A stretch of DNA of 64,000 bases, from NCBI RefSeq assembly GCF_000166135.1, contig NC_014666.1, positions 5,828,001 through 5,892,000 of the forward strand. The letters run 5' to 3'. A program made the position numbers and the translations under genes. The DNA comes from Pseudofrankia inefficax. GTDB taxonomy: Bacteria; Actinomycetota; Actinomycetes; Frankiales; Frankiaceae. Shown piece by piece: positions 1-64,000 of this stretch (positions within the stretch are counted from its first letter, which is position 1; each line of letters begins with the position of its first letter). The notes under the pieces were generated by a model that searched no databases, had not been told where the DNA came from, and was given only the letters and a program-made list of their open reading frames with translations.

Positions 1-333
1 GAGCATCGAGCGGCTGGCCATGAACTCGGTGACCAGGGTGCCCACCTGGGCGTGCGCCCGGACGAGGTGCTCGTGCTGGCGGATCAGCTGCTCGTGCCGG
101 TCCTGGATGAGCTGCGCCAGTGGCGCCTCGGGGTGGACGGCCAGCAGGTGACCGGGCCGGTTGACGTCCGGCACGAGCAGGGACAGGGTGATCAGCCGGT
201 CGCGAGCGGCCGCGACCAGCGCCGTCGGCTGGCCGAGGCTGTCGCTGACTGCCTGGATGTCGAGGTCCTCGTCGCGCAGCCACAGCCGATAGGCGGCTTG
301 GGTCACGTCGTCCAGGCCCAGCAGATCTAGCAC
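1..333 (-). CDS. LuxR/TrmB-like HTH transcriptional regulator, N-terminal fragment
   Basis: The frame is open from a GTG at 333-331 to the window edge, giving 111 residues; the rest lies outside. The start is supported by GGAGG five bases upstream of the GTG. The residues show a small winged-helix-like N-terminus (a leucine-rich helix, a helix containing DEDLDIQAVSDSLGQP, then ALVAAARDRLITLSLL), followed by a long polar helix (QLIQDRHEQLIRQHEHLVRAH). This arrangement resembles the TrmB-like N-terminus of large actinobacterial LuxR-family regulators, whose C-terminal HTH would lie beyond base 1. It follows the conservon GTPase gene on the same strand after a 284-bp gap, so it is probably a separate unit. 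The family call rests on overall pattern only. Confidence 0.6.
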   Translation of the reverse strand, partial: MLDLLGLDDVTQAAYRLWLRDEDLDIQAVSDSLGQPTALVAAARDRLITLSLLVPDVNRPGHLLAVHPEAPLAQLIQDRHEQLIRQHEHLVRAHAQVGTLVTEFMASRSML

Positions 334-588
334 GTGCTCCTCCGACCGGTCACCGACCGCTGGCAAGGCCGACCGGATCACCCGGCGGCCCCCACCGGCC
401 CTGACGCCGCCCCCTTCGACGTCCAAGCCCTGCGCTCGTGGAACAGCTGCGCCTGGCGCGCGCCGGCCCGCTCATCGGGCCGCGCACGGCCGAGGGCGAG
501 CAGGTCGGCGCTCCAGGCGGCTGGCCGGTGCCCCGCGGTGCCGCGGCCGAGGCTCCCACCTCGACCACGCCACCGCGACGGCGCCGGA

Positions 589-624
589 CCCTGCCTCGCT
601 CAGGTGCCCTGCCTCGCTCAGGTG
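589..624. repeat. 18-bp perfect tandem duplication at the 3' end of the GTPase gene
   Basis: The unit CCCTGCCTCGCTCAGGTG occurs twice in direct succession (589-606 and 607-624). The second copy carries the stop codon of the GTPase gene (minus strand, 620-618). It is therefore a recent duplication at the end of the coding sequence and its 3' flank. Confidence 0.85.
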
Positions 625-1244
625 CCCGCGAGGTCGTGCTCCCGGTTCTCCGACGCGACCACGTCCAGCGCGTGCCGCACGAGGGCGACCAGCGTCTGGC
701 GGACGGACTCGCGCCGCCGGGCGTCGCACATCACGACCGGCCGGTTCGACTCGAGGTCGAGGGCCTTGCGCACGTCGGCGACCTCGTACCGCTTGGCGCC
801 GTCGAACTGGTTCAGCGCGATCAGGAACGGGATGTCCCGCTCCTCGAAATAGTCGATCGCGGGGAAGGAGTCCGCCAGCCTGCGGGTGTCGACCAGCACC
901 ACGGCGCCGATCGCGCCGAGCACCAGCTCGTCCCACATGAACCAGAAGCGGTCCTGCCCCGGCGTGCCGAACAGGTAGAGGATGACGCTGTCGAGCAGGC
1001 TGATCCGGCCGAAGTCCATGGCCACGGTGGTGGTGGTCTTGCCGCCCACGGCCGACGTGTCGTCGATGCCGATGCTGGCGGAGGTCATCGCCGCCTCCGT
1101 CGTCAGCGGGGTGATCTCGCTGACGGAGCCCACGAAGGTTGTCTTGCCCACCCCGAACCCACCGGCAATGATGATCTTTACCGGACTCGGGGATGGGGCG
1201 CCGTCATTCCTCGGCGCCCTCGCGTTAGAGGGCCTGTAGTCCAT
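618..1244 (-). CDS. Conservon GTP/ATP-binding protein (CvnD-like)
   Basis: A 208-residue Ras-like P-loop GTPase of the kind found as the fourth member of actinobacterial conservons. Motifs visible: G1 GGFGVGKTTF near residues 27-36; a G3-like segment ending in LFGTPGQDRF near residue 95; G4 as NQFD near residue 140, in place of the usual NKxD. Its start overlaps the end of the DUF742 gene by 20 bases, so translation is probably coupled. In studied conservons the GTPase works with the roadblock and DUF742 proteins downstream of a membrane histidine kinase. A cytochrome P450 often follows in streptomycete conservons; here the next gene is a regulator instead. Confidence 0.9.
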   Translation of the reverse strand: MDYRPSNARAPRNDGAPSPSPVKIIIAGGFGVGKTTFVGSVSEITPLTTEAAMTSASIGIDDTSAVGGKTTTTVAMDFGRISLLDSVILYLFGTPGQDRFWFMWDELVLGAIGAVVLVDTRRLADSFPAIDYFEERDIPFLIALNQFDGAKRYEVADVRKALDLESNRPVVMCDARRRESVRQTLVALVRHALDVVASENREHDLAGT

Positions 1245-1597
1245 CGAGCACCTTCTCGATCAGTGCCTGGTCGGGCCGGTTCGTAGGTCGTGCTGGCCGG
1301 TGCACCGTGACGAGTCCCGCGTCGAGCATGTCTCCGACGAGGACTCTGACCACACCGACCGGAATGTTCAGCCGGGCGGAAATCTCCACAATGGACTGCA
1401 GCCGCAGGCAGAGCGCCGCGATGGCGCGCTGCTCGGGGTCGAGCGAACTTGCCGCGGCCCGGCCGTGCGACGTCGTCGTAACCAGGGCGACCAGCTCGAG
1501 CGAGCCCTTGTTGGGCCTGGTACGTCCCCCCGGTGACCGCATAGGGACGTACGACAGGCCCGGCCTCGTCGTCGAACCACTCCTCGTCTCGCGACAC
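1225..1597 (-). CDS. DUF742 protein (CvnC-like), interrupted by a frameshift in a six-base homopolymer
   Basis: The family N-terminus (EEWFDDEAGPVVRPYAVTGG) is encoded in one frame from a GTG at 1597 with AGGAGA six bases upstream. The rest (RTRPNKGSLELVALV through the winged-helix segment ARLNIPVGVVRVLVGDML) is in another frame ending at 1225. The two halves meet at a run of six C on the plus strand (1526-1531); removing one base restores a continuous GG-RTRP junction as expected for DUF742. The 105-residue downstream piece alone has an internal ATG at 1542 but no visible ribosome binding site. This could be an assembly error, a real frameshift mutation, or slippage-dependent expression. DUF742 proteins partner the roadblock protein and GTPase. 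Confidence 0.8.
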
Positions 1598-1649
1598 TCC
1601 GACTCTCCTGCCTGACAATTCCCGGTTCCTGCCTCGGATGCCTCAGCAC

Positions 1650-2069
1650 TCAGATGGGCAGAGCGGCCTGCATCTCGGCACGCAGCTCCGGCGTGAGGAA
1701 CTCGCCCACCCGGGTGACCAGGAGGGCCATCTCGTAGGCGATCAGACCGATATCCGCGCCGGGGCTCGACAGGATCGCCATGCAGGCCCCGTCACCGACG
1801 GCCGTGACGAACAGGAAGCCCTGCTCCATCTCGACGATGGTCTGCCTGACGCTCCCCCCACCGAAGAAACGCCCCGCGCCGCGGGCCAGGCTGTTGAAGC
1901 CCGACGCGACGGCGGCCAGCTGGTCCGCCGTTGCCCGGTCCATTCCCGCCGACGTGGCGAGAAGCAGACCGTCCGAGGAAAGCGCGATCGCGTAGGTGAC
2001 CTCAGGCACCTTCTTCACGAGGTTGTTGAGCAGCCAGCTCATGTTCTCGGACGGCCCAACCGGGCTCAT
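1650..2069 (-). CDS. Roadblock/LC7 domain protein (CvnB-like)
   Basis: A 139-residue single-domain roadblock/LC7 protein. The family core is clear: LNNLVKKVPEVTYAIALSSDGLLLA near the start and FLFVTAVGDGACMAILSS in the second half. Such proteins regulate Ras-like GTPases; here the partner is encoded two genes downstream. The ATG overlaps the TGA of the kinase gene (TGATG), a tight coupling typical of conservons. It is followed by a 52-bp gap before the DUF742 reading frame. Confidence 0.92.
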   Translation of the reverse strand: MSPVGPSENMSWLLNNLVKKVPEVTYAIALSSDGLLLATSAGMDRATADQLAAVASGFNSLARGAGRFFGGGSVRQTIVEMEQGFLFVTAVGDGACMAILSSPGADIGLIAYEMALLVTRVGEFLTPELRAEMQAALPI

Positions 2070-4960
2070 CAGGTCACCTTCCTCTGATCGTCACCGTCAC
2101 TGGAACCCTGTCCGTCCGCCAGGCCCCGACCGAAGTTGGACTGGAAGGACGACATCATCGACCGGATCTCCTCCGGAGAACGGGGCCCGGCCACGACCGA
2201 CGGCGGCCGGACCGGCTGCGGGCCGTCCCGGCGCAGCTCGGGCGCGAGGTTGGCCCGCCGCATCCGGCGCGGCAGGCCGACCTCGGTCGTCGGCGCCGGT
2301 GCGGCCTGGGCCGGCCGCGGGCGGGCTGGGCCGCCGGGCGCGTAGCCGGCGGCCGGGGTGACCGGCCCGAACGGTTCGGGCCGCGCCGGTGGGGCGCCGG
2401 CGCCCGGCTGCTGGTGACGCGGCGAGGTCCGGCTGGGCAGGTCCACGCCGAACCGCGACTCGGGCGAGCCGCTCAGGGGGTTCTGCGGCGGGGTCACGGG
2501 CGCGCTGTAGGCGGTGGTCGGAGAGGAATAGGGCGGCGCGGCGGCCGGGCCAGGGGCCGAGGGACCCAGCAACGGGTCGTCACCGGTGGCCGGGCCGGCG
2601 ATCTGCCGGCGCGGCCGGTCCGCGATGAACCAGCTCGACCGGACGGTGGCGAACACCGGCAGGTCGTCGAGCAGCGGCTCGTCGTCACCCGGGCGGGGCG
2701 GCGTCACCCCGAACATGGCCCGGGGCCCGGTGTCCTCCAGGGCCATCGGCGGGATCGGCGGGGCAGGGTCGGTCATCCGCGGCGGGGCCGGGAGGTCGTC
2801 CGGCGACAGGGTGCCCGCCGCGGCCGGCAGCGCGAGCGTCCCCGACGGCGGGCCCGAGCGGGTGCCGAAGCCGGTCGTCGGCGGGTCGATCTCGTCGGCC
2901 AGGCCGCCACCCAGCGGGGCGCCCGGCGGCAGGGCCAGCATCGGCGCGCTGAAGTCGAGCGGCTCGGTGTCGGAGGCGACCGGCCGGCCGCCGACCGCGG
3001 CGAACTCGCGGGCGTCGTCGTGGCCGGCCGGCGTGCCCGGCACCGCGTCGATCGGGGTGTCGCCGTCGGCCACCCGCAGCAGCGGGCCCGGGATCAGGAC
3101 GATCGCCATCGTGCCGCCGTACGGCGAGGTCCGCAGCCGGACCTTGATGCTGTGCCGCTCGGCCAGCCGGCCGACGACGAACAGGCCGAGCCGCTCGGAG
3201 GTGGTCAGGTCGAACGGCGGCGGGTTCTCCAGCCGGTCGTTGATGGCCTTGAACTCGGACGAGTTCATGCCCAGGCCGCGGTCCTCGATCTCGATCGCGA
3301 AGCCGTTCGAGACCTCGTGGCCGGTCACGTGCACCGGGGTGTGCGGCGGGGAGAAGGAGGTGGCGTTCTCGATCAGCTCGGCGAGCATGTGGATCACGTC
3401 ACCGACGGCGTGGCCGCTGATCGCGCCGCCGCCGACCGGCAGCACCTTGACCCGGGTGTAGTCCTCGACCTCCGCGACGGCGCCGCGGATGACATCCTTG
3501 ATCGGGACGGGCCGGCGCCAGCCACGGGCTGGCTTGGAGCCCGACAGCACGATGAGGTCCTCGGCGTGCCGGCGCATAAGGGTCGCCAGGTGGTCGAGGC
3601 GGAAGAGCTCCTCGAGCTCGTCCGGGTCGGTCTCCTTGCGCTCCAGCGCGTCGATGACCTTCAGCTGGCGGTGGATCAGCGCCTGGCTGCGGCGGGCGAG
3701 GTTCAGGAACGTGTCCCCGATGCTCTTGCGCATCGCGGCCTGCTCGACCGCGGTGCGCACGGCGACCTCGTGCACCGTGCCGAACGCCTCGGCGAGCTGG
3801 CCGATCTCGTCGCGGGTGGTCGCGGGGACCGGGAAGTGCTCGGCGTCGAGGTCGACGGGCTCGCCCTTGTGCAGCCGCTCGACGACCTCGGGCAGCCGGT
3901 GGTTCGCGACCTCGAGCGCGCCTTCGCGCAGCCGGCGCAGCTGGCGGATCATGGGGCTGGCGACCAGCAGCGAGATCAGGACCGACAGCAGCAGGATGAG
4001 CGCGACCGCGAGGCTGGAGACCAGCGAGTCCTTGACGGCCTTGCTGGAGATCTGGCCGGACGTGGCGATCAGGTCCTCGGAGACCTGGGTCTCGACGTCG
4101 TGCATCTTCGCGATCATCAACTGCGAGGCCGTCGTCCAGTCACCGACGGCGACGTTCGGCGTCTGCCCGCCCTGCTTGGCGGTCAGGATGTCGTCGCGCA
4201 TCGAGCCGACCCGTTCGATGAGCGAGTTCGGGTTCGTCGGCAGACCGACCGCGTCCGTCAGGTACTGCTGCTGCGCCGGGGTCGCCGCCGCCGAGTACTC
4301 GTCCAGCCACGCCTGCTCCTGGCCGACCTCGATCCGGGTCTGGTCCAGCGCGCTGGAGTCGTTGAGGAAGAAGACCCGGTTGATGCCACCGGTCTGCTGG
4401 GAGAGCGCTTCCTTGGCCTGGCTGATCGCGACCAGCGCGCCCACGCCGTAGACGATGGACGTGTCCTTGCTGCCCGTCGCGACCACGCCGTCCAGACCGA
4501 GCAGCGCCGAGACCAGCGGGTCCCAGTAGGCCACGTCGCCGTTCAGGTCCATCTTCTTCTTGTCGATCGCTTCCCGGTGCGCCTTGAGCTTGCCGAGCAT
4601 GCCGTCGACGTTGGTCAGCAGGCCACCGAGCGCGCCGCGAGCGCTGCCCGGCAGCTTCGCCTCGCTGATCCGGAAGGCCTTCAGCGTCGCGTCGACCTTG
4701 GGGCGGGCCGCGTCCATGACCGCGGGCGGGCCGAGATAGTTGGACGCCGTGCGGGTGTGCGAGCCGAGGCGCTCGTTCTGGATGTCGTTGATCAGGCCGT
4801 TCACCTCAACCGAGAACGCGGCCAGCGCCTTGGTCCGCTGCGCTTCCTGCACTCGGTTGACGTTCCCCCGCACCTGTATCGCGCTGAGCACGGCAAGGGC
4901 GACCAAGGGGACGATGAGAATTACCACCAGCTTCGTTCGGATGGGCCAGTTCTGGAGCAT
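2069..4960 (-). CDS. Conservon sensor histidine kinase with nitrate-sensing-like domain (CvnA-like)
   Basis: Membrane sensor of 963 residues from an ATG at 4960 with AGAGG upstream; the open frame extends 81 codons further but without kinase-like sequence. Order of parts: membrane helix at about 10-30, an extracellular helical NIT-like sensor region, a second membrane helix at about 312-338, a HAMP linker, a helical region containing LARRSQALIHRQL, and a HATPase_c domain with the N-box ELIENATSFS near 527. The last 300 residues are a Pro/Ala/Gly-rich tail with no recognised domain. It heads the four-gene conservon and probably passes a membrane signal to the GTPase module. No response regulator is adjacent, as is usual for conservons. 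Confidence 0.88.
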   Translation of the reverse strand: MLQNWPIRTKLVVILIVPLVALAVLSAIQVRGNVNRVQEAQRTKALAAFSVEVNGLINDIQNERLGSHTRTASNYLGPPAVMDAARPKVDATLKAFRISEAKLPGSARGALGGLLTNVDGMLGKLKAHREAIDKKKMDLNGDVAYWDPLVSALLGLDGVVATGSKDTSIVYGVGALVAISQAKEALSQQTGGINRVFFLNDSSALDQTRIEVGQEQAWLDEYSAAATPAQQQYLTDAVGLPTNPNSLIERVGSMRDDILTAKQGGQTPNVAVGDWTTASQLMIAKMHDVETQVSEDLIATSGQISSKAVKDSLVSSLAVALILLLSVLISLLVASPMIRQLRRLREGALEVANHRLPEVVERLHKGEPVDLDAEHFPVPATTRDEIGQLAEAFGTVHEVAVRTAVEQAAMRKSIGDTFLNLARRSQALIHRQLKVIDALERKETDPDELEELFRLDHLATLMRRHAEDLIVLSGSKPARGWRRPVPIKDVIRGAVAEVEDYTRVKVLPVGGGAISGHAVGDVIHMLAELIENATSFSPPHTPVHVTGHEVSNGFAIEIEDRGLGMNSSEFKAINDRLENPPPFDLTTSERLGLFVVGRLAERHSIKVRLRTSPYGGTMAIVLIPGPLLRVADGDTPIDAVPGTPAGHDDAREFAAVGGRPVASDTEPLDFSAPMLALPPGAPLGGGLADEIDPPTTGFGTRSGPPSGTLALPAAAGTLSPDDLPAPPRMTDPAPPIPPMALEDTGPRAMFGVTPPRPGDDEPLLDDLPVFATVRSSWFIADRPRRQIAGPATGDDPLLGPSAPGPAAAPPYSSPTTAYSAPVTPPQNPLSGSPESRFGVDLPSRTSPRHQQPGAGAPPARPEPFGPVTPAAGYAPGGPARPRPAQAAPAPTTEVGLPRRMRRANLAPELRRDGPQPVRPPSVVAGPRSPEEIRSMMSSFQSNFGRGLADGQGSSDGDDQRKVT

Positions 4961-5224
4961 CCGGTCCTCTCGTCCGACGCCCGCGGTCAGGGCGCCTTGG
5001 CTACGGGGGTGGCCTGTAGGGCGAGTGGGCGGGTAAACGGCGGGCCGCACCGTCCGTGTATCCGCGCTCTGGCCCCACCGGGCAGCGCGAGCCGCCGAGG
5101 GGACCACGGTTTCCCCTCGGTCCCCCGTCCGCCCCCTTTGCCCGGAAGGTAGAGGGCAACTGTACTGACCCCTCGCATCCATGGGATGACGGGGGATCGG
5201 CAAGTGGCCACGGGGCGCACGGCA

Positions 5225-5252
5225 GTTGTCTCAATCGCATCGGTGAGACAAC
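5225..5252. promoter_or_regulatory. 9-bp inverted repeat, possible operator or hairpin upstream of the conservon
   Basis: GTTGTCTCA (5225-5233) and TGAGACAAC (5244-5252) are perfect reverse complements separated by 10 bases. The site lies 265 bases upstream of the kinase start. The arm length and spacing suit either a dimeric regulator site or an RNA hairpin; which one cannot be told from sequence. Confidence 0.5.
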
Positions 5253-5469
5253 ACCGTAGACCGGCCGTTTTGCCACCGATGACCTGTCGTCACACCGCGT
5301 AGCGCCACCACGCCGACCGACCATCCGCCATCGAGTCCACGCCGAGAGACCGCTTCGGCCACGACCAGAACGAAACAGACCCGCAGGTCGAACAACGCGT
5401 CGGAATGGCGAGCGGGCAGCTCTTCAGCCCGACATCCCGTTGGGCGATCGCCAAACCCGTCGGGCACAA

Positions 5470-5493
5470 CAGATTCGTTTACGGAGTAATCTG
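5470..5493. promoter_or_regulatory. Inverted repeat in an AT-richer patch
   Basis: CAGATT (5470-5475) pairs with AATCTG (5488-5493) across 12 bases, and a shorter inverted repeat TTAC-GGA-GTAA (5479-5489) lies within it. It is about 400 bases upstream of the acyl-CoA ligase. It is a candidate regulator site only. Confidence 0.35.
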
Positions 5494-5891
5494 CGTCACG
5501 TCGCAACGTCGATTGAGAGGCCCGATGCGCGTCGCGGTAGTGCTTTTTGGCATACGGCGGTAACCATCGGGAAACAGCGCCCTGGCGCCCCCGGCGAGAT
5601 GGCCAGACGGGGCCGCCGCCCCATCCCGAACTCTCCTCGGGGCGTTTACCGCCAGACCGGATCCCGGCGCCTTTCCGCCGGCCACGCACCCGTCGGCCCC
5701 GGTCCCGCCGCCGCCGGGCGTCGCCCACCGGCCGTGGCCCGTCGGCCACCGGGCGCAGGCGGCCCGCGCCGCCCGCCGGCCGCTCCGCCGAAGACAGCGG
5801 GCCGCTCCGCCGAAGGCATTGGCCCCAGATTGCATAACGTATATTCTTCTGCCGCCCACCATCGAGCCATCGCGACGAAGCGGAGTGCAGC

Positions 5892-7520
5892 ATGACGACC
5901 ACCGATCGCACTGGCATCGACGGTTCGGCCACCAACGAGGCGCCCCCGCCGACCATCCCGGCCGTCCTGGACCGAGCCGCCCGCCGCTGGCCGGCCGACG
6001 AGGCCCTGGTCGACGGCGCCACCCGCCTCACCTTCGCCCAGCTCGCCGCGGCCGCCGACGAGGCGGCTCGCGCGCTCGTCGCCAGCGGCGTCGAGCCCGG
6101 CGACCGGGTCTCGATCTGGGCGCCGAACGGCCACCGCTGGATGGTGGCCGCGCTCGGCATCTACCGGGCCGGCGCGACCCTCGTGCCGGTGAACAGCCGG
6201 TTCAAGGCCGGCGAGGCCGCGGGCCTGCTGCGCGCGACCGGCGCGAAGATCCTGTTCACCGTGACCGACTTCCTCGCGACGGACTACGCCGCGGCGATCC
6301 ACGCCGAGCCGGACCTGCCAGCCCTCGGTGAGGTCGTCGTCCTCGACGGCCCGGCCAGCCCCGCCACCACCCAGTGGGCGGACTTCGTCACCCGCGCCGC
6401 CACCGTCCCGGCCGAGGTGACCGCGGCCCGCGCGGCGGCGCTGACCGGCGACGACGTCAGCGACATCATCTTCACCTCCGGCACGACCGGGAAGCCGAAG
6501 GGCGCGATGCTCGCCCACGGCCCGTCGACCCGGCTCTACACCTCCTGGGCCGACGTCATCGGCCTCGGCCACGGGGATCGCTACCTGCTCGTCTACCCGT
6601 TCTTCCACACCGCCGGGCTGAAGGCCGGCCTGCTCGCGAGCCTGCTGGTCGGCGCGACGCTGGTCCCCTACCCGGTCTTCGACGTGCCAGCCGTGATGCG
6701 CCTGGTCGAGACCGAGAAGATCACCATGCTGCCCGGGCCCCCGGCGGTGTACCAGACGATCCTCAACAGCGACCTGACCGGCTACGACCTGTCGAGCTGG
6801 CGGCTGGCCGTCACCGGCTCGGCGGCGGTGCCGGTCGAGCTCGTCCGGCGGCTGCGGGCGGACCTGGGCCTGCGGACCGTCGTCACCGGCTACGGGCTCA
6901 CGGAGACCACCGGGACCGTCGCCATGTGCCGGCACACCGACGACCCCGAGCTGGTCTCCCGCACCTCCGGCCGGGCGCTGGACGGGATCGAGGTCCGCGT
7001 CGTCGACGACGCCGGCACCGAGGTGCCCCGCGGCGAGCCCGGCGAGATCATCGTGCGCGGCTTCAACATCATGACGGGCTACCTGGACAACCCGGCCGCG
7101 ACGGCCGAGACCATCGACGCCGACGGCTGGCTGAAGACCGGCGACATCGGCGTCATGGACGACGGCGGGAACATCGCGATCACCGACCGCAAGAAGGACA
7201 TGTTCATCGTCGGCGGCTTCAACGCCTACCCGGCGGAGATCGAGAGCATGCTGGCCGAGCACCCGGCCATCGCCCAGGTCGCCGTCGTCGGCGTCCCGGA
7301 CGAGCGGCTCGGCGAGGTCGGCATGGCCTACGTCATCCCGCGCACCGGCCAGCCGCGGCCGACCCCCGCCGAGATCATCGCGTGGTCGCGCGACCGGATG
7401 GCCAACTACAAGGCGCCCCGCTACGTCGAGGTCGTCGACGCGCTGCCGCTGAACGCCACCGGCAAGGTCGTCCGCTACGAGCTGCGCGACCGGGCGGCCG
7501 CCACCCTCCGACAGGCCTGA
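5892..7520 (+). CDS. FadD3-like acyl-CoA ligase (AMP-forming)
   Basis: A 542-residue ANL-superfamily enzyme that would activate a carboxylic acid to its CoA thioester via an acyl-adenylate. Visible motifs: the AMP-binding loop FTSGTTGKPKGAM near residues 193-205, YGLTETTG in the middle, the hinge segment LKTGDIG, KKDMFIVGGFNAYPAE in the C-terminal domain, and the catalytic lysine in NATGKVVR near the end. The order and wording of motifs are closest to FadD3, which in mycobacteria activates the HIP ring remnant of cholesterol. That substrate is an inference. GGAG seven bases upstream supports the ATG. Confidence 0.85.
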   Translation: MTTTDRTGIDGSATNEAPPPTIPAVLDRAARRWPADEALVDGATRLTFAQLAAAADEAARALVASGVEPGDRVSIWAPNGHRWMVAALGIYRAGATLVPVNSRFKAGEAAGLLRATGAKILFTVTDFLATDYAAAIHAEPDLPALGEVVVLDGPASPATTQWADFVTRAATVPAEVTAARAAALTGDDVSDIIFTSGTTGKPKGAMLAHGPSTRLYTSWADVIGLGHGDRYLLVYPFFHTAGLKAGLLASLLVGATLVPYPVFDVPAVMRLVETEKITMLPGPPAVYQTILNSDLTGYDLSSWRLAVTGSAAVPVELVRRLRADLGLRTVVTGYGLTETTGTVAMCRHTDDPELVSRTSGRALDGIEVRVVDDAGTEVPRGEPGEIIVRGFNIMTGYLDNPAATAETIDADGWLKTGDIGVMDDGGNIAITDRKKDMFIVGGFNAYPAEIESMLAEHPAIAQVAVVGVPDERLGEVGMAYVIPRTGQPRPTPAEIIAWSRDRMANYKAPRYVEVVDALPLNATGKVVRYELRDRAAATLRQA

Positions 7521-7584
7521 CCCACCGGGCAGCGTGACCCGCCCGCCGGCCCGACCCGCCGGGCGGGACCGCCTCGTCCCAGGT

Positions 7585-7622
7585 GGCGGGACCGCCGTGG
7601 CCAGGCAGACGATGAGGTCTGC
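7585..7622 (+). terminator. Two small hairpins downstream of the acyl-CoA ligase
   Basis: GGCGG-GA-CCGCC (7585-7596) and GCAGAC-GATGAG-GTCTGC (7605-7622) follow the ligase stop within 100 bases. Neither has a U-tract, as is common in high-GC actinobacteria. They could end ligase transcription or structure the leader of the next gene. Confidence 0.45.
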
Positions 7623-7642
7623 CGTGCACGGGGGGGGACGAA

Positions 7643-9238
7643 ATGGCGGACCAGACCGGCAGGGATACGACACATACCCGCGCGACCGGGCCGCGCACGT
7701 GGCCGGCCAGCGGCCCGGGGCCCTATGGCGTCGACCGGACGGACCTCAGCGACCGCGACCCCTACCAGCGGCCGGACGGTCACCCGACGAGCCCCGAGCC
7801 CGAACCCGACGCCGCGTTGCCGGACCCCTACCCGGGCGAGCGGCCCTATCCGGCGGAGCACCCCGCCCGTCGGGAACACCCGCACCGCGCCGAGCACCCA
7901 CATCTCGCGGACCACCCGCACCTCGCGGACCTGGCCGGGCGGGCGGACCGGGCCGCCGGGCGGGCCTGGTCCTGGTTCGCGAAGCTCGCCGACCAGACCA
8001 CGACCCACCAGACCACGACCCACCAGACCACGACCCAGGGGCCGGCGCGGCCGTCGGAGCCGGCCGCGCCGCACCGGCCCGGCGGCGGCACGCCGGCCGG
8101 GTCCGGCTCCCGGGTCACCGAGCCGCCCGAGGGCGGCCCCGGGCGCTACGTCGACCTCGCCCCTTCGAACGGCATCACCGTCGACCGGGTCGCCCCGCCG
8201 GCAGCCGCCCCGCCGGCTCCCGTGGCAACCGCCCTGCCGCCGCCCTCGGCGCCGTCAGCCCCACCAGCCCCCCCAGCCCCACCAGCCCCTCCAACCCCGT
8301 CGGCGCCACCCGTCCCACCGGTCCCGCCTGAGGGCCTGGTCACCGGTGCGCCGCCACGCGAGGACACCGACGCCGACGGGGCCACCCCGCGGTCCGTGCG
8401 GCCGAAGGTCGGGTACGCGCTGCACGGCGGCGAGGCCGACGCGCACCGGCTGGCGGCCCAGTCGCGGGTGCTGGAGCCGGGGACGGAGGCGTTCCTGACC
8501 AGCCTCGGTGTGCGTCCAGGCTGGCGCTGCCTCGACGTCGGCTGCGGCCACGGCCAGGTCAGCATCCTGTTGGCGGGCCGGGTGCGGCCGGGCGGGCAGG
8601 TCGTCGGCATCGACGCGAGCCCGGCGTCGCTCGCCGTGGCCCGGCACAACGCGACCCGGGTCGGCGCGCGCATCGCCTGGATGAACGCCGACGCCAGCTG
8701 GTTGCCGGTCGCGCGCGGGGGCTTCGACCTGGCCTACAGCCGGCTGCTGCTCGGGCACCTGGCCGAACCCGTGGCGACGCTGCGCGCGATGGCCGCCGCG
8801 GTCCGCCCCGGCGGGGTGGTCGCCGTCGAGGACATCTACTTCGGCTATGCCGCCAACGCCGGCTCGGTCCTGGCGAACCCGGCCATCGCCGAGTTCTTCG
8901 ACCTGATGGCGATGACCATCCGCGTCCACGGCGGCGACCCCATGATCGGGCCCCGGCTGCCGGCGCTGCTCACCGCCGCCGGGCTGGTGGACGTGACGGT
9001 GAACGTCAGGCGCTCGCCACTGCCGGGTGACCCGTCCGGGCGGCTGGTCGAGGAGGCGCTGGAGGCCACCCACGGCACGGCCCTGAGCGCCGGGCTCGTC
9101 ACCGCCGAACGTCTCGACCAGCTCCGCGAGGCGCTGGGCGCGCTGTCGCGGGCCGAGCTCACCGAAGCGACCGGGGCGGCCCGCCTCTACCAGGTGGCCG
9201 GCCACCGCCCGGTGCACCGCCACCATCACTCCGACTGA
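7643..9238 (+). CDS. SAM-dependent methyltransferase with long disordered N-terminal extension
   Basis: The protein has 531 residues. The first 250 or so are low-complexity, rich in Pro, Asp and His, and include a TTTHQ triplicate. The C-terminal half is a class I methyltransferase: motif I LDVGCGHGQ near residues 297-305, VVGIDASPASLAVAR as motif post-I, and GGFDLAYSRLLLGHL as the later core strand. The substrate cannot be told. A run of eight G (7630-7637) stands where the ribosome binding site would be. The extension is unusual for this family, which is normally near 260-280 residues, so an internal start is possible. Confidence 0.75.
   Translation: MADQTGRDTTHTRATGPRTWPASGPGPYGVDRTDLSDRDPYQRPDGHPTSPEPEPDAALPDPYPGERPYPAEHPARREHPHRAEHPHLADHPHLADLAGRADRAAGRAWSWFAKLADQTTTHQTTTHQTTTQGPARPSEPAAPHRPGGGTPAGSGSRVTEPPEGGPGRYVDLAPSNGITVDRVAPPAAAPPAPVATALPPPSAPSAPPAPPAPPAPPTPSAPPVPPVPPEGLVTGAPPREDTDADGATPRSVRPKVGYALHGGEADAHRLAAQSRVLEPGTEAFLTSLGVRPGWRCLDVGCGHGQVSILLAGRVRPGGQVVGIDASPASLAVARHNATRVGARIAWMNADASWLPVARGGFDLAYSRLLLGHLAEPVATLRAMAAAVRPGGVVAVEDIYFGYAANAGSVLANPAIAEFFDLMAMTIRVHGGDPMIGPRLPALLTAAGLVDVTVNVRRSPLPGDPSGRLVEEALEATHGTALSAGLVTAERLDQLREALGALSRAELTEATGAARLYQVAGHRPVHRHHHSD
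7993..8037 (+). repeat. 15-bp tandem repeat, three perfect copies, in the methyltransferase gene
   Basis: Unit CCAGACCACGACCCA at 7993-8007, 8008-8022 and 8023-8037. It is in frame and encodes a repeated five-residue Gln/Thr/His block in the disordered N-terminal region. Confidence 0.95.
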
Positions 9239-9353
9239 GGGAGCCGCGCCGAGGCGGGCCCTTGCGCGCGCGAAGGACCGCGGTCAACCAGCTACCGGCG
9301 CGGATCGGACGCAGACGCCCCAGGCCCGGGCCCGGGGAGGTCCGCCCATTGGC

Positions 9354-9430
9354 TTGATCTCTGTCCTGGCCCTCGCATGGTCACAAAACCGGTGCGGGTA
9401 CAGCCACGGGAGGGCGGAAGCAGCGATCTT
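9354..9430 (+). repeat. 77-bp palindromic element, copy A
   Basis: First of four 77-bp copies (others at 9991, 29407 and 55802). Ends are TTGATC and GATCTT; the stem includes GCCCTC/GAGGGC; the non-palindromic core TGGTCACAAAACC fixes the orientation. It starts 115 bases after the methyltransferase stop, in the same orientation. Similarity to copy C continues about 55 bases past the element as far as a shared GGCACTAG. Confidence 0.85.
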
Positions 9431-9515
9431 GGTGGCTCGGGACGGGGTCAGCCCTTCCGGTTGCGGCACTAGGCTGCGGGGACGGGGAACACCCGATTCT
9501 GGGAGGCCTGCCCGC

Positions 9516-9968
9516 ATGTCCAGCAGCACCAGCGCGGGCACCGCCGCCGCGCCCCCGTCCGGCGGGGTCACCGGGTTGCACCACATCCAGCTGGCGGTGC
9601 CCGCGGGCGTCGAGGACGCCTGCCGAGCGTTCTGGGTCGGCCTGGTCGGGCTGACCGAGGTGCCCAAGCCGGCGCCGATGGCGGCCCGGGGCGGGGCGTG
9701 GTTCCGCGGGCCGGGCTTCGAGCTGCACGTCGGCGTCACGGCCGACTTCACGCCCGCGACCAAGGCCCACCCGGCCATCCTGGTCGACGACATCGACGCG
9801 TTCGCCGAGCGCCTCACCGCCGCCGGTGTCCCCCTGGACTGGGCCCATGACTTCCCCGGGCACCGGCACTGCTACGTCGCCGACCCGGTCGGCAACCGGA
9901 TCGAGTTCCTCATGCCCGGCCCGGCAGCCGAGGCCGCCCCAGATCGTCCGCCAACCCGGCAGCGGTAG
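9516..9968 (+). CDS. VOC-family (glyoxalase/dioxygenase fold) protein
   Basis: From the ATG at 9516, 150 residues with one vicinal-oxygen-chelate module pair: GLHHIQLAVPAGVEDACRAFW at the start, FELHVGVTADF in the middle, HPAILVDDIDAFAERL, and the closing DPVGNRIEF. Metal ligands of the fold are plausible at the HHIQ histidine and the FELHVG and NRIEF positions. Substrate unknown. GGAGG ten bases upstream supports this start; the open frame runs upstream through repeat copy A, which is unlikely to be coding. The gene is bracketed by 77-bp copies A and B. Confidence 0.8.
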   Translation: MSSSTSAGTAAAPPSGGVTGLHHIQLAVPAGVEDACRAFWVGLVGLTEVPKPAPMAARGGAWFRGPGFELHVGVTADFTPATKAHPAILVDDIDAFAERLTAAGVPLDWAHDFPGHRHCYVADPVGNRIEFLMPGPAAEAAPDRPPTRQR

Positions 9969-9990
9969 ACCTGACGCCGCCCGTCAGGCC

Positions 9991-10067
9991 ATGATCGCCG
10001 TTTGGGCCCTGGAATGGTCACGGAAACGTCCCCGCCACGACCACGCCAGGGCCGAGACCGCGGTCAA
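9991..10067 (+). repeat. 77-bp palindromic element, copy B
   Basis: The most diverged copy, 22 bases after the VOC stop and in its orientation, between convergent genes. Ends are ATGATC and GGTCAA. Its stem reads GGCCCTGG/CCAGGGCC where copies A and C read GCCCTC/GAGGGC, so position 21 and its partner 57 have changed together (C-G to G-C), which supports a folded structure. Confidence 0.8.
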
Positions 10068-10093
10068 GGCCATCGTGGCCGGCGGGATGCCGT

Positions 10094-12556
10094 CTAGGAC
10101 CGCCGGGCGGCGGGTGGCGCGGGCGGGCCCCAGGGCTCGCCGGCCGGGACGTCGCGCAGGACGATGCCGGCGACGACCTTGGCGGCGAGCAGGGACTCGA
10201 TCTCGGCTGGTGGGAAGCCGGCCTCGGCCAGGACCAGCCGGGTGTCGTGGCCGACGAGCACCGTGCGCGCCGGTGGCCGGCCGGCGTCCTGTACCCAGGT
10301 CCCGTAGCCGCGGGCGATGTGGAAGCGGCCATAGCGCGGGTCCGCCACGACATGGGTGAAGCGGTTGGCCACCAGGTGCGGGGCCTCGACGTGCTCGTCC
10401 TCCAGGGTGACCGGAACCGCAGGGATCCCACGGGCGGCGAGCGCCCCGGCCGTGTCACGCACCGACCGGTGGGCGAGTGCCGCCGCGAGGGCCGCGGCCA
10501 GCTCGTCGTCGCCGCCCTCGGCGCCGCCCGGGAGGCCGGCCGGGAGGCCGGCCGCGTCGACCAGCCCGGCGACCTGGGCGGCGGTGATGGCGGCCACCGC
10601 GAGCCAGCCGTCGGCGCACTGGTAGTAGCGGTGGCCGGCCGTCGGGCCGGGGAAGTCGGCGCGGCCACGCGGGGCCGGCGGGCGGCCCGCGTAGTCGGTG
10701 AACTCTGGCGACTGCAGGAAGGTCGCCGTGTTGGCCAGCGACAGGTAGAGCCGGTCTCCGGCGCCGTCGCGGCCGCGGGCGTAGAGCGCGGCCAGCGCCG
10801 ACAGCGCGCCGAGCACACCGGTCCCCGTGTCGTTCAGCGGGATCGGGGTCAGCACCGGGTCGTCGTCGCCGCCCTGCGCGTCGGCGAGGCCCGACAGCGC
10901 CTGGAACACCGGGTCGAAGCCGGGTGCGTCGGCGTACTCGCCCGCGTGGCCGTAGGCGGAGACCGAGCAGCGCACCAGGCCCGGATTGCCGGCCAGCACC
11001 CGCTCGGGGGTGAGCCCGGCCCGTTCCATCCGGCCCGGCCGCATGTTCTCGACGAACAGGTCCGCGCCACGCAGCAGCCGCAGCAGCACGTCCGCCCCGC
11101 CGGGGGCGCCGATGTCGAGGGCGACCGACCGCTTGTGCTGGCTCGCGACCAGGACCGACATCGGGAACACCCGGAACGGGTCACCGTCCGGGGGCTCGAC
11201 CTTGACGACGTCCGCGCCCCAGTCCGCGAGGATCTCCCCGATCAGCGGCCCGGCCAGGTAGGAGGACAGGTCGACGACCCGGATCCCGGACAGTGGCAGC
11301 CGTCCCGCCGACGGCGCCTCGTCGGTGGCCGGGCCGTCCTGCCCGGGCTGGGCATCGGGCCACAGCTCACCGCCGGCCGGCAGGTCCTCGGGGACCGGGA
11401 AGGCTCCGGGGACGGCCGGGGTCCGGGTGAGATCGACGGGGAACCCGGGCAGGGTGACCGGACCGACCTCCGGGTGCTCACGACGAACGAACGCGTGGTT
11501 CGCGGCGACGATGTCGCGGCCGGCCCACTCGGCCCGCCTGGCGATCGGCGCGCACGGGACGTCGTGGGCGGCGAACAGCTCCAGCCACTCGGCCAGCGGC
11601 CGGCGGCGGAACTCGGCGACCAGCTCGTCGACGACCAGCTTGCCGCCCTGCTCCCAGACCTGGAGCCGGTTCCAGTCGCCGTCGACCCCGGGCTGGACGA
11701 GGACGTCCATCCGGTCCATCGCGTCCAGCGCGCGGATGAAGATCTCCGGGACGAGCGCGGCCAGGTAGAGCCAGCGGCCGTCGGACGTCTGGTAGTTCCG
11801 CCAGTAGGGGACGCCCTTCCCGGTGGTCTTGGAGCCGCGCACCACCGGGACGTCGAGGCCGACCTGGGTCATCATCCCGAGCTGCGCCGCGGCAGCGTCG
11901 AGGCCGCTCACGGTGACGCCGTGGCCGCGGCCACCGTCCCGGCGGCGCCCGAGCAGCGCGGCGATGGCGGCCGCGGCGCCGAGCGCGCCGTGCAGGTGCG
12001 TCGTCGTGGCCGTCACCGGCGCGACGGGACAGTCCCAGGTCGCCGGGTTGCGGGCGGCGACACCGCCGAGCGCGGCGAGCAGCAGCGGGTCCTCGGCGAC
12101 CTCGGCCCACTCGCCGTGCTCGCCGTAGGGCGGCAGCCAGACCGGGCACAGCCGCGGGTACCCGCTGGCCAGCTCGGCGGCGGTCAGGCCCAGCGCCGCC
12201 AGCCGGGCTGGGGTCTGGTCGACCAGCAGCACGTCGGCTCCGCCGGCCAGCCGCGCCGCGTCGGCCGGCCCCATCCGGACGATCCGCTTCCCCCGGTCCC
12301 ACCAGAGGTCCTCAGGCAGGACCGGCTCTGACCCGCCCGCGTAGGCCGAGGGAGCCAGGGTGGAACCGCCGGCCGTGGGGCCGCCGGCCGTCGCCAGGTC
12401 GGCGCGGACGACCTGCGCGCCGAGGTCGGCGAGCAGCATCCCGGCGATCCGGCCCGCCCGCGTCACGGACGCCTCGAGCACCCGCACGCCGGCCAGCGCC
12501 GCGGGCCGCTCCCCCGCCGGTAACCCGTCGCCCGGGCCAGCCGCCACCGTCGCCAT
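10094..12556 (-). CDS. Tandem-domain class III CoA-transferase (CaiB/BaiF family)
   Basis: From the ATG at 12556 (GAGGA upstream) 820 residues. Two CaiB/BaiF domains are fused: the first, about residues 1-390, starts with LAGVRVLEASVTRAGRIAGMLLADLGAQVVRAD; the second, from about 425, starts with LSGIRVVDLSSYLAGPLIGEILADWGADVVKVEPP. The second has FVENMRPGRMERAGL and a conserved acidic residue in GFDPVFQALSGLADAQGG. The first is more diverged. Members move CoA between acids through a glutamyl or aspartyl thioester. A natural fusion may give an intramolecular pseudo-dimer, since this family normally interlocks two chains. Substrate unknown; nearby lipid and steroid-type genes suggest acyl-CoA catabolism. 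Confidence 0.85.
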   Translation of the reverse strand: MATVAAGPGDGLPAGERPAALAGVRVLEASVTRAGRIAGMLLADLGAQVVRADLATAGGPTAGGSTLAPSAYAGGSEPVLPEDLWWDRGKRIVRMGPADAARLAGGADVLLVDQTPARLAALGLTAAELASGYPRLCPVWLPPYGEHGEWAEVAEDPLLLAALGGVAARNPATWDCPVAPVTATTTHLHGALGAAAAIAALLGRRRDGGRGHGVTVSGLDAAAAQLGMMTQVGLDVPVVRGSKTTGKGVPYWRNYQTSDGRWLYLAALVPEIFIRALDAMDRMDVLVQPGVDGDWNRLQVWEQGGKLVVDELVAEFRRRPLAEWLELFAAHDVPCAPIARRAEWAGRDIVAANHAFVRREHPEVGPVTLPGFPVDLTRTPAVPGAFPVPEDLPAGGELWPDAQPGQDGPATDEAPSAGRLPLSGIRVVDLSSYLAGPLIGEILADWGADVVKVEPPDGDPFRVFPMSVLVASQHKRSVALDIGAPGGADVLLRLLRGADLFVENMRPGRMERAGLTPERVLAGNPGLVRCSVSAYGHAGEYADAPGFDPVFQALSGLADAQGGDDDPVLTPIPLNDTGTGVLGALSALAALYARGRDGAGDRLYLSLANTATFLQSPEFTDYAGRPPAPRGRADFPGPTAGHRYYQCADGWLAVAAITAAQVAGLVDAAGLPAGLPGGAEGGDDELAAALAAALAHRSVRDTAGALAARGIPAVPVTLEDEHVEAPHLVANRFTHVVADPRYGRFHIARGYGTWVQDAGRPPARTVLVGHDTRLVLAEAGFPPAEIESLLAAKVVAGIVLRDVPAGEPWGPPAPPAARRS

Positions 12557-12577
12557 GCGCCACCGTCCTCGGCTTCG

Positions 12578-12629
12578 TGCCTGGTACAGGCTCTGTTCGC
12601 ATCTGCCTGGTACAGGCTCTGTTCGTATC
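12578..12629 (-). promoter_or_regulatory. 26-bp tandem repeat just upstream of the CoA-transferase start
   Basis: Two copies (12578-12603 and 12604-12629) differ at one base and each contains CCTGGTACAGG, a CCTG-NNN-CAGG inverted repeat. They begin 22 bases before the ATG on the minus strand, so bound protein would block initiation. Tandem copies at this place look like paired operators; the regulator is unknown. Confidence 0.5.
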
Positions 12630-12636
12630 AACGAAC
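12621..12636. promoter_or_regulatory. Perfect inverted repeat overlapping the second 26-bp repeat
   Basis: GTTCGT-ATCA-ACGAAC spans 12621-12636, 65-80 bases upstream of the CoA-transferase start. It is compatible with a TetR-type operator or a small hairpin. Confidence 0.45.
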
Positions 12637-12942
12637 GCGACGTCCGGCATCCGAATCCGCCCGGCGGGCGGCACCGCCAGGCCGGCGTGGAAGGCCGGCC
12701 GCAGGCCCGCGGGTCGGGTTATCCCCAGTAGGGATTGGTGGGTCTGCGCGATCGTCCCGGCGCGCGAACCGATCTACGGTCGACACAACGTCCCGGGCAA
12801 CGGGACGCGGCGGCGCACGACGCGCCGCTCGACGGCGAGAACAGCGGGACGCGAACGAGATGACGACGCGATCAGGTCCGCGGCGGGCGAGGGCCCGCCT
12901 GGGGACACCCGCCCGGGCAGCCCGGGCCGGCAGGTGGGACCG

Positions 12943-14226
12943 ATGAACGCGCTCGGCACGGCGCTGCGGGCGACGTTCGGGCGCCGCGCCTGGCTGGCGA
13001 CGATGTTCAGCGCCCAGACGGCGCTGCTGGGGACGTTCAGCTTCGCCCTCGTGCTCACCCTCGTCGTCGCCGGCGCGTCCACCGTCTGGCTCATCCCGAT
13101 CGGGCTGCCGCTGCTCTGGCTGGCGCTGGCGCTGGCGCACCAGTTCGCCCGGTTCGAGTCCTGGCGGTACGCGGCCTACCTCGGCGAGCGGCTGCCGCTG
13201 CGCCCGGTGCCGCCGGCCGCGTCGCCGGATTCCGGCCGGCTGGGCCGGGCCTGGTCGCGGATGTGGGCCCGGCTGCGTACCGGCGGCAGCTGGCTGGAGA
13301 CCGTCTACGCGCTGTTCGTGCTGCCGCTGGTGGGCTGGGTGGGCGGCTGGGTGGTCGCGACGTTCTGGGGCGGCGCGGTCGCGTTCCTGCTGTTCCCCGC
13401 CTACGGGCACCGGCTCGGGGGGCCCGACGAGGTGGTCGGCGTCGACCTCGGCTACGGCGGCGCGGTGGCCGCGCACGTCGTCGCCGGGGTGCTCGCGCTG
13501 GTCGCCGCGCCGTGGCTGGCCCGGGGCCTGACCGCGTTGGAGCTCGCCATCGCCCGCCGGATGCTCTGCCCGCGCGACAGCGAGGCGCTGACCCGGCGGG
13601 TGGCGGACCTGGAGGCGAGCAGGGCCGGGATGGTCACGGCCGCCGCGGCCGAGCGCCGCCGGATCGAGCGCGACCTGCACGACGGGGCCCAGCAGCGGCT
13701 CGTCTCCGTCGCGATGACGCTGGGGCGGGCGCAGGAACGGTTCGCGGCCGACCCCGACGGCGCCCGCGGCCTGCTCGCCGAGGCGCACGCCGAGACCAAG
13801 CGTGCCCTCGTCGAGCTGCGGGACCTCGCCCGGGGCCTGCACCCGGCGGTGCTCACCGACCGCGGCCTCGACGGGGCGTTGCCCGGTCTGGCCGCGCGCT
13901 GCCCGGTACCCGTCACCCTGGACGTCGCGGTGGCGCCGCGGCCGTCCGCCGAGGTGGAGGCGGTCGCCTACTTCTTTGTCGCCGAGGCTCTGACGAACAT
14001 CGCCCGCCACGCCGCGGCCGACACGGCCCGCATCGTCGCTCGCCGCGTCGGTGACCGGCTGGAGGTCGAGGTCAGCGACGACGGCACCGGCCGGGCCAGG
14101 GAGGCCGGCGGATCCGGCCTGTCCGGCCTGCGGGACCGGGCGCTGGCCGTCGACGGCTCGTTCTCCGTCACCAGCGCCCCCGGAACCGGCACGACCCTAC
14201 GGCTGGACCTGCCATGCCAGAACTGA
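12943..14226 (+). CDS. NarL-type two-component sensor histidine kinase, orphan
   Basis: From the ATG at 12943 (GGTGGG upstream) 427 residues. The first 220 hold several hydrophobic segments (LGTFSFALVLTLVVAG, IGLPLLWLALALA, LPLVGWVGGWVVATFWGGAVAFLLF, AAHVVAGVLALVAAPWLA), so the sensor is in the membrane. HisKA_3 follows with the phospho-acceptor His246 in ERDLHDGAQQRL, then HATPase_c with the N-box VAEALTNIARHA near 350 and DDGTG. Such kinases normally pair with a LuxR-type response regulator; none is adjacent. The next gene overlaps or follows within 40 bases and encodes a DUF4097 membrane protein, so the pair probably senses or responds to envelope state. Confidence 0.88.
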   Translation: MNALGTALRATFGRRAWLATMFSAQTALLGTFSFALVLTLVVAGASTVWLIPIGLPLLWLALALAHQFARFESWRYAAYLGERLPLRPVPPAASPDSGRLGRAWSRMWARLRTGGSWLETVYALFVLPLVGWVGGWVVATFWGGAVAFLLFPAYGHRLGGPDEVVGVDLGYGGAVAAHVVAGVLALVAAPWLARGLTALELAIARRMLCPRDSEALTRRVADLEASRAGMVTAAAAERRRIERDLHDGAQQRLVSVAMTLGRAQERFAADPDGARGLLAEAHAETKRALVELRDLARGLHPAVLTDRGLDGALPGLAARCPVPVTLDVAVAPRPSAEVEAVAYFFVAEALTNIARHAAADTARIVARRVGDRLEVEVSDDGTGRAREAGGSGLSGLRDRALAVDGSFSVTSAPGTGTTLRLDLPCQN

Positions 14227-14264
14227 CCCCGCCCACCGGTCCCGCCTCCGAGGGAGACAGCGCG

Positions 14265-15158
14265 ATGGCCGACCTCTCGACCGCGCCGGCCACCACCGCG
14301 ACGGCCCTCACCGGGCCAGACGGCGGCGGGTCTGGCGGCGACCAGCCGCCGACGGCCCGTTCGGACGCCGGTCACCCCGGGGCCCGCGTCATCCTGCTCG
14401 TCCTGGGAACCGTGCTCGCGCTGGGGTTCGCCGCGTTCGCCGGAAGCCAGGCGATGAACTGGACGACCGGTCGGGACAAGGTCGACCAGCACGCCGTCCT
14501 GCCCGCGTCGGTCACCCGGCTGGAGATCAACACATCCAGCGGGAACGTGATCCTGACCGGCGTCGCCAGCGGGCCGGCCGTCGTCGACGCGCACCTGACC
14601 AGCACGATCCGCGCGCCCCGGCTGAAGGTCGACGTCTCCGGCGGCACGGCGAAGGTGAGCGCCCACTGCGGCTGGAACTTCACGCTCAGCTGCGGCGCGA
14701 CCCTGCGGATCACCGTTCCGGCCGGCGTCACCGTGGTGGCCCGCTCGTCGTCCGGCGACATCCGGGCGACCGACCTGCGCGGCCCGGTCGACCTCGCCAC
14801 GTCCTCCGGCAACGTCATCACCTCCGGTGGCACCGGCACGGCCCGGCTGAGCACCTCGTCCGGCGACGTACGGGCGACCGGGCTCGCCGCCACGTCGGTG
14901 TACGCGCACTCGTCGTCGGGCGACGTCTCGCTGCGGCTGACGGCGATCCCCGACGACGTGACGGCGACGACGTCGAGCGGCGACGTACGGGTCGCCGTGC
15001 CGGACGGCCCGTCGCCCTACCTGGTGTCGGTGCACACGTCGTCCGGCGACCGGACGGTCGGGGTCCGCACCGACCCGACCGCCCGGCGCCGGATCACGGC
15101 GAGAACCAGCTCGGGCAACGCCTCCGTCGTCTACGCTCCCGCCGACCAGCGGCCGTGA
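14265..15158 (+). CDS. DUF4097-family membrane protein with beta-strand repeats
   Basis: From the ATG at 14265 (GAGGGAG eight bases upstream) 297 residues; an upstream ATG at 14214 overlapping the kinase stop is also possible. A cytoplasmic stretch of about 40 residues leads to one membrane helix (VILLVLGTVLALGFAAFAGSQAM). The extracytoplasmic part consists of repeated strands built on SSGNV/SSGDV (more than six copies), the DUF4097 beta-solenoid pattern. The family is common beside envelope-stress or two-component genes but has no fixed biochemical function. Translational coupling with the kinase suggests a shared role. Confidence 0.82.
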   Translation: MADLSTAPATTATALTGPDGGGSGGDQPPTARSDAGHPGARVILLVLGTVLALGFAAFAGSQAMNWTTGRDKVDQHAVLPASVTRLEINTSSGNVILTGVASGPAVVDAHLTSTIRAPRLKVDVSGGTAKVSAHCGWNFTLSCGATLRITVPAGVTVVARSSSGDIRATDLRGPVDLATSSGNVITSGGTGTARLSTSSGDVRATGLAATSVYAHSSSGDVSLRLTAIPDDVTATTSSGDVRVAVPDGPSPYLVSVHTSSGDRTVGVRTDPTARRRITARTSSGNASVVYAPADQRP

Positions 15159-15511
15159 CCGTCGCCCCGTGCCGTTCCGATGCCGCCGGAGCACCGCGAG
15201 CGACGGGCGCCTCCCGGTGGGCCAGGCCGCCGTTCGCGGTGATCGCCGGCCCGGCGGGTGGTCGCCGTTTACGCCCGAATCGCGTTTTAGGGCCGCAGCT
15301 GTCGGATACAGGACACCAATGGGGTTCGCCGATCGGCCACTGCGGCGCACTACGATTCCCGTACCGGCGCCGGGTCGGGGGCGATACCGGAACCGGCCGC
15401 CGACATTGTGCCCACGGACATTGTGCCCACGCACGGGACGCCTGCTGGCCAGCCCGAAGGATGCGGGAAAGCCCTCCGCCTCCGGTGGCCCTGGAACGTA
15501 TAGGTGGTCGG
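15159..15511. other. Intergenic region with a 15-bp tandem duplication
   Basis: No gene seen in 353 bases. GACATTGTGCCCACG occurs twice in succession at 15402-15416 and 15417-15431, about 80 bases upstream of the next gene, where a promoter is expected. The duplication could double a regulator site. Confidence 0.55.
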
Positions 15512-16240
15512 ATGCCTGACGACCGCGGTTCGCAACACCAGGTAGACCCAGATCAAGCAATCCGCGCGTCGTCACGAGAGGCGCCGCGCCCATCCGACCG
15601 GTCGGCCCTGGGCCGCCGGTTCTTCCTCGCCGACCCGCGCGCCCAGACCGGGCCCGGCCGGGTCCGGCTCGCCGAGATCGCGGCCGAGCTCGTCGATCCG
15701 GACGCCGCCCGGCGGTGGTACCAGCGGCTCGACCTGGAGGTGCTGGGCGCCATCGCCACGCCGCACGGCCAGCTGACCACGCTGCTGGCCGGTGAGCCGC
15801 CCGCGGGTGGCGCCGGCCGGGGCGCCCGCCAGCGGGTCCGGGCCGTGCTGGAGGGGCGCGGTCTCGGCTGGCTGTGCGACGACGACGAGCGTGGCGAGCA
15901 CGCCGAACGTGCCTGGGACGCGCTCTACGCCGCCCACTACGGGGTCGACGACGCGGTCGGCCAGGTCGAGTGCCTCACCCAGGTGCTCGCGGTGTGCCGG
16001 CTCGCGGAGCTCGCCTACTCCAGCGCCGACATCGGCTGGCGGGAGCTGGCCGACGCGGCCTCGGCCCGGCCGATGGTGCCGGCCGAGATCTACCGGCCGC
16101 AGCGCGACCGCCGGCAGCGGCCGCCCGACCAGGTCGTCCAGGCCGTCGCGATGCCGGTCGCGCGGACCGAGCTCGACCGGGTCGCCCTGGACGCCGCGCT
16201 CGACTCGGCGGCCCTGCGGTCCGGGGCCGAGGAGGCCTGA
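15512..16240 (+). CDS. Hypothetical protein, mostly helical
   Basis: The ATG at 15512 follows GGTGG closely, giving 242 residues. I do not recognise a family. The sequence is soluble, acidic and alanine-rich with predicted helices, for example RLAEIAAELVDPDAARRWYQRL and GQVECLTQVLAVCRLAELAYS; it contains YRPQRDRRQRPPDQV near residue 194. There is no signal peptide or membrane segment. It ends 12 bases before the convergent neighbour. Confidence 0.6.
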   Translation: MPDDRGSQHQVDPDQAIRASSREAPRPSDRSALGRRFFLADPRAQTGPGRVRLAEIAAELVDPDAARRWYQRLDLEVLGAIATPHGQLTTLLAGEPPAGGAGRGARQRVRAVLEGRGLGWLCDDDERGEHAERAWDALYAAHYGVDDAVGQVECLTQVLAVCRLAELAYSSADIGWRELADAASARPMVPAEIYRPQRDRRQRPPDQVVQAVAMPVARTELDRVALDAALDSAALRSGAEEA

Positions 16241-16252
16241 GCCGCGGTCCCG

Positions 16253-17731
16253 TCAGGCGGGCAGGACCGCCGCCATGCCCGCGAGCAGGGCGCGCCCGGC
16301 CGCCGGGCTGGCGGTGAGGACGCCGTCCGCCGCGGTCTCCACCGGGCCGCGCCGGCCGGTCGCCAGCAGGCAGAAGTCGACGACGTCGAGGCAGACCTCG
16401 CCACCGGGCGGCGGCTGGGAGCCGGCGGGGCCGTCGGAGGGCAGGGCCAGCGGTTCCCGGCCGGGGCCGACCAGCCAGCGGCCGACGACCACGGCGCCGC
16501 CGGGCCGGCCGGCGGCGGGCTGACCCGTCGGGTCGACCCGGGTCAGGGCCAGCGTGAGCGGTGCCGGATCGCTCCCCGCACCGTCCGGGCCGCCGGGCCA
16601 GCGCACCCGCCCGAGCGCGAGCCGGGTCGCGGCCCGCAGCTCGGTGGCGCGCAGCGCGGGTAGCCGCACCCCGGCCGCCGCGGCGATCGCGGAGCCGTCC
16701 AGCCAGGTGCCGAGCATCCGGCTGACGAGGTGATCCTCGACGGGCGCGGTCCAGCCGAACGCGTCGACCGGGGTCTTGGCCGCCTCCGGCTCACGCCCGG
16801 CCAGCCAGGCGCACAGCCCGCGGGCGCCCTCATGCCAGGTGCGCCACAGCAGCACCGGCGGCCAGAACACCGGGGGCCAGAACACGGCCGGCCAGTACGC
16901 GGCCGGCCGGACCGGTGCCGAGCCGCCCACCACCCCGTCGGGCCGGGCACCGCCACCCGTCCCCGCGCCGGCCGGCCCGGCCTGGCGACCGGCCGTGGCG
17001 CCGGAGCCGGCCTGGCGGGCCATCGCCGGGACAATCCCCTCGGCCGCCGGATCCGCGCCGGGCTGGGCGAGCGCGCCCGCGACGGGAATCCCGATCGCGG
17101 TCGCCAGGGCCGCGTCCAGGCCGGCCAGCCGGGCGACCACCTCGCGCGGGGTGCGGCCGTCATGGCCGGTCGGCCGGTCCCAGTCGAGCACGCTCAGCTC
17201 GGCGAGCACCCGGTCGACCGTCGCCGTCCAGGCCGCGAACGGCGCCGCGTAGGGCGGCGTGGCGGCGACCGCGGGGCGGTAGGCGAGCGCGGTGGCGAGC
17301 AGCTCGACCCGCGGGTCGGCGGCGTCGTCGTCCGCCGACCGGGTCGGCCCCGTCAGCGGGCCCGGGAGGCGCGGGCGGGGCCGGCGGGCCGGGCCGGGCC
17401 CGCGGACCTCGACGCGCTCGGCGCCGCGGGCCGGCTGCTCGGCGACGTACTGGCTGGTCGCGGCGTCCAGCGCGGCGGCGAGCGCGTCGTCACCCGCCGG
17501 GTAGCGCAGCGGGTGCTCCCACAGCCGGGCCAGCACGGCCCGCACCGCGGCGGCCCCGTCCGCCTGGGCGTGCCCGGCGGCGACCTCCAGCAGGCGGTCG
17601 GAGAACCGGGTGTAGGCGTCGGCGAGCGCGGTCGGGTCGCCCGCCGCGAGCCGGCCGGACAGGTCCGCCACGCCGGCCCCGCCCAGCGCCGGCGGGTCCG
17701 CCGGGACCGCCGCGCCTCGGGAGCCGGTCAT
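16253..17731 (-). CDS. Maleylpyruvate isomerase/DinB-like protein with extra N-terminal helical domain
   Basis: From an ATG at 17731 about 492 residues; a TTG at 17776 is an alternative. Residues 25-110 ([20 protein letters not shown] and following) recall sigma-70 region 2 helices in spacing. The middle has the pattern [42 protein letters not shown], like the N-terminal domain of mycothiol-dependent maleylpyruvate isomerases. Long Gly/Ala/Pro linkers separate these. The C-terminus, ending [17 protein letters not shown]-like residues, also fits the tail of that family. Catalysis is not shown; mycothiol binding is an inference. Confidence 0.5.
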
Positions 17732-17872
17732 CGCCACGGGCGCAGTGTCGCACGCGTGGGCGCGCCGATCCCCCAACCTTCATGATCGCGACGACCAGAC
17801 CACAGCGCCGGCCTGGGGCGCGGACCCGCAGGTCGACGGACGCGCGGATCGACCGGCGCGCACAGTGGAGGC

Positions 17873-18742
17873 ATGGGACGGGCGAGCACGCGGCGGCGGG
17901 TGGTGCGGGTGACCGTGGGGGCCGCGCCGGACCAGCGGGTCGACACGGTCGCGGGCGAGGAGCCGCTGGAGCTGCGGCTGGCGGGCAGGTCGCTCGCCGT
18001 CACCATGCGCACGCCCGGGGACGACATGGACCTCGCGGTCGGCTTCCTCGTCGGCGAGGGGCTGATCGGCTCCGGCGACGACGTGCGGGCGATGCGGTAC
18101 TGCGCGGGCACCGATGACGACGGCCGCCAGACGTACAACGTGCTCGATCTGGTGCTTGACCCCGCGGTGCCCGAGCCGGACCTGGCCGCCGCTGCCCGCT
18201 CGTTCTACATGACGAGCTCGTGCGGGCTGTGCGGCAAGGCGAGCATCGAGGCGATCCGGCTGCGCTCCCGGTACGCCGTCGCCGACGACCCGCTGCGGAT
18301 CGAGGCCGCGACGCTGGCCGGCCTGCCCGCGGCGCTGCGCCGGGCGCAGCGGCTGTTCGCGACGACCGGCGGGCTGCACGCCGCCGCGCTCGTGGACGAA
18401 CAGGGGCGTCTCGAGCTGGTCCGGGAGGACGTCGGCCGGCACAACGCCGTCGACAAGGTCGTCGGCGCCGCCGCCAGGGCCGGGCTGCTGCCGCTGCGCG
18501 GGAGGGTGCTGCTGGTCAGCGGCCGGGCGTCGTTCGAGCTGACCCAGAAGGCGCTGCTGGCCGGGATCCCGCTGCTCGCCGCGGTGTCGGCGCCGTCGGC
18601 GCTCGCGGTGGACCTCGCGGCCGAGAGCGGGATGACGCTCGTCGGCTTCCTGCGCGGCGACTCGATGAACGTCTACGCCGGCGCCGAGCGGGTCGTCAGC
18701 GTGACCAGTCGTCCCGAAATCGGCGCACATCCCGCCAGATGA
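17873..18742 (+). CDS. fdhD: Formate dehydrogenase accessory sulfurtransferase FdhD
   Basis: A 289-residue FdhD protein. It transfers sulfur from a cysteine desulfurase to the molybdenum cofactor of formate dehydrogenases. The redox-active CxxC is present as Cys117-Cys120 in TSSCGLCGKASIE. Other family segments are EEPLELRLAGRSLAVTMRTPGDDMDLAVGFLVGEGLI, EDVGRHNAVDKVVGAAARAGLL and SGRASFELTQKALLAGIPLLAAVSAPSALAVDLA. GGAGG sits only one base before the ATG, so the exact start is uncertain. No formate dehydrogenase gene lies in the window. The next gene starts 19 bases later and may be co-transcribed. Confidence 0.93.
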   Translation: MGRASTRRRVVRVTVGAAPDQRVDTVAGEEPLELRLAGRSLAVTMRTPGDDMDLAVGFLVGEGLIGSGDDVRAMRYCAGTDDDGRQTYNVLDLVLDPAVPEPDLAAAARSFYMTSSCGLCGKASIEAIRLRSRYAVADDPLRIEAATLAGLPAALRRAQRLFATTGGLHAAALVDEQGRLELVREDVGRHNAVDKVVGAAARAGLLPLRGRVLLVSGRASFELTQKALLAGIPLLAAVSAPSALAVDLAAESGMTLVGFLRGDSMNVYAGAERVVSVTSRPEIGAHPAR

Positions 18743-18761
18743 GCCGATAGAGTCCGCCAAC

Positions 18762-19310
18762 GTGACCTGCATCGTCGGGGTGGAGTACAACGGGCGGGTC
18801 GTGATCGGCGGCGACAGCGCCGGCGTCGCCGGGTGGTCGGTGACCGTGCGGGCCGACACGAAGGTCTTCCGCAACGGCGCCTACATCATGGGCTTCACCG
18901 ACTCGTTCCGGATGGGCCAGCTGCTGCGGTACAGCCTGGTCCCGCCGATGCCGCACACCTGGGACCTGGACCGGTTCATGGCGACCGAGTTCGTCGCCGC
19001 GGTGCGCGACTGCCTGCGCGACGGCGGCTACGCCCGCAACGACTCGGGCAACGAGAGCGGCGGCCAGTTCCTCGTCGGCATCCAGGGCCGGCTCTACCGG
19101 ATCGACTCGGACTTCCAGATCGGCCGCAGCGTCGACGACTACCAGGCGGTCGGCGCCGGCGAGGACTTCGCGCGCGGCTCGCTGCACACCTCCGCCGACC
19201 AGCCGCCCGACTACCGGGTCCGCAAGGCGCTGGCCGCCGCGGCGCACCACTCCACCGACGTCCGGGCGCCGTTCCACCTCGTCTGGGACCCGGACCAGCC
19301 GGTCGGCTGA
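18762..19310 (+). CDS. Proteasome/HslV-like Ntn-hydrolase, predicted threonine peptidase
   Basis: A 182-residue protein starting at GTG. After removal of the initiator Met, the mature numbering gives Thr1 (MTCIVG), Asp17 (GGDSAG) and Lys33 (RADTKVF), exactly the catalytic triad positions of 20S proteasome beta subunits and HslV. The N-terminal strand pair TCIVGVEYNGRVVIGGDSAG is the diagnostic part of the fold; there is no propeptide. A later Gly-rich strand (GGQFLVGIQGRLYRID) and YQAVGAG also fit HslV-like chains. It lacks neighbouring HslU or Mpa-type ATPase genes. It stands between fdhD and the large nSTAND gene, so it may be a stand-alone peptidase or the effector of that island. Confidence 0.8.
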   Translation: MTCIVGVEYNGRVVIGGDSAGVAGWSVTVRADTKVFRNGAYIMGFTDSFRMGQLLRYSLVPPMPHTWDLDRFMATEFVAAVRDCLRDGGYARNDSGNESGGQFLVGIQGRLYRIDSDFQIGRSVDDYQAVGAGEDFARGSLHTSADQPPDYRVRKALAAAAHHSTDVRAPFHLVWDPDQPVG

Positions 19311-19491
19311 GCACGGTCGACGGGCCGTGGCCGCGGGCCGTGTCGGCATCCTGACAAAGGTCCGGTCGGGCCCGAAATCCCCCTAGCCAGGCGCGAAATG
19401 CTCGCCAGAATGGGATTTGCGCACTCCGTGACCGGGCCGGCACAGCGGTCCCGCGGAGCCGGGCCCGCCGCGACGGCCCCGCGCGACCACG

Positions 19492-19528
19492 TCATCAGAC
19501 GGCCCACAGCTCATCAGACGGCCCACAG
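19492..19528 (+). repeat. 19-bp-period tandem duplication upstream of the nSTAND gene
   Basis: TCATCAGACGGCCCACAG occurs at 19492-19509 and 19511-19528. It ends 10 bases before the preferred GTG start, so it lies in the presumed leader or promoter. Confidence 0.85.
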
Positions 19529-19538
19529 GGGGCGCGGG

Positions 19539-22500
19539 GTGCAGCAGCCGCTCGGTCCGACCGGCCTGCCGGCGGACTCCCAGGCACTGATCATCTGTCC
19601 GGGCCGGCCCCCGGAGCCGGGCGCGGCGCAGGTCGTCGCGACCGCCCGGCGCGGCGCCGACGCGTTGCGCCGCGGCCTCATCGGGCCGGGCGCGCTGGCC
19701 GAGAGCCGCGTGCAGCTCGTCGACGCGCCCCGCACGGCCGTCGACGTGGCGATGGCGCTCACCCTGGCGGGCACGGTCCCCCGCGACGTCCTGCTGGTGT
19801 GCTGGCTCGGCCCGGTGGCGCCGCCGGACGGTGGTGAGCCGCTGCTGGTCGTCGGCACGGGGCCCGACGCCGAGCGGTCCGGGACGCTGCGCTTCGGCCA
19901 GCTGCTGGCCCTGACCGCCGCCTCCCCGGCCCGGCGCAGGGTCGTGCTGGTGGACGGGTGGCGCCTCGGTTCCGACTCCGCGGTCACGGCCAGGCCGGAC
20001 GAGGACCTGGCCGCGGGGTTCGCCGAGGTCGCCGGCCGCTACGGCGACGAGCTGGAGCTGCTGGTCGCGGTCAGCCCCGGCGGACCGGGTTTCGGCGCCG
20101 GGCCGCTCCCGCCGGCCGTCGCCTCCGTCGACCAGCTGCTGACGGCTGGCGACCCGGACGGCCCCGAGCAGCTGACCGTCGGCGGGGTGTTCGCGACGGC
20201 CCACCGGCGGCTGGCCGCGGCCGGCGTCGTCAGCGCGACCCACCTGGCCGGGCCGGCCGCCGGCGAGACCCCGCTCGCGCGCAACCTCGCCCGGGTCACC
20301 AGGACCGACGCGGGGCGGGCCGAGGCGACGGTCCTGCTCGCGGACCCGGCGCCCGCCGGGCCGGTGCCCGCCGCGGCCGAGCTGGCGCCGGTGGCCTCCC
20401 CCTACCCGGGCCTCGCCGCGTTCGACGCCGGCTCGGAGCGGTACTTCTTCGGCCGGGCGGAGACCGTCGCCGAGGTGCTCGCCGCGCTGCGGGACCGGCC
20501 GGCGGACGCGGGGCCGCTGGTGCTGGTCGGTGCCTCGGGCGCCGGGAAGTCCTCGGTGCTGCGGGCCGGCGTGCTCCCGGCGCTGCGCCGCGGCGAGCTG
20601 GGCCGCGCCGTGGCCGCCGGGCCCCAGGTGCTGTTCACCCCGACCGAGCGCCCGCTCGACGAGCTGGCCGCCCGGGTCGCCGAGGCAATCGCCCCACCAG
20701 GGCTCGCCGGGGTGATCAGAGACGCCGTGCGGACCGATCCGCGCCGGCTCGCGCAGATCGTCGTCGACCTGGTGGCCCGCGCCGCCGCTCCGTACGACCC
20801 GGCCGTGACGACGCCGCCGGGCCCGGCGGACTCGGTGGAACCCACCGCCGAGCCGCCGCGGGCCCGGCTGGTCGTCGCGGTCGACCAGTTCGAGGAGACG
20901 TTCACCCTGGCCGGCGACACCCTGGCCGGCGACACCCTGGGCGGCGACACCCTGGGCGGCGACGAGGCGCAGCGGGCCGGCTTCGTCGCGGCGCTGGCCG
21001 CGCTCGCGGCTCCGGGACCGGCCGGCGAGCCGGCGCCCGCCGTCGTGCTGCTCGCGGTGCGCGGCGACTTCTACCTGCGCTGCGTCGGCTACCCGGAGCT
21101 GGCCCACGCGCTGGCGCGCGGCCAGGTCGTCGTCGGGCCGATGCGCCGCGAGGAGATCCGCGCGGCCGTGGTCCGGCCGGCGACCGCCGTCGGGCTCACC
21201 GTCTCCCCCGCGCTCGTCGAGCTGATCCTCGACGACCTGGCGGCCGACGAGGACGCCGGCGACGCCGGTTCCGGGTCGCTGCCGCTGCTCGCGCACGCCC
21301 TGCGGGCCACCTGGGAGCGCCGCGCCGCCGGGACGCTGACCGTCGACGCCTACCGCGCGGTCGGCCGGCTCGGCGGCGCGCTCGCCAAGACCGCCGACGA
21401 CTGGTTCACCGGCCTGGACGCCGCCGGCCAGGAGACAGCGCACGGCCTGCTGCTCGGCCTGGTCCGCGTCGGCGAGGTCGGCGAGGCGACCAGGCGCCCC
21501 CGGCCGCGCGCGGCGCTGCTGGCCGAGGTCTCGGCCCCCGGGGCACCCGCCGTGCTGGACGCGCTGATCCGCGGCCGGCTGGTCGAGGCCGACGAGAACC
21601 GCGTCCAGCTCACCCACGAGGCGCTGGTCCGGGCCTGGCCGCGGCTGCGGGAGTGGGTCGAGCTGGACCGGGCCGGCGCGCTGGTCCGCCAGCGCCTCGA
21701 CGACGGCGGCCAGGAGTGGGAGAGCCACGGCCGCGACCCGTCCCTGCTCATCCGCGGCCAACGGCTGACCGGCGCGCGCGACTGGGTCGAGGCTGGCGGC
21801 CGGCGCCGGACCCTGGCCAGCCCGGCCGCCGAGTTCTACGACGCCTCCGTCGACCGGGAGCGCGCCGAGGCCGAGCAGGCCCGCCGGCGCACCCGGCGGC
21901 TGCGGTCCCTGGTGGCCGCGCTCACCGTGCTCGTCCTGGTCGCGACCGGCACGTCCGTGTTCGCCTTCAACCGCCGCGCCGCCGCGCGGACCGCCGAGAA
22001 CGCGGCCGTGACCGCGAACGCGACCGCGCTGTCAGCGCACATCGCGGGTGTCGCCGAGACGGTGGCCGCCAACAACTCCGAGGTCGCCGCCCAGCTCGCG
22101 ATCGCCGCGGACCGGACCGCCGACACGCCGGACGCGAAGACGGCGATCCTCGGCGCGTCGTCGCCGGTGCGGCTGCTGCACGCGCACGACGGCTCGATCG
22201 GCACGGTCGCCTGGAGCCCGAACGGCCGGGTGGTCGCCAGCGGGTCGGACGACGGCATGGTCAAGCTCTGGGACGTCACCCACCTGCCGGCCGTCCGCCC
22301 GCTCGGCGGCGAGCTGCGCCAGGGCGACGCCAAGAGCACCCACGCCGTGAAGTCGGTGACCTTCGACGACACCGGCCGGCTGCTCGCCGTCGGCACCGCC
22401 AACGGCGACGTCAAGATCTACACCGTCACCAACCCGGCGGCCCCAGTGCTGCGCGACACGCTGCCGACCGCGCCCCTCGACGGCGGTGGCGTGTTCGCCC

Positions 22501-24263
22501 TCGCCTTCGGCGCCCACGGCGACGTGCTGGCCGTCGGCGGCTACGGCGGTTCGGCGGTCCGGCTCTACGACGTCGGCGTGCCGGGCGCGCCCCGCCTGCT
22601 CAGCACGCTGAACGGCAGCGCCGAGCAGGTGCGAGCCCTGGCGTTCAACCCGGACGGCACGCTGCTGGTCACCGGCAGCGAGGACGGCTACGCCTACCTC
22701 TGGGACGTCACCGACGCGGCCAGCCCGCTCCAGCTGCAGACCCTGGCCACGCCGCCGGCCGCGACGGCGGCGACCTCGGACATCCGTGCCGTCGCCTTCA
22801 GCCCGACCGGCCGCGAGCTCGCCGTCGGTACCAGCTACGACGACGTCCTGCGGTTCACCGTCGACGGCAAGGCGGCCACCCCGGCGACGACGCTTGCTGC
22901 GAACAACACCCAGGTGTCGTCGCTGGGGTACGTCGACGGCCAGACCCTCGGGGTCGTCGAGGCCGGCGCGGGCGTCGGCCTGTCCCTCTTCCGCCCGGGC
23001 GAGTTCAGCTACCTGGTGCCGACGCCGACCAGCAAGAACGACGTCGCGGCCTTCTACACGCTGCCGCAGCCGTCGACGCCGTGGTCGTTCGCGGCCGACC
23101 CCCGCGACGACCACTGGATCGTCACCGCGGGCAGCGACGGCGCGCTGCGGTGGGCCCGCTGGAACGACGGGATCGCGGCCGGCGGCGAGGTCCCGCAGTT
23201 CCTCTTCCCCCGCTCGAACACCTCGATCGCGCTGGTGACCTCGCTGGACACGCTGGAGATCTACGACTTCGCGCCCGACCCCGGCCACCTGCCCGCTCCC
23301 ACGCTGCGGACCGCGGCGGATCTCACCGCGGGCAGCGCCTATGCGCCCTTCGCGGGTGACCTCGCGGCACGGTCCGGGCTGCTCGCGGTCGCCGCCTCGG
23401 ACCGGGTGACGCTCTGGGACGTCTCCGACGCCGCGATCGCCCGCTGGCCCAGCCGCACGCGCAGCGACCCGCCGGCCAAGATCGCGCCGCTGGCCAGCAT
23501 CCCGCGGACCGCCGGCACCACCACGGACGTCACGCTCAGCCCCGACGGCCGGCGTCTGGCGATCGGCACACCGGGCGGCCTGGAGCTCTGGGACATCACC
23601 ACGCGGACCGCGCCGAAGCTGATCGGCCGGCAGCCGGCGGCGCACAAGTCGACCGGGCTGGTGCGGGTCGCGTTCAGCCCGGACAGCAGGTGGCTCGCCT
23701 CGACGAGCAACGACAAGGTCCTCAAGATCTGGGACGTCGGGCGCGGTCTGGCCGGTGGCCCCACCGGGACGCTGACGCTGCCGGCCGGGCAGAACGCGGT
23801 GGCCTTCAGCCCGAAGGGCGCGATCGTCGCGCTCGGCGGCCAGGACAACCGGGTCCGCCTCGTCGACGTGGCCGACCCGGCCAGGCCCCGGGTCGCCGGC
23901 ACGTCCACCAGCCAGGCGTTCCAGGTGCTCGCCATCATCTTCAGCCCGGACGGCCGGGCGCTGGTGGCCGGCGGCGCCGAGGACATCCGGGTCTGGGACG
24001 TGACCAACCCGGCCGACCCGCGTTGGACGCTGTCGCTCCCGGCGATCCGCGGGCTCAACTACCCGTTCACGTTCGCGTCGTTCCTCGGCGGCGGCCGGTA
24101 CCTCGTGGTCGGGCGCAACTACGCCGTCGCGTCGCTCTACGACCTCGACATCGGCCAGGACCTGAACCGGCTGTGCGCGGGACTCGGGGACGTCATCACC
24201 CGGGAGGAATGGGACACCTACCTCAACGGCGTCCCCTACGCTCGCCCGTGCGGCGCCGCGTAG
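19539..24263 (+). CDS. nSTAND ATPase with degenerate caspase-like N-terminus and WD40 propellers
   Basis: From GTG 19539 (AGGGGG upstream) 1,574 residues; an ATG at 19398 is in frame. About residues 10-280 have the strand pattern of a caspase-like domain (LIICPG, DVLLVCWLGP, RRVVLVDGWRLGS), but the GHG and DCCxSG catalytic segments are replaced. SPYPGLAAFDAGSERYFFGR opens the nSTAND1 domain, with Walker A GASGAGKSS at about 331 and Walker B VVAVDQFEETF near 447. A helical sensor region, one membrane helix (LVAALTVLVLVATGTSVFAF, about 790-810) and some 12 WD40-type blades from 880 to the end follow. STAND proteins oligomerise on ligand binding; the propellers are the likely sensor. The kinase gene starts 37 bases later. 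Confidence 0.87.
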   Translation: MQQPLGPTGLPADSQALIICPGRPPEPGAAQVVATARRGADALRRGLIGPGALAESRVQLVDAPRTAVDVAMALTLAGTVPRDVLLVCWLGPVAPPDGGEPLLVVGTGPDAERSGTLRFGQLLALTAASPARRRVVLVDGWRLGSDSAVTARPDEDLAAGFAEVAGRYGDELELLVAVSPGGPGFGAGPLPPAVASVDQLLTAGDPDGPEQLTVGGVFATAHRRLAAAGVVSATHLAGPAAGETPLARNLARVTRTDAGRAEATVLLADPAPAGPVPAAAELAPVASPYPGLAAFDAGSERYFFGRAETVAEVLAALRDRPADAGPLVLVGASGAGKSSVLRAGVLPALRRGELGRAVAAGPQVLFTPTERPLDELAARVAEAIAPPGLAGVIRDAVRTDPRRLAQIVVDLVARAAAPYDPAVTTPPGPADSVEPTAEPPRARLVVAVDQFEETFTLAGDTLAGDTLGGDTLGGDEAQRAGFVAALAALAAPGPAGEPAPAVVLLAVRGDFYLRCVGYPELAHALARGQVVVGPMRREEIRAAVVRPATAVGLTVSPALVELILDDLAADEDAGDAGSGSLPLLAHALRATWERRAAGTLTVDAYRAVGRLGGALAKTADDWFTGLDAAGQETAHGLLLGLVRVGEVGEATRRPRPRAALLAEVSAPGAPAVLDALIRGRLVEADENRVQLTHEALVRAWPRLREWVELDRAGALVRQRLDDGGQEWESHGRDPSLLIRGQRLTGARDWVEAGGRRRTLASPAAEFYDASVDRERAEAEQARRRTRRLRSLVAALTVLVLVATGTSVFAFNRRAAARTAENAAVTANATALSAHIAGVAETVAANNSEVAAQLAIAADRTADTPDAKTAILGASSPVRLLHAHDGSIGTVAWSPNGRVVASGSDDGMVKLWDVTHLPAVRPLGGELRQGDAKSTHAVKSVTFDDTGRLLAVGTANGDVKIYTVTNPAAPVLRDTLPTAPLDGGGVFALAFGAHGDVLAVGGYGGSAVRLYDVGVPGAPRLLSTLNGSAEQVRALAFNPDGTLLVTGSEDGYAYLWDVTDAASPLQLQTLATPPAATAATSDIRAVAFSPTGRELAVGTSYDDVLRFTVDGKAATPATTLAANNTQVSSLGYVDGQTLGVVEAGAGVGLSLFRPGEFSYLVPTPTSKNDVAAFYTLPQPSTPWSFAADPRDDHWIVTAGSDGALRWARWNDGIAAGGEVPQFLFPRSNTSIALVTSLDTLEIYDFAPDPGHLPAPTLRTAADLTAGSAYAPFAGDLAARSGLLAVAASDRVTLWDVSDAAIARWPSRTRSDPPAKIAPLASIPRTAGTTTDVTLSPDGRRLAIGTPGGLELWDITTRTAPKLIGRQPAAHKSTGLVRVAFSPDSRWLASTSNDKVLKIWDVGRGLAGGPTGTLTLPAGQNAVAFSPKGAIVALGGQDNRVRLVDVADPARPRVAGTSTSQAFQVLAIIFSPDGRALVAGGAEDIRVWDVTNPADPRWTLSLPAIRGLNYPFTFASFLGGGRYLVVGRNYAVASLYDLDIGQDLNRLCAGLGDVITREEWDTYLNGVPYARPCGAA
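20904..20963 (+). repeat. 15-bp tandem repeat, four copies, in the nSTAND gene
   Basis: Unit ACCCTGG(C/G)CGGCGAC at 20904, 20919, 20934 and 20949. It encodes the pentad TLAGD/TLGGD directly after the Walker B strand, so repeat number changes loop length close to the ATPase site. Confidence 0.93.
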
Positions 24264-24300
24264 CGCCGCGGGGCGGGGCGCGGGTCGCGACGGGAGCACG

Positions 24301-26694
24301 GTGGCGTTCGAGCGTGAAGAAGCGCTGTTGCACGGGGTCTACGAGATCACCGAGGTGCTCGGCAGCGGGGCGTTCAGCGTCGTGCTCGGCGGGCGGCACC
24401 GGGACATCGGGCAGCTGGTCGCCATCAAGCGCATCGACGGGCGCAACCCGGACCTGCCGGCCGGCGCCCGCGCGGAACTCGCCGGCCGCCTGCGCGCCGA
24501 GGCCCGGCTGCTGACGAACCTGCGCCACCCGCATCTGGTCGAGGTCTACAACTTCGAGAGCGACGGCGAGCTGCACCTGCTCGTCATGGAGCGCCTGCAC
24601 GAGACGCTCGGCGGCTACTTCGGCCGGGCCAGCCGCACGATCTACGACGCCTGCGCCGCCGGGGTCGCCGTCGGCGCGGCCCTCGGGGTGGCGCACGCCC
24701 GCGGCGTCGTGCACCGCGACATCAAGCCGCACAACGTGCTCGTCGCGACCGACGGCACCTTCAAGGTCGCCGACTTCGGCATCGCCAAGATCCTCGGCTC
24801 CGGCGAGGGGAGGAGCACGAACGTCGCCACCCCGTCCTACGCCCCGCCGGAGCAGCTCGACGGCGGTCAGGTCTCGCCGGCCAGCGACGTCTACGCGCTC
24901 GGCGTCACGCTGTACGAGCTGCTCACCGGGGCGCCCCCGTTCCGCGGCGACCTCGCCGAGCTGCGCCGGGCGCACCGGGAGGAACCGCCGCCGCCGCTCA
25001 CCGGCCGGGTGGCGGCGCCGATCGCGGACGTCGTCCTGCGGGCGCTGCGCAAGGACCCCGCCGAGCGGCAGCGGACCGGCCGGGAGTTCGCGGCCGAGCT
25101 GTTCGCCGCGACCGCCGGCCTCTACGGCCCGGACTGGCCAGCCCGCGCGGCCGTCCCGGTCTACACCGACCCACGGCTGCGCTCTCCCGCGACGCCCGAC
25201 TCGTCAGGACTGTCCCTGCCCGACCACGCTGGCACCGCCACCCGGCCGCTCGACCCGGCGGACCAGCGGACGTCGGCACCGGCGTCTCCGAGCGCGGAAC
25301 TCGCCGAACCCGAGCGGCGGGCGGACCCGGACGCCGCGACGGCCACGCCGCCCGCCACCCCCGTTCCCCCGCCGAGGCGTGGCGGCTCCGGCACCGACCA
25401 GCCGGCCGGCGCGCCGTTCGTGGTCGTGCTCGCCGACGGGCGGCACGGCCCGCTCGGCGCCACCGGGACCCGCTCGCGTACCGGGCCGCGGCTGCCCGGG
25501 CGGCGTCGGGCCGCGCCGCTGCCCGTCGTCGTGCCGGGCGCGCACGGCCTCGCGGTCGGGCCGGACGGCGCGGTCTACGTCAGCGTCCCGGCCCGCCACG
25601 TCGTGCTGCGGATCGGGCCGGATGCCGGCGCGTGGCCGGTGCTCGGCACCGGCGAGGCGGGCTTCTCCGGCGACACCGGCTCCGCCAGCCGCTCCCGGAT
25701 CGACACCCCGACCGGCCTCGCCGTCGGCCCGGACGGCGCGCTGTTCGTGGCCGACAGCGGCAACGGCCTGATCCGGCGGGTCGACGTCGGCGCCGACCTG
25801 GTCGAGACAGTCGCCGGCGGCGCGGCCAGGGCCCGGCCGGACGGCGCGGAGCCGCGCCGCTGGACCAGCCTCGACCCGGCGGAGCTCGTCCTGCGCGGCC
25901 CCCGTGGCCTCACCGTCGATGCCGCCGGGCGCCTCCTGATCGCCGACACCGGCAACCACCGAGTGCTGCGGATCGGCCTTCCCTTGGCCGGCGCCGCACC
26001 GGCCGCTGCCGCGCCAGCCAGTGCCCCGCCAGCCAGTGCCCCGCCAGCCAGTGCCCCGCCGGCCGGCGGGCACGCGGGCGGCGGGCGGGCCGCTGGTGGG
26101 CCGGCGGCCGATCAGGTCCGCGCCGAGTGGCTGGCCGGCGGCGGGCAGCCCGGCGACTCCGGCGACGGCGGCCCGGCGGCCAGGGCCCGGCTGCTGCGCC
26201 CGTCGGCGGTGCTCGCGACGCCGGACGGGCGGGTCCTGATCGCGGACACCGGCAACGGCCGCGTCCGCGCCGTCACCCTCGCCGGACAGCTGCTCACCGT
26301 CACCGGCGGCCGGTACCAGGCGCCGGGCGACCCGCTGACCACTTCCTGGGACGGCACCGGACCACGGCTGACGGCACCCGCCTCGCTCGCCGTGACGGCG
26401 CGGGGCCAGCTGGTCGTCGCGGACAGCGTGGCCGGCCGGCTGACAGTCCTCGCGCTGGACGGCGCGGCTGGTCAGGCGCCGGCCGGCCGCGCCGGCGGGC
26501 CGACCGCCACCCGGCCGAGGCCCGTGCCCGCCGCCGCGGCCCCGTGGCCGTCGTCCTCGGGGCCCCACGCGCTGGCGGTCTGGCCAGCCGGCGACGGAGA
26601 AACGATCCTGGCGACCGGCGCGGCGGACGGCCGGATCACGGTGCTGCGCCCGGACGGCACCGTCGGCGCGCTCGCGGCCACCGGCCCCCGCTGA
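24301..26694 (+). CDS. Ser/Thr protein kinase with C-terminal NHL-type beta-propeller
   Basis: A 797-residue protein from GTG 24301. The kinase domain, about residues 13-265, is complete: glycine loop LGSGAFSVV, VAIK lysine, catalytic HRDIKPHN near 138, DFG as ADFGIAK, APPEQL in place of APE, and SDVYALGVTLYELLTG. A proline-rich linker of about 130 residues follows. From about 405 to the end there are NHL-like blades (HGLAVGPDGAVYVSV, TGLAVGPDGALFVADSGNGLIRRV, RGLTVDAAGRLLIADTGNHRVLRI, VLIADTGNGRVRAV). No membrane helix is seen. Located 37 bases after the nSTAND gene, it is likely in one operon and may sense or pass on the same signal by phosphorylation. Confidence 0.92.
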   Translation: MAFEREEALLHGVYEITEVLGSGAFSVVLGGRHRDIGQLVAIKRIDGRNPDLPAGARAELAGRLRAEARLLTNLRHPHLVEVYNFESDGELHLLVMERLHETLGGYFGRASRTIYDACAAGVAVGAALGVAHARGVVHRDIKPHNVLVATDGTFKVADFGIAKILGSGEGRSTNVATPSYAPPEQLDGGQVSPASDVYALGVTLYELLTGAPPFRGDLAELRRAHREEPPPPLTGRVAAPIADVVLRALRKDPAERQRTGREFAAELFAATAGLYGPDWPARAAVPVYTDPRLRSPATPDSSGLSLPDHAGTATRPLDPADQRTSAPASPSAELAEPERRADPDAATATPPATPVPPPRRGGSGTDQPAGAPFVVVLADGRHGPLGATGTRSRTGPRLPGRRRAAPLPVVVPGAHGLAVGPDGAVYVSVPARHVVLRIGPDAGAWPVLGTGEAGFSGDTGSASRSRIDTPTGLAVGPDGALFVADSGNGLIRRVDVGADLVETVAGGAARARPDGAEPRRWTSLDPAELVLRGPRGLTVDAAGRLLIADTGNHRVLRIGLPLAGAAPAAAAPASAPPASAPPASAPPAGGHAGGGRAAGGPAADQVRAEWLAGGGQPGDSGDGGPAARARLLRPSAVLATPDGRVLIADTGNGRVRAVTLAGQLLTVTGGRYQAPGDPLTTSWDGTGPRLTAPASLAVTARGQLVVADSVAGRLTVLALDGAAGQAPAGRAGGPTATRPRPVPAAAAPWPSSSGPHALAVWPAGDGETILATGAADGRITVLRPDGTVGALAATGPR
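26013..26057 (+). repeat. 15-bp tandem repeat, three perfect copies, in the kinase gene
   Basis: Unit GCCAGCCAGTGCCCC at 26013, 26028 and 26043 encodes an APPAS-type pentad in a loop between two NHL blades. Confidence 0.93.
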
Positions 26695-26705
26695 GGGCCC
26701 CGCGT

Positions 26706-27710
26706 TCAGCGCGAGAGCTGCGGGATCCGCTGGGTGGCGATGGCGGCCCAGGCCGACGGGCCGGTGAGCGGGGTGAACCGGGCCGCCGCGTCGGTGAGCG
26801 CGGCGAACTGGTCGTCGCTGAGCGCGATCTCGGCGGCCGCGGCGTTGGCTTCGAGCTGGGCCACGCTGGAGGCGCCCGGGATCGCGATCACGCACGGGTT
26901 GTGGATCACCCAGGCCAGCGCGATCTGCGCGCAGCTCGCGTCGTGCGCCGCCGCCACCTCGCGCAGCACGTCCAGCAGCGGGGTGACCCTGGCCAGGTTC
27001 TCGGTCAGGAACAGCGGGTTGCCGATCCGGACCTTGCCGGCGGGCTGGTTCGTCACGTCGTACCGGCCGGAGAGCAGGCCCTGCGCCAGCGGGCTCCAGG
27101 CGATGATCAGCCGGCCGGCCCGCTGGGCGTACGGGATCAGGATCTCGTCCGGGGCCCGGTGCACCAGGCTGTACTCGACCTGGTTGGACAGCACCGGCCC
27201 GCCCAGCGCCGTCTCGGCCGCCTGCCAGCGGGTGAGCGAGTAGTTCGAGACGCCGACGTGGTCGATCAGCCCGACCTCGCGCAGCCCGCGCATGCCGCGC
27301 ATCGCCGGGCCGTCCTTGATGACCGGGTTCGGCTGGTGCATCTGGTAGAGGTCGAGCCGGCGGACCCCGAGGCGCCGGGCGCTGGCGAGGCCGCGCTGCT
27401 CGACGACCGAGGCCACCGGGACGACCGGGAGAATCTTCGTCGCGAGGAAGGCGGTCTCGGCGAGCTCCTCGCCGGCGTCCCGCAGCGCGGCGCCGACGAT
27501 CCGCTCGCTCGCGCCCATCCCGTAGATCTCCGCGGTGTCGATCACGGTGATCCCCAGCTCGAGCGCGCGCCGCAGGATCTGATGCGCCTCGCGACGGGCG
27601 TAGTCCGGGCCGTAGCCCCAGTTCCCCGACCCGAACTGCCAGGTTCCCAGCCCGATCTTCGAGATCTTCTTCGAGCTCTTGACCGCGTCAAGCCCTGTCA
27701 CATACCGCAT
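26706..27710 (-). CDS. Aldo/keto reductase
   Basis: From the ATG at 27710, 334 residues, the usual length of the family. It would reduce carbonyls with NADPH in a TIM barrel. Visible motifs: GLGTWQFGSGNWGYG, the catalytic Asp and Tyr in DTAEIYGMGASERIVG, the active-site lysine in ATKILPV, HQPN, and GVSNYSLTRW; the cofactor-binding end reads IPGASSVAQLEANAAA. No clear ribosome binding site precedes the ATG, so a leaderless transcript is possible. The open frame continues 75 codons upstream without family sequence and crosses the divergent phosphatase gene. It converges with the kinase gene, with 11 bases between. Confidence 0.88.
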   Translation of the reverse strand: MRYVTGLDAVKSSKKISKIGLGTWQFGSGNWGYGPDYARREAHQILRRALELGITVIDTAEIYGMGASERIVGAALRDAGEELAETAFLATKILPVVPVASVVEQRGLASARRLGVRRLDLYQMHQPNPVIKDGPAMRGMRGLREVGLIDHVGVSNYSLTRWQAAETALGGPVLSNQVEYSLVHRAPDEILIPYAQRAGRLIIAWSPLAQGLLSGRYDVTNQPAGKVRIGNPLFLTENLARVTPLLDVLREVAAAHDASCAQIALAWVIHNPCVIAIPGASSVAQLEANAAAAEIALSDDQFAALTDAAARFTPLTGPSAWAAIATQRIPQLSR

Positions 27711-27861
27711 GGACACAGTCAACACAGCTCCGTGGCCCGACGCTGTCCGACGCGCGACCATGTGCGCGCGAATCGGCGCAACCAGGTCGCCCACCGGGTC
27801 GGCGCGGGCACGGATGGCGCTGCGCCCGGCCGGTGCCCGCCGGTCCGGACGAGGACGACAG

Positions 27862-28386
27862 ATGGCCAAATTGCATACTGTGCACGTGAGCGCGCCGCTG
27901 AGCGGAGTCATCCGGCTGCCGGACGGCACCCACATCCGGGGGCGGGGCCAGCGGGACGGCCTGCCCGACGGGCCGCACCCGGAGCACGGCCTCTATCTGG
28001 GACGGGCGGGCGGGATTCCACGCCGGTCGGCGCGGCCGTCCGGCCAGCCCGAGGACGCGGCGACCGACGGCGAGGCCGAGTGGCCCGCGGTATGGCTCGA
28101 CTGGCCGGACTTCCGCACCCCGCGCGACCCGCACGCCGCCGCCCAGGCGATCGGCGAGGCCTACCTGCTGGCCCGCGCCGGCCGCCGCGTCGAGGTCGCC
28201 TGCCGGGGCGGCACCGGCCGGACCGGCACCGTGCTCGCCTGCATGGCGATCCTCGCCGGTCACCCCGCCGAGGACGCGGTCGCCTGGACGCGTCGCCACT
28301 ACCGGCCCCGCGCCGTCGAGACCCCCGGCCAGCGCCGCTGGGTCCGGTGGTTCGCCGCGCTCACCGAGGCCGCCCGGCCCGAGTGA
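27862..28386 (+). CDS. Protein tyrosine/dual-specificity phosphatase-like protein
   Basis: From the ATG at 27862 (GAGGA six bases upstream) 174 residues. The phosphatase signature CX5R is present as CRGGTGRTG in VEVACRGGTGRTGTVLACMAIL, with HYRPRAVETPGQRRWV after it. A candidate general acid is Asp in WLDWPDFRTP, 40-45 residues before the cysteine, as in tyrosine phosphatases. It is a cytoplasmic protein with no membrane segment. Substrate unknown; the Ser/Thr kinase gene lies about 1.1 kb upstream on the same strand, with the reductase gene between. Confidence 0.82.
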   Translation: MAKLHTVHVSAPLSGVIRLPDGTHIRGRGQRDGLPDGPHPEHGLYLGRAGGIPRRSARPSGQPEDAATDGEAEWPAVWLDWPDFRTPRDPHAAAQAIGEAYLLARAGRRVEVACRGGTGRTGTVLACMAILAGHPAEDAVAWTRRHYRPRAVETPGQRRWVRWFAALTEAARPE

Positions 28387-28458
28387 GCCCGGCCCTGCCG
28401 CGTCCCGGTGATCCCCTTGTGGGCCAGGCCGCCGTCGCCTATCGTCCGACCCAGTCGG

Positions 28459-28472
28459 TGGAACGTGTTCTA
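28459..28472 (+). promoter_or_regulatory. KstR-type operator upstream of the crotonase gene
   Basis: TGGAACGTGTTCTA matches TNNAACNNGTTNNA, the palindrome recognised by KstR, the TetR-family repressor of sterol catabolism genes in mycolic-acid actinobacteria. It ends 18 bases before the TTG start, a good place for repression. A second, better palindrome occurs at 30072. Confidence 0.65.
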
Positions 28473-28490
28473 GTTCACTGGGAGGACCCG

Positions 28491-29360
28491 TTGTTCGAGT
28501 CGGTCGCGGAGCCGGTGTCGCCCGCCGGGGCCACCGAGCCGGTGTCGCCCGCTGAGGCGACCGAGCCGCTGGTGCTCGTCGAGGCTGAGGGCGCCGTGCT
28601 GACGGTGACGTTGAACCGGCCGGCGAAGCGGAACGCCACCAACGCGGAGGTGCTCTGCCGGCTCTACGACGCCTGGCGCCAGCTCGACGAGGACGACTCG
28701 CTGCGGGTCGCGATCCTCACCGGGACGGGCAGCACGTTCTGTGCCGGCATGGACCTGGGCGAGATCATCCGGCTGCGCCAGGGCGTCCGGGACAACGAGT
28801 GGATCATCCGCCTGCAGGACGACCCGGGCATCTCGCTGAAGGCCTACCTGAAGCGGTACCGCCCGACGAAGCCGGTGATCCTGGCCGTCGAGGGCTTCGC
28901 CAGGGCCGGCGGCACGGAGATCCTGCAGGGCACGGACATCCGGGTCGCCGGCGAGAGCGCCGTGTTCGGGGTGACCGAGGTGCAGCGCGGGCTGTTCCCG
29001 ATGGCGGGCTCGGCGGTCCGGCTGCGCCGCCAGATCGGCTACGCCGTCGCCGCGGAGATGCTGCTGACCGGCACGGACCTGACCGCGCGGCGCGCCCACG
29101 AGCTCGGCCTGATCAACCACGTCGTGCCGGACGGGCAGGCCCTGGCCAAGGCCCGCGAGATCGCCGACCGGATCGCCCGCAACGGCCCGCTGGCGGTGCG
29201 CGCCATCCTCGCGACCCTGCGCGAGACGGAGACACTGCCCGAGCCGGACGCCTTCGGCATCGAGGAGCGCCAGGGCGGCGCCGTCATGCGCTCGAAGGAC
29301 GCCGTGGAGGGCCCGGTCGCCTTCCTGGAGAAGCGCGAACCCGTCTTCACTGGTACCTAG
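28491..29360 (+). CDS. Enoyl-CoA hydratase/isomerase family protein (crotonase)
   Basis: The start is TTG 28491 with GGGAGG six bases upstream; 289 residues. The N-terminal 20 residues contain a duplicated EPVSPA block. Crotonase features: the first oxyanion-hole segment FCAGMDLGEI near 83-92, the second in AVEGFARAGGTEILQGTDIRVA, and a catalytic-type glutamate in GVTEVQRGLFPMAGSAVRL. The enzyme would hydrate or isomerise an enoyl-CoA intermediate. A KstR-type operator lies directly upstream, so control by sterol intermediates is likely. Similar crotonases occur in steroid side-chain and ring catabolism. Confidence 0.88.
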   Translation: MFESVAEPVSPAGATEPVSPAEATEPLVLVEAEGAVLTVTLNRPAKRNATNAEVLCRLYDAWRQLDEDDSLRVAILTGTGSTFCAGMDLGEIIRLRQGVRDNEWIIRLQDDPGISLKAYLKRYRPTKPVILAVEGFARAGGTEILQGTDIRVAGESAVFGVTEVQRGLFPMAGSAVRLRRQIGYAVAAEMLLTGTDLTARRAHELGLINHVVPDGQALAKAREIADRIARNGPLAVRAILATLRETETLPEPDAFGIEERQGGAVMRSKDAVEGPVAFLEKREPVFTGT

Positions 29361-29543
29361 ACCTGGAGAGAAGGGGTGCCCGGTCCGGCGACGCCGTCCC
29401 GCCGGCTTGATCGCCGTTTTGGCCCTCAGGTGGTCACAAAACCGCCGCGGTTACAGCCACGCGAGGGCGGAAACAGAGATCTTGCCGGTCTCCGGCGAGG
29501 GCAGCCTTGTCAGATTCGGCACTAGACCTGGAGGGGTGCCCGG
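29357..29543 (+). repeat. Imperfect direct repeats flanking 77-bp copy C
   Basis: CTAGACCTGGAG followed by GGGGTGCCCGG occurs at 29357-29383 (with AGAA inserted) and again at 29522-29543. The first copy includes the crotonase stop TAG; the second ends at the base before the next gene's ATG and provides its ribosome binding site GGAGGGG. The 77-bp element lies between them. Confidence 0.75.
29407..29483 (+). repeat. 77-bp palindromic element, copy C
   Basis: Ends TTGATC and GATCTT; stem GCCCTC/GAGGGC; an inner hairpin ACCGC-C-GCGGT follows the core GGTCACAAA. It starts 46 bases after the crotonase stop in the same orientation, and it is nearly identical to copy A in the core. Confidence 0.87.
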
Positions 29544-30056
29544 ATGCTGAGCGTCTTCTGTTTCGACCGGCTGGCCGTGACGGTCAGGGATCTGTACTTC
29601 GTCGATCCGGACCCGGCGCCCGGCCAGGAGGGGCCCGAGCGCGGGGTGCGCGTCGAGCTGCGGCTCGTCGAGGCCCAGCCGTGGCGGGGGTCGATCTACG
29701 CCTCGCAGCGGATCGTCGTCGACACGTCGCTGCTGCGCGTCGACCTGCTGGAGTCGGTGGAGCGCGGACCGGGCAGCCGCGACCGGGTGCACCACCACCC
29801 GGTGGTGACCGACAACGAGCCCGGCGAACGGGTCTTCGACCGCGCCCTGACCGGCGACCCGGTCTCCTGGCTGCGCGACCGGCTGGCCGACCCGATGGCA
29901 CTGCTCAGCGCGGCGGGAGTCGCCGACCTGCCCGGCTACCAGGAGTCCGCCGCCGAGCTGACACACTCGCTGCCGCAGGTCGTCGACGCGGTCTCCACCA
30001 GCCTCGAACGGGTCCGCGCCGGCGAGCTGGCCCTCACCAGGACCCGGGGCACCTGA
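29544..30056 (+). CDS. Conserved hypothetical protein
   Basis: ATG 29544, 170 residues, strong ribosome binding site GGAGGGG. I do not recognise a named family. The first half looks beta-rich (FCFDRLAVTVRDLYFVDPD, GVRVELRLVEAQPWRGSIYASQRIVVDTSLLRVDLLESV) and contains HHHPVV; the second half is helical (WLRDRLADPMALLSAAGV). It has no signal peptide. It is placed between two genes with KstR-type operators and ends 16 bases before the second operator. Confidence 0.65.
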   Translation: MLSVFCFDRLAVTVRDLYFVDPDPAPGQEGPERGVRVELRLVEAQPWRGSIYASQRIVVDTSLLRVDLLESVERGPGSRDRVHHHPVVTDNEPGERVFDRALTGDPVSWLRDRLADPMALLSAAGVADLPGYQESAAELTHSLPQVVDAVSTSLERVRAGELALTRTRGT

Positions 30057-30071
30057 ACGCGAGCGCTCGAA

Positions 30072-30087
30072 GTAGAACGCGTTCTAC
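30072..30087 (+). promoter_or_regulatory. Perfect KstR-type operator upstream of the amidohydrolase gene
   Basis: GTAGAACGCGTTCTAC is a perfect 16-bp palindrome containing TNNAACNNGTTNNA (30073-30086). It ends nine bases before the GTG start of the amidohydrolase. A repressor bound here would cover the initiation region. Confidence 0.75.
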
Positions 30088-30096
30088 GATCGCGGG

Positions 30097-31281
30097 GTGG
30101 ACGAGCTTGGGCACCCGGTGTGGGATGCGGACAACCACTACTACGAGGCCGTCGACGCCTTCACCCGGCATCTGGACCCGAGGGACGGGCCGCGCTGCGT
30201 GCAGTGGGCGACGATCAACGGCCGGCAGTACCACGTGCTGGGCGGCCGGGTCAGCCGGGCGGTGTCCAACGCGACGTTCGACCCGATCTCCAGGCCGGGC
30301 TGCCTCGCGGCCTACTTCCGGGGCAACCCCGACAAGGCCAACCCGCTCGACCTGATCCGCGACAGCGAGCCGGTCCGGGCCGAGTACCGCGACCCGGCCG
30401 CCCGGCTGCGGGTCCTCGACGAGCAGGGGCTGGAGGGCTGCTTCCTGTTCCCGACCCTCGGCATGATCTACGAGGAGCCGCTGCGCCACGACCCGGTGGC
30501 GGTGACGACGACGTTCCGGGCGTTCAACCGCTGGCTCGCCGAGGACTGGACCTTCGACTACCGGGGACGGGTCCTCACGGCGCCCTACCTGACGCTCGCC
30601 GACGTCGACTGGGCCGTCGAGGAGCTGGACTGGGCCATCGACCACGGCGCCCGGATGATCGTCATGAGGGCCGCGGCGCCGACGACGGCGCTCGGCCAGC
30701 GCAGCCCGTTCGACCCGATGTTCGCCCCGTTCTGGGCCCGGCTGAACGAGGCGGGGCTCGCGCTGGTCGTGCACGCCGGTGACAGCGGGGTGTCGTCCGA
30801 CGGGTACGGCCCGGACAGCCACACCTTCAGCTTCTCGGGCGCCGGCTACGGCCCGACGATCGCCAGCTTCGCGATCGAGGAGGCGGTGCACAACTATCTG
30901 CTGACGATGGTGCTGTCCAACCACCTGGCCCGGTACCCGAACCTGCGGGTCGCGTCGGTGGAGAACGGCGCCGAGTTCCTGCCCGACCTGTTCCGCAAGC
31001 TGCGCTCGCAGGCGCGCAAGCTGCCCGGCTGGTTCCGCGAGGACCCGGTGGAGATCTTCCGCCGGCACGTCTGGATCAACCCGTTCTGGGAGGACGACCT
31101 GGCCTCGGTGGTCGGCTGGGTCGGCGCCGACCGGGTCCTGTTCGGCTCCGACTGGCCGCACATCGAGGGCCTGCCGACGCCGCTGGACTACGTGCCGGAG
31201 ACGAAGGCGCTCACCCCGGCCGACCGAAGGCTGGTGCTGCGCGAGAACGCCGTCGCGCTCGCCACCCCGCGCCCGGTCTGA
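30097..31281 (+). CDS. Amidohydrolase-2 family metal-dependent hydrolase
   Basis: GTG start at 30097, 394 residues. The N-terminus VWDADNHYYEAVDAF has the Asp-x-Asp-x-His arrangement typical of amidohydrolase-2 (ACMSD-like) TIM barrels. Later candidate ligands are in VVHAGDSGV and the closing FGSDWPHIEGLPTP, where the Asp is the conserved base. Such enzymes are decarboxylases or C-C or C-N hydrolases. The KstR-type operator nine bases upstream suggests a role in sterol or steroid breakdown; no specific step can be assigned. It converges with the acetyltransferase gene. Confidence 0.85.
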   Translation: MDELGHPVWDADNHYYEAVDAFTRHLDPRDGPRCVQWATINGRQYHVLGGRVSRAVSNATFDPISRPGCLAAYFRGNPDKANPLDLIRDSEPVRAEYRDPAARLRVLDEQGLEGCFLFPTLGMIYEEPLRHDPVAVTTTFRAFNRWLAEDWTFDYRGRVLTAPYLTLADVDWAVEELDWAIDHGARMIVMRAAAPTTALGQRSPFDPMFAPFWARLNEAGLALVVHAGDSGVSSDGYGPDSHTFSFSGAGYGPTIASFAIEEAVHNYLLTMVLSNHLARYPNLRVASVENGAEFLPDLFRKLRSQARKLPGWFREDPVEIFRRHVWINPFWEDDLASVVGWVGADRVLFGSDWPHIEGLPTPLDYVPETKALTPADRRLVLRENAVALATPRPV

Positions 31282-31302
31282 CCTCCAGCGGCCACCACTC
31301 GC

Positions 31303-31728
31303 TCACAGGCGGCGGGTCAGCCGGAAGGACTTGATCGAGAAGCCGTTGCGGACGTACAGCCGGTGAGCGTCATACCGGTGGGTGCCGGCGTCGAGGTGCA
31401 CCTGGACGCAGTGGTGGTAGCGGGCCTCGCGCTCCAGCCAGGCCAGCAGCCGGGACGCGTGGCCCTGGCCCCGGGCGGCCGGCACGGTCGACAGGTCGTC
31501 GACGACCAGCACCCGGCCGTGGGCCAGCATGTGCTGCAGCCGGAAGCCGGCCGCGGCGACGACCCGGCCCGAGGCCGCGTCCCAGGACCCGACCAGCCGG
31601 TAGCCCTGGGGCCGCTGGACCTCGTTGACGAGCCGGACGAACCCGGCCGAGGTCAGGTGCGGGCGCAACTGGCGCATCGCCTCGTACGCCTTCTCGGTCC
31701 CGTCCGCTCCCAGCTCCTCGATCTTCAC
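31303..31728 (-). CDS. GNAT-family N-acetyltransferase
   Basis: From a GTG at 31728 about 141 residues. The acetyl-CoA loop is RGQGHASRLLAWLE in VDDLSTVPAARGQGHASRLL, with LYVRNGF in motif B. The segment RLVGSWDAASGRVVAAAGFRL is the central sheet. The open frame extends 17 codons upstream to a TTG. It is the last of three minus-strand genes with the amidotransferase and the GCS2/ATP-grasp fusion, so it could acetylate the amine end of their product. Independent housekeeping function is also possible. Confidence 0.82.
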   Translation of the reverse strand: MKIEELGADGTEKAYEAMRQLRPHLTSAGFVRLVNEVQRPQGYRLVGSWDAASGRVVAAAGFRLQHMLAHGRVLVVDDLSTVPAARGQGHASRLLAWLEREARYHHCVQVHLDAGTHRYDAHRLYVRNGFSIKSFRLTRRL

Positions 31729-31863
31729 AGTTCGTATTCTGCCAGTTGCAAGGCGTGATGGAGGGATTGGCCCACGCAAGGCCGCCTTGTCGCGACCCGT
31801 CCGCTCGGCCCGCGGACTGTGGTCCCGGTGGGCCTTCGGGGACCTGCCAGGCTGGCCGGCCGG

Positions 31864-33645
31864 TCAGATTCCGTGGGCCTGCAGCCACATCTCCAGCAGG
31901 CCGACCTGCCAGAGCGCGTTCGCGCCGAGGTTCGTGCGCTCCTCGTTGGGCGCGGCGAGCGCCGCCGTCACCCAGTCAGGCCGGTAGAGGCCTCGGCCGC
32001 GGGCCGCCGGGGCGTGCAGCGCCGCGGCCACCCGGTCGAGGATCGGGCCGGACAGGTGGCGGATCGCCGGCACCGGGAAGTAGCCCTTCGGACGGTCGAT
32101 CACCTCGTCCGGCAGCAGCGTGCGGCTGATGTCCTTCAGGACGCCCTTGCCGCCGGAGGCGAGCTTGAGCTCCGGCGGGCAGGCGGCCGCGAGCTCGACC
32201 AGCTCGTGGTCGAGGAACGGCGTGCGCGCCTCCAGCCCGGCGGCCATCGTCATGTTGTCGACCCGCTTCACCGGGTCGTCGACCAGCATGATCGTGGAGT
32301 CGATCCGCAGCGCCGCGTCGACGGTCGTCTCGGCGCCCGGGTACGCGAAGTGCTCGGCGACGAAGTGCCGGCTCGCGTCGGCCTCGATCAGGTGGTCGGG
32401 CGAGACGACCGCGGCCAGGTCGGCGTGGGCCCGGTCGGCGAAGACCCGCAGGTAGTTCTCGACGGCCTGGTCTCGGGGCACGGCGGCGAGCGGCCGGTAC
32501 CAGGAGTAGCCGGCGAACACCTCGTCGGCGCCCTGCCCGGACTGCACCACGGTCACGTCCTTGGCGACCTCCTGGGACAGCAGGTAGAACGCGACGCAGT
32601 CGTGGCTGACCATCGGCTCGCTCATCGCGTCGATGGCCGCGTCCACCGCGGGCGCCAGGTCCACGGTCGGCACGAGGATCTGATGATGGTCGGTGCCGAA
32701 GTGCTCGGCGACCAGGTCGGAGTAGTGGAACTCGTCGCCCGTCTCCCCGCCGGCCGCGTCGAAGCCCACGCTGAACGTCGCCAGGCCCGTCTGCCCGGCC
32801 TGGGCGAGCAGCGCGACGATCATGCTGGAGTCCAGCCCGCCGGACAGCAGCACGCCGACCGGCACGTCGGCGACCATCCGGCGGCGGACCGCGACGCGCA
32901 GCTTCTCCGCGACGGCGTCACGCCAGTCGAGCGCCGACCAGTTGGCGTGCTCGGCGCGGCGGGTGAAGTCCGGCCGCCAGTAGACCTTGTCGGTGCTGGT
33001 CCCGTCCGGCTCGATCACGCGGACCGTGGCCTGGGGCAGCTTGCGCACCCCGCGCAGGATCGTGCGCGGGGGCGGGACGATCGCGTGGAACGACAGGTAG
33101 TGGTGCAGCGCCACCAGGTCGAGCTCGGTGTCCACCCCGCCGCCGGCGAGCAGCGCGGGCAGGGTCGAGGCGAACCGGATCCGGTGGGCGTCGGCGCTGA
33201 CGTAGAGCGGCTTGATGCCGAGGCGGTCTCGGGCGAGCACCAGCCGGCCGCTGTCGCGCTCGTGGACGGCGATCGCGAACATCCCGGCGAAGTGGTCGAC
33301 GAAGCCGACCCCCCACCGGTGGTAGGCCTTGAGCACGACCTCGGTGTCCGAGCCGGAGAAGAACCGGTAGCCGGCGGCGGTCAGCTCGTCGCGCAGTTCC
33401 TGGTAGTTGTAGACGCACCCGTTGAACACGGCCGTGAGGCCGAGCTCGGGGTCGGTCATCGGCTGCGCGCCGCGCTCGGACAGGTCGATGATCTTCAGCC
33501 GGCGGTGGCCGAGCGCCACCGGGCCGGCCGAGAACAGGCCGACGCCGTCCGGGCCGCGCCGTTCCAGCGCCGCCGTCATCCTGGCGACCGCCGCGACGTC
33601 AGCCGGCTGGCCGTCCAGCCGTAGCTCCCCGCTCAGCCCACACAT
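31864..33645 (-). CDS. Asparagine-synthetase-like glutamine amidotransferase (N-acetylglutaminylglutamine amidotransferase-like)
   Basis: A 593-residue enzyme. Residues 1-210 are a class II glutaminase with nucleophile Cys2 (MCGLSGEL), RRGPDG and FNGCVYNYQELR. The synthetase half has the PP-loop SGGLDSSMIVALLAQ near 280 and SGQGADEVFAGYSWY near 370. ATG 33645 fixes Cys2 after Met removal. It would transfer ammonia from glutamine to an activated carboxylate. The sequence pattern, for example DRLGIKPLYVSADAHRIRFAS, fits the amidotransferases used to make the osmolyte N-acetylglutaminylglutamine amide rather than plain AsnB. The neighbouring acyl and peptide ligase genes support a small-peptide amide product. 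Confidence 0.85.
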   Translation of the reverse strand: MCGLSGELRLDGQPADVAAVARMTAALERRGPDGVGLFSAGPVALGHRRLKIIDLSERGAQPMTDPELGLTAVFNGCVYNYQELRDELTAAGYRFFSGSDTEVVLKAYHRWGVGFVDHFAGMFAIAVHERDSGRLVLARDRLGIKPLYVSADAHRIRFASTLPALLAGGGVDTELDLVALHHYLSFHAIVPPPRTILRGVRKLPQATVRVIEPDGTSTDKVYWRPDFTRRAEHANWSALDWRDAVAEKLRVAVRRRMVADVPVGVLLSGGLDSSMIVALLAQAGQTGLATFSVGFDAAGGETGDEFHYSDLVAEHFGTDHHQILVPTVDLAPAVDAAIDAMSEPMVSHDCVAFYLLSQEVAKDVTVVQSGQGADEVFAGYSWYRPLAAVPRDQAVENYLRVFADRAHADLAAVVSPDHLIEADASRHFVAEHFAYPGAETTVDAALRIDSTIMLVDDPVKRVDNMTMAAGLEARTPFLDHELVELAAACPPELKLASGGKGVLKDISRTLLPDEVIDRPKGYFPVPAIRHLSGPILDRVAAALHAPAARGRGLYRPDWVTAALAAPNEERTNLGANALWQVGLLEMWLQAHGI

Positions 33646-33747
33646 GTCCGCTCCCGATCATCGCTCGTCCGGTCGTCGACTGTCGGTCGCGCCGCTTGCC
33701 CCTTTGCTCCGTTGTGCCCCGGATCGACCGGGGCATACCGGGCCAGG

Positions 33748-36444
33748 TCAGCTCCGCAGCAGCCAGGTGTCCTTGCAGCCACCGCCCCGGGACGAGTTCA
33801 CGACGAGGCTGCCGGCCGGGGCGACCCGGCTGAAGGCCGCCGGCGCGACCACCGTCTGCTCGCCCTGGTACACGAACGCCCGAAGATCGACGGCGCGCGG
33901 CTCGAACCGGCCCTCGCCGGCCCCGGCCGCCAGGGCCGCCGGGGACTCGTCGGCCGTGACGTCGTCGACCGACCAGGTCGGATGGGTCGACAGCGCGACC
34001 ACCTCCTGCCCGATCCAGCGCCGCGGCTCGGCGAGCAGCTGCGCGCGCGCCTCCGTCAGCTCGTGCGCCTGGGCGCGCGGGCCGATCAGGACGCCGGCGC
34101 CGCCGTACCCGTCGACCGGCTTGACGACCAGCTCGTCCAGATGGGCCAGCACGTGGTCGAGCTGCGCCGGGTCGCCGCAGACGTAGGTCGGGACGTCGTC
34201 CAGCACGGGCTGCTCACCCAGGTAGTACGGGATCAGCCGGTTGACGTAGGCGTAGATCACCTTGTCGTCGGCGACGCCGTTGCCCGGAGCGTTGGCCAGG
34301 CTGACGGTCCCGGCGGTGAGCGCGGCGGCCAGTGGGGGGCCGAGCGGCGCGCCGTCGGCACCGAGGGCGGCGTACAGGTCGTCGTCGTCGATCCGCCGGT
34401 AGAGCACGTCGACCGGCCGTGGCGCGCCGCCGGCCGGGTCGAGGTAGCGGACGGCGCCGTCGTCGACGACGAGCTGGTGCGGCTCCAGCAGCGGGACGAC
34501 CATCTGCTCGGCCAGGAACTGGTGCTCGAAGTAGGCGGAGTCCTCCGGCCCGCTGGTCAGCACCGCCACCGCCGGGACGCCGTGGCTGTCGCGGCCGCGG
34601 GCCCGGGTGGGCGCCGCGGCCACGAGCGCGGCGTGCAGCAGCGCCGGTACCGCGTCGAGGCCGAGGATCCCCGGCCGGACCGACAGCTCGGGCAGGGCGC
34701 CCCGGGTCAGCCAGCGGGCGGCGACCGCGTAGGCGGCACCGGAGGGAATCCGCAGGTTGTCCTCCAGCACGAGCCACCGGCCGTCGCCGCCGCGCACCAG
34801 GTCGATGCCGCTGACGGTCGCGCGGATGGCGCCCGCGGGAACGGCGTGCCCCCAGTGCCGCAGGCCCGGCGACGCCGGCACGGCCCAGGCGGGCACGATC
34901 CCGTCGGCGAGGGCGTGCCCGTCGGCGTAGACGTCCCGCAGGAAGGCCTCCAGCGCCCGGACCCGCTGGACCAGGCCGGTACCGATCAGCGCCCAGTCGG
35001 CGGCGTCGACGATCCGTGGCACCAGGTCCATCGGGAGCGGCCGGGTCTCGTCCTCGCCGGCGACGCGGAAGACCATGCCCTGGGCGGTCTGGGTGGCCCG
35101 GCGAGCCGCGGCCCGCTCCGCGAGCGCCGCCGGGCCGATTCGTTCCAGCGTGCGCAGCACCCCCCGGTAGCTCGGGCGGACCAGGCCACGGGCGTCCAGG
35201 GCCTCGTCGTAGCCGTCCGGCTGGAAGTCCGGTCGGCCCTGGTATCCGGACAGCAGCGCAGGCGCGACCCGGTCGGCCCGGGCCAGCGCGGTGGAGTCAC
35301 CGGAGCCCGTGGCGGCGGCCGCCGAGCCGGTCAGGCTCGGCTCGGCCTGGCGCGTGCGGGCGAGCAGCAGGTCGGCGGCGTCCGTCAGCAGGCCGCGGCG
35401 CAGGAAGGCCCGGCGGGCCGCGGCGGCGGCGCTGCCACGCTGGATCGCCTGCTCGGCGAGCTCGGTCAGCAGCTCCCAGTCCCCCGCCGTCTCCAGCTGG
35501 GGCCGGATCTCGGCGAGCAGCCGGCCCAGCAGGTCCTCGGCCGGCACCGGCCCCGCGCCGCCGCCCGACGGCTCGACGAGGTCACCCTCCAGCCCGGAGC
35601 GGGCGGCCCGCCAGGTCGCGGCGCGCAGCAGCTCGGCGCGCGGCAGCTCGACAGGCAGCCCGGCCTCGATCGCGGCGACCGAGTGGCTGACCAGGCCGCG
35701 GAACAGGCCAGCGATCAGCACGACCGTGTCCACGTCCGGGCACGCGTCGCAGACACGGAGCTCGACCGTGGGCAGGTGGGCCGACGGCCGGATGTCGAAA
35801 TACACCATGCCCGGGTCGCTGATCACCCCGGACTTGACCAGGTCGGCGACCAGCTGGTCGTACTCGGCCGCGGTCTGGAACCGGCCGGTCACCCCGGCGG
35901 TCGGCCAGCGCTGCCAGACCATCGTGCGCATGCTGGCGTAGCCGCTGTCGGCGCCCAGCCAGAACGGCGAGCTCGCCGACAGGGCCAGGAACAGCGGCAG
36001 CCAGGGGCCGACCCGGGCGATGACCGCCATGGCGGTGTCCCGGTCACCGACGTCGACATGCACGTGCGCCCCGCAGATCACCTGCTCCCGGGCCAGGATC
36101 TGGTACTCCTCGGTCATCTGCAGGTAGCGCGGGTCGCGGCTGACCTCCAGCCGGTCCGGGTCGACGATCGGGACGGTGCCGGCGGCGACCGGTCCGAGCC
36201 CGAGCGGCTCGGCGGCGGCGGCCAGCTCGTGACGCAGGTCGACCAGGTCGGCGCGCAGCGCGGCCAGATCGCGGGTCGGCGCGCTGTTCGTCTCCACGAC
36301 GGACTTGAGCAACTCGGAGGTGAAACGCCCGGCTGGCAGTGCCTCCAGAATCTCCCCGGCCCGGGGGACCAGCGCCCGGGTGACCAGATCGAGGATGTGG
36401 AACTCCTCCTCGACGCCGACGGCCGGAATCGGCGTGTCGCTCAT
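33748..36444 (-). CDS. Fusion of carboxylate-amine ligase (GCS2/YbdK) and circularly permuted ATP-grasp domain
   Basis: ATG 36444, 898 residues. About 1-395 form a GCS2-type ligase: AVGVEEEFHILDL at the start, CGAHVHVDV near 125 and VELRVCDACPDVDTVVLIAGL near 230. The second part, from about 420 to the end, is the permuted ATP-grasp (DUF404/DUF407 type) with LVRPSYRGVLRTLERIG, VLEDNLRIPSGAAYAV, GVADDKVIYAYVNRLIPYYLGEQPVLDDVPTY, VVKPVDGYGGAGVLIGP and NSSRGGGCKDTW. Both halves make amide bonds with ATP, so one chain could add two residues in turn. It heads the three-gene minus-strand cluster, 102 bases before the amidotransferase. Confidence 0.88.
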   Translation of the reverse strand: MSDTPIPAVGVEEEFHILDLVTRALVPRAGEILEALPAGRFTSELLKSVVETNSAPTRDLAALRADLVDLRHELAAAAEPLGLGPVAAGTVPIVDPDRLEVSRDPRYLQMTEEYQILAREQVICGAHVHVDVGDRDTAMAVIARVGPWLPLFLALSASSPFWLGADSGYASMRTMVWQRWPTAGVTGRFQTAAEYDQLVADLVKSGVISDPGMVYFDIRPSAHLPTVELRVCDACPDVDTVVLIAGLFRGLVSHSVAAIEAGLPVELPRAELLRAATWRAARSGLEGDLVEPSGGGAGPVPAEDLLGRLLAEIRPQLETAGDWELLTELAEQAIQRGSAAAAARRAFLRRGLLTDAADLLLARTRQAEPSLTGSAAAATGSGDSTALARADRVAPALLSGYQGRPDFQPDGYDEALDARGLVRPSYRGVLRTLERIGPAALAERAAARRATQTAQGMVFRVAGEDETRPLPMDLVPRIVDAADWALIGTGLVQRVRALEAFLRDVYADGHALADGIVPAWAVPASPGLRHWGHAVPAGAIRATVSGIDLVRGGDGRWLVLEDNLRIPSGAAYAVAARWLTRGALPELSVRPGILGLDAVPALLHAALVAAAPTRARGRDSHGVPAVAVLTSGPEDSAYFEHQFLAEQMVVPLLEPHQLVVDDGAVRYLDPAGGAPRPVDVLYRRIDDDDLYAALGADGAPLGPPLAAALTAGTVSLANAPGNGVADDKVIYAYVNRLIPYYLGEQPVLDDVPTYVCGDPAQLDHVLAHLDELVVKPVDGYGGAGVLIGPRAQAHELTEARAQLLAEPRRWIGQEVVALSTHPTWSVDDVTADESPAALAAGAGEGRFEPRAVDLRAFVYQGEQTVVAPAAFSRVAPAGSLVVNSSRGGGCKDTWLLRS

Positions 36445-36685
36445 GGTCGCCACGCTACGTCTCCTCGGTTGCGGCGGCATGTGGCGGGTGTGAACCGCCC
36501 GCCCGTCAGGCGCTTCGTGCCCACCGGCGGGTCGTCTCACCCGTCGCCGGCCGCACCGGCCGCCCGGGAGCCGCCGCCGTCTGGGCAGGCAGTGGCGCCG
36601 GCGGGCGCGTCAGGCCGCCCTGCGCCCCTGCCGAACAACGGCGAGCAGCCCGGGCCGAAGGTCTCTCCGGCGTACTGTGGCGAGC

Positions 36686-36829
36686 ATGCCCGTGAAAACC
36701 CCAACGAATGCGCCGGAAATGATTTCGGAAACCGTTTCGGCGCCTATTCCGGTGGGTGTCCCGGAAATCACTCTGAACGCACTGGACGGCCCGAGGAACG
36801 GGCCATTCCGCCACCGAGGGCATCGGTGA
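36686..36829 (+). CDS. Candidate 47-residue leader peptide overlapping the cation exporter
   Basis: ATG 36686 to TGA 36827-36829. The stop overlaps the GTG of the exporter as GTGA, so translation would be coupled. The peptide is Pro- and Ile/Val-rich in the middle and ends in basic, His-containing FRHRGHR. Codon choice is much less GC3-biased than in neighbours (AAA, AAT, GAA, ATT, CCT), so it may be a regulatory leader rather than an ordinary gene. TACTGT at 36673-36678 lies seven bases before the ATG and could be a -10 box of a leaderless transcript. No strong ribosome binding site is seen. Unproven. Confidence 0.4.
   Translation: MPVKTPTNAPEMISETVSAPIPVGVPEITLNALDGPRNGPFRHRGHR
36812..36828 (+). 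promoter_or_regulatory. Hairpin spanning the exporter ribosome binding site and start codon
   Basis: CACCGA (36812-36817) pairs perfectly with TCGGTG (36823-36828). The right arm contains the GTG start and the loop region holds part of the GAGGG ribosome binding site. Folding would hide the start; ribosomes on the leader ORF would open it. Confidence 0.5.
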
Positions 36830-38019
36830 CCGGTCCGACGGACCCCGCGGCCGACGAGCGGCGCGGTCCGCGCCCGCACGCCGGGCACGGCCCGGACCGC
36901 GCGTCCAGGACCGCCACCCCGAACGCCTCGCCGGCCGCCTCCCCGGCCGCCTCGCGGCACGAGGGACGGCCCGGCGGCGGCCACCCCGAGCCGGGTGCCG
37001 ACCACGAGCACGAGCACGAGCACGACGAGCCTGGCCACGATGGTCACCACCATGGCCCAGGCGGGCACAGCCACCGGCCGTCGGCGTCGGCGGACGCCCG
37101 GCTGCTGACGGCGGCGCTGGCCCTGATCGGCGGCTTCCTGGTCGCCGAGGTGATCGTCGGCTTCGCCGTCGGCTCGGTCGCGCTGCTGTCGGACGCGGCG
37201 CACATGCTCACCGACGCGGGCTCGCTGGCGCTGGCGCTGGTCGCGATGCGCCTGGCCGCGCGCCCGGCGGGCGGCCCGCTGACCTACGGCTGGCGGCGCA
37301 TCGAGATCCTCTCCGCGCAGGCGAACGGCTTCGCGCTGCTCGCGCTCGCCCTGGTGCTGGCCGTGCAGGCGATCGGCCGCCTCGTGCACCCGACCGGCGT
37401 CGCCGGCACGCCGGTGCTGGTCACGGCGCTCGTCGGGGTCGCCGTCAACATCGGGGCGACGACGCTGCTGGCCCGCGCCGACCGGCGCAGCCTGAACGTC
37501 GAGGGCGCCTTCCAGCACGTGCTCACCGACCTGTTCGCCTTCCTCGCGACGGCCGCGGCCGGCCTTGTGATCATCCTGACCGGGTTCACCCGGGCCGATC
37601 CGCTCGCCGCGCTGGTCGTCGCCGCGATGATGGTCCGCGCCGGGTACGGCCTGATCCGTGACACCGGCCGGGTCTTCATGGAGGCGGCCCCCGTCGGCGT
37701 CGACCCCGCGGAGATCGGCCGGGCGCTCGCCGCCCTCGACGAGGTGGCCGACGTGCACGACCTGCACGTCTGGGAGGTCACCTCCGGGATGGCCGCGCTG
37801 TCCGCGCACCTGCTGGTCGACCCGGCCGGGGACTGCCACCGGATCCAGGACGCGGCCCGCCAGCTGCTGCGTGAGCGCTGGCGGATCGACCACGTCACCC
37901 TGCAGGTCGACCACGCCGAGCCCACCCTGCTGACGATCACCCTCGGCCCCCGCTGGCAGTGCTCCGTCACCCCGACGCCGCCGGGCCACGACGCGGGCGC
38001 GGATGCGAGCGAGGAATAG
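36826..38019 (+). CDS. Cation diffusion facilitator (CzcD/ZitB-like) metal exporter with His-rich N-terminus
   Basis: GTG 36826 with GAGGG five bases upstream, 397 residues. Residues 40-85 are rich in His, Asp and Glu (DHEHEHEHDEPGHDGHHHG) and should bind Zn or related ions. Six membrane helices follow, with the intramembrane metal-site motifs HMLTD (LLSDAAHMLTDAGSLAL) and HVLTD (FQHVLTDLFAFLATAAAG), which fit the Zn2+/Co2+ subgroup. The C-terminal domain (ADVHDLHVWEVTSGMAALSAHL, IDHVTLQVDH) is the usual cytoplasmic metallochaperone-like fold. It would export divalent metal in exchange for protons. Control may act through the leader ORF and start-codon hairpin. A strong hairpin follows the gene. 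Confidence 0.93.
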   Translation: MTGPTDPAADERRGPRPHAGHGPDRASRTATPNASPAASPAASRHEGRPGGGHPEPGADHEHEHEHDEPGHDGHHHGPGGHSHRPSASADARLLTAALALIGGFLVAEVIVGFAVGSVALLSDAAHMLTDAGSLALALVAMRLAARPAGGPLTYGWRRIEILSAQANGFALLALALVLAVQAIGRLVHPTGVAGTPVLVTALVGVAVNIGATTLLARADRRSLNVEGAFQHVLTDLFAFLATAAAGLVIILTGFTRADPLAALVVAAMMVRAGYGLIRDTGRVFMEAAPVGVDPAEIGRALAALDEVADVHDLHVWEVTSGMAALSAHLLVDPAGDCHRIQDAARQLLRERWRIDHVTLQVDHAEPTLLTITLGPRWQCSVTPTPPGHDAGADASEE

Positions 38020-38377
38020 CCGCACATCGCCGACATCGCGGTGCGCGGGGAAACGACGACGCGGGACGACGAGAACGGCCGGATGACGGGAGAACGGGGC
38101 CGGTGTCCCGGCACCGGCCCCGTTCTCGGATCCAGTGTCCGTCCGCCCACGGGCGCCGATGCCGGCGGGTCTACCCGGCGCGGCCGGCACACCACGCGCG
38201 ATCGACACGCGGACATCCGCCCACCACGGGCGGACCGCGCAATTGCGACATTTATGGCTGAACGGTGAGCGTGCGGCGCGACACCGGGAACGACATTCAC
38301 CCATCCCGGCGTGAGGCACGTCACGTGACCGGGACCATTTAATCGGTAATCAGCTGAAGCCTGCTAGACACAAGCAC
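38020..38377. other. Intergenic region between exporter and thioesterase-like gene
   Basis: No gene seen in 358 bases. It contains the terminator at 38090-38127 and the palindrome GTCACGTGAC at 38320-38329, which lies within CGTGAGGCACGTCACG-type repeats about 50 bases before the next start, followed by an AT-richer ATTTAATCGGTAATC. The latter part is probably the thioesterase promoter. Confidence 0.55.
38090..38127 (+). terminator. Strong intrinsic terminator-like hairpin after the cation exporter
   Basis: Perfect 16-bp arms (38090-38105 and 38112-38127) with a six-base loop TCCCGG, 70 bases after the exporter stop. There is no U-tract. It is the longest simple hairpin I found in the window. 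Confidence 0.8.
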
Positions 38378-39460
38378 GTGATCGGGGATGAGGCGGGCAT
38401 CCTGACCGCCGGCGGCGTGACCGAGGCCCCGGTGGGCACGACGCCCGCCGACGAGGCCGCCCGGACCGGCGTGCCGGTGGGCAGCCCGTTCGCCGACGCC
38501 GCCGGCGCCCGCCTGCTCACCGCCGCCGAGGGGCGCGCCACCGCCACGATGACCATTCCGGCCTGGCTCGCCGGCCCGACGCCCGGTGGCGGCCTCGGCA
38601 CGGCCGCCGTCGCCGCCCTCGCGGAGATCGCGATGGGTGCCGCGGGCAACGCCGGCCTGGCCGCCGACGAGCTGACCCAGACCGCGGCTCTCCAGCTGCA
38701 CACCCGCGGCCCGGCCGAGGGCTGGCCGGGTCTCGGGGCGGCCGCACCCGCGGTGTCGGTGTTCGCCCCCGCGCCGGCGGCCGCCCGGACCCGCCGGCGC
38801 CAGGTCGAGCTGCGCGCCGAGGCGCGGGTGCAGGACACCGAGGCCGACGAGGCAGGCGCGCCGCTGCGGCGGGTGACCGCGACCGTCAGCACTCCCGGGG
38901 GCCGCCCGCTGGCGACCGCGTCCGCGATCCGAGCCGTCGTCCGGTCGACGAGCGCGGACCGGGACCGCGCCGAGGATGCCGCCGGGCTGGCCCATCGTGC
39001 CGGCCCGACCGGGTGCGGCGAGGCGGACGCGGCGACGCGACAGGCACCCGACGGGCTGGTCCGCCACCGGCCGCCGTCACATCCCCTGCTCGCGGAATTG
39101 GCTGCCGACGTCGACCACGACGGCGACCAGGTGACCCTGCGGCTGGCGCCGCCGGCCTGGCTCGCCAACCGACTCGGCCGGGTGCACACGGCCGCCAGCT
39201 GCGCGCTCGTGGAGGCGGCGATCGGCACCGTGCTCGCCCGGCGGCTGCCGACCGGCTCCACGGTGCACACCCTGTCGCTCGACCTGACGGTCGTCCGCTC
39301 CCTGACGCTGGAGGCGGAGGTCACGGCGGTGGCGACCGTCCGCCACCTCGGGCGGCGACTGGCCGTGGTCGATGTCGAGGTGGGTCAGGCGGCGGCGCCA
39401 CCGAGCGTGCTCGGCAGGGCGACGGTCTCCCGCACCAGCCACCGTCTGTCGCAGCCGTAG
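38378..39460 (+). CDS. Double-hotdog acyl-CoA thioesterase-like protein
   Basis: GTG 38378, 360 residues. Two related halves are seen. The first (residues 35-190) has PVGSPFADAAGARLL, GGGLGTAAVAALAEIAMGAAGNAGLA and RRRQVELRAEARVQDT. The second (230-360) has LRLAPPAWLANRLGRVHTAASCALVEAAIGTVLARRL, HTLSLDLTVVRSLTLEAEVTAVATVRHLGRRLAVVDVEV. Both match the helix-plus-sheet wording of PaaI/4HBT hotdog domains. Catalytic residues cannot be assigned with certainty. It would cleave acyl-CoA thioesters. A GntR/FadR regulator follows on the same strand after 248 bases. Confidence 0.7.
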   Translation: MIGDEAGILTAGGVTEAPVGTTPADEAARTGVPVGSPFADAAGARLLTAAEGRATATMTIPAWLAGPTPGGGLGTAAVAALAEIAMGAAGNAGLAADELTQTAALQLHTRGPAEGWPGLGAAAPAVSVFAPAPAAARTRRRQVELRAEARVQDTEADEAGAPLRRVTATVSTPGGRPLATASAIRAVVRSTSADRDRAEDAAGLAHRAGPTGCGEADAATRQAPDGLVRHRPPSHPLLAELAADVDHDGDQVTLRLAPPAWLANRLGRVHTAASCALVEAAIGTVLARRLPTGSTVHTLSLDLTVVRSLTLEAEVTAVATVRHLGRRLAVVDVEVGQAAAPPSVLGRATVSRTSHRLSQP

Positions 39461-39531
39461 AATCCCTGGTTGAGACGCGGACCGACGGCGGCCGACGGCG
39501 CCGGAACCAGTAGTCCGTAGGCAACATACAT

Positions 39532-39544
39532 TTACGGATCGTAA
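39532..39544. promoter_or_regulatory. Inverted repeat TTACG-GAT-CGTAA upstream of the GntR gene
   Basis: A perfect 5-3-5 palindrome in a locally AT-rich stretch about 165 bases upstream of the GntR/FadR ATG. It is a candidate operator. Confidence 0.5.
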
Positions 39545-39559
39545 TCAGGCATCTTCACA

Positions 39560-39584
39560 GTGTGTTACATTCTTCGTATCACAC
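39560..39584. promoter_or_regulatory. Second inverted repeat upstream of the GntR gene
   Basis: GTGTGTTAC (39560-39568) and GTATCACAC (39576-39584) match in eight of nine pairs across seven bases. FadR-type regulators bind dyads of similar size near their own promoters, so autoregulation is plausible. Confidence 0.5.
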
Positions 39585-39708
39585 CGTGGTATTACGCGAC
39601 CCGTGACCGAGTGACTACAACTCCCCCTGCAAGACTCACCGCGACATCGCGAGAGCGACCTCGCGGCCTGGGCGGCAGGCCGCCCAGCCACCCACAGGGG
39701 GACGAGTC

Positions 39709-40674
39709 ATGGCGTTACTGCAACCGGCCACCAATCTCGACACGGCCCGCCGGAGCGCCCACCCGGTGCGCATGACCAGAGTGGGCGGCCCGATGGGCAC
39801 GGCGGTGGGCGCGGCCGCGCTGGCCGGCGGAGCGGGTCGCGCCACCCCGCCGTCGTTGCTCGACGACGGGCGCGTCGGGCGCCACGTGCGGGTCCCCAAG
39901 ACCGCCGAGCTGGTCGCCGCGCACCTGCGCCGCCAGATCGTGCGCGGCGAGCTGGTCGAGGGCGACGCCCTGCCTCCCGAGGCGGTCCTCATGGAGCAGT
40001 TCGGCGTCTCCAGACCGACGCTGCGCGAGGCCTTCCGCGTCCTGGAATCCGAGGCGCTGATCTCGGTCCGCCGCGGCGCGCACGGCGGCGCCCGGGTGCA
40101 CCGGCCGGACGGTCACGTCGCGGCCCGCTACGCCGGGCTCGTGCTGGAGCACCGGCGCACCACGGTCGCCGACGTCCAGCACGCGCGGGCGTCCCTGGAG
40201 ACGCCGGCGGTTCGGATGCTGGCCGAGGCGCCGGCCGGGCCGGTGCTGAGCCGGCTGCGGGCCGCGCTGAGCGAGTCCGCCGCGGCGATGGACGGCGGCC
40301 AGGTGACCGCCACCCCGGCGGCCAGCCAGGACGGCACCGGACCCGACCCGTGGGCGGCGCTGAACGGTTTCCACCACCTGCTCGTCGAGCTGGCCGGAAA
40401 CCAGACGCTCACGGTGATCGACAACATGCTCCGGCACATCCTGCACACCGCGGCGACCGGCCAGCAGCCGGCGGCGGGCGAGCGTCCCGAGCTGTCGGGC
40501 CCCGCCGACGCGGAGGGCCGGGACGAGCTGGGCGCGCACCTGGACGTGCACCGGCGCCTGGTGGAGCTGATCGAGCTGGGCGACCCGGACGCGGCGGAGG
40601 CGCTCTGGCGCCGGCACGTGGCCGAGGCCGCCGACGAGCAGTCGGCGGCGTTGCTCGACCTGCTCGGCGGCTGA
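39709..40674 (+). CDS. GntR-family transcriptional regulator, FadR/FCD subgroup
   Basis: ATG 39709 with GGGGGA six bases upstream, 321 residues. After a 55-residue variable leader comes the winged helix: VPKTAELVAAHLRRQIVRGELVEGDALPPEAVLMEQFGVSRPTLREAFRVLESEALISVRRG. The FCD effector domain follows, with metal or ligand-binding positions in FHHLLVELAGNQTL and a C-terminal HRRLVELIELGDPDAAEALWRRH. FCD proteins sense acyl-CoA or organic acids. The thioesterase-like gene upstream and the dyads in the leader suggest local control. The long leader before the HTH is unusual. Confidence 0.9.
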   Translation: MALLQPATNLDTARRSAHPVRMTRVGGPMGTAVGAAALAGGAGRATPPSLLDDGRVGRHVRVPKTAELVAAHLRRQIVRGELVEGDALPPEAVLMEQFGVSRPTLREAFRVLESEALISVRRGAHGGARVHRPDGHVAARYAGLVLEHRRTTVADVQHARASLETPAVRMLAEAPAGPVLSRLRAALSESAAAMDGGQVTATPAASQDGTGPDPWAALNGFHHLLVELAGNQTLTVIDNMLRHILHTAATGQQPAAGERPELSGPADAEGRDELGAHLDVHRRLVELIELGDPDAAEALWRRHVAEAADEQSAALLDLLGG

Positions 40675-40840
40675 GGCCCAACCGCCCGGTCACGCCGGGG
40701 CGCGGGATCGCGGCAGCAGCCGCGGTCCCGCGCCCCGGACCGGCCCGGACGGCCTCGCGCGCACCGCGCGCACAGGTCGTCGCGCCGATTCGCCCATCCC
40801 TGTGGTGCGGGCCCCGTCCCGGGGTCTACCGTGTGGCGCC

Positions 40841-41482
40841 ATGGCGCCTGCGGGTCTTGCCTGGCAGACGCTTCCCGAGCCAGGCGTGCTGGCGCTCGTG
40901 GACACCGTGTCCCGACGCGCAGCGGCTCTGGCGCGCCCGGATCCGGCCGACCTGCCCATCACCGAGCTCGTCACCGTCGAGCAGCAGGTGGCCCGCTGGC
41001 TGGACCCGGCCACCCGCTCCGACGCGGAGACCGTCCTCGCCGGCCGCCTCGCCGGCGACCCGATGCCCACGCTGCGCTCGGTGTGCTGGCTGATCGCCTC
41101 GTGGGCCGTCGTGCTGCACCTGCGGACCGGGGCGGCGCCGTCCGAGGTGCTCGACCGGCTCACCCTCTGCGGCATCTGGCGCGGCCCCCAGGCCCCGGAG
41201 ACCGAGCGCATCTGGGAGCTGCTGACCGCGCAGGTCCGCACCGGGGCGCTCGCCGCGCTCACCGACGACGTCGGCACGGCCACGGCGTTCCGCGCGGCTG
41301 CGCACACCCGGGTCGCGGGCTACGCCGAGTGCCTCCTGCACCACAGCCTCATGCTGATGTCGAGCCTCTGGCTCACCCTGGGCGCCCACGGCCTGGAGCC
41401 GCCGGACGTCGCCGCGACGCTCGCCGTCTACACCCACGACGGGTTCGACCGCCCGCAGGGCTCGTTCCGCCCGCTCGGCTGA
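40841..41482 (+). CDS. Hypothetical helical protein
   Basis: ATG 40841 is preferred, giving 213 residues; the frame opens 13 codons earlier. No family is recognised. It is predicted to be almost all helix (LRSVCWLIASWAVVLHLRTGAAPSEVLDRLTLCGIW, HTRVAGYAECLLHHSLMLMSSLWLTLGAHGL). There is no signal peptide. TACCGT lies just before the ATG and might be a -10 box for a leaderless transcript. It converges with the next gene, 12 bases apart. Confidence 0.6.
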   Translation: MAPAGLAWQTLPEPGVLALVDTVSRRAAALARPDPADLPITELVTVEQQVARWLDPATRSDAETVLAGRLAGDPMPTLRSVCWLIASWAVVLHLRTGAAPSEVLDRLTLCGIWRGPQAPETERIWELLTAQVRTGALAALTDDVGTATAFRAAAHTRVAGYAECLLHHSLMLMSSLWLTLGAHGLEPPDVAATLAVYTHDGFDRPQGSFRPLG

Positions 41483-41494
41483 CCGGCCCGGTTG

Positions 41495-41998
41495 TCAGGC
41501 CGAGCGGGTCGGGGACCGAAGGGAACGGCTGACCGCGCGGGTGGCCGGCTGGTGGGCCGCCGCGCGCGGCCCACCCCTGCTGGGGGCCGCCCGGGTGACC
41601 GCGTGGGCCGGCTCGTCGTCCAGGTCCGGCTCGGCCAGCCGCGCCTCATGCTCCACGACCTCGGCCGGGCCGGCCGCGCCCGTTCCGTGGCACGCGGGCG
41701 CCGCGGGGCTCGCCAGGAGGCCGGCCGCGTCACCGCCACCGTCGACGCCCGTGCCCGGCGCGCCGTCCCAGCTCTCCGGATCGATGTAGATGGCCCTGGT
41801 CATCCCGCCGTGGCCGTGGACGGCGAGCAGCGTGTCCATGTTCGGGTAGATCGTGGTCGACTCCAGCCCGGACGCCCACCACAGGACACAGGTGCCGTCC
41901 GGCGACTGGGCGCCGTAGGCGACGGCGCCGGTCCCCGACACCCCCGACACGTCCACGTCCCGTTCGAGCTGGAACCTGCGCACCTGCCGCGCGGACAT
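41495..41998 (-). CDS. Conserved short protein with variable C-terminal tail
   Basis: ATG 41998 (GAGGAGGT upstream), 167 residues. The N-terminal 70 residues form a compact conserved unit: RRFQLERDVDVSGVSGTGAVAYGAQ, then GTCVLWWASGLESTTIYPNMDTLLAVHGHGGMTRAIYID. I have seen this pattern as a short stand-alone actinobacterial protein of unknown function. The remaining 95 residues are low-complexity and rich in Ala, Pro, Glu and Arg. The open frame continues upstream of the ATG but has Arg-rich noise. Confidence 0.6.
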   Translation of the reverse strand: MSARQVRRFQLERDVDVSGVSGTGAVAYGAQSPDGTCVLWWASGLESTTIYPNMDTLLAVHGHGGMTRAIYIDPESWDGAPGTGVDGGGDAAGLLASPAAPACHGTGAAGPAEVVEHEARLAEPDLDDEPAHAVTRAAPSRGGPRAAAHQPATRAVSRSLRSPTRSA

Positions 41999-42274
41999 CG
42001 GGTGGGATGACCTCCTCGTGGGGCGCGAGCGCCCCCGCGCCACCTGGCCGGGCCGCCGAGCCGCGCAGCCGGCACGGCACCAGCCGTGCGGCCCGCCTGA
42101 CGACCAGGCACGGGCCAGTCTCAGCCCGGTCGGCATACGGTAACGGGTCCGGGCACGCGCGGTCATTCTTTTCGCGCGCACGGCCACCACCGGGCCCGCC
42201 CACCGTGATCGGATCCGCAGGTGGGACCGTCCCAGCCCGGCGAGCCGGGACCACAGCCGCGGCGGCGGCGGCGG

Positions 42275-43501
42275 TCAGGGCGCCGTGCGGACGGTGACCG
42301 GCACCGGCAGGCCGGCGGACGCGGCGGGCGTCAGGAAGCGTCCGTAACGGGTGTCGCCGCGCAGGTAACGCTCGAGGTAGGCGACCGTGTACCAGCGGGC
42401 GACCTGTTGTGCCTGGGCCGCCACGACCATCGGCGGCAGGCAGGTCACCAGCGCGCCGAGCTGCAGGCGGACCCGGATCCCCTGGGGCACGAGCCCGTTC
42501 GCGGCCAGGTAGGCCTGGTCGCACAGGTCGGTGAACGAGTTGTGCGTCCCCCGCGGGACCCGGACCTCCAGCCGGTCCGGCGCCGAGGTCAGCTCGCCGA
42601 ACGTCTGGTCCGCGTTGTGCTCGATCGGGGTGAGCGGGTCGACGGTGCCCCCGATCAGCAACGTCGGCACCCGGATCCTGGCGACGACGCCGGCCGGCAG
42701 CACCTCGCTCGCCGGCGAGATCGCCACGACGACCCGCACCCTCGGGTCGCCGGGCGCGTGCAGGAACCCGACGGGCGAGACCAGCGCGGTCAGCCCGCCG
42801 AAGGAGAACCCGACGACCGCGACCTGGCCGGGGTTCAGCACCGGCCCGAACTCCTGGTCGGGGCACAGCATCCAGTCGATGACCGCGCTGACGTCCAGCG
42901 GCCGGTCGCTCGCCTCGCCGATCTGGGACTCGTCCCGGCCGGCGGCGAAGTCGGCCATCGTGTCACCCGGGTGGTCCGGCGCGGCGACGACGTAGCCGTG
43001 GCTGGCCAGCACCTCGGCCAGCGACGCGAGCTGCACCCGGTTGCCGGCGCTCCCGTGGGAGAGGACCACCAGCGGGAACCGCCCGCGTTCGACCGGCGCG
43101 TCCGCGACCGCCACCCGGGACTGGATCCCGACCCTCGGCGCGATCTCGTAGCTCGCCGGGGTCACCGACCCGCCGGCCGGTCCGGGCAGCCGGTCCTCGG
43201 ACGGGTACCAGACCGCGGTGGTCAGCGTCCGGTGCCTGAAGTCGTCGACGATCGTCACGGTCTGGTAGCCGACGCCGTGACCGCCGAGCTCGTCCGGCGC
43301 GGGCAGGTCCCCGCCCGCGGTGCCAGCGGGGGCCGGCGACGTGGGCGCGGCCAGCGGGACCGCGAGCGCGGCCGGCCCGGCTGCGGGCTCACTGCCGGCC
43401 AACGCGAGCGCGGCGACCACGGCCAGCGCCGCGACGGACCCCCCGCGACGGGACGAACCGCCCCGCGCTCGCAGGTCCCCACTACCGGTCGGCGCCCCCA
43501 C
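42275..43501 (-). CDS. Exported alpha/beta hydrolase (dienelactone/PAF-acetylhydrolase-like)
   Basis: GTG 43501, 408 residues. A signal peptide is likely: RRGGSVAALAVVAALALAGSEPAAG near residues 19-43. The hydrolase core has YQTVTIVDDFRHRTLTTAVWYPSE, the oxyanion strand LVVLSHGSAGNR, HGYVVAAPDHPGDTMADFA, and the nucleophile Ser in VAVVGFSFGGLTALVSP. PTLLIGGTVDPLTP holds the acid and RGTHNSFTDLCDQA the likely His. Cleavage of esters outside the membrane is expected; the substrate is unknown. Confidence 0.85.
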   Translation of the reverse strand: MGAPTGSGDLRARGGSSRRGGSVAALAVVAALALAGSEPAAGPAALAVPLAAPTSPAPAGTAGGDLPAPDELGGHGVGYQTVTIVDDFRHRTLTTAVWYPSEDRLPGPAGGSVTPASYEIAPRVGIQSRVAVADAPVERGRFPLVVLSHGSAGNRVQLASLAEVLASHGYVVAAPDHPGDTMADFAAGRDESQIGEASDRPLDVSAVIDWMLCPDQEFGPVLNPGQVAVVGFSFGGLTALVSPVGFLHAPGDPRVRVVVAISPASEVLPAGVVARIRVPTLLIGGTVDPLTPIEHNADQTFGELTSAPDRLEVRVPRGTHNSFTDLCDQAYLAANGLVPQGIRVRLQLGALVTCLPPMVVAAQAQQVARWYTVAYLERYLRGDTRYGRFLTPAASAGLPVPVTVRTAP

Positions 43502-43587
43502 GCTACTGACGGTAGTCGAAATGCCGGCACGTCACGGCCCGACCACCGGGGTCGGTCCCGACCGGCCGCGCCGGAACGGCTGGCGCG

Positions 43588-44463
43588 CTACGACTTGCGG
43601 GCGACGGCGCCGTAGATGATGTTGCCGCCGGCGATCGCCTCCGGGGACGGCGCGAGGTCGTCCGGCCGCCACAGGTGGGTCGGGGTGAGGCCGGGAGCGA
43701 CGACCTCCAGGCCGTCGAAGAAGCGCAGCGTCGCGGCGTGCGGGCGGGCGACGCAGGTCAGGCCCTGCGCGTGGTAGACGCCGACGGCCGTGTTCACCGG
43801 GCCGGGGTCGAAGTCCGCGGTCAGGCAGCTGAGCGTCAGGTAGCTGCCCGACGGCAGCGCGGCCATCAGCTGCCGGACGATGTCGTACGCGCCGTCCTCG
43901 TCGTCGACGAAGTGCAGGATCGCCACGAGCGACAGCCCGACGGGCCTGGTCAGGTCGAGCGTCTCCCGCACCTCGGGCGAGGCGAGGATGCGCGCGGGGT
44001 CGCGGACGTCCGCGTCGAGATAGGCGGTGCGGCCCTCGGGGGCGCTGGTCAGCAGGGCCCTGGCATGCGCGAGGACGATCGGGTCGTTGTCGGCGTACAC
44101 GATCCGGGCCTCGGGCGCGACGCCCTGCGCGACCTCGTGCAGGTTCGGCCGGGTCGGGATGCCGGTGCCGATGTCCAGGAACTGCCGGATGCCGGCCTCA
44201 CGCGCGAGGAACCGGGTCGCGCGAACCAGGAAGGCCCGGTTCTGCACGGCCGACTGCGGCACCGCTGGCAGCACCTCGCGGACCTTCTCGCCGGCCAGCC
44301 GGTCGGCCGGGAAATTGTCCTTGCCGCCGAGGTACCAGTCGTACATCCGGGCCGAATGCGCGACGTCGGTGCGCAGGTCCACCGATTGGGCCGGTTCCAG
44401 CCTCACCGGCTCCGTCACCGCCACCGACCCCCCACTGTCCGCATCACCCGGTTTCGCAATCAT
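43588..44463 (-). CDS. SAM-dependent methyltransferase of the DUF574/Methyltransf_19 type
   Basis: ATG 44463, 291 residues. The family hallmark is SARMYDWYLGGKDNFPADRLAGEKV near residues 37-61, followed by NRAFLVRATRFLAREAGIRQFLDIGTGIPT with the SAM loop, VYADNDPIVLAHARALL, and the late GLTPTHLWRPD. This group is greatly expanded in actinobacteria and its substrates are unknown. The start has no visible ribosome binding site; a GTG at residue 16 is an alternative. Confidence 0.9.
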   Translation of the reverse strand: MIAKPGDADSGGSVAVTEPVRLEPAQSVDLRTDVAHSARMYDWYLGGKDNFPADRLAGEKVREVLPAVPQSAVQNRAFLVRATRFLAREAGIRQFLDIGTGIPTRPNLHEVAQGVAPEARIVYADNDPIVLAHARALLTSAPEGRTAYLDADVRDPARILASPEVRETLDLTRPVGLSLVAILHFVDDEDGAYDIVRQLMAALPSGSYLTLSCLTADFDPGPVNTAVGVYHAQGLTCVARPHAATLRFFDGLEVVAPGLTPTHLWRPDDLAPSPEAIAGGNIIYGAVARKS

Positions 44464-44504
44464 AATGCGGACGAAACGAAGTGGGACGGACCGATCCGGG
44501 TGTC

Positions 44505-45212
44505 TCAGACGGCCAGCAGGCGGACGAGGTCCGCGTTCTGGAGGTCGGCCGCGGTGCCCGCGTGAGCGACGAGCCCCGCGTCGAGGACGATGAAGCTGTC
44601 GGCGAGCTTGATCGCCGTGTCGACGTACTGCTCGACCAGCAGGATCGCGAGCCCGACCTCCTTGTGGAGGCGTTCGATGACCTCCTCGATCTCGGCGACG
44701 ATCGACGGCTGGATGCCCTCGGTGGGCTCGTCGAGGATCAGCATCCGGGGGCCGGTGACCAGCGCGCGGGCCATCGCCAGCATCTGCTGCTGGCCGCCGG
44801 AGAGGAACCCGGCGCGGCGGCGCAGGAACGGCTTCAGCCTGGGGAAGACGTCGAGGGCCTCGTCGATCGCGCCCTTCTTGCCCTTCGCGGCCTCCCAGGT
44901 GACCTGCAGGTTCTCGTAGACGGAGAGCTGCGGGAACGTCTCGTGGCCCTGCGGGCAGTACCCCATCCCCCGGCGGACGCGCGAGTACGTCGGGACCTTG
45001 GTGACGTCCTTGCCGTCAAACTCGATCTTCCCGGCCGACGGGCTGAGCACGCCGAGCAGGGCGTTGAGCAGGGTCGTCTTGCCGACGCCGTTGCGGCCCA
45101 TCACGCAGACCAGCGAGCCGCGCGGCACCTCCAGGTTGACGCCGAACAGCACCTGCGCCCGGCCATAGCCGACGTCGAGCGACGTCACCCTCAGCATCAG
45201 GTCGTCGGTCAT
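44505..45212 (-). CDS. urtE: Urea ABC transporter ATP-binding subunit UrtE
   Basis: A 235-residue ABC ATPase. Walker A GRNGVGKTT near 39-47, signature LSGGQQQMLAMARAL near 138, Walker B RMLILDEPTEG. The C-terminus (LVEQYVDTAIKLADSFIVLDAG) fits the LivF/UrtE type. It is the last gene of urtABCDE, 70 bases after urtD. UrtD and UrtE drive urea import through UrtB/UrtC. DEPTEGIQPSIV is typical for UrtE and separates it from amino acid importers. Confidence 0.92.
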   Translation of the reverse strand: MTDDLMLRVTSLDVGYGRAQVLFGVNLEVPRGSLVCVMGRNGVGKTTLLNALLGVLSPSAGKIEFDGKDVTKVPTYSRVRRGMGYCPQGHETFPQLSVYENLQVTWEAAKGKKGAIDEALDVFPRLKPFLRRRAGFLSGGQQQMLAMARALVTGPRMLILDEPTEGIQPSIVAEIEEVIERLHKEVGLAILLVEQYVDTAIKLADSFIVLDAGLVAHAGTAADLQNADLVRLLAV

Positions 45213-45282
45213 GGTGTCGTGGGCTCCGTTCGCTCGTTCGTTCCCGCGGCTTCCGGCCGGCCAGCCGGGCCGGCGCTCCGGC

Positions 45283-46143
45283 TCATGGCGCCGCCTCCAG
45301 CTCCGCGGCCGCCGCCACGGGGCCGCCGGCCTCCTCGGACGCGCGGCCCAGGTAGACCTCCTGGACCCGCCGGTCGGCCTGGACCTCGGCCACGGTGCCC
45401 TCCATCAGCACCTTGCCCTCGTGCAGGACGGTGACCAGCCGGGCGAACCGGCGCAGGAACTCCATGTCGTGCTCGATGACGACGACCGTGTGCTCCTTGG
45501 CGATCTGCTGGAGCAGCTGGCCGGTGCGCTCCCGCTCGTCCTTGGTCATGCCGGCCACCGGCTCGTCCAGCAGCAGCAGCCGCGGGTCCTGGGCGAGCAG
45601 CATGCCGATCTCCAGCCACTGCCGCTGGCCGTGCGAGAGGATGCCGGCCTTGCGACTGGCGAGCTCGGCGAGCTGGGTCGTCTCCAGAACCTGGGCGACC
45701 CGGTCGCCGACGCCCTTGCGCCGGCGGAACAGCGCCGGGACGGGCAGGCGGAAGCTGGCCGCCAGGTCGATGTTCTCCAGGACGGTCAGCTCCTCGAACA
45801 CGGTCGCGGTCTGGAACGTCCGGCCGATGCCGAGCCGGACGATCCGGTGCTCGCGCTGGCCGACCAGCTCCGTGCCGGCGAAGGTCACCGAGCCGCTCGC
45901 CGGCTTCGTCAGCCCCGTGATGACGTCGACGAGCGTCGTCTTGCCCGCGCCGTTGGGCCCGATGAGGAACCGCAGCTCGCCGCGGTTCACCGTGAAGTCG
46001 ATGCCGTCGATCGCGACGAAGCCGTCGAAGACGACCCGCAGCCCGCGGACGGCGAGCAGCGCGTCGCCCGCCGGGGCGTCGGCCGTGGCGGGTGCTGGCG
46101 CGTCGGGGGCTGGCGCGTCGGGGGCTGGCGCGTCGGTGGTCAT
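45283..46143 (-). CDS. urtD: Urea ABC transporter ATP-binding subunit UrtD
   Basis: ATG 46143, 286 residues. The first 25 are an Ala/Pro/Asp repeat. The ABC domain starts at LLAVRGLRVVFDGFVAIDGIDF, with Walker A GPNGAGKTT near 65, LSHGQRQWLEIGMLLAQ as signature and LLLLDEPVAGMTKDERERT as Walker B. GQRQWLEIGM and PVAGM are typical of UrtD. The ATG overlaps the urtC stop (TGATG). It pairs with UrtE. Confidence 0.92.
   Translation of the reverse strand: MTTDAPAPDAPAPDAPAPATADAPAGDALLAVRGLRVVFDGFVAIDGIDFTVNRGELRFLIGPNGAGKTTLVDVITGLTKPASGSVTFAGTELVGQREHRIVRLGIGRTFQTATVFEELTVLENIDLAASFRLPVPALFRRRKGVGDRVAQVLETTQLAELASRKAGILSHGQRQWLEIGMLLAQDPRLLLLDEPVAGMTKDERERTGQLLQQIAKEHTVVVIEHDMEFLRRFARLVTVLHEGKVLMEGTVAEVQADRRVQEVYLGRASEEAGGPVAAAAELEAAP
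46095..46139 (-). repeat. 15-bp tandem repeat, three copies, at the start of urtD
   Basis: Plus-strand unit CTGGCGCGTCGGGGG at 46095 and 46110, with a one-base variant at 46125. It encodes a DAPAP pentad in the non-conserved N-terminus of UrtD. Confidence 0.93.
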
Positions 46144-47390
46144 CAGGTCATTCCCTTCGCGCCGGACGTGCTCTGGTCGGGGATCAGCACCGCGCTCGGG
46201 TTGGGGGCGACGTCGAGGATGCCGGCCGGCGGGCCGGAGGTCGCGCCCGCGCGGTCCCCCGGCAGCCGCAGGCCGAGCCGCCCGGCGGCCCAGGCCGCGT
46301 TGTCCCGGATCGTCCAGAACAGCCCGGAGATGCCGCGCGGCAGGAAGGCGATGACGCCGATGAACAGCGCGCCCTGGAAGTAGGTCCACGCCGACGGGTA
46401 GTCGTCGGAGAACGTCGACTTCGCCCAGTTGACGACGATGGCGCCGACGACCGCGCCGACCAGCGAGTACCGGCCGCCGACGGCGACCGCGATGACCAGC
46501 TCGATCGACGGGACGATGTCGAGCATGCCGGGGTTGATGATGCCGATGACCGGCACGATCAGCGCGCCGCCCACCGACGCGGTGACCGCGGACATCGCGA
46601 AGGCGATCGTCTTGATGACCGTCGGGTCGTAGCCGAGGAAGCGGACCCGGTCCTCGCCGTCCCGGATCGCCAGCAGCAGCCGGCCGAACCGGCTGAGCAC
46701 CACGAGGCGCAGCAGCAGGAAGATCACCAGCAGGACGCCGGCGGTGATGTAGTACAGCTCGCGGCGGCCGTTGTCGGCGTAGGTGTCGATGCCGAAGAAC
46801 GAGCTGAAGTTCGTCAGGCCGTTGGTGCCGCCGGTGTAGCCCTGCTGGCCGACGAGCAGGATCACGAACGCGGCGGCCAGGGCCTGGGTGAGGATCGCGA
46901 AGTAGGCGCCGCGGACGCGCTGGCGGAAGACCAGCAGGCCGAGCAGCGTGGCGACGACAACCGGCGCGACGATCACCGCGGCCAGCGCGACCACGGGGCT
47001 GCGGAACGGCTCCCAGAACGCCGGCAGCTTCTCGACACCGCTCCAGTTCATGAAGTCCGGGACCTTGCCCGGGCCGGCGTCGTGCAGCTTGAGGTACATG
47101 CCCATCGCGTAGCCGCCGAGGCCGACGAACAGGCCCTGGCCGAGGGTCAGCATGCCGCCCTGGCCCCAGGCCAGGCCGATGCCGATCCCGATGATCGCGT
47201 AGCACAGGTACTTGGTGAACAGCGGCAGCTGGTAGGACGCGCCGAGGAAGAGCGGCGCGAGGGCCGCGACCACCAGCACGACGGCGAACGTGGACAGCCA
47301 GCCGGCCCGCGCCGTCAGCAGCTTCGAGCGCAAGCCACCGCCCGGGGCCGGGTCCACGACCGGCGCCGCGGCCTCGGTCGGGGCGCTCAT
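46143..47390 (-). CDS. urtC: Urea ABC transporter permease UrtC
   Basis: A 415-residue LivM-type permease with about ten hydrophobic segments, for example STFAVVLVVAALAPLFL, YLCYAIIGIGIGLAWGQGGMLTLGQGLFVGLGGYAMGMYL, and VVATLLGLLVFRQRVRGAYFAILTQALAAAFVILL. GQGGMLTLGQGLFVGLGGYAMGMY and INPGMLDIVPSIELVIAVAVGGRYSLVGA are UrtC-like. Start overlaps the urtB stop by four bases. The C-terminal 50 residues are extra and low-complexity. Confidence 0.93.
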   Translation of the reverse strand: MSAPTEAAAPVVDPAPGGGLRSKLLTARAGWLSTFAVVLVVAALAPLFLGASYQLPLFTKYLCYAIIGIGIGLAWGQGGMLTLGQGLFVGLGGYAMGMYLKLHDAGPGKVPDFMNWSGVEKLPAFWEPFRSPVVALAAVIVAPVVVATLLGLLVFRQRVRGAYFAILTQALAAAFVILLVGQQGYTGGTNGLTNFSSFFGIDTYADNGRRELYYITAGVLLVIFLLLRLVVLSRFGRLLLAIRDGEDRVRFLGYDPTVIKTIAFAMSAVTASVGGALIVPVIGIINPGMLDIVPSIELVIAVAVGGRYSLVGAVVGAIVVNWAKSTFSDDYPSAWTYFQGALFIGVIAFLPRGISGLFWTIRDNAAWAAGRLGLRLPGDRAGATSGPPAGILDVAPNPSAVLIPDQSTSGAKGMT

Positions 47391-48265
47391 GTGAGCGCCC
47401 GCGAGCGCAGCTGGAACAGGCCCTGCGGGCGGGCCTGCAGGAAGGCCACGATCACCACGAAGACGATCACCTTGGCGAGGCTCGAGTTGGTCCAGAACTC
47501 CGAGTAGCTGTTGAGCAGACCGAGCGCGAAGGCGGCGATCACCGCCCCGCGCAGCTGGCCGAGGCCGCCGACGACGACCACGAGGAACGCGTCGACGATG
47601 TAGCGCTGGCCCAGGGTCGGGCTGATCGTGCCGACCAGGGTCAGGCCGACCCCGGCGACGCCGGCGAGGCCCGAGCCGAGGAAGAAGGTCAGCTGGTCGA
47701 CCCGGTCGGTGCGGACCGCGCTGCAGGCCGCGAGCTCGCGGTTCTGCATCACGGCCCGCATCCGCCGGCCGGCCGGGGTGCGGCTCATGTAGAGCCAGAT
47801 CGCCGCCAGGCAGACGATCGCCAGGGCGAAGATGAACACCCGGTTGTAGGGAATCCGGACGCCGCCCCAGTCGGCGCCCCCGATGAGCCAGCCGGGGGCG
47901 ACGACCTGGACGCCGCGGTTGTCGATCAGGTCCCGAACCAGCTGCTGGAGAATCAGTGAGACCCCCCAGGTGAGCAGCAGCGTGTCCAGTGGTCTCCCGT
48001 AGAACCTGCGGATCAGCGTCCGCTCCAGGATCACACCGAACAGGCCCGCCACGACGAACGCCACCGGCAGGGCGGCGAGCACCGCCTCATGCCCGGCCCA
48101 GCTCTGCAGCATGTAGGTCGTATAGGCGCCCACCATGATGAACTCGCCATGCGCCATGTTGATGACGCCCATCTGACCGAAGGTGAAGGTCAGACCGAGC
48201 GACGACATGAGCAGCACGGCCGCGATACTCAGCCCGATAGGCAGCTGGTTCAGGAACCCGTTCAC
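47387..48265 (-). CDS. urtB: Urea ABC transporter permease UrtB
   Basis: A 292-residue LivH-type permease: LPIGLSIAAVLLMSSLGLTFTFGQMGVINMAHGEFIMVGAYTTYML at the start, the RNRELAACSAVRTDRVDQLTFFLGSGLAGVAGVGLTL region in the middle (AACSAV and VDQLTF are typical for UrtB), and YIVDAFLVVVVGGLGQLRGAVIAAFALGL. It lies 39 bases downstream of urtA and overlaps urtC. It forms the channel with UrtC. Confidence 0.93.
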   Translation of the reverse strand: MNGFLNQLPIGLSIAAVLLMSSLGLTFTFGQMGVINMAHGEFIMVGAYTTYMLQSWAGHEAVLAALPVAFVVAGLFGVILERTLIRRFYGRPLDTLLLTWGVSLILQQLVRDLIDNRGVQVVAPGWLIGGADWGGVRIPYNRVFIFALAIVCLAAIWLYMSRTPAGRRMRAVMQNRELAACSAVRTDRVDQLTFFLGSGLAGVAGVGLTLVGTISPTLGQRYIVDAFLVVVVGGLGQLRGAVIAAFALGLLNSYSEFWTNSSLAKVIVFVVIVAFLQARPQGLFQLRSRALT

Positions 48266-48304
48266 GTCAACCCAACCATTTCCCTTTGTCGACCCGTCAG
48301 GTGC

Positions 48305-49528
48305 CTAGGAGAGCCCCGCCGCCCACGGGTAGCTCTTCAGGTACGGATCGGGTTTGATCGGGCCGGGCGACGACCAGACGGCCTTGATCTGGCCATCGGT
48401 GCCGATGAGACCGATGCGGGCGGTCTTGTAGACGTGCTGGGTGGCACCGTCGATGGTGACGTGGCCTTCCGGCAGGTCGAGAGCGATACCACCGGCGTCG
48501 GCGGCGGCCTTTACCTTCGCCACGTCGAAGGACCCGGCCTTCTCGACCGCGGCCTTCCACAGGTAGACGGCGTTGTACGCGGCCTCCATCGGGTCCGACG
48601 TCACCTTGTCCGAGCCGTACTTGGCCTTGAACGCGGCGACGAAGTCCTTGTTCGCGGGCGTGTCGGTCGTCTGGTAGTAGTTCCAGGCGACGTACTGGCC
48701 GGCCAGGTACTGCGTGCCGATCGCCTTGACCTCTTCCTCGGCGATGGACACGGACATCGTCGGGATCTGGTCCGGGCCGATGCCGGCCGACTTCAGCTGC
48801 TTGAAGAAGGCCACGTTCGAGTCGCCGTTGAGCGTGTTGAAGACGAAGTCAGGCTTGGCCTGCTGGATCTTGTTGACGATCGTCGAGACCTCGGTCGCCC
48901 CCAGCGGGAGGTACTCCTCGCCGTCGATCGTCATCCCGTTCGCCGCCGCGTAGGCCTTGATCTCCTTGTTGGCGGTACGCGGGAAGACGTAGTCGCTGCC
49001 GACCAGGAAGATCTTCTTCTTGCCCTGCTCCTTGATGTAGTCAAGCGCCGGGATGATCTGCTGGTTGGTGGTCGCGCCCGTGTAGAAGATGTACGGGCTC
49101 TGCTCGAGGCCCTCGTACTGGACCGGGTACCAGAGCAGCGCCTTGTTCTTCTCGAACACCGGCAGCATGGCCTTGCGGCTGGCCGAGGTCCAGCCACCGA
49201 AGACGGTGGCCACCTTGTCCTGCGAGATGAGTTTCTGAGCCTTCTCAGCGAAGGTCGGCCAGTCCGAGGCACCGTCCTCGACAACCGGCTCGATCTTCTT
49301 CCCGAGCACGCCGCCCTTGGCGTTGATCTGATCGATCGCGAGCATCTCGGAGTTCTTCACCGTGACTTCGGAGATGGCCATGGTGCCACTCAGCGAGTGC
49401 AGCAGGCCAACCTTGACGGTGTCCGACGACGAACCGCCGGACGATCCCCCCGACCCCCCACAGGCCGCGAGCAGAAGAGCAGGCAGCACCGCGAGCGGCG
49501 CCAACCTACGCCAGGACTTTCGAAACAA
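48305..49528 (-). CDS. urtA: Urea ABC transporter substrate-binding lipoprotein UrtA
   Basis: TTG 49528 with GGGAGGG eight bases upstream, 407 residues. Lipobox LLLAACGG with Cys23, then a Ser/Gly linker. The mature part has [68 protein letters not shown] and [23 protein letters not shown] and FYTGA are characteristic of UrtA rather than general amino acid receptors. It heads the five-gene operon. Repeated half-sites upstream could bind the nitrogen regulator GlnR. Confidence 0.95.
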
Positions 49529-50020
49529 TTCCGTGCCCTCCCTAGGACGCTGGTAACGATCAGTCTAGGGAGACCCGTTACCGCGGCAGCCTCGCCGAGT
49601 TAAGCGAACGTTAATCCGGCGAGAGCGGTGTTTTCCAGGCCGGTGCCACCGGCGACGCGCCGGGCGAACGACCGCACCCCCGCTGACAAGGAATGCGAGA
49701 AGAACACACATACGCTAGGGCAGAAGCCGTCGGCGTGCCTCGCGCAGGGAAGCACGTCATGAGATTGTTACGCTCAGCAGCAGGTGTTTCCGGACCATTT
49801 CTCGAACGGCCCCGAAAATCCGGCGGCGACTCCGGACTTCGTTCACCGTGTGTTACGGACTCGTTCACCGGGCCGCGCGGCCGGCGCCTGTCGGGTGGGT
49901 CACATCCCTGTCCGGGCAACGGCCTTGGACGGCACGGACCCCCACGACGAGGCCATCGGTCGCCGCCGGGGCCTCAGCCTCACGCCGCGGGCGCGGCGCG
50001 CTCCGGCGGGATCGGCCGGG
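49529..50020. other. Intergenic region upstream of urtA
   Basis: No gene seen in 492 bases. The part next to urtA carries the regulatory sequences listed below. The remainder up to the GGDEF-EAL gene end holds only short noisy frames and a repeated CGTTCACCG (near 49841 and 49861). Confidence 0.55.
49552..49614 (-). promoter_or_regulatory. urt leader: inverted repeat and spaced TTAAC half-sites
   Basis: GGTAAC (49552-49557) and GTTACC (49577-49582) are reverse complements with an inner GTCT/AGAC stem, enough for a leader hairpin or a dimer site. Further upstream of urtA, GTTAA occurs twice with six bases between (49599-49614; TTAAC-N6-TTAAC on the coding strand). Spaced GTNAC/GNAAC half-sites 11 bases apart are the GlnR pattern in actinobacteria, but the match here is partial. 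Confidence 0.4.
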
Positions 50021-53000
50021 CTACGGCCAGCGGTACAGCCCGTTGGACGGGCCGCCTGCCTCGCCGTTGTTCAGCGTCACGACCTGCGTCTCCGCCGCGT
50101 CGCGGACGGGCGGGCGTGGGGCGCCGCTGGCGGGCTCGCCGCCGGCCACCCGGGTCTCGTCCTCGTCCGGGCCCAGGCCGGCGGGATCCACGGCGTCCGC
50201 CGACCCGGCCGCCTCGGCCCGAGCCGCGGCCGCGGCGGCGCGGGTGTCGCCCGGCTGCCGCCGGCCCCAGGGCAGCGACCCGCCGCGGCGGGCGGGCCGG
50301 CCACCGTCGCCCCGCGCGTCCGGCTGCCGGTGCGCGCCGCGGCCGCCGGCCCGGCCCTCGTCGAGCGGTCGCGGCTCGTCCATGCCGTCGCCAGGGCCAG
50401 GGCCAGCGCCAGCGCCAGCGCCAGCGCCAGCGCCAGGAGAACGATCACCGTGGGGCTCGGGTCCGGTCCACTGACGCCTGACCGAACCGACATAGCCGTC
50501 GTACGGCCCCGGCCAGGCCGGACCATCGCCGACCGCCGGGCCACGCGCCACGTCGTCGCCGCGACCGCCAGGCTGGGCCGGGCGAACGGGTCCGTCGAGC
50601 TCGTCCGTGTCGTCGTCGGACGCGGCGGCCGCGCCACCGAAGCCGCCGAGACCGACGATGCCGCCGATGTCGAGCCCGTTGCGCGGGACGGCCGGGCCAC
50701 CGTCGGCACCGCTGCCCCGTTCGGAGCCTCTGCCCTGGTCGGCGCCTCTACCCTGGTCGGAGCCTCTGCCCTGGTCGGCCCCGGAGCCGACGCCAGAGCC
50801 CAGACCGGCGCCGGAGCCCAGACCGGCGCCGGGCCCGGCCGCGACGACACCGCCGACGGACACGATGTCCCACGGGGCCGGGCCGGCGGCGCCTGGCGTG
50901 GTCCACCCGCCGGCCGGCGCGGCGGGCGCCGGGCCGGTGGCCGTCCGTTCGCCGTCCGGCACGGTGCCGCGCGGCCCGAAGAGCGGGTCACGGCCGGCCT
51001 GGCCCACCCGGTCGAGCCCGAGCGGGTCGCGGCGCGACGCGTCGTAGCCGCCGTAGCCGCCGCCCTCGTAGCCGTCGCCGCGCTGCGCACCGTGGTAGCC
51101 GCCGCGGGCGAAGCCGCCGTACCCGCCGGTGCCGTACCCTCCGCCGGTCAGATCCACCCCGGGCATCCGCAGCCCGCCGCTCGGCGGGCCGCCGAGGGCG
51201 AACCCGCCGGTCGGGGGGTAGTCGGGAACCTGGTCACTGGGAGACAGCGGGGGCGGCGGCCCCATCGACGGGTAGGCCGGCGGCGCGGGAGGCACGGTGG
51301 CGGGCCCGTCGGTCCAGCCGGTCGGGCCGGCGCCGTCGGCCGGCCGCCCGCGGTTCGCGCCGCCGGCCGGGTCCGCGGGCGGCGGCGCGGGGTGGCCCGG
51401 TCCCGGCTGCTCCCAGCCGGGTGAGCCCGTGGACCACGGCGCCGGTGGACCGGCCGTGCCACCGGGGACGAGGTCATCGAACCCTGGGTTCTCCCAGGAC
51501 ACCGAGCCGCGGTGTTCCGCGCGGCGGCGCTCGGCCTCGATCCGGTCGCGCCGGGCCCGGTCCCGCTCGACCCGCTCACGCTCGGCCCGCTCCAGCTCCG
51601 CGTGCTCCCGTTCGAGCCGTTCGCGCTCGGCCCGCTCGGCCTCGGCGCGTTCCCGCGCCGCCCACGCGCGCTCGGCCCGCTCGCGCTCCAGCTCCGCCCG
51701 CTCACGCTCGATCCGCTCCAGGTCCGCCCGCTCACGCTCGGCGCGCTCACGCTCGGCCCGCTCGCGCTCCGCGCGTTCCAGCTCGGCCCGTTCCAGCTCG
51801 GCCCGTTCGTACTCGGCGCGCTCCAGCTCCGCCCGCTCACGCTCGGCCCGTTCACGCTCCGCGCGTTCCAGCTCGGCCCGCTCCAGCTCCGCGCGCTCAT
51901 AATCGGCACGGTCCAGCGCCGCGCGTTCGAGCTCGGCCCGCTCCAGCTCGGCGCGCTCGGACGCCGCGCGGTCCCGCTCGGCCTGCTCCCAGCCGGCGTG
52001 GTCGAACCCGGCCGCCGCCTCGTCAGCCAGCAGCCGCTCGGCCAGCAGCTCGGCGAGCGGGCGCGGCGGCCCGATGTGGAAGCCCTGCGCGTAGTCGACC
52101 CCGATGTCGGCCAGGACGCGGGCGAGGGACTCCCGGTCGACGTTCTCGGCGATCGTGTACATGCCGAGGGTGCGGGCGATACGCACCACCGCGTCGACGA
52201 GGGCCATGTCCTGCGCGTTCTCGTCCGCCTGCCGGACGAAGTCACCGTCGATCTTGACGCCGCTGAACGGCAGCGTGCGCAGGTGCACCACCGATCCCAT
52301 CCCGACCCCGAAGTCGTCGAGGATGAACCGGCAGCCGGCCGCGGTGAGCTTCTCGGCCAGCCGGCGGGCCGGCTCGACGCTCACCAGGGTGGACCGCTCC
52401 GCGATCTCCAGGCCGAGCCGGGTCGGGTTGACGGCGCTGCCGCGCAACGCGTCGAGAACGAAGTCACCGAAGCCGGGGTCCTCGACCGAGCGCGCGGAGA
52501 TGTTGACGTGCAGGTACAGCGACCCGTGCGGCCCGTCGGCGGCGAGGGCGGCGACCGCCTGGCCCACGACCCACCGGTCCAGCCGCAGCACCAGCTCGGT
52601 CCGCTCGACCGGTTCGAGGAACTCCCGCGGCGACAGCTCCGGCAGCAGCCCGTCCCGCAGCCGCACCAGCAGCTCGTAACCGATGACGCGACGGGCCCCG
52701 AGATCGACGAGCGGCAGCGCGTCGACGGCGAGGGTGCCGCTCTCCAGCGCGACCCGGACCCGCTGGGTGACCGACACCCGCCGTTCGGCCTGGGAGTACT
52801 GGGCATCGGTGAACAGCCGGGCCCGGTCGCGGCCGGCGTCCTTGGAGTCGTAGAGCGCGAGGTCCGCCTGGGCGAGCGCCGCGGTCTCGTTGTCGACGTG
52901 CGCGAGCGGGACCACGCCGATGCTGACCGTGACCCGCAGGGCCAGCTCGTCGACCGGGACCGGCGTCCGCGCGACCGCCTGGCAGACGCGCTCGGCGACC

Positions 53001-54592
53001 GCGAGGCCGGCGTCGCCGTCACCGTCGCGCAACAGCACCGCGAACTCGTCGCCGCCGAGCCGGCCGAGCACCGCGTCGGGCAGTTCCTCGCGCAGCACCT
53101 GGCTCAGGCCCCGCATGACGATGTCGCCGACGGCGTGGCCGCGCAGGTCGTTGATGTCCTTGAAGTGGTCGACGTCGATGATCAGGAGCGAGCCGGACCG
53201 GCCGGCGGGGGCCGCGGCGAGGTGGTCGCGCAGCGCCTTGTTGATCGCCCGGCGGTTGAACAGCCCGGTCAGCGCGTCCCGCTCCGCGAGGTGCGCGAGC
53301 TCCTGCTGGACGCGGTGCAGGTCGGTGATGTCGCGCGAGGTGCCCAGCACCCGGGCCGGGGTGCCGGCGTCGTCGGTGATGACCTCCCCGAAGCACTCGA
53401 AGACCCGCTCGCCCTGGCCGAACCGGTCGCGCAGCCGGTGCAGGTAGGTGAAGGTACCGGGCGTCCGGATCGCGGCCGCGACCGCGGACCGGATCGTGCG
53501 CATGTCCAGGGGCGGCAGCAGCTGCTCGATCTGGTCCAGGTCCATCTCGTCGCCGCCGCGGAAGCCCAGCAGCTTCAGCTGGTTGCGGGAGAAGCTGACC
53601 GAGCCGGCGATCAGGTCCCACTCCCAGGTGCCCGTGCGGGTGAGCTCCTCGATGCGGTCGAGACGGTCCGGGCCGGACAGCAGCAGCAGCGCGGCCCCGC
53701 TCGCGCTCGGGTTCAGCATGACCTGCTGGCCGGCCTCGGCGGCGGCTGGCGCCGAGTCGGGCTCGGCCTCACCGGGCGGCAGGACGGACGGACGCGGGAC
53801 GACCGGCCGGGCCATCATGACCGTGTCGTCGGTGACCGGCGTGCCCCAGGCCGCCTGGTCCCATTCGGGCGTGCCGCGCCACGCCTCGTCGCCGCCGCCC
53901 GCCGGGGCGGCCCAGCCGGCGGCGGTGACCGCGACAGCGGGGTAGGCGTCGGTGACGTCGAAGACCTCGTAGAGCACCAGGCCGTCGGCCCAGCCGTCGC
54001 CGGGCGGGGTGAGCCGCTGGCAGCGCAGCCGTAGCCGGCGCTCGGCGCCGTCCGGCCCGATCCACGGAACGTCGACCGGACCAGCGCCGACGACCAGCCC
54101 GGACAGCGGCAGCCGCGCCTCGGCGACGGCCCGGCGCGCCAGCGCACGGGACGACTCGGGCAGCGGGTCACCCAGCCGCTCGGCGAACCGGTCGTCGGCC
54201 CGGCTGTTGCCCGCCCCGCCCGGGGTCGCGTCCGGGTCTCCCGCGGACACGCTCAGGCCGGTGGCCGCGGCGGCCGGCCGCGGGCCGGGGTTCACGGCGG
54301 CCACATCCGGGCCGGCCTTCGCTGCGGCCAGGTCCGGGCTCGGGTCTCCAGCGGCCGGGCCCGGCCCGGGCTCCCCGGCCGACACGCTCAGGCCGGTGTT
54401 CTTGGCCGGGTTCGGGCCGGTGCGTTCGCCGTCCGCGACGGCCGGTTCGCGGCCCGCCGGCGCGAGCCCGACGACCCCCGCGAGCGCCGCGTTGACCCAG
54501 ACGACCCGGCCCTCGGTGTTCACCAGTAGCAGGCCCGCCGAGACGGCGTCGGCCACCAGCCCTGTCACCCCGGCGACCAACGCACCTCCCAC
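50021..54592 (-). CDS. Very large PAS-GGDEF-EAL protein (cyclic di-GMP turnover) with charged repeat helix
   Basis: Start taken at GTG 54592 (a TTG at 54580 is possible), 1,523 residues. N-terminal PAS-like segment (GLLLVNTEGRVVWVNAALAGVVGL), a Pro/Gly/Ala linker, a second PAS (IEELTRTGTWEWDLIAGSVSFSRNQLKLLGF), then GGDEF at about 513 in LGRLGGDEFAVLL with LLIIDVDHFKDIND, so cyclase activity is likely. The EAL domain from about 635 has ELL for EAL, HVNISARS, LEIAER, LDDFGVGMG, VKIDG, AENVD and YAQGFHIG; metal and base residues seem kept. Residues 868-1030 are ERAEL-type pentads; the last 490 are Pro/Gly-rich with more short repeats. No membrane helix is obvious. Confidence 0.9.
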   Translation of the reverse strand: MGGALVAGVTGLVADAVSAGLLLVNTEGRVVWVNAALAGVVGLAPAGREPAVADGERTGPNPAKNTGLSVSAGEPGPGPAAGDPSPDLAAAKAGPDVAAVNPGPRPAAAATGLSVSAGDPDATPGGAGNSRADDRFAERLGDPLPESSRALARRAVAEARLPLSGLVVGAGPVDVPWIGPDGAERRLRLRCQRLTPPGDGWADGLVLYEVFDVTDAYPAVAVTAAGWAAPAGGGDEAWRGTPEWDQAAWGTPVTDDTVMMARPVVPRPSVLPPGEAEPDSAPAAAEAGQQVMLNPSASGAALLLLSGPDRLDRIEELTRTGTWEWDLIAGSVSFSRNQLKLLGFRGGDEMDLDQIEQLLPPLDMRTIRSAVAAAIRTPGTFTYLHRLRDRFGQGERVFECFGEVITDDAGTPARVLGTSRDITDLHRVQQELAHLAERDALTGLFNRRAINKALRDHLAAAPAGRSGSLLIIDVDHFKDINDLRGHAVGDIVMRGLSQVLREELPDAVLGRLGGDEFAVLLRDGDGDAGLAVAERVCQAVARTPVPVDELALRVTVSIGVVPLAHVDNETAALAQADLALYDSKDAGRDRARLFTDAQYSQAERRVSVTQRVRVALESGTLAVDALPLVDLGARRVIGYELLVRLRDGLLPELSPREFLEPVERTELVLRLDRWVVGQAVAALAADGPHGSLYLHVNISARSVEDPGFGDFVLDALRGSAVNPTRLGLEIAERSTLVSVEPARRLAEKLTAAGCRFILDDFGVGMGSVVHLRTLPFSGVKIDGDFVRQADENAQDMALVDAVVRIARTLGMYTIAENVDRESLARVLADIGVDYAQGFHIGPPRPLAELLAERLLADEAAAGFDHAGWEQAERDRAASERAELERAELERAALDRADYERAELERAELERAERERAERERAELERAEYERAELERAELERAERERAERERAERERADLERIERERAELERERAERAWAARERAEAERAERERLEREHAELERAERERVERDRARRDRIEAERRRAEHRGSVSWENPGFDDLVPGGTAGPPAPWSTGSPGWEQPGPGHPAPPPADPAGGANRGRPADGAGPTGWTDGPATVPPAPPAYPSMGPPPPLSPSDQVPDYPPTGGFALGGPPSGGLRMPGVDLTGGGYGTGGYGGFARGGYHGAQRGDGYEGGGYGGYDASRRDPLGLDRVGQAGRDPLFGPRGTVPDGERTATGPAPAAPAGGWTTPGAAGPAPWDIVSVGGVVAAGPGAGLGSGAGLGSGVGSGADQGRGSDQGRGADQGRGSERGSGADGGPAVPRNGLDIGGIVGLGGFGGAAAASDDDTDELDGPVRPAQPGGRGDDVARGPAVGDGPAWPGPYDGYVGSVRRQWTGPEPHGDRSPGAGAGAGAGAGPGPGDGMDEPRPLDEGRAGGRGAHRQPDARGDGGRPARRGGSLPWGRRQPGDTRAAAAAARAEAAGSADAVDPAGLGPDEDETRVAGGEPASGAPRPPVRDAAETQVVTLNNGEAGGPSNGLYRWP
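51505..51990 (-). repeat. Charged pentapeptide-repeat region of the GGDEF-EAL gene
   Basis: About 30 units of 15 bp encode variants of ERAEL/ERAER/ERAEY. Glu and Arg alternate with a period of five, which is not a heptad coiled coil; such ER-rich runs often form a single stable helix. Units differ by few bases, so copy number may vary between strains. Confidence 0.9.
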
Positions 54593-54724
54593 GCAGCTGT
54601 CGGCCTGGGTCGTGCCGGGCGCCCTGCTGGATCGGCGAAGGCCGATCTGGTGGGTCGCGTCGGCGCTGGCCAGGCCCTCCGCTGCGCAGTCTAGCGGCAG
54701 TCGTCCGAGTACATTCCGTTAGGG

Positions 54725-54743
54725 GTTCCGGACCCTGCGGAAC
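54725..54743 (-). terminator. Hairpin downstream of bacterioferritin
   Basis: GTTCCG (54725-54730) pairs with CGGAAC (54738-54743) across seven bases, 30 bases after the bfr stop. No U-tract. Confidence 0.5.
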
Positions 54744-54772
54744 AGGCCGCCTGCCAGGGAGTCTCGCGTCCC

Positions 54773-55261
54773 CTAGTCGCCCGAGCCGTGCTCGTGGATC
54801 TGCTCGGCCAGGTACTGCGGCGCACCGAGCTGGCGGATCAGCTCCAGCTGGGCCTCCAGCCAGTCGATGTGCTCCTCCTCCTCGGAGATCAGCCACTCGA
54901 GGAGGGTGGCGGAGCCGAAGTCCGACTTGCTCCGGCTCAGGGTCACGCCCTTGCGCAGGGTCTCGACGTTCTCCAGCTCGCGGGCGTAGTCGAGCTCCAG
55001 CATCTCGGGCACGTTCTCGCCGGTGCGCAGCGGGTGCAGCCGCTGCAGGTTGGGGTGGCCGTCGAGGTAAAGAATCCGATGAATGATCTTGTCGGCGTGC
55101 TTCATCTCGTCGATCGACTCGTCGCGGTAGTGATGCCCGAGCCCGTGGAATCCCCAGTGCTCCTGGATGCGGTAGTGCAGGAAGTACTGGTTGATCGCGG
55201 TGAGCTCGTTCGTCAGCACCGCATTCAGGATCTCGACAACCTCGTCGTCACCACGAACCAC
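54773..55261 (-). CDS. bfr: Bacterioferritin
   Basis: GTG 55261 with GGAGG five bases upstream is preferred to the GTG at 55273; 162 residues, the usual length. Iron-storage subunit of a 24-mer. Visible: NELTAINQYFLHYRIQEHWG with the first ferroxidase Glu, DESIDEMKHADKIIHRILYLDGHPNLQ with the Glu-Met-x-His group (ferroxidase Glu and His, and the haem-ligand Met), and LLEWLISEEEEHIDWLEAQL with the second Glu/His pair. It is 74 bases downstream of bfd and probably in one operon under iron control. Confidence 0.95.
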   Translation of the reverse strand: MVRGDDEVVEILNAVLTNELTAINQYFLHYRIQEHWGFHGLGHHYRDESIDEMKHADKIIHRILYLDGHPNLQRLHPLRTGENVPEMLELDYARELENVETLRKGVTLSRSKSDFGSATLLEWLISEEEEHIDWLEAQLELIRQLGAPQYLAEQIHEHGSGD

Positions 55262-55335
55262 CCAGGCCTCCACTCGTCGTCACGCCGCCGCGACGCTCCG
55301 CAGTGGTCGTCGCCGGTCGGCCAGGTCCGGAGCCG

Positions 55336-55533
55336 TCAGGCGGCCCAGGCAGCGCCAGCGACCGGCATCTCACGGAGATGACGGGAGAGCAGGTCCGCGA
55401 TCTCTTCGCGGCATCCCCCGCAGCCAGTGCCGGCGTCGCAACGCTCACCGACCTCATCGGCGTCGTGCGCACCCGACTCAATGACTTTCCGTAGCGTCCG
55501 GTCGGAGACAGCAAAGCACGAGCAGACCAGCAT
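55336..55533 (-). CDS. bfd: Bacterioferritin-associated ferredoxin
   Basis: A 65-residue BFD-like [2Fe-2S] protein. Cluster ligands Cys4 and Cys6 (VCSCFAVS) and Cys38 and Cys41 (GTGCGGCREE) have the exact spacing of Bfd; one more Cys is at 32. It donates electrons to bacterioferritin so that stored Fe(III) can leave as Fe(II). Iron boxes lie 90-140 bases upstream. The order bfd-bfr is the common one. Confidence 0.95.
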   Translation of the reverse strand: MLVCSCFAVSDRTLRKVIESGAHDADEVGERCDAGTGCGGCREEIADLLSRHLREMPVAGAAWAA

Positions 55534-55621
55534 TGCACCCTCACCACGCGGACGGGCCCGGCGATATCTTCGCGACCAGGCAAGTTCATTCGGCGCAGGA
55601 CTTCCTAGCCACCAACATCGC

Positions 55622-55672
55622 TTAGCTAAGGCTTCCCTAAGAGCTACAGAATGCCACGTTAGGCTGCCCTAA
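55622..55672 (-). promoter_or_regulatory. Two iron boxes (IdeR/DtxR type) upstream of bfd-bfr
   Basis: 55622-55640 reads TTAGCTAAGGCTTCCCTAA, matching the 19-bp DtxR/IdeR consensus (TTAGGTTAGGCTAACCTAA) at most positions. 55659-55672 reads TTAGGCTGCCCTAA, a shorter half with a good dyad. The distance to bfd fits activation or repression by an iron-loaded regulator, as known for mycobacterial bfr genes under IdeR. Confidence 0.7.
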
Positions 55673-55801
55673 CACAAGGCGGCCTAAGTAGCGGCGCAGC
55701 TCACAGTCAGGCCCCGTCGGCATGCCCGGCGGAACGGGTGGCGGGGAAGCCAGTACGGGCCACCGACCGAGGCGCCGCGCCGGCCTCGCCCCAGGACCAG
55801 C

Positions 55802-55878
55802 AAGATCGCTGCTTTCGCCCTCGCCGGGCCGTAACCGCAGCGGTTTTGTGACCATTTGAAGGTCAAAACGACGATCAT
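55802..55878 (-). repeat. 77-bp palindromic element, copy D
   Basis: On the minus strand it begins ATGATCGTCGTTTTG and ends GCAGCGATCTT; the core TGGTCACAAAACCGC and the inner hairpin ACCGC-T-GCGGT are kept. It starts 43 bases after the stop of the OmpA-like gene and has that gene's orientation. Confidence 0.85.
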
Positions 55879-55921
55879 GCCAACGGGCCGCGGAGACGGC
55901 GCCGGCGGCGGACGGCGGGCG

Positions 55922-57037
55922 TCAGGAGGCGTCGGTGACGATCTCGACGCGGCGGTTGGCGGCTCGGCCGGCCGGGGTCGCGTTGTCGGCCGCTGGGCGG
56001 CTCGCGCCGTAGCCGACGGCCCGCAGCCGCCCGGCCGGCACGCCCTGGCTGACGAGGTAGCCGACCGCCGCCTGGGCCCGCCCGAGCGACAGGGCCTCGT
56101 TGAGGGACGCGGGCCCGGTGCTGTCGGTGTGACCGGCGACCAGCGCCGGGGCGGTGCCGGCCCGCAGCGCGGCGGCGACGAGGTCGAGCGCGGCCCGGTC
56201 GCGGTCGGACAGCACGGCGCTGTCGGACGCGAAGGTCACCGGGTGCCCCGAGGCGGCGGCCGCGAGCGCGGCGGCGTCGCCGCCAGGCCCCTGGGCGCCG
56301 CCCGTTCCGGCCGCCCCGGCGTCCGGGGAGCGGGGACCCGGCGCCGCGGCCGTGGCGACGACGAGCCGGTTGTCCAGGTCGATCCTGGTCCCGCCGACGC
56401 GGCCCGCGGTGAGCACGGCGGCGCCGAGGCTCGTCCGGCCGCTCTCGTTGGCGACCGTGCCGGTCAGGACGAGGTGGCCGCCGTCCAGGGTGAGGGTGTG
56501 CGTCCCCGGCGCCCGGGTCAACGCCGTGACCAGGCCGGCCAGCGCCGGGACAGCCGGCTGCGCGGCGCGCGGGTCGACGGCGATGTCGCTGGTCAGCTGC
56601 CCGCCGGTGGCGTCGACGACCGCGTCGAGCAGGGCGGTGCGCCGAGTACGGTCCGGCACGGTCGCCCGCACCGTCAGCCGGCCCTGCTCGACGGTCAGCA
56701 CGACCGGCTGGGCCGGCCTGGTGGCCACGAGCGCGTCCGAGCCGAGCCGGGCCGAGCTCACCCCGTCCACCCGGGCGGCGCGCAGGGCCGCGTCGGCCGC
56801 CGCGACGCTGGCGAAGTCCCCGTGCAGGGTGGCCGCGGTGCCGGCGACCGTCACCACGACCTGGGACGCGCCGGACTGGCGCACCGCCTCGTTCGCCCGC
56901 TGGGAGAGGTCCTTCTCGATCGGCCCACGCCGCAGACCAACCGCCAGCAGGGCGAGCACCAACCAGGTCAGCAGCAGCGAGACGGCGAACGCGACCGGTC
57001 GGGGACGCTTCAGCTGCGTCACCGCGGACAGGACCAT
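55922..57037 (-). CDS. OmpA-family protein with BON-like domains (OmpATb/ArfA-like)
   Basis: A 371-residue protein with an N-terminal membrane anchor (PVAFAVSLLLTWLVLALLAVGL, about 14-35). Two BON-like modules follow (VVVTVAGTAATLHGDFASVAAADAALRAARVDGV and the similar one with HTLTLDGGHLVLTGTVANESGRTSL). After a Gly/Ala linker, residues 265-371 are OmpA_C: VTFASDSAVLSDRDRAALDLVAAAL, VAGHTDSTGPASLNEALSLGRAQAAVGYL and the closing NRRVEIV, which bind peptidoglycan. Same order as mycobacterial OmpATb. It is likely a cell-envelope anchor or pore-related protein. Confidence 0.87.
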   Translation of the reverse strand: MVLSAVTQLKRPRPVAFAVSLLLTWLVLALLAVGLRRGPIEKDLSQRANEAVRQSGASQVVVTVAGTAATLHGDFASVAAADAALRAARVDGVSSARLGSDALVATRPAQPVVLTVEQGRLTVRATVPDRTRRTALLDAVVDATGGQLTSDIAVDPRAAQPAVPALAGLVTALTRAPGTHTLTLDGGHLVLTGTVANESGRTSLGAAVLTAGRVGGTRIDLDNRLVVATAAAPGPRSPDAGAAGTGGAQGPGGDAAALAAAASGHPVTFASDSAVLSDRDRAALDLVAAALRAGTAPALVAGHTDSTGPASLNEALSLGRAQAAVGYLVSQGVPAGRLRAVGYGASRPAADNATPAGRAANRRVEIVTDAS

Positions 57038-57337
57038 GAACCGACTCCGAGCTGGGAATCCGGATGAGCGAAGACCGGCGGGCGGCGCGCGGCCAGCGGC
57101 GACGCGGACGGGCGCGAGGCTCGGAACGCGGGCTCAGCTGGCCGCGGGACCCCCGCGACACGGGCAACTCTCGCACATCGGTACCGACCCGACGCACACG
57201 CCACTCCGACACGCCGCAACAAACCTCATCAGCGACGCAATAGCCACGGATCCGGCGTGGCGGACACCCACCGACCGTTCGACGACGGCCTGTCCGGCTC
57301 GGTCGTGGCGGGCCGCGATAGAGCGCAGGCCGGGCCG

Positions 57338-57367
57338 CGCGGGCAGTGCCGGCCGGCACTGCCCGCG
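57338..57367 (-). terminator. 30-bp perfect palindrome after the PAP2 gene
   Basis: Arms of 15 bp (57338-57352 and 57353-57367) meet with no spacer. It starts 13 bases after the PAP2 stop on the minus strand, so it would fold as a strong hairpin at the transcript end. It could also be a protein-binding dyad. The whole 57038-57380 gap otherwise shows no gene. Confidence 0.7.
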
Positions 57368-57380
57368 GGCTCGGGGTCGC

Positions 57381-58523
57381 CTAGCTCAGGGTCGCGAATC
57401 CCCCGGCCGCGGACCGGGAGGGGTTCGTCGGGCTCGGGACCTGCGACGGGTCGCCGGGAACCGCCGTCGGCGCGGTCGCGGCCAGCGAGTCCGCGGCCAC
57501 GGCGCCCGCCGCGGCGCCGGACGGCAGCGGCAGGTCAACGGGCGCGGGTGCCAGGTCGTCGGCCGGCGTCGTGGCCAGGCCCTGGCGCGGCGACCCGCGG
57601 GTGAGCGCGATCGCGGCCGCCGCCGAGACGGCCAGCACCGTCCAGCCGGCGACGGCGTCCAGGATGTAGTGGTTCGCCGTCGCCATCACCACGAACGCGG
57701 TGCAGCACGGGTACAGCACGCCGAGCACCCGCAGCCACAGCCAACGGGCGTGGCGGGCGATCAGCAGCCCGCACCACAACGCCCAGGCGCAGTGCAGCGA
57801 CGGCATCGCGGCGTACAGGTTGGCGACCTTGTCGAGGCCGTGCGGCGCGGCGCTGGCGCTGGCGCTCCACCAGCCGTAGTTGCTGAACCGGGACATCGTG
57901 TCGATGAAGCCGGCGTTCGGCAGCAGCCGCGGCGGCGCCGTCGGGAACAGGAAGAACCCGAGCAGGCACAGGAGCGTGGTGAACACCAGGGTCCAGCGGG
58001 CCCGCGAGTAGCTGGCGCCGTGGCGGCGGTGCATCCAGAGGATCACCGTCGGCGTGACGATGAAGTGCAGCGTCGCGTAGTAGTAGCAGCAGATCACCGC
58101 CAGCACCGGCACCGTGTCGAGCCAGTGGTTCAGCGACAGCTCGATGTCCAGGTGCATCGCGGACTGCCAGCGCAGCAGGGTCTCACCGGTCCGGGTGGCC
58201 TCGGCGACGGAACCCTCGGCGAAACCGCGGGTTCCCGTGTAGCAGTAGTACAGCGCGAGCAGGATCAGGATCTCGACCCACCACACCGGCCGCCGGGTCT
58301 TCGGGTCGCGGAACCGCCTGCGCCATCGGTCCCCACGGGTCTCCGTGCCGACCGGCGCGCCCTCACCGCCAGCCACGCCCGCCGCCACCGCGAGGGCCAC
58401 CGGCGCCGCCGCGGGCTCGGCCGGCGGCGCGGCCACCTGCCCCGTGTCAGCCGGCTGCGCCACGTGGGCGCGCGGCCTCGGGGTACCTGCCCCGTCCTGA
58501 CCCGTTGCCATCCCTCTACTCAA
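57381..58523 (-). CDS. PAP2-superfamily membrane phosphatase/transferase
   Basis: TTG 58523 with GGAGGT six bases upstream is preferred over ATG 58511; about 380 residues. A Pro/Ala-rich leader of 100 residues precedes six hydrophobic segments: VEILILLALYYCYTGTRG, VPVLAVICCYYYATLHFIVTPTVILW, WTLVFTTLLCLLGFFLF and others. PAP2 motifs are AMPSLHCAWALWCGLL and ATANHYILDAVAGW, which hold the catalytic His pair. The pattern is that of the inositol-phosphotransfer-type (IPCS-like) PAP2 proteins of actinobacteria. It would cleave or transfer a lipid-linked phosphate at the membrane. Confidence 0.85.
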   Translation of the reverse strand: MSRGMATGQDGAGTPRPRAHVAQPADTGQVAAPPAEPAAAPVALAVAAGVAGGEGAPVGTETRGDRWRRRFRDPKTRRPVWWVEILILLALYYCYTGTRGFAEGSVAEATRTGETLLRWQSAMHLDIELSLNHWLDTVPVLAVICCYYYATLHFIVTPTVILWMHRRHGASYSRARWTLVFTTLLCLLGFFLFPTAPPRLLPNAGFIDTMSRFSNYGWWSASASAAPHGLDKVANLYAAMPSLHCAWALWCGLLIARHARWLWLRVLGVLYPCCTAFVVMATANHYILDAVAGWTVLAVSAAAAIALTRGSPRQGLATTPADDLAPAPVDLPLPSGAAAGAVAADSLAATAPTAVPGDPSQVPSPTNPSRSAAGGFATLS

Positions 58524-58680
58524 CCCGATACCTCCGACAGATCTCCTACCACCCCCACCGGACGGACCCTGGCCGTCCGAGCCAGAAACGCTGCAAGGGA
58601 CCGGTTCCGCCGCCCCGAGGCGAGGCCGCGGTACCGATCCCCTGTGACCAAGCGCACGCTGTGGAACTCCCCCGCGAAGG

Positions 58681-60036
58681 TCAGGTGCCGGGGTGGGTGC
58701 CGGTCGCGGCCGGGCTCGCCGGCGCCGCGACCGAACCGGCGCCGACGGCACCGGACGTCGTGGTGGCGGAGGCCGGCAGGGCGCTGCCGGCGACCCAGGT
58801 GGACCACGGTATCGACCAGTCGTTGCCGAGTTGCGAGGTGTCCGGCGGCCGGCCGCTGTTGAACACGTTGACGATGTCCCCGACCTGGCTGAAGTTGAAG
58901 AACCACTCAGCGTCGGCGGGGGCCGCGTTCACACAGCCGTGCGAGACGTTGACCCGGCCCTGGTCGGCCACCGACCACGGGGCCGCGTGGACGTACTGGC
59001 CACCGCTGGTGATCTGCACGTTCCACAGGACGGTCTCGTAGTAGTAGTCCGGGTCACCCTTCGGGATGCCGACCGTCGCCGAGTCCATGATCACGGACTG
59101 GGCCTTGTCGATGACGTTGTGCGGCCCGTCCATGGTCAGCAGGGTCTGCTTGCCGCCCTTGCCACCGCTGATCGGCATGGTCTTCACCAGCTCGCCGTTG
59201 CGGTAGACCTTCATCGTGTGCGCGGCGATGTCGACCTGGCTGACCTGCGCGGCGCCGATGCTGAAGTCCATCGTCCGGTCCTTGACCCCGAGCAGCCCGT
59301 TGCCGGCGTCCAGCCCGGCCAGGTTCGCCTCGACGTGGACCTTGGTGCCGGAGGGGTAGTAGTCCTTCGGCCGCCAGCGGACAACCCGGTCGGTCAGCCA
59401 GCTCCAGGAGCCCTCGAGCGCCGGGGTCGTGGTGACGGACAGCCGGCTCTGCACGGCGGCCCGGTCGGTGGTGGCGCCGCTGAAGGTCAGGACGATCGGG
59501 GTACCGACCCCGACGACCTGGCCGTCGACCGGGTCCCAGGAGACCTTGAACTGCTTGGCCGGGGTTCCGGTGGTGAAGCCCACGTGGCTGGTCGCCGTCC
59601 CGGTGATGCCGGCGGCCGGCGAGGTCGACGCCGTGACCTGGTACTGGCTGCCCGCGAACAGCCCGCCGGTCGAGGTCCAGGTCCTGTGGTCGGCCGAGTA
59701 CGCGCCCGCCAGGGTGCCGGCATCGGTCTTCTGCGAGGTGCTGGCGGCGCGGGCGACCTGGACGTCGGCGAGCGGCGCGTTGGCGGTGACCACGACCTTG
59801 TCGGTCACCGCGACGCCGGTCGCGCCATCGGTCGGGGTCACCTTGACGGCGGCCGCCGGTATCGCGGGCGTGCTCGCCCCGCCACCGCCCGCCTGGGCGG
59901 GGCCGCTGCCGCTACCGCAGGCCGCCAGGACGATCGCGAGCAGAGGTATGACCAACGCGACGAGAGACCTGGGAAAACCACCGCGAACGGCGGGCCGGCC
60001 AGGCCGATGATTGTGCTCGCTCGCGGAGAAGACCAT
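58681..60036 (-). CDS. L,D-transpeptidase lipoprotein with Ig-like domains (LdtMt2-like)
   Basis: ATG 60036 with GAAGAAGG seven bases upstream, 451 residues. Lipobox LAACGS with Cys40. Two Ig-like domains follow (VKVTPTDGATGVAVTDKVVVTANAPLADVQV; FKVSWDPVDGQVVGVGTPIVLTFS), then the YkuD catalytic domain with IPKGDPDYYYETVLWNVQITSGGQYVHAAPW and the nucleophile Cys in VNVSHGCVNAAP near 370. It would form 3-3 cross-links in peptidoglycan, the carbapenem-sensitive route of mycobacteria and relatives. A Ser/Ala/Thr tail of about 40 residues ends the protein. Confidence 0.93.
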   Translation of the reverse strand: MVFSASEHNHRPGRPAVRGGFPRSLVALVIPLLAIVLAACGSGSGPAQAGGGGASTPAIPAAAVKVTPTDGATGVAVTDKVVVTANAPLADVQVARAASTSQKTDAGTLAGAYSADHRTWTSTGGLFAGSQYQVTASTSPAAGITGTATSHVGFTTGTPAKQFKVSWDPVDGQVVGVGTPIVLTFSGATTDRAAVQSRLSVTTTPALEGSWSWLTDRVVRWRPKDYYPSGTKVHVEANLAGLDAGNGLLGVKDRTMDFSIGAAQVSQVDIAAHTMKVYRNGELVKTMPISGGKGGKQTLLTMDGPHNVIDKAQSVIMDSATVGIPKGDPDYYYETVLWNVQITSGGQYVHAAPWSVADQGRVNVSHGCVNAAPADAEWFFNFSQVGDIVNVFNSGRPPDTSQLGNDWSIPWSTWVAGSALPASATTTSGAVGAGSVAAPASPAATGTHPGT

Positions 60037-60789
60037 CGTTCGCCTTCTTCCGATCTCCGGGACTGCCGATAGCACGTCCGCGCGAAAACTCTGAGCCGGA
60101 CGGTACCCACCGGCTCGGTGTTCGTCGCGGCGAGCAAGCGAAATAGCCCTGTCGCCCGGGCGACCATCACCAATTGACCACGATGCCAATACGGAGAGTC
60201 GCGCTCTCCTGGCAATATTCACGAAGCCCTCCCACACCGCGCGACCGACACCTACCGCCGCACGGACCGTTCGTGATCCGACAACCTGCCCACCGCGCGA
60301 GCCACCGGCGATTTCCACCGCGCCCCGCGCCGTCGCCGACACATAGCCGCCCGCCCGGAACGCCTAACCCGGCCAGACAGCTCGCATCAACGACAAACGA
60401 CGGCCACCGCGCGTGCCGGCTCCGCTCCCCCGCGGCGCCGGCCGATAACCGAACCCGCTCCAGCGTGCCCTACGAGAACCACCGGGCGCACCGTCTGCTT
60501 CCCACCGGCGACGGGACCGTGAACAACATCCGCCCGCCTCGGGTCTAGCGCGCCACTATGCGATGGAGGCAACCCGGCAATGTCACGAAGAACGCCCCAT
60601 CTGAACGCGGAGAGTAAGCAGAGGCATGGGCGTCGGCTGACCGTGTGCCGCCGAATCCCGAAACATCCACCGAACAGGGCCGTGACCGGGACCGCGACCG
60701 GGCGGGCGAGGATGGCGCGGGGAGCGCGGCCACGCCCTCGGGGCGACGGCGGCCGCGGGGCCCGAAGAGTCGCAGGGACAGGAGGCGTC
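60037..60789. other. Long divergent gap between the transpeptidase and urate oxidase genes, with one hairpin
   Basis: No gene is supported in 753 bases. The reading frame open in front of the uricase lacks family sequence. GGAGAG-TCGCG-CTCTCC forms a perfect inverted repeat at 60193-60209, about 155 bases upstream of the transpeptidase start, and may be an operator. The remainder is ordinary high-GC sequence. Confidence 0.5.
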
Positions 60790-61662
60790 ATGGCGATCGT
60801 TCTCGGGCCGAACCAGTTCGGGAAGGCGGAGGTGCGGCTGGTCCATGTGGACCGGTCGACCCCGGTGCACAGGATCACCGACCTCAACGTGTCGACCGCG
60901 CTGCGTGGCGACTTCGCCGCGGCGCATCTGACCGGTGACAACGCGCACATCCACACCACGGACGCGCAGAAGAACACCGTCTACGCGTTCGCGCGGGACG
61001 GCGTCGGCGAGATCGAGGAGTTCGGGCTGCGGCTGGCCCGGCATTTCACCGGAGCGTTCGGTTGGATTACCGGCAGCCGGATCGAGATCGAACAGTACGG
61101 CTGGGACCGCATCCCGGTCGGCGGCGCCGGACATGACCATGCATTCAGCCGGGCCGGCGCCGAACGGCGCACCACGGTCGTCACGGTGGACGGCGACGAC
61201 GCATACATCGTTTCCGGCCTCGCCGGGCTGGTCGTGCTGAAGTCGACAGGTTCGGAGTTCTGGGGCTACGCGACCGACCGCTATACCACGCTCGCCGAGA
61301 CCACCGACCGGATCCTCGCCACCGAGGTGACCGCGCGCTGGCGCCTCACCGGCGCGGACCACGACTACGGGAAGCTGTTCACCAGCATTCGGACGATCCT
61401 GCTGGAGACCTTCGCCTCGGTACACAGCCTCGCGTTGCAGCAGACGCTCTACAAGATGAGTGAGGAGGTGCTGACGGCACATCCGGAGGTGGCCGAGATC
61501 AGGATGTCGATGCCGAACAAGCACCATTTTCTGGTCGACCTGGAACCGTACGGTCTCGACAACCCGAACACCGTCTTCTACGCGGCGGACCGCCCGTACG
61601 GGAAGATCGAGGGAACGGTGACCAGGGACGACGCAGACCCGGCCGGCCCGGCGTGGCTCTGA
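60790..61662 (+). CDS. Urate oxidase (uricase)
   Basis: ATG 60790 with GGAGG at a close distance, 290 residues. It oxidises urate to 5-hydroxyisourate. Two tunnelling-fold halves are seen: LGPNQFGKAEVRLVHVDR with the catalytic lysine, AHLTGDNAHIHTTDAQKNTVYAFA with the catalytic Thr, GFAGLVVLK-like strand IVSGLAGLVVLKSTGSEFWGY, and LLETFASVHSLALQQTLYKMSEEVL, then EIRMSMPNKHHFLVDLEPYGLDNPNTVFYAADRPYG with the active-site His region. Tyr is replaced by Phe in NQFGK. No other purine-breakdown gene is in the window; the urea importer lies 11 kb away. Confidence 0.95.
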   Translation: MAIVLGPNQFGKAEVRLVHVDRSTPVHRITDLNVSTALRGDFAAAHLTGDNAHIHTTDAQKNTVYAFARDGVGEIEEFGLRLARHFTGAFGWITGSRIEIEQYGWDRIPVGGAGHDHAFSRAGAERRTTVVTVDGDDAYIVSGLAGLVVLKSTGSEFWGYATDRYTTLAETTDRILATEVTARWRLTGADHDYGKLFTSIRTILLETFASVHSLALQQTLYKMSEEVLTAHPEVAEIRMSMPNKHHFLVDLEPYGLDNPNTVFYAADRPYGKIEGTVTRDDADPAGPAWL

Positions 61663-61724
61663 CGGCTCCAGGTCTCTGCCGGCTCCGGGGCTCTGCCGGC
61701 TCCGGGGCTCTGACGGCTCCGGGG
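61657..61724 (+). repeat. 17-bp tandem repeat, four copies, beginning in the urate oxidase stop codon
   Basis: Units start CTCTG(A/C)CGGCTCC at 61657, 61674, 61691 and 61708. The first unit contains the TGA (61660-61662), so expansion happened at the very end of the gene. It lies between two convergent genes. Confidence 0.85.
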
Positions 61725-61756
61725 CTCCGCTGAGCCGGGCCGGTCAGCTCGCCCGG

Positions 61757-62569
61757 TCAGCTGGCCCGCAGGGTCACGACGTCGCCGGGCGCCAGGCCGA
61801 GCCGGCTCGCGGCGGCGCCGTCGCGCACCGCGAAGGCCGCCATCCCGGCCGAGTCGACGTAGAGCACCAGTTCGCCCGGCCCGACGGACCCGAACGTCAC
61901 CCCGACGGGCATCCGCAGCGGCGCGCCCGCGGTCGAGGTCTGGACCTCGGCCCGGCGGCCGGGCACCAGCCCTACGTCGGCGAGCAGGTCGCCGGTCGCG
62001 GCCAGCTGGACGTTGCCGAACCGGTCGACGAGCACGACCTCCGCCTCCAGCTCGGCGGCCGGGTCCTCGGCCGCCCGCACCCGGGCGAGCACCGGCGGGA
62101 GCTGGACCAGGCCGGCCGGGTCGACCCGCGCGCCGAGTGCCTCGGGGGCCGTGCCGGTGGCCAGCTCCGCCGCGGCGGGCGCGAACACGTCCCGCCCGTG
62201 GAAGGTCGCGGGCACCCCCGGCCGGGCCACCAGCGCCACGGCGGCCCGCACCCCGCCGAGCACCGCCGCGGCGGGGGCGAGCAGGCCGTTGTCCGGCCCG
62301 ACCAGCATCCCGCCCGGCGTGACCAGCACGATGCCGCGCCGGCTGGTGCCGACGCCCGGGTCGACCACGGCCAGATGCACCGGGACCGGCAGGTAGCGCA
62401 CCGTCTGCGCCAGCACGGCCGCGCCGCGACGCACGTCGCCCGGGTCGATCAGGTGGCTGATGTCCAGGGCCCGCACCCCACGCCGCAGCAGGACCCCGTG
62501 ACACGCCGCGACGAACCCGTCGGCGAGCCCGTAGTCGGTCAGGAAGCTCACGTGCGGCACAGCGTCCAT
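61757..62569 (-). CDS. SAM hydroxide adenosyltransferase (DUF62/SAM hydrolase family)
   Basis: ATG 62569 with GAGAG upstream, 270 residues. The family turns SAM and water into adenosine and methionine; relatives are fluorinase and chlorinase. Visible: SFLTDYGLADGFVAACHGVLLRR at the start, ISHLIDPGDVRRGAAVLAQTVRYLPVPVHLAVVDPGVGTSRRGI, GPDNGLLAPA and FHGRDVFAPAAAELA, then the C-terminal beta barrel with VLVDRFGNVQLAA. The Asp-Arg-His triad described for the hydrolases is compatible with these segments. Continuous with a 15-bp repeat upstream. Confidence 0.9.
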   Translation of the reverse strand: MDAVPHVSFLTDYGLADGFVAACHGVLLRRGVRALDISHLIDPGDVRRGAAVLAQTVRYLPVPVHLAVVDPGVGTSRRGIVLVTPGGMLVGPDNGLLAPAAAVLGGVRAAVALVARPGVPATFHGRDVFAPAAAELATGTAPEALGARVDPAGLVQLPPVLARVRAAEDPAAELEAEVVLVDRFGNVQLAATGDLLADVGLVPGRRAEVQTSTAGAPLRMPVGVTFGSVGPGELVLYVDSAGMAAFAVRDGAAASRLGLAPGDVVTLRAS

Positions 62570-62605
62570 GCTCTCTCGCCACCCACCAGCCGCCAGCGGG
62601 GCCGC

Positions 62606-62695
62606 GCCGTCCGGCCAGCCGCCGTCCAGCCAACCGCCGTCCGGCCAGCCATCATTCAGCCAAGCATCGTCCAGCCAGGCGTCGCCCAGCCAAGC
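62606..62695 (-). repeat. 15-bp tandem repeat, six units, directly upstream of the SAM hydroxide adenosyltransferase gene
   Basis: Units of GCCGTCC(G/A)GCCA(G/A)CC type at 62606, 62621, 62636, 62651, 62666 and 62681. In the frame of the gene they would encode Trp-x-Asp-containing pentads and a GTG at 62716 could start such an extension, but the ATG at 62569 has the better signal. They are therefore leader DNA or an optional N-terminal repeat. Confidence 0.88.
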
Positions 62696-62796
62696 GCCGC
62701 GGCGAGCACCCGCCACGGCTCTTGATCACAAATCCTATGCCCAAACTGGACAGAAACCGGGCAACCCGCCCAGTGGCGGCCGCGTCGCCGGCCCGG

Positions 62797-63987
62797 TCAG
62801 ATCGCGCCGTCAGCGCGCAGCCCGGACAGCTCGGCACCGTCGTAGCCGAGCTCGGTGAGGATCTTCTCGGTGTGCTCGCCGAGCCCCGGCACCGGCTCCA
62901 GCCGGGGTGGCGCGTCCGGGAACTCGACCACCGGGCGCAGCTGGCGGACGGGCCCGGCCGGCGAGTCGATCTCGACCCAGCGGTCCCGCGCGGCCAGCTG
63001 CGGGTGGGTCAGCACGTCGGCCATCTCGTTGACCCGCCCGTAGGCGATCCCGGCCGCGTCGAGGCGGGCCGTCACCTCGGCCGTCGGCAGCGCCCCGACG
63101 ACGCCGGCGACCAGCGCGTCGGTACGGGCCCGGTTGCGCACCCGTTCCCGGTTGGTCGCGAACTCGGGATCCTCGCCCAGCTCCGGGCGGCGCAGCAGGC
63201 CGGCCGCCAGCCGGGCCCACTCCCGGTCGTTCTGCACCCCGATCAGCACGCTGTCGCCGTCGCCGGTGGTGAACGCCTCGTAGGGGGCGATCGACGGGTG
63301 GCCGACGCCGGCCCTGGCCGGGGCCCGGCCCGTGTGCTCGGCGAACTGGACGGCGTAGCCGTTCCACTCGGTGATCGCGTCCAGCATCGTCAGGCTGAGC
63401 GCCGCGCCCGCGCCGGTCCGCTCCCGGCGCAGCAGCGCCACCAGGACAGCCTGCGCCGCGTAGGTCCCGGCGGCGACGTCGGCCGCGGCGAACCCCGCCT
63501 TCGCCATGTGCTCGGGCGTGCCGGTCACCGACACCAGGCCGGACTCGGCCTGGATGAGCATGTCGTAGGCGCGCCGGTCGGCGTAGGGGCCACTCGGGCC
63601 GTAGCCGGACAGGTCGACGGCGACCAGGCGGGGGTAGCGCTCCAGCAGCCCGGCCGCGTCGAGGCCGAGCCGGGCCGCGGCGCCGGGAGAGAGGTTCTGC
63701 GCGACGACGTCGGCCCCGGCGACCAGCTTCTCGACGGCCGCCCGGCCGGAGGGCACCTTGATGTCGACCGCGAAGGACTCCTTCGACCGGTTCAGCCAGG
63801 AGAAGTGCGCCGACATCCGGCCGCGGACCACGTCGTCGTAGGCGCGGGCGAAGTCGCCGGCCCCAGGCCGTTCGATCTTGATCACCCGGGCCCCGTACTC
63901 GGCGAGGTGACGGGTCGCGAACGGCAGCGCGACCGCGTGTTCCAGGCTGACGACGGTCATTCCGGCAAGCGGCAGCACGTCCAGCAC
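62797..63987 (-). CDS. Class III CoA-transferase (CaiB/BaiF family)
   Basis: Start taken at GTG 63987 (ATG 63960 is possible), 396 residues, normal single-domain length. Visible: LAGMTVVSLEHAVALPFATRHLAEYGARVIKIERPGAGDFAR, WLNRSKESFAVDIK, NLSPGAAARLGLD, LSGYGPSGPYADRRAYDMLIQAESGLVSVTGTPEHMAKAGFAAADVAAG with the catalytic Asp in AYDML, and the closing PVPGLGEHTEKILTELGYD. It moves CoA between carboxylic acids. It is the second CoA-transferase in the window, distinct from the fused one at 10 kb. Substrate unknown. Confidence 0.92.
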   Translation of the reverse strand: MLDVLPLAGMTVVSLEHAVALPFATRHLAEYGARVIKIERPGAGDFARAYDDVVRGRMSAHFSWLNRSKESFAVDIKVPSGRAAVEKLVAGADVVAQNLSPGAAARLGLDAAGLLERYPRLVAVDLSGYGPSGPYADRRAYDMLIQAESGLVSVTGTPEHMAKAGFAAADVAAGTYAAQAVLVALLRRERTGAGAALSLTMLDAITEWNGYAVQFAEHTGRAPARAGVGHPSIAPYEAFTTGDGDSVLIGVQNDREWARLAAGLLRRPELGEDPEFATNRERVRNRARTDALVAGVVGALPTAEVTARLDAAGIAYGRVNEMADVLTHPQLAARDRWVEIDSPAGPVRQLRPVVEFPDAPPRLEPVPGLGEHTEKILTELGYDGAELSGLRADGAI

Positions 63988-64000
63988 ACTAGGGCGACGG

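Follow-up and report, generated by a model that had tools for sequence, protein, structure and literature searches.

A genus-specific family of palindromic, probably mobile repeats at gene ends in Pseudofrankia

A palindromic element occurs four times within a 64,000-nucleotide stretch of the Pseudofrankia inefficax EuI1c genome (NC_014666.1, positions 5,828,001 to 5,892,000; hereafter the window), each time on the 3' side of a gene. This raises the question of whether the copies represent RNA structures at transcript ends, mobile units, or both. An earlier note on this DNA had suggested a folded 3'-end RNA element or terminator, possibly spread as a MITE-like unit. Our analysis identified the four copies as members of a genus-specific repeat family with hundreds of copies in the genome.

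The four copies and their repeat family

All four copies lie where they had been reported, are 77 bp long and have TGGTCAC in common (Table 1). A covariance model (R1) was built from 32 family members, with copies A, C and D but not B among its rows. Searching with this model recovered all four copies at 57.9-106.6 bits (E 4.7e-26 to 4.4e-13), whereas no other sequence in the window, apart from the opposite strands of these palindromes, exceeded 15.1 bits. The GATC described near both ends is present in general, the exception being copy B, which ends in GGTC and belongs to a different subfamily from the other window copies. The proposed spacing of 22-115 bases from the preceding stop codon agrees with the gene calls. 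Copy B occupies a convergent gap between the stop of the glyoxalase-like gene at 9968 and that of a CoA-transferase gene at 10094, a C-TAG stop, and is therefore 3' of two genes on opposite strands.

Table 1. Copies of the repeat and flanking direct repeats in the window. Fold z values and the number of shuffles folding as well refer to 200 dinucleotide shuffles per copy; distances run from the stop codon to the 77-bp element.
Feature	Position	Strand	77-bp element	R1 (bits)	RNA fold z (shuffles folding as well)	Upstream gene (distance)	Remarks
Copy A, extended unit	9320..9472	+	9354-9430	86.5	-2.69 (0/200)	methyltransferase-domain (115 bp)	Degraded left end, weak in TIR-pair scan (11.7 bits); R1 core 9349-9435; right end ...GCGGCACTAG (24.1 bits), CTAG at 9469
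Copy B, core	9986..10072	+	9991-10067	57.9	-5.94 (0/200)	glyoxalase-like (22 bp)	CCCTG...CAGGG subfamily; convergent gap
Copy C, extended unit	29361..29525	+	29407-29483	106.6	-4.75 (0/200)	enoyl-CoA hydratase-family (46 bp)	Host-like repeat at left end; right end GATTCGGCACTAG; flanking CTAG at 29357 (stop of the upstream gene) and 29522
Copy D, core	55797..55883	-	55802-55878	94.9	-2.31 (7/200)	OmpA-family (43 bp)	Core 38 bp past stop (55922)
Direct repeat flanking C, left copy (CTAGACCTGGAGAGAAGGGGTGCCCGG)	29357..29383	+
Direct repeat flanking C, right copy	29522..29543	+					5 bases shorter; relative G001 has single-copy form

Over a contiguous 2.0 Mb of EuI1c, a profile search found 93 copies, a density of 46.5 per Mb that corresponds by extrapolation to ~410 copies genome-wide. 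A pattern drawn from the arms (at most 3 mismatches) matched the EuI1c genome 283+296 times on the two strands, whereas its reverse gave 0+0 matches. In a survey of 393 genomes of the class, more than one arm-pattern match was found only in seven of the eight genus members, with 579 in EuI1c, 666 in AgB1.9 and 13 to 69 in the other carriers; the eighth member, G007 (93% complete), had none, and six genomes outside the genus had one 3-mismatch match apiece. Similarly, R1 matched 7/8 genus members, 0/27 genomes from the rest of the family and 1/23 from the rest of the class (G041) in a search of 58 relatives. Its match counts, which include both strands, were at least 76 each in EuI1c and AgB1.9, 68 in G001, 61 in G003, 55 in G006, 19 in G004 and 15 in G005. 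Arm-pattern counts differ 8- to 50-fold across the genus, but because this pattern was drawn from EuI1c and the R1 figures lie closer together, we make no claim of a copy-number expansion within the genus.

In a contig collection, from which the window's own genome was possibly left out, 118 stretches matched exactly, 117 from AgB1.9 and one from BMG5.36. Copy C had no match at E 1e-5 in the plasmid and phage collections, and spread on plasmids or phages was rejected on these grounds. The titles and abstract openings covered by a literature search held no description of this repeat. The family is short, non-coding and present in many dispersed copies, as MITEs in general are, and its members sit in unrelated surroundings with variable flanks.

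Position, fold and divergence of the copies

The placement of the family was assessed against genes from our own gene caller, which cover 87% of the 2.0 Mb. Convergent gaps hold 42 of the 93 copies, co-directional gaps 44, divergent gaps four and genes three; leaving out the three in genes, gap length alone would give 10% convergent, 53% co-directional and 37% divergent among the remaining 90. Expressed per adjacent gene pair, this amounts to 42/274 convergent, 44/1026 co-directional and 4/273 divergent pairs. Within co-directional gaps, the upstream stop is nearer than the next start for 37 of the 44 copies, at a median distance of 62.5 bp. The position 3' of genes is thus a property of the whole family. 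The reported agreement with the orientation of the gene is seen in all four window copies, with B also facing the convergent gene, but does not extend to the family: 28 copies in co-directional gaps have the same and 16 the opposite orientation (n=44, P = 0.10), or 15 versus 8 when only copies of clear orientation are considered. Of the three features that the earlier note had set against its own reading, namely random position, random orientation and absent covariation, only random orientation is approximately seen; the placement of copies is non-random, and some pairs do covary.

Covariation was examined in an alignment of 104 copies (A2), which combines 88 EuI1c copies from the 2 Mb, the five of 93 scoring below 45 bits being left out, with 16 from other genus genomes. 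The covariation score of 0.140 exceeds that of all 500 shuffles (0.112), and 138 alignment cells are changed on both sides versus 100 in shuffles and 24 to 78 in slid controls, in a structure drawn by hand from the palindrome and among related sequences, which can exceed shuffles without any structure. The number of pairs changed on both sides (15) is close to that in shuffles (14.1), 211 of 500 of which reach 15. RNAalifold predicted only 10 pairs on A2, none of them covarying, and covariation was seen in 1/20 pairs of the 32 best copies (A1). The GATC ends and an inner GG/CC are nearly invariant across the 104 copies. Stem pair 21/57, which had been described as differing on both sides together, is C-G in 76 copies, G-C in 11 and U-G in two, and is unpaired in a further 14 and gapped in one (columns 25/66).

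Stem covariation holds between subfamilies, but not between copies residing at the same site. More specifically, we compared 28 of 30 orthologous pairs in EuI1c and AgB1.9, dropping two with more than 15 core differences. Single changes kept the pair in 42 cases and broke it in 55; double changes kept it once and broke it five times, with ~1.3 kept expected. Given this lack of a compensatory excess, we did not adopt an RNA element conserved by pairing in place. At two sites (L022 / L206 and L024 / L199), the EuI1c and AgB1.9 copies differ at 21 and 22 core positions, as if one had been replaced by another subfamily through gene conversion or repeated insertion.

The stems nevertheless diverge slowly relative to their surroundings. 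Across the 28 orthologous pairs, divergence is 6.7% in the stem (107/1609 sites), 12.7% in the adjacent 45-bp arms on either side (257/2027) and 16.4% in the unpaired core (99/605), corresponding to a stem/arm ratio of 0.53 (0.42-0.64). Other intergenic sites diverge by 8.4%, and the stem/intergenic ratio of 0.79 (0.60-1.06) has an interval that includes 1. The comparison favors conserved cores, as pairs with one copy decayed beyond recognition are missed; one such remnant was seen. Slower stem divergence is compatible with selection on the hairpin and equally with refreshing by gene conversion.

The elements fold with a mean energy of -44.5 kcal/mol, versus -29.9 kcal/mol for 400 random intergenic pieces, of which 4.75% reach the elements' median. 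Such a stable, GC-rich hairpin is one half of an intrinsic terminator. The other half, a T-tract, is lacking: a run of at least four T within 15 nt was found in 0/93 copies on the genome's + side and 2/93 on the other side, and no terminator-like site was detected at copies A and B (window 9200-10200). The suggestion of a terminator is thus not supported in its canonical, intrinsic form. A known RNA family was likewise rejected, with no Rfam match above the gathering score in the window or at seven further loci.

Insertion polymorphism and CTAG ends

The MITE-like dispersal suggested for the element is borne out by its abundance and by insertion polymorphism among relatives. Copies C and D are missing in G001 and copy B in AgB1.9, where A and D are present. 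The end of copy C, GGCA-CTAG, directly adjoins host sequence, and a single CTAG is present at this point in G001. The clearest empty site is that of AgB1.9 copy L175, which is missing in EuI1c; the empty site reads ...GACG-ACTAGTG... (...CACCGACG-ACTAGTGTTGC) and the element ends GTGGT-ACTAGTGTTGC. Its left end, ACGAATGCC, is two changes from ACTAGTGCC, the left CTAG having changed to CGAA. For B and D the empty sites are imprecise, and either copy may have been lost from the relative instead of inserted. The ~150-bp stretch around B that is missing in AgB1.9 extends into the glyoxalase-like gene, taking in its final codons and its stop (window 9940-9968), and repeat B may have altered the C-terminus of the gene product.

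On a larger scale, ~340 kb of G001, G003, G004, G005 and G006 orthologous to or around the window contain no copy, and 26.6 kb of AgB1.9 matching the window region contain one, copy A. Sixteen AgB1.9 copies have flanks that fall within the 2 Mb sample of EuI1c; EuI1c shares 13 of these copies and lacks three, one of which (L209) faces a degraded remnant there. The sharing of 13/16 comparable copies indicates that movement is not fast. Sharing is also frequent over all comparable sites, at 28/32 AgB1.9 and 30/33 EuI1c copies, figures biased toward sharing because many loci were picked for carrying the element.

Direct repeats of 19-27 bp flank copy C and AgB1.9 copy L222 and are not explained by a 4-bp duplication. 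Direct repeats scoring at least 14 were found at 3/208 copies, where 0.4 would be expected, and one of these lies in low-complexity sequence. Since few copies show such a repeat and the L175 junction fits CTAG alone, a target duplication of 19-27 bp was not adopted as the rule. At L222 (1068-1228), the 19-bp direct repeat GGACATCGTCASCTAGCGC apparently includes the end of the upstream gene.

Some copies are ~155-bp palindromes with CTAG at their ends. An outer-end pattern (CTAG-YGCCG) matched the whole genome 14+22 times, versus 0+0 for its reverse. Across 301 copies from EuI1c and AgB1.9, orthologues included, CTAG peaks on both sides of the core GATC, with 30 occurrences 36-38 nt upstream of it and 29 occurrences 39-42 nt downstream of it, over a background further out of ~0.3 per position. 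CTAG is roughly ten to seventeen times rarer in genes (0.074/kb) than between them (0.8-1.2/kb), and among 519 CTAG sites lying away from elements, 140 coincide with stop codons. The rarity of CTAG in genes and its frequency at stops thus provide a simple but incomplete reason for the 3' bias. CTAG sites alone predict ~20% divergent-gap and ~25% intragenic insertions, exceeding the divergent and genic copies observed, so that strong purging or another bias would be needed.

A recognizable outer end on at least one side is retained by only 20 of the 93 copies at a threshold of 14 bits. At this threshold, 24 of 28 TIR matches adjoin a core, partly by construction, as the matrix was trained on these ends; the TIR-pair list at 9 bits is weak, with 201 matches in shuffled sequence versus 79 in the genome. 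A search of 2.0 Mb of EuI1c, 0.95 Mb of AgB1.9 and our smaller loci revealed neither an autonomous element nor a transposase bearing these ends. Sixteen segments of at least 260 bp lie between inverted ends (nine long, seven mid-length), and ORFs were located for nine of them. Those of eight segments were scanned and contained no transposase domain, four having other Pfam domains and four no Pfam match; no autonomous parent was thus recognized among these eight. Furthermore, the 36 outer-end pattern matches in the whole genome include no forward-reverse pair 0.5-5 kb apart. An autonomous partner is optional for a MITE, orphan MITEs being common. IS481-type elements, which do not enter our interpretation, may target NCTAGN. 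At one AgB1.9 locus (L185:5116-5293), a 178-bp unit carries ends of this type (CCAGTGCC...GGCACTAG) yet lacks the 77-bp core, and it may represent a sister element that shares them.

Explanations and known systems

Taken together, these observations are probably best explained by an orphan, genus-specific, non-autonomous mobile palindromic (MITE-like) repeat that inserts at CTAG, survives at gene ends and partly keeps its hairpin. The mobile unit would measure ~155 bp, with outer inverted ends CTAG-YGCCG... around an imperfect palindrome of 77-87 bp, and would be moved by a transposase. Insertion would occur at CTAG, often the end of a C-TAG stop codon in this GC-rich genome. Such target choice, together with the loss of copies in genes and promoters, would leave survivors at gene 3' ends, foremost between convergent genes. 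Once a copy is in place, its outer ends would decay and its inner hairpin would be kept at about half their substitution rate, either because the hairpin has a local function, in the simplest case within the 3' UTR, or because gene conversion refreshes it.

Several of the same observations would be expected if the repeat were kept mainly for an RNA structure that works at 3' ends in both directions, serving to end, protect or insulate convergent transcripts, its spread being secondary. The share of convergent pairs occupied, the closeness of co-directional copies to the upstream stop, folds stronger than those of random intergenic pieces, stems slower than arms and covariation between subfamilies all point in this direction. 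The near-complete lack of T-tracts and the many broken pairs between orthologous copies, which indicate that pairing is not visibly selected in residents, argue against it, as do G007 and the ~340 kb of five relatives in which no copy was found; on balance, we regard this explanation as rather unlikely. Conserved stem sequence in residents that tolerate pair-breaking changes, combined with the nearly invariant GATC ends and inner GG/CC, could instead reflect a double-stranded DNA site for a chromosome-organizing or regulatory protein, dispersed by selection, in which sequence matters and pairing does not. Its occurrence in one genus only among the genomes searched, its insertion polymorphism and its CTAG ends make such a site very unlikely.

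Hundreds of short extragenic palindromes with a 3'-end bias and with variants differing among relatives would also be expected of a REPIN mobilized by a RAYT transposase of the Y1 type. None of the seven carriers (G000-G006) has a match to the corresponding domain, PF01797 (Y1_Tnp), on which ground RAYT/REPIN was rejected; G007, where the element was not found, has one. With CTAG outer ends on some copies as well, we consider a REPIN origin extremely improbable.

Returning to the mobile repeat, a tentative extension, possible rather than likely, is its domestication for use at 3' ends: delivered to genes by transposition into C-TAG stop codons, it would insulate converging transcripts without a T-tract, and its hairpin would be selectively kept after the mobile ends decay. 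If so, such hairpins would mark ~15% of convergent pairs in EuI1c (42 copies in 274 pairs over 2 Mb). T-tract terminators are thought to be scarce in high-GC actinobacteria, and hairpins acting on convergent transcripts would offer a clear case of transposon-supplied transcript-end signals in one of these bacteria. Independently of this, the family forms a large natural set, with hundreds of copies for which a close relative provides both orthologous and empty sites, and it lets one ask how small mobile palindromes reach gene ends, whether by target choice (CTAG at stop codons), purging or usefulness.

Among the genomes compared here, the nearest resemblance is found in G041, from another actinobacterial family. 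It carries a separate palindrome family with 24+28 arm matches, compared with single matches in three of the 392 other genomes searched, and R1 finds 20 weak matches in it (best E 9.2e-7). Both families have the outer arm GATCGCYGTTTT in common, and one of two inspected G041 copies (L114) also ends in GGTGGCGCTAG, whereas the inner arm is CATGATCTC in G041 and NNGCCCTC in the Pseudofrankia repeat. The two G041 copies, L107:119-199 and L114:1502-1582, read AAGATCGCYGTTTTCATGATCTC...GAGATCATGAAAACRGCGATCTTG.

Of the established systems, REP/REPIN sequences with RAYT likewise comprise hundreds of extragenic palindromes in several variants; in addition to the missing Y1 transposase and the CTAG ends, the Pseudofrankia unit differs in being longer than a REP doublet. 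ERIC, an imperfect palindrome of more than 100 bp, is similarly intergenic, present in tens to hundreds of copies and markedly different between relatives. It belongs to another phylum, and the CTAG ends and the better preservation of the core than of the outer ends set the Pseudofrankia repeat apart. The intergenic location of ERIC, its copy-number range and insertions at 3' ends are reported in PMC10969869, which also places QMITE2 of Coxiella burnetii mainly in 3' untranslated regions and likens truncated MITE copies lacking repeats and ends to REPs. QMITE1/QMITE2 come from an unrelated host and are likened here by description only. Judged by anatomy, the Pseudofrankia repeat may work like ERIC-type repeats, and it appears to form a new family within a well-known type of bacterial repeat.
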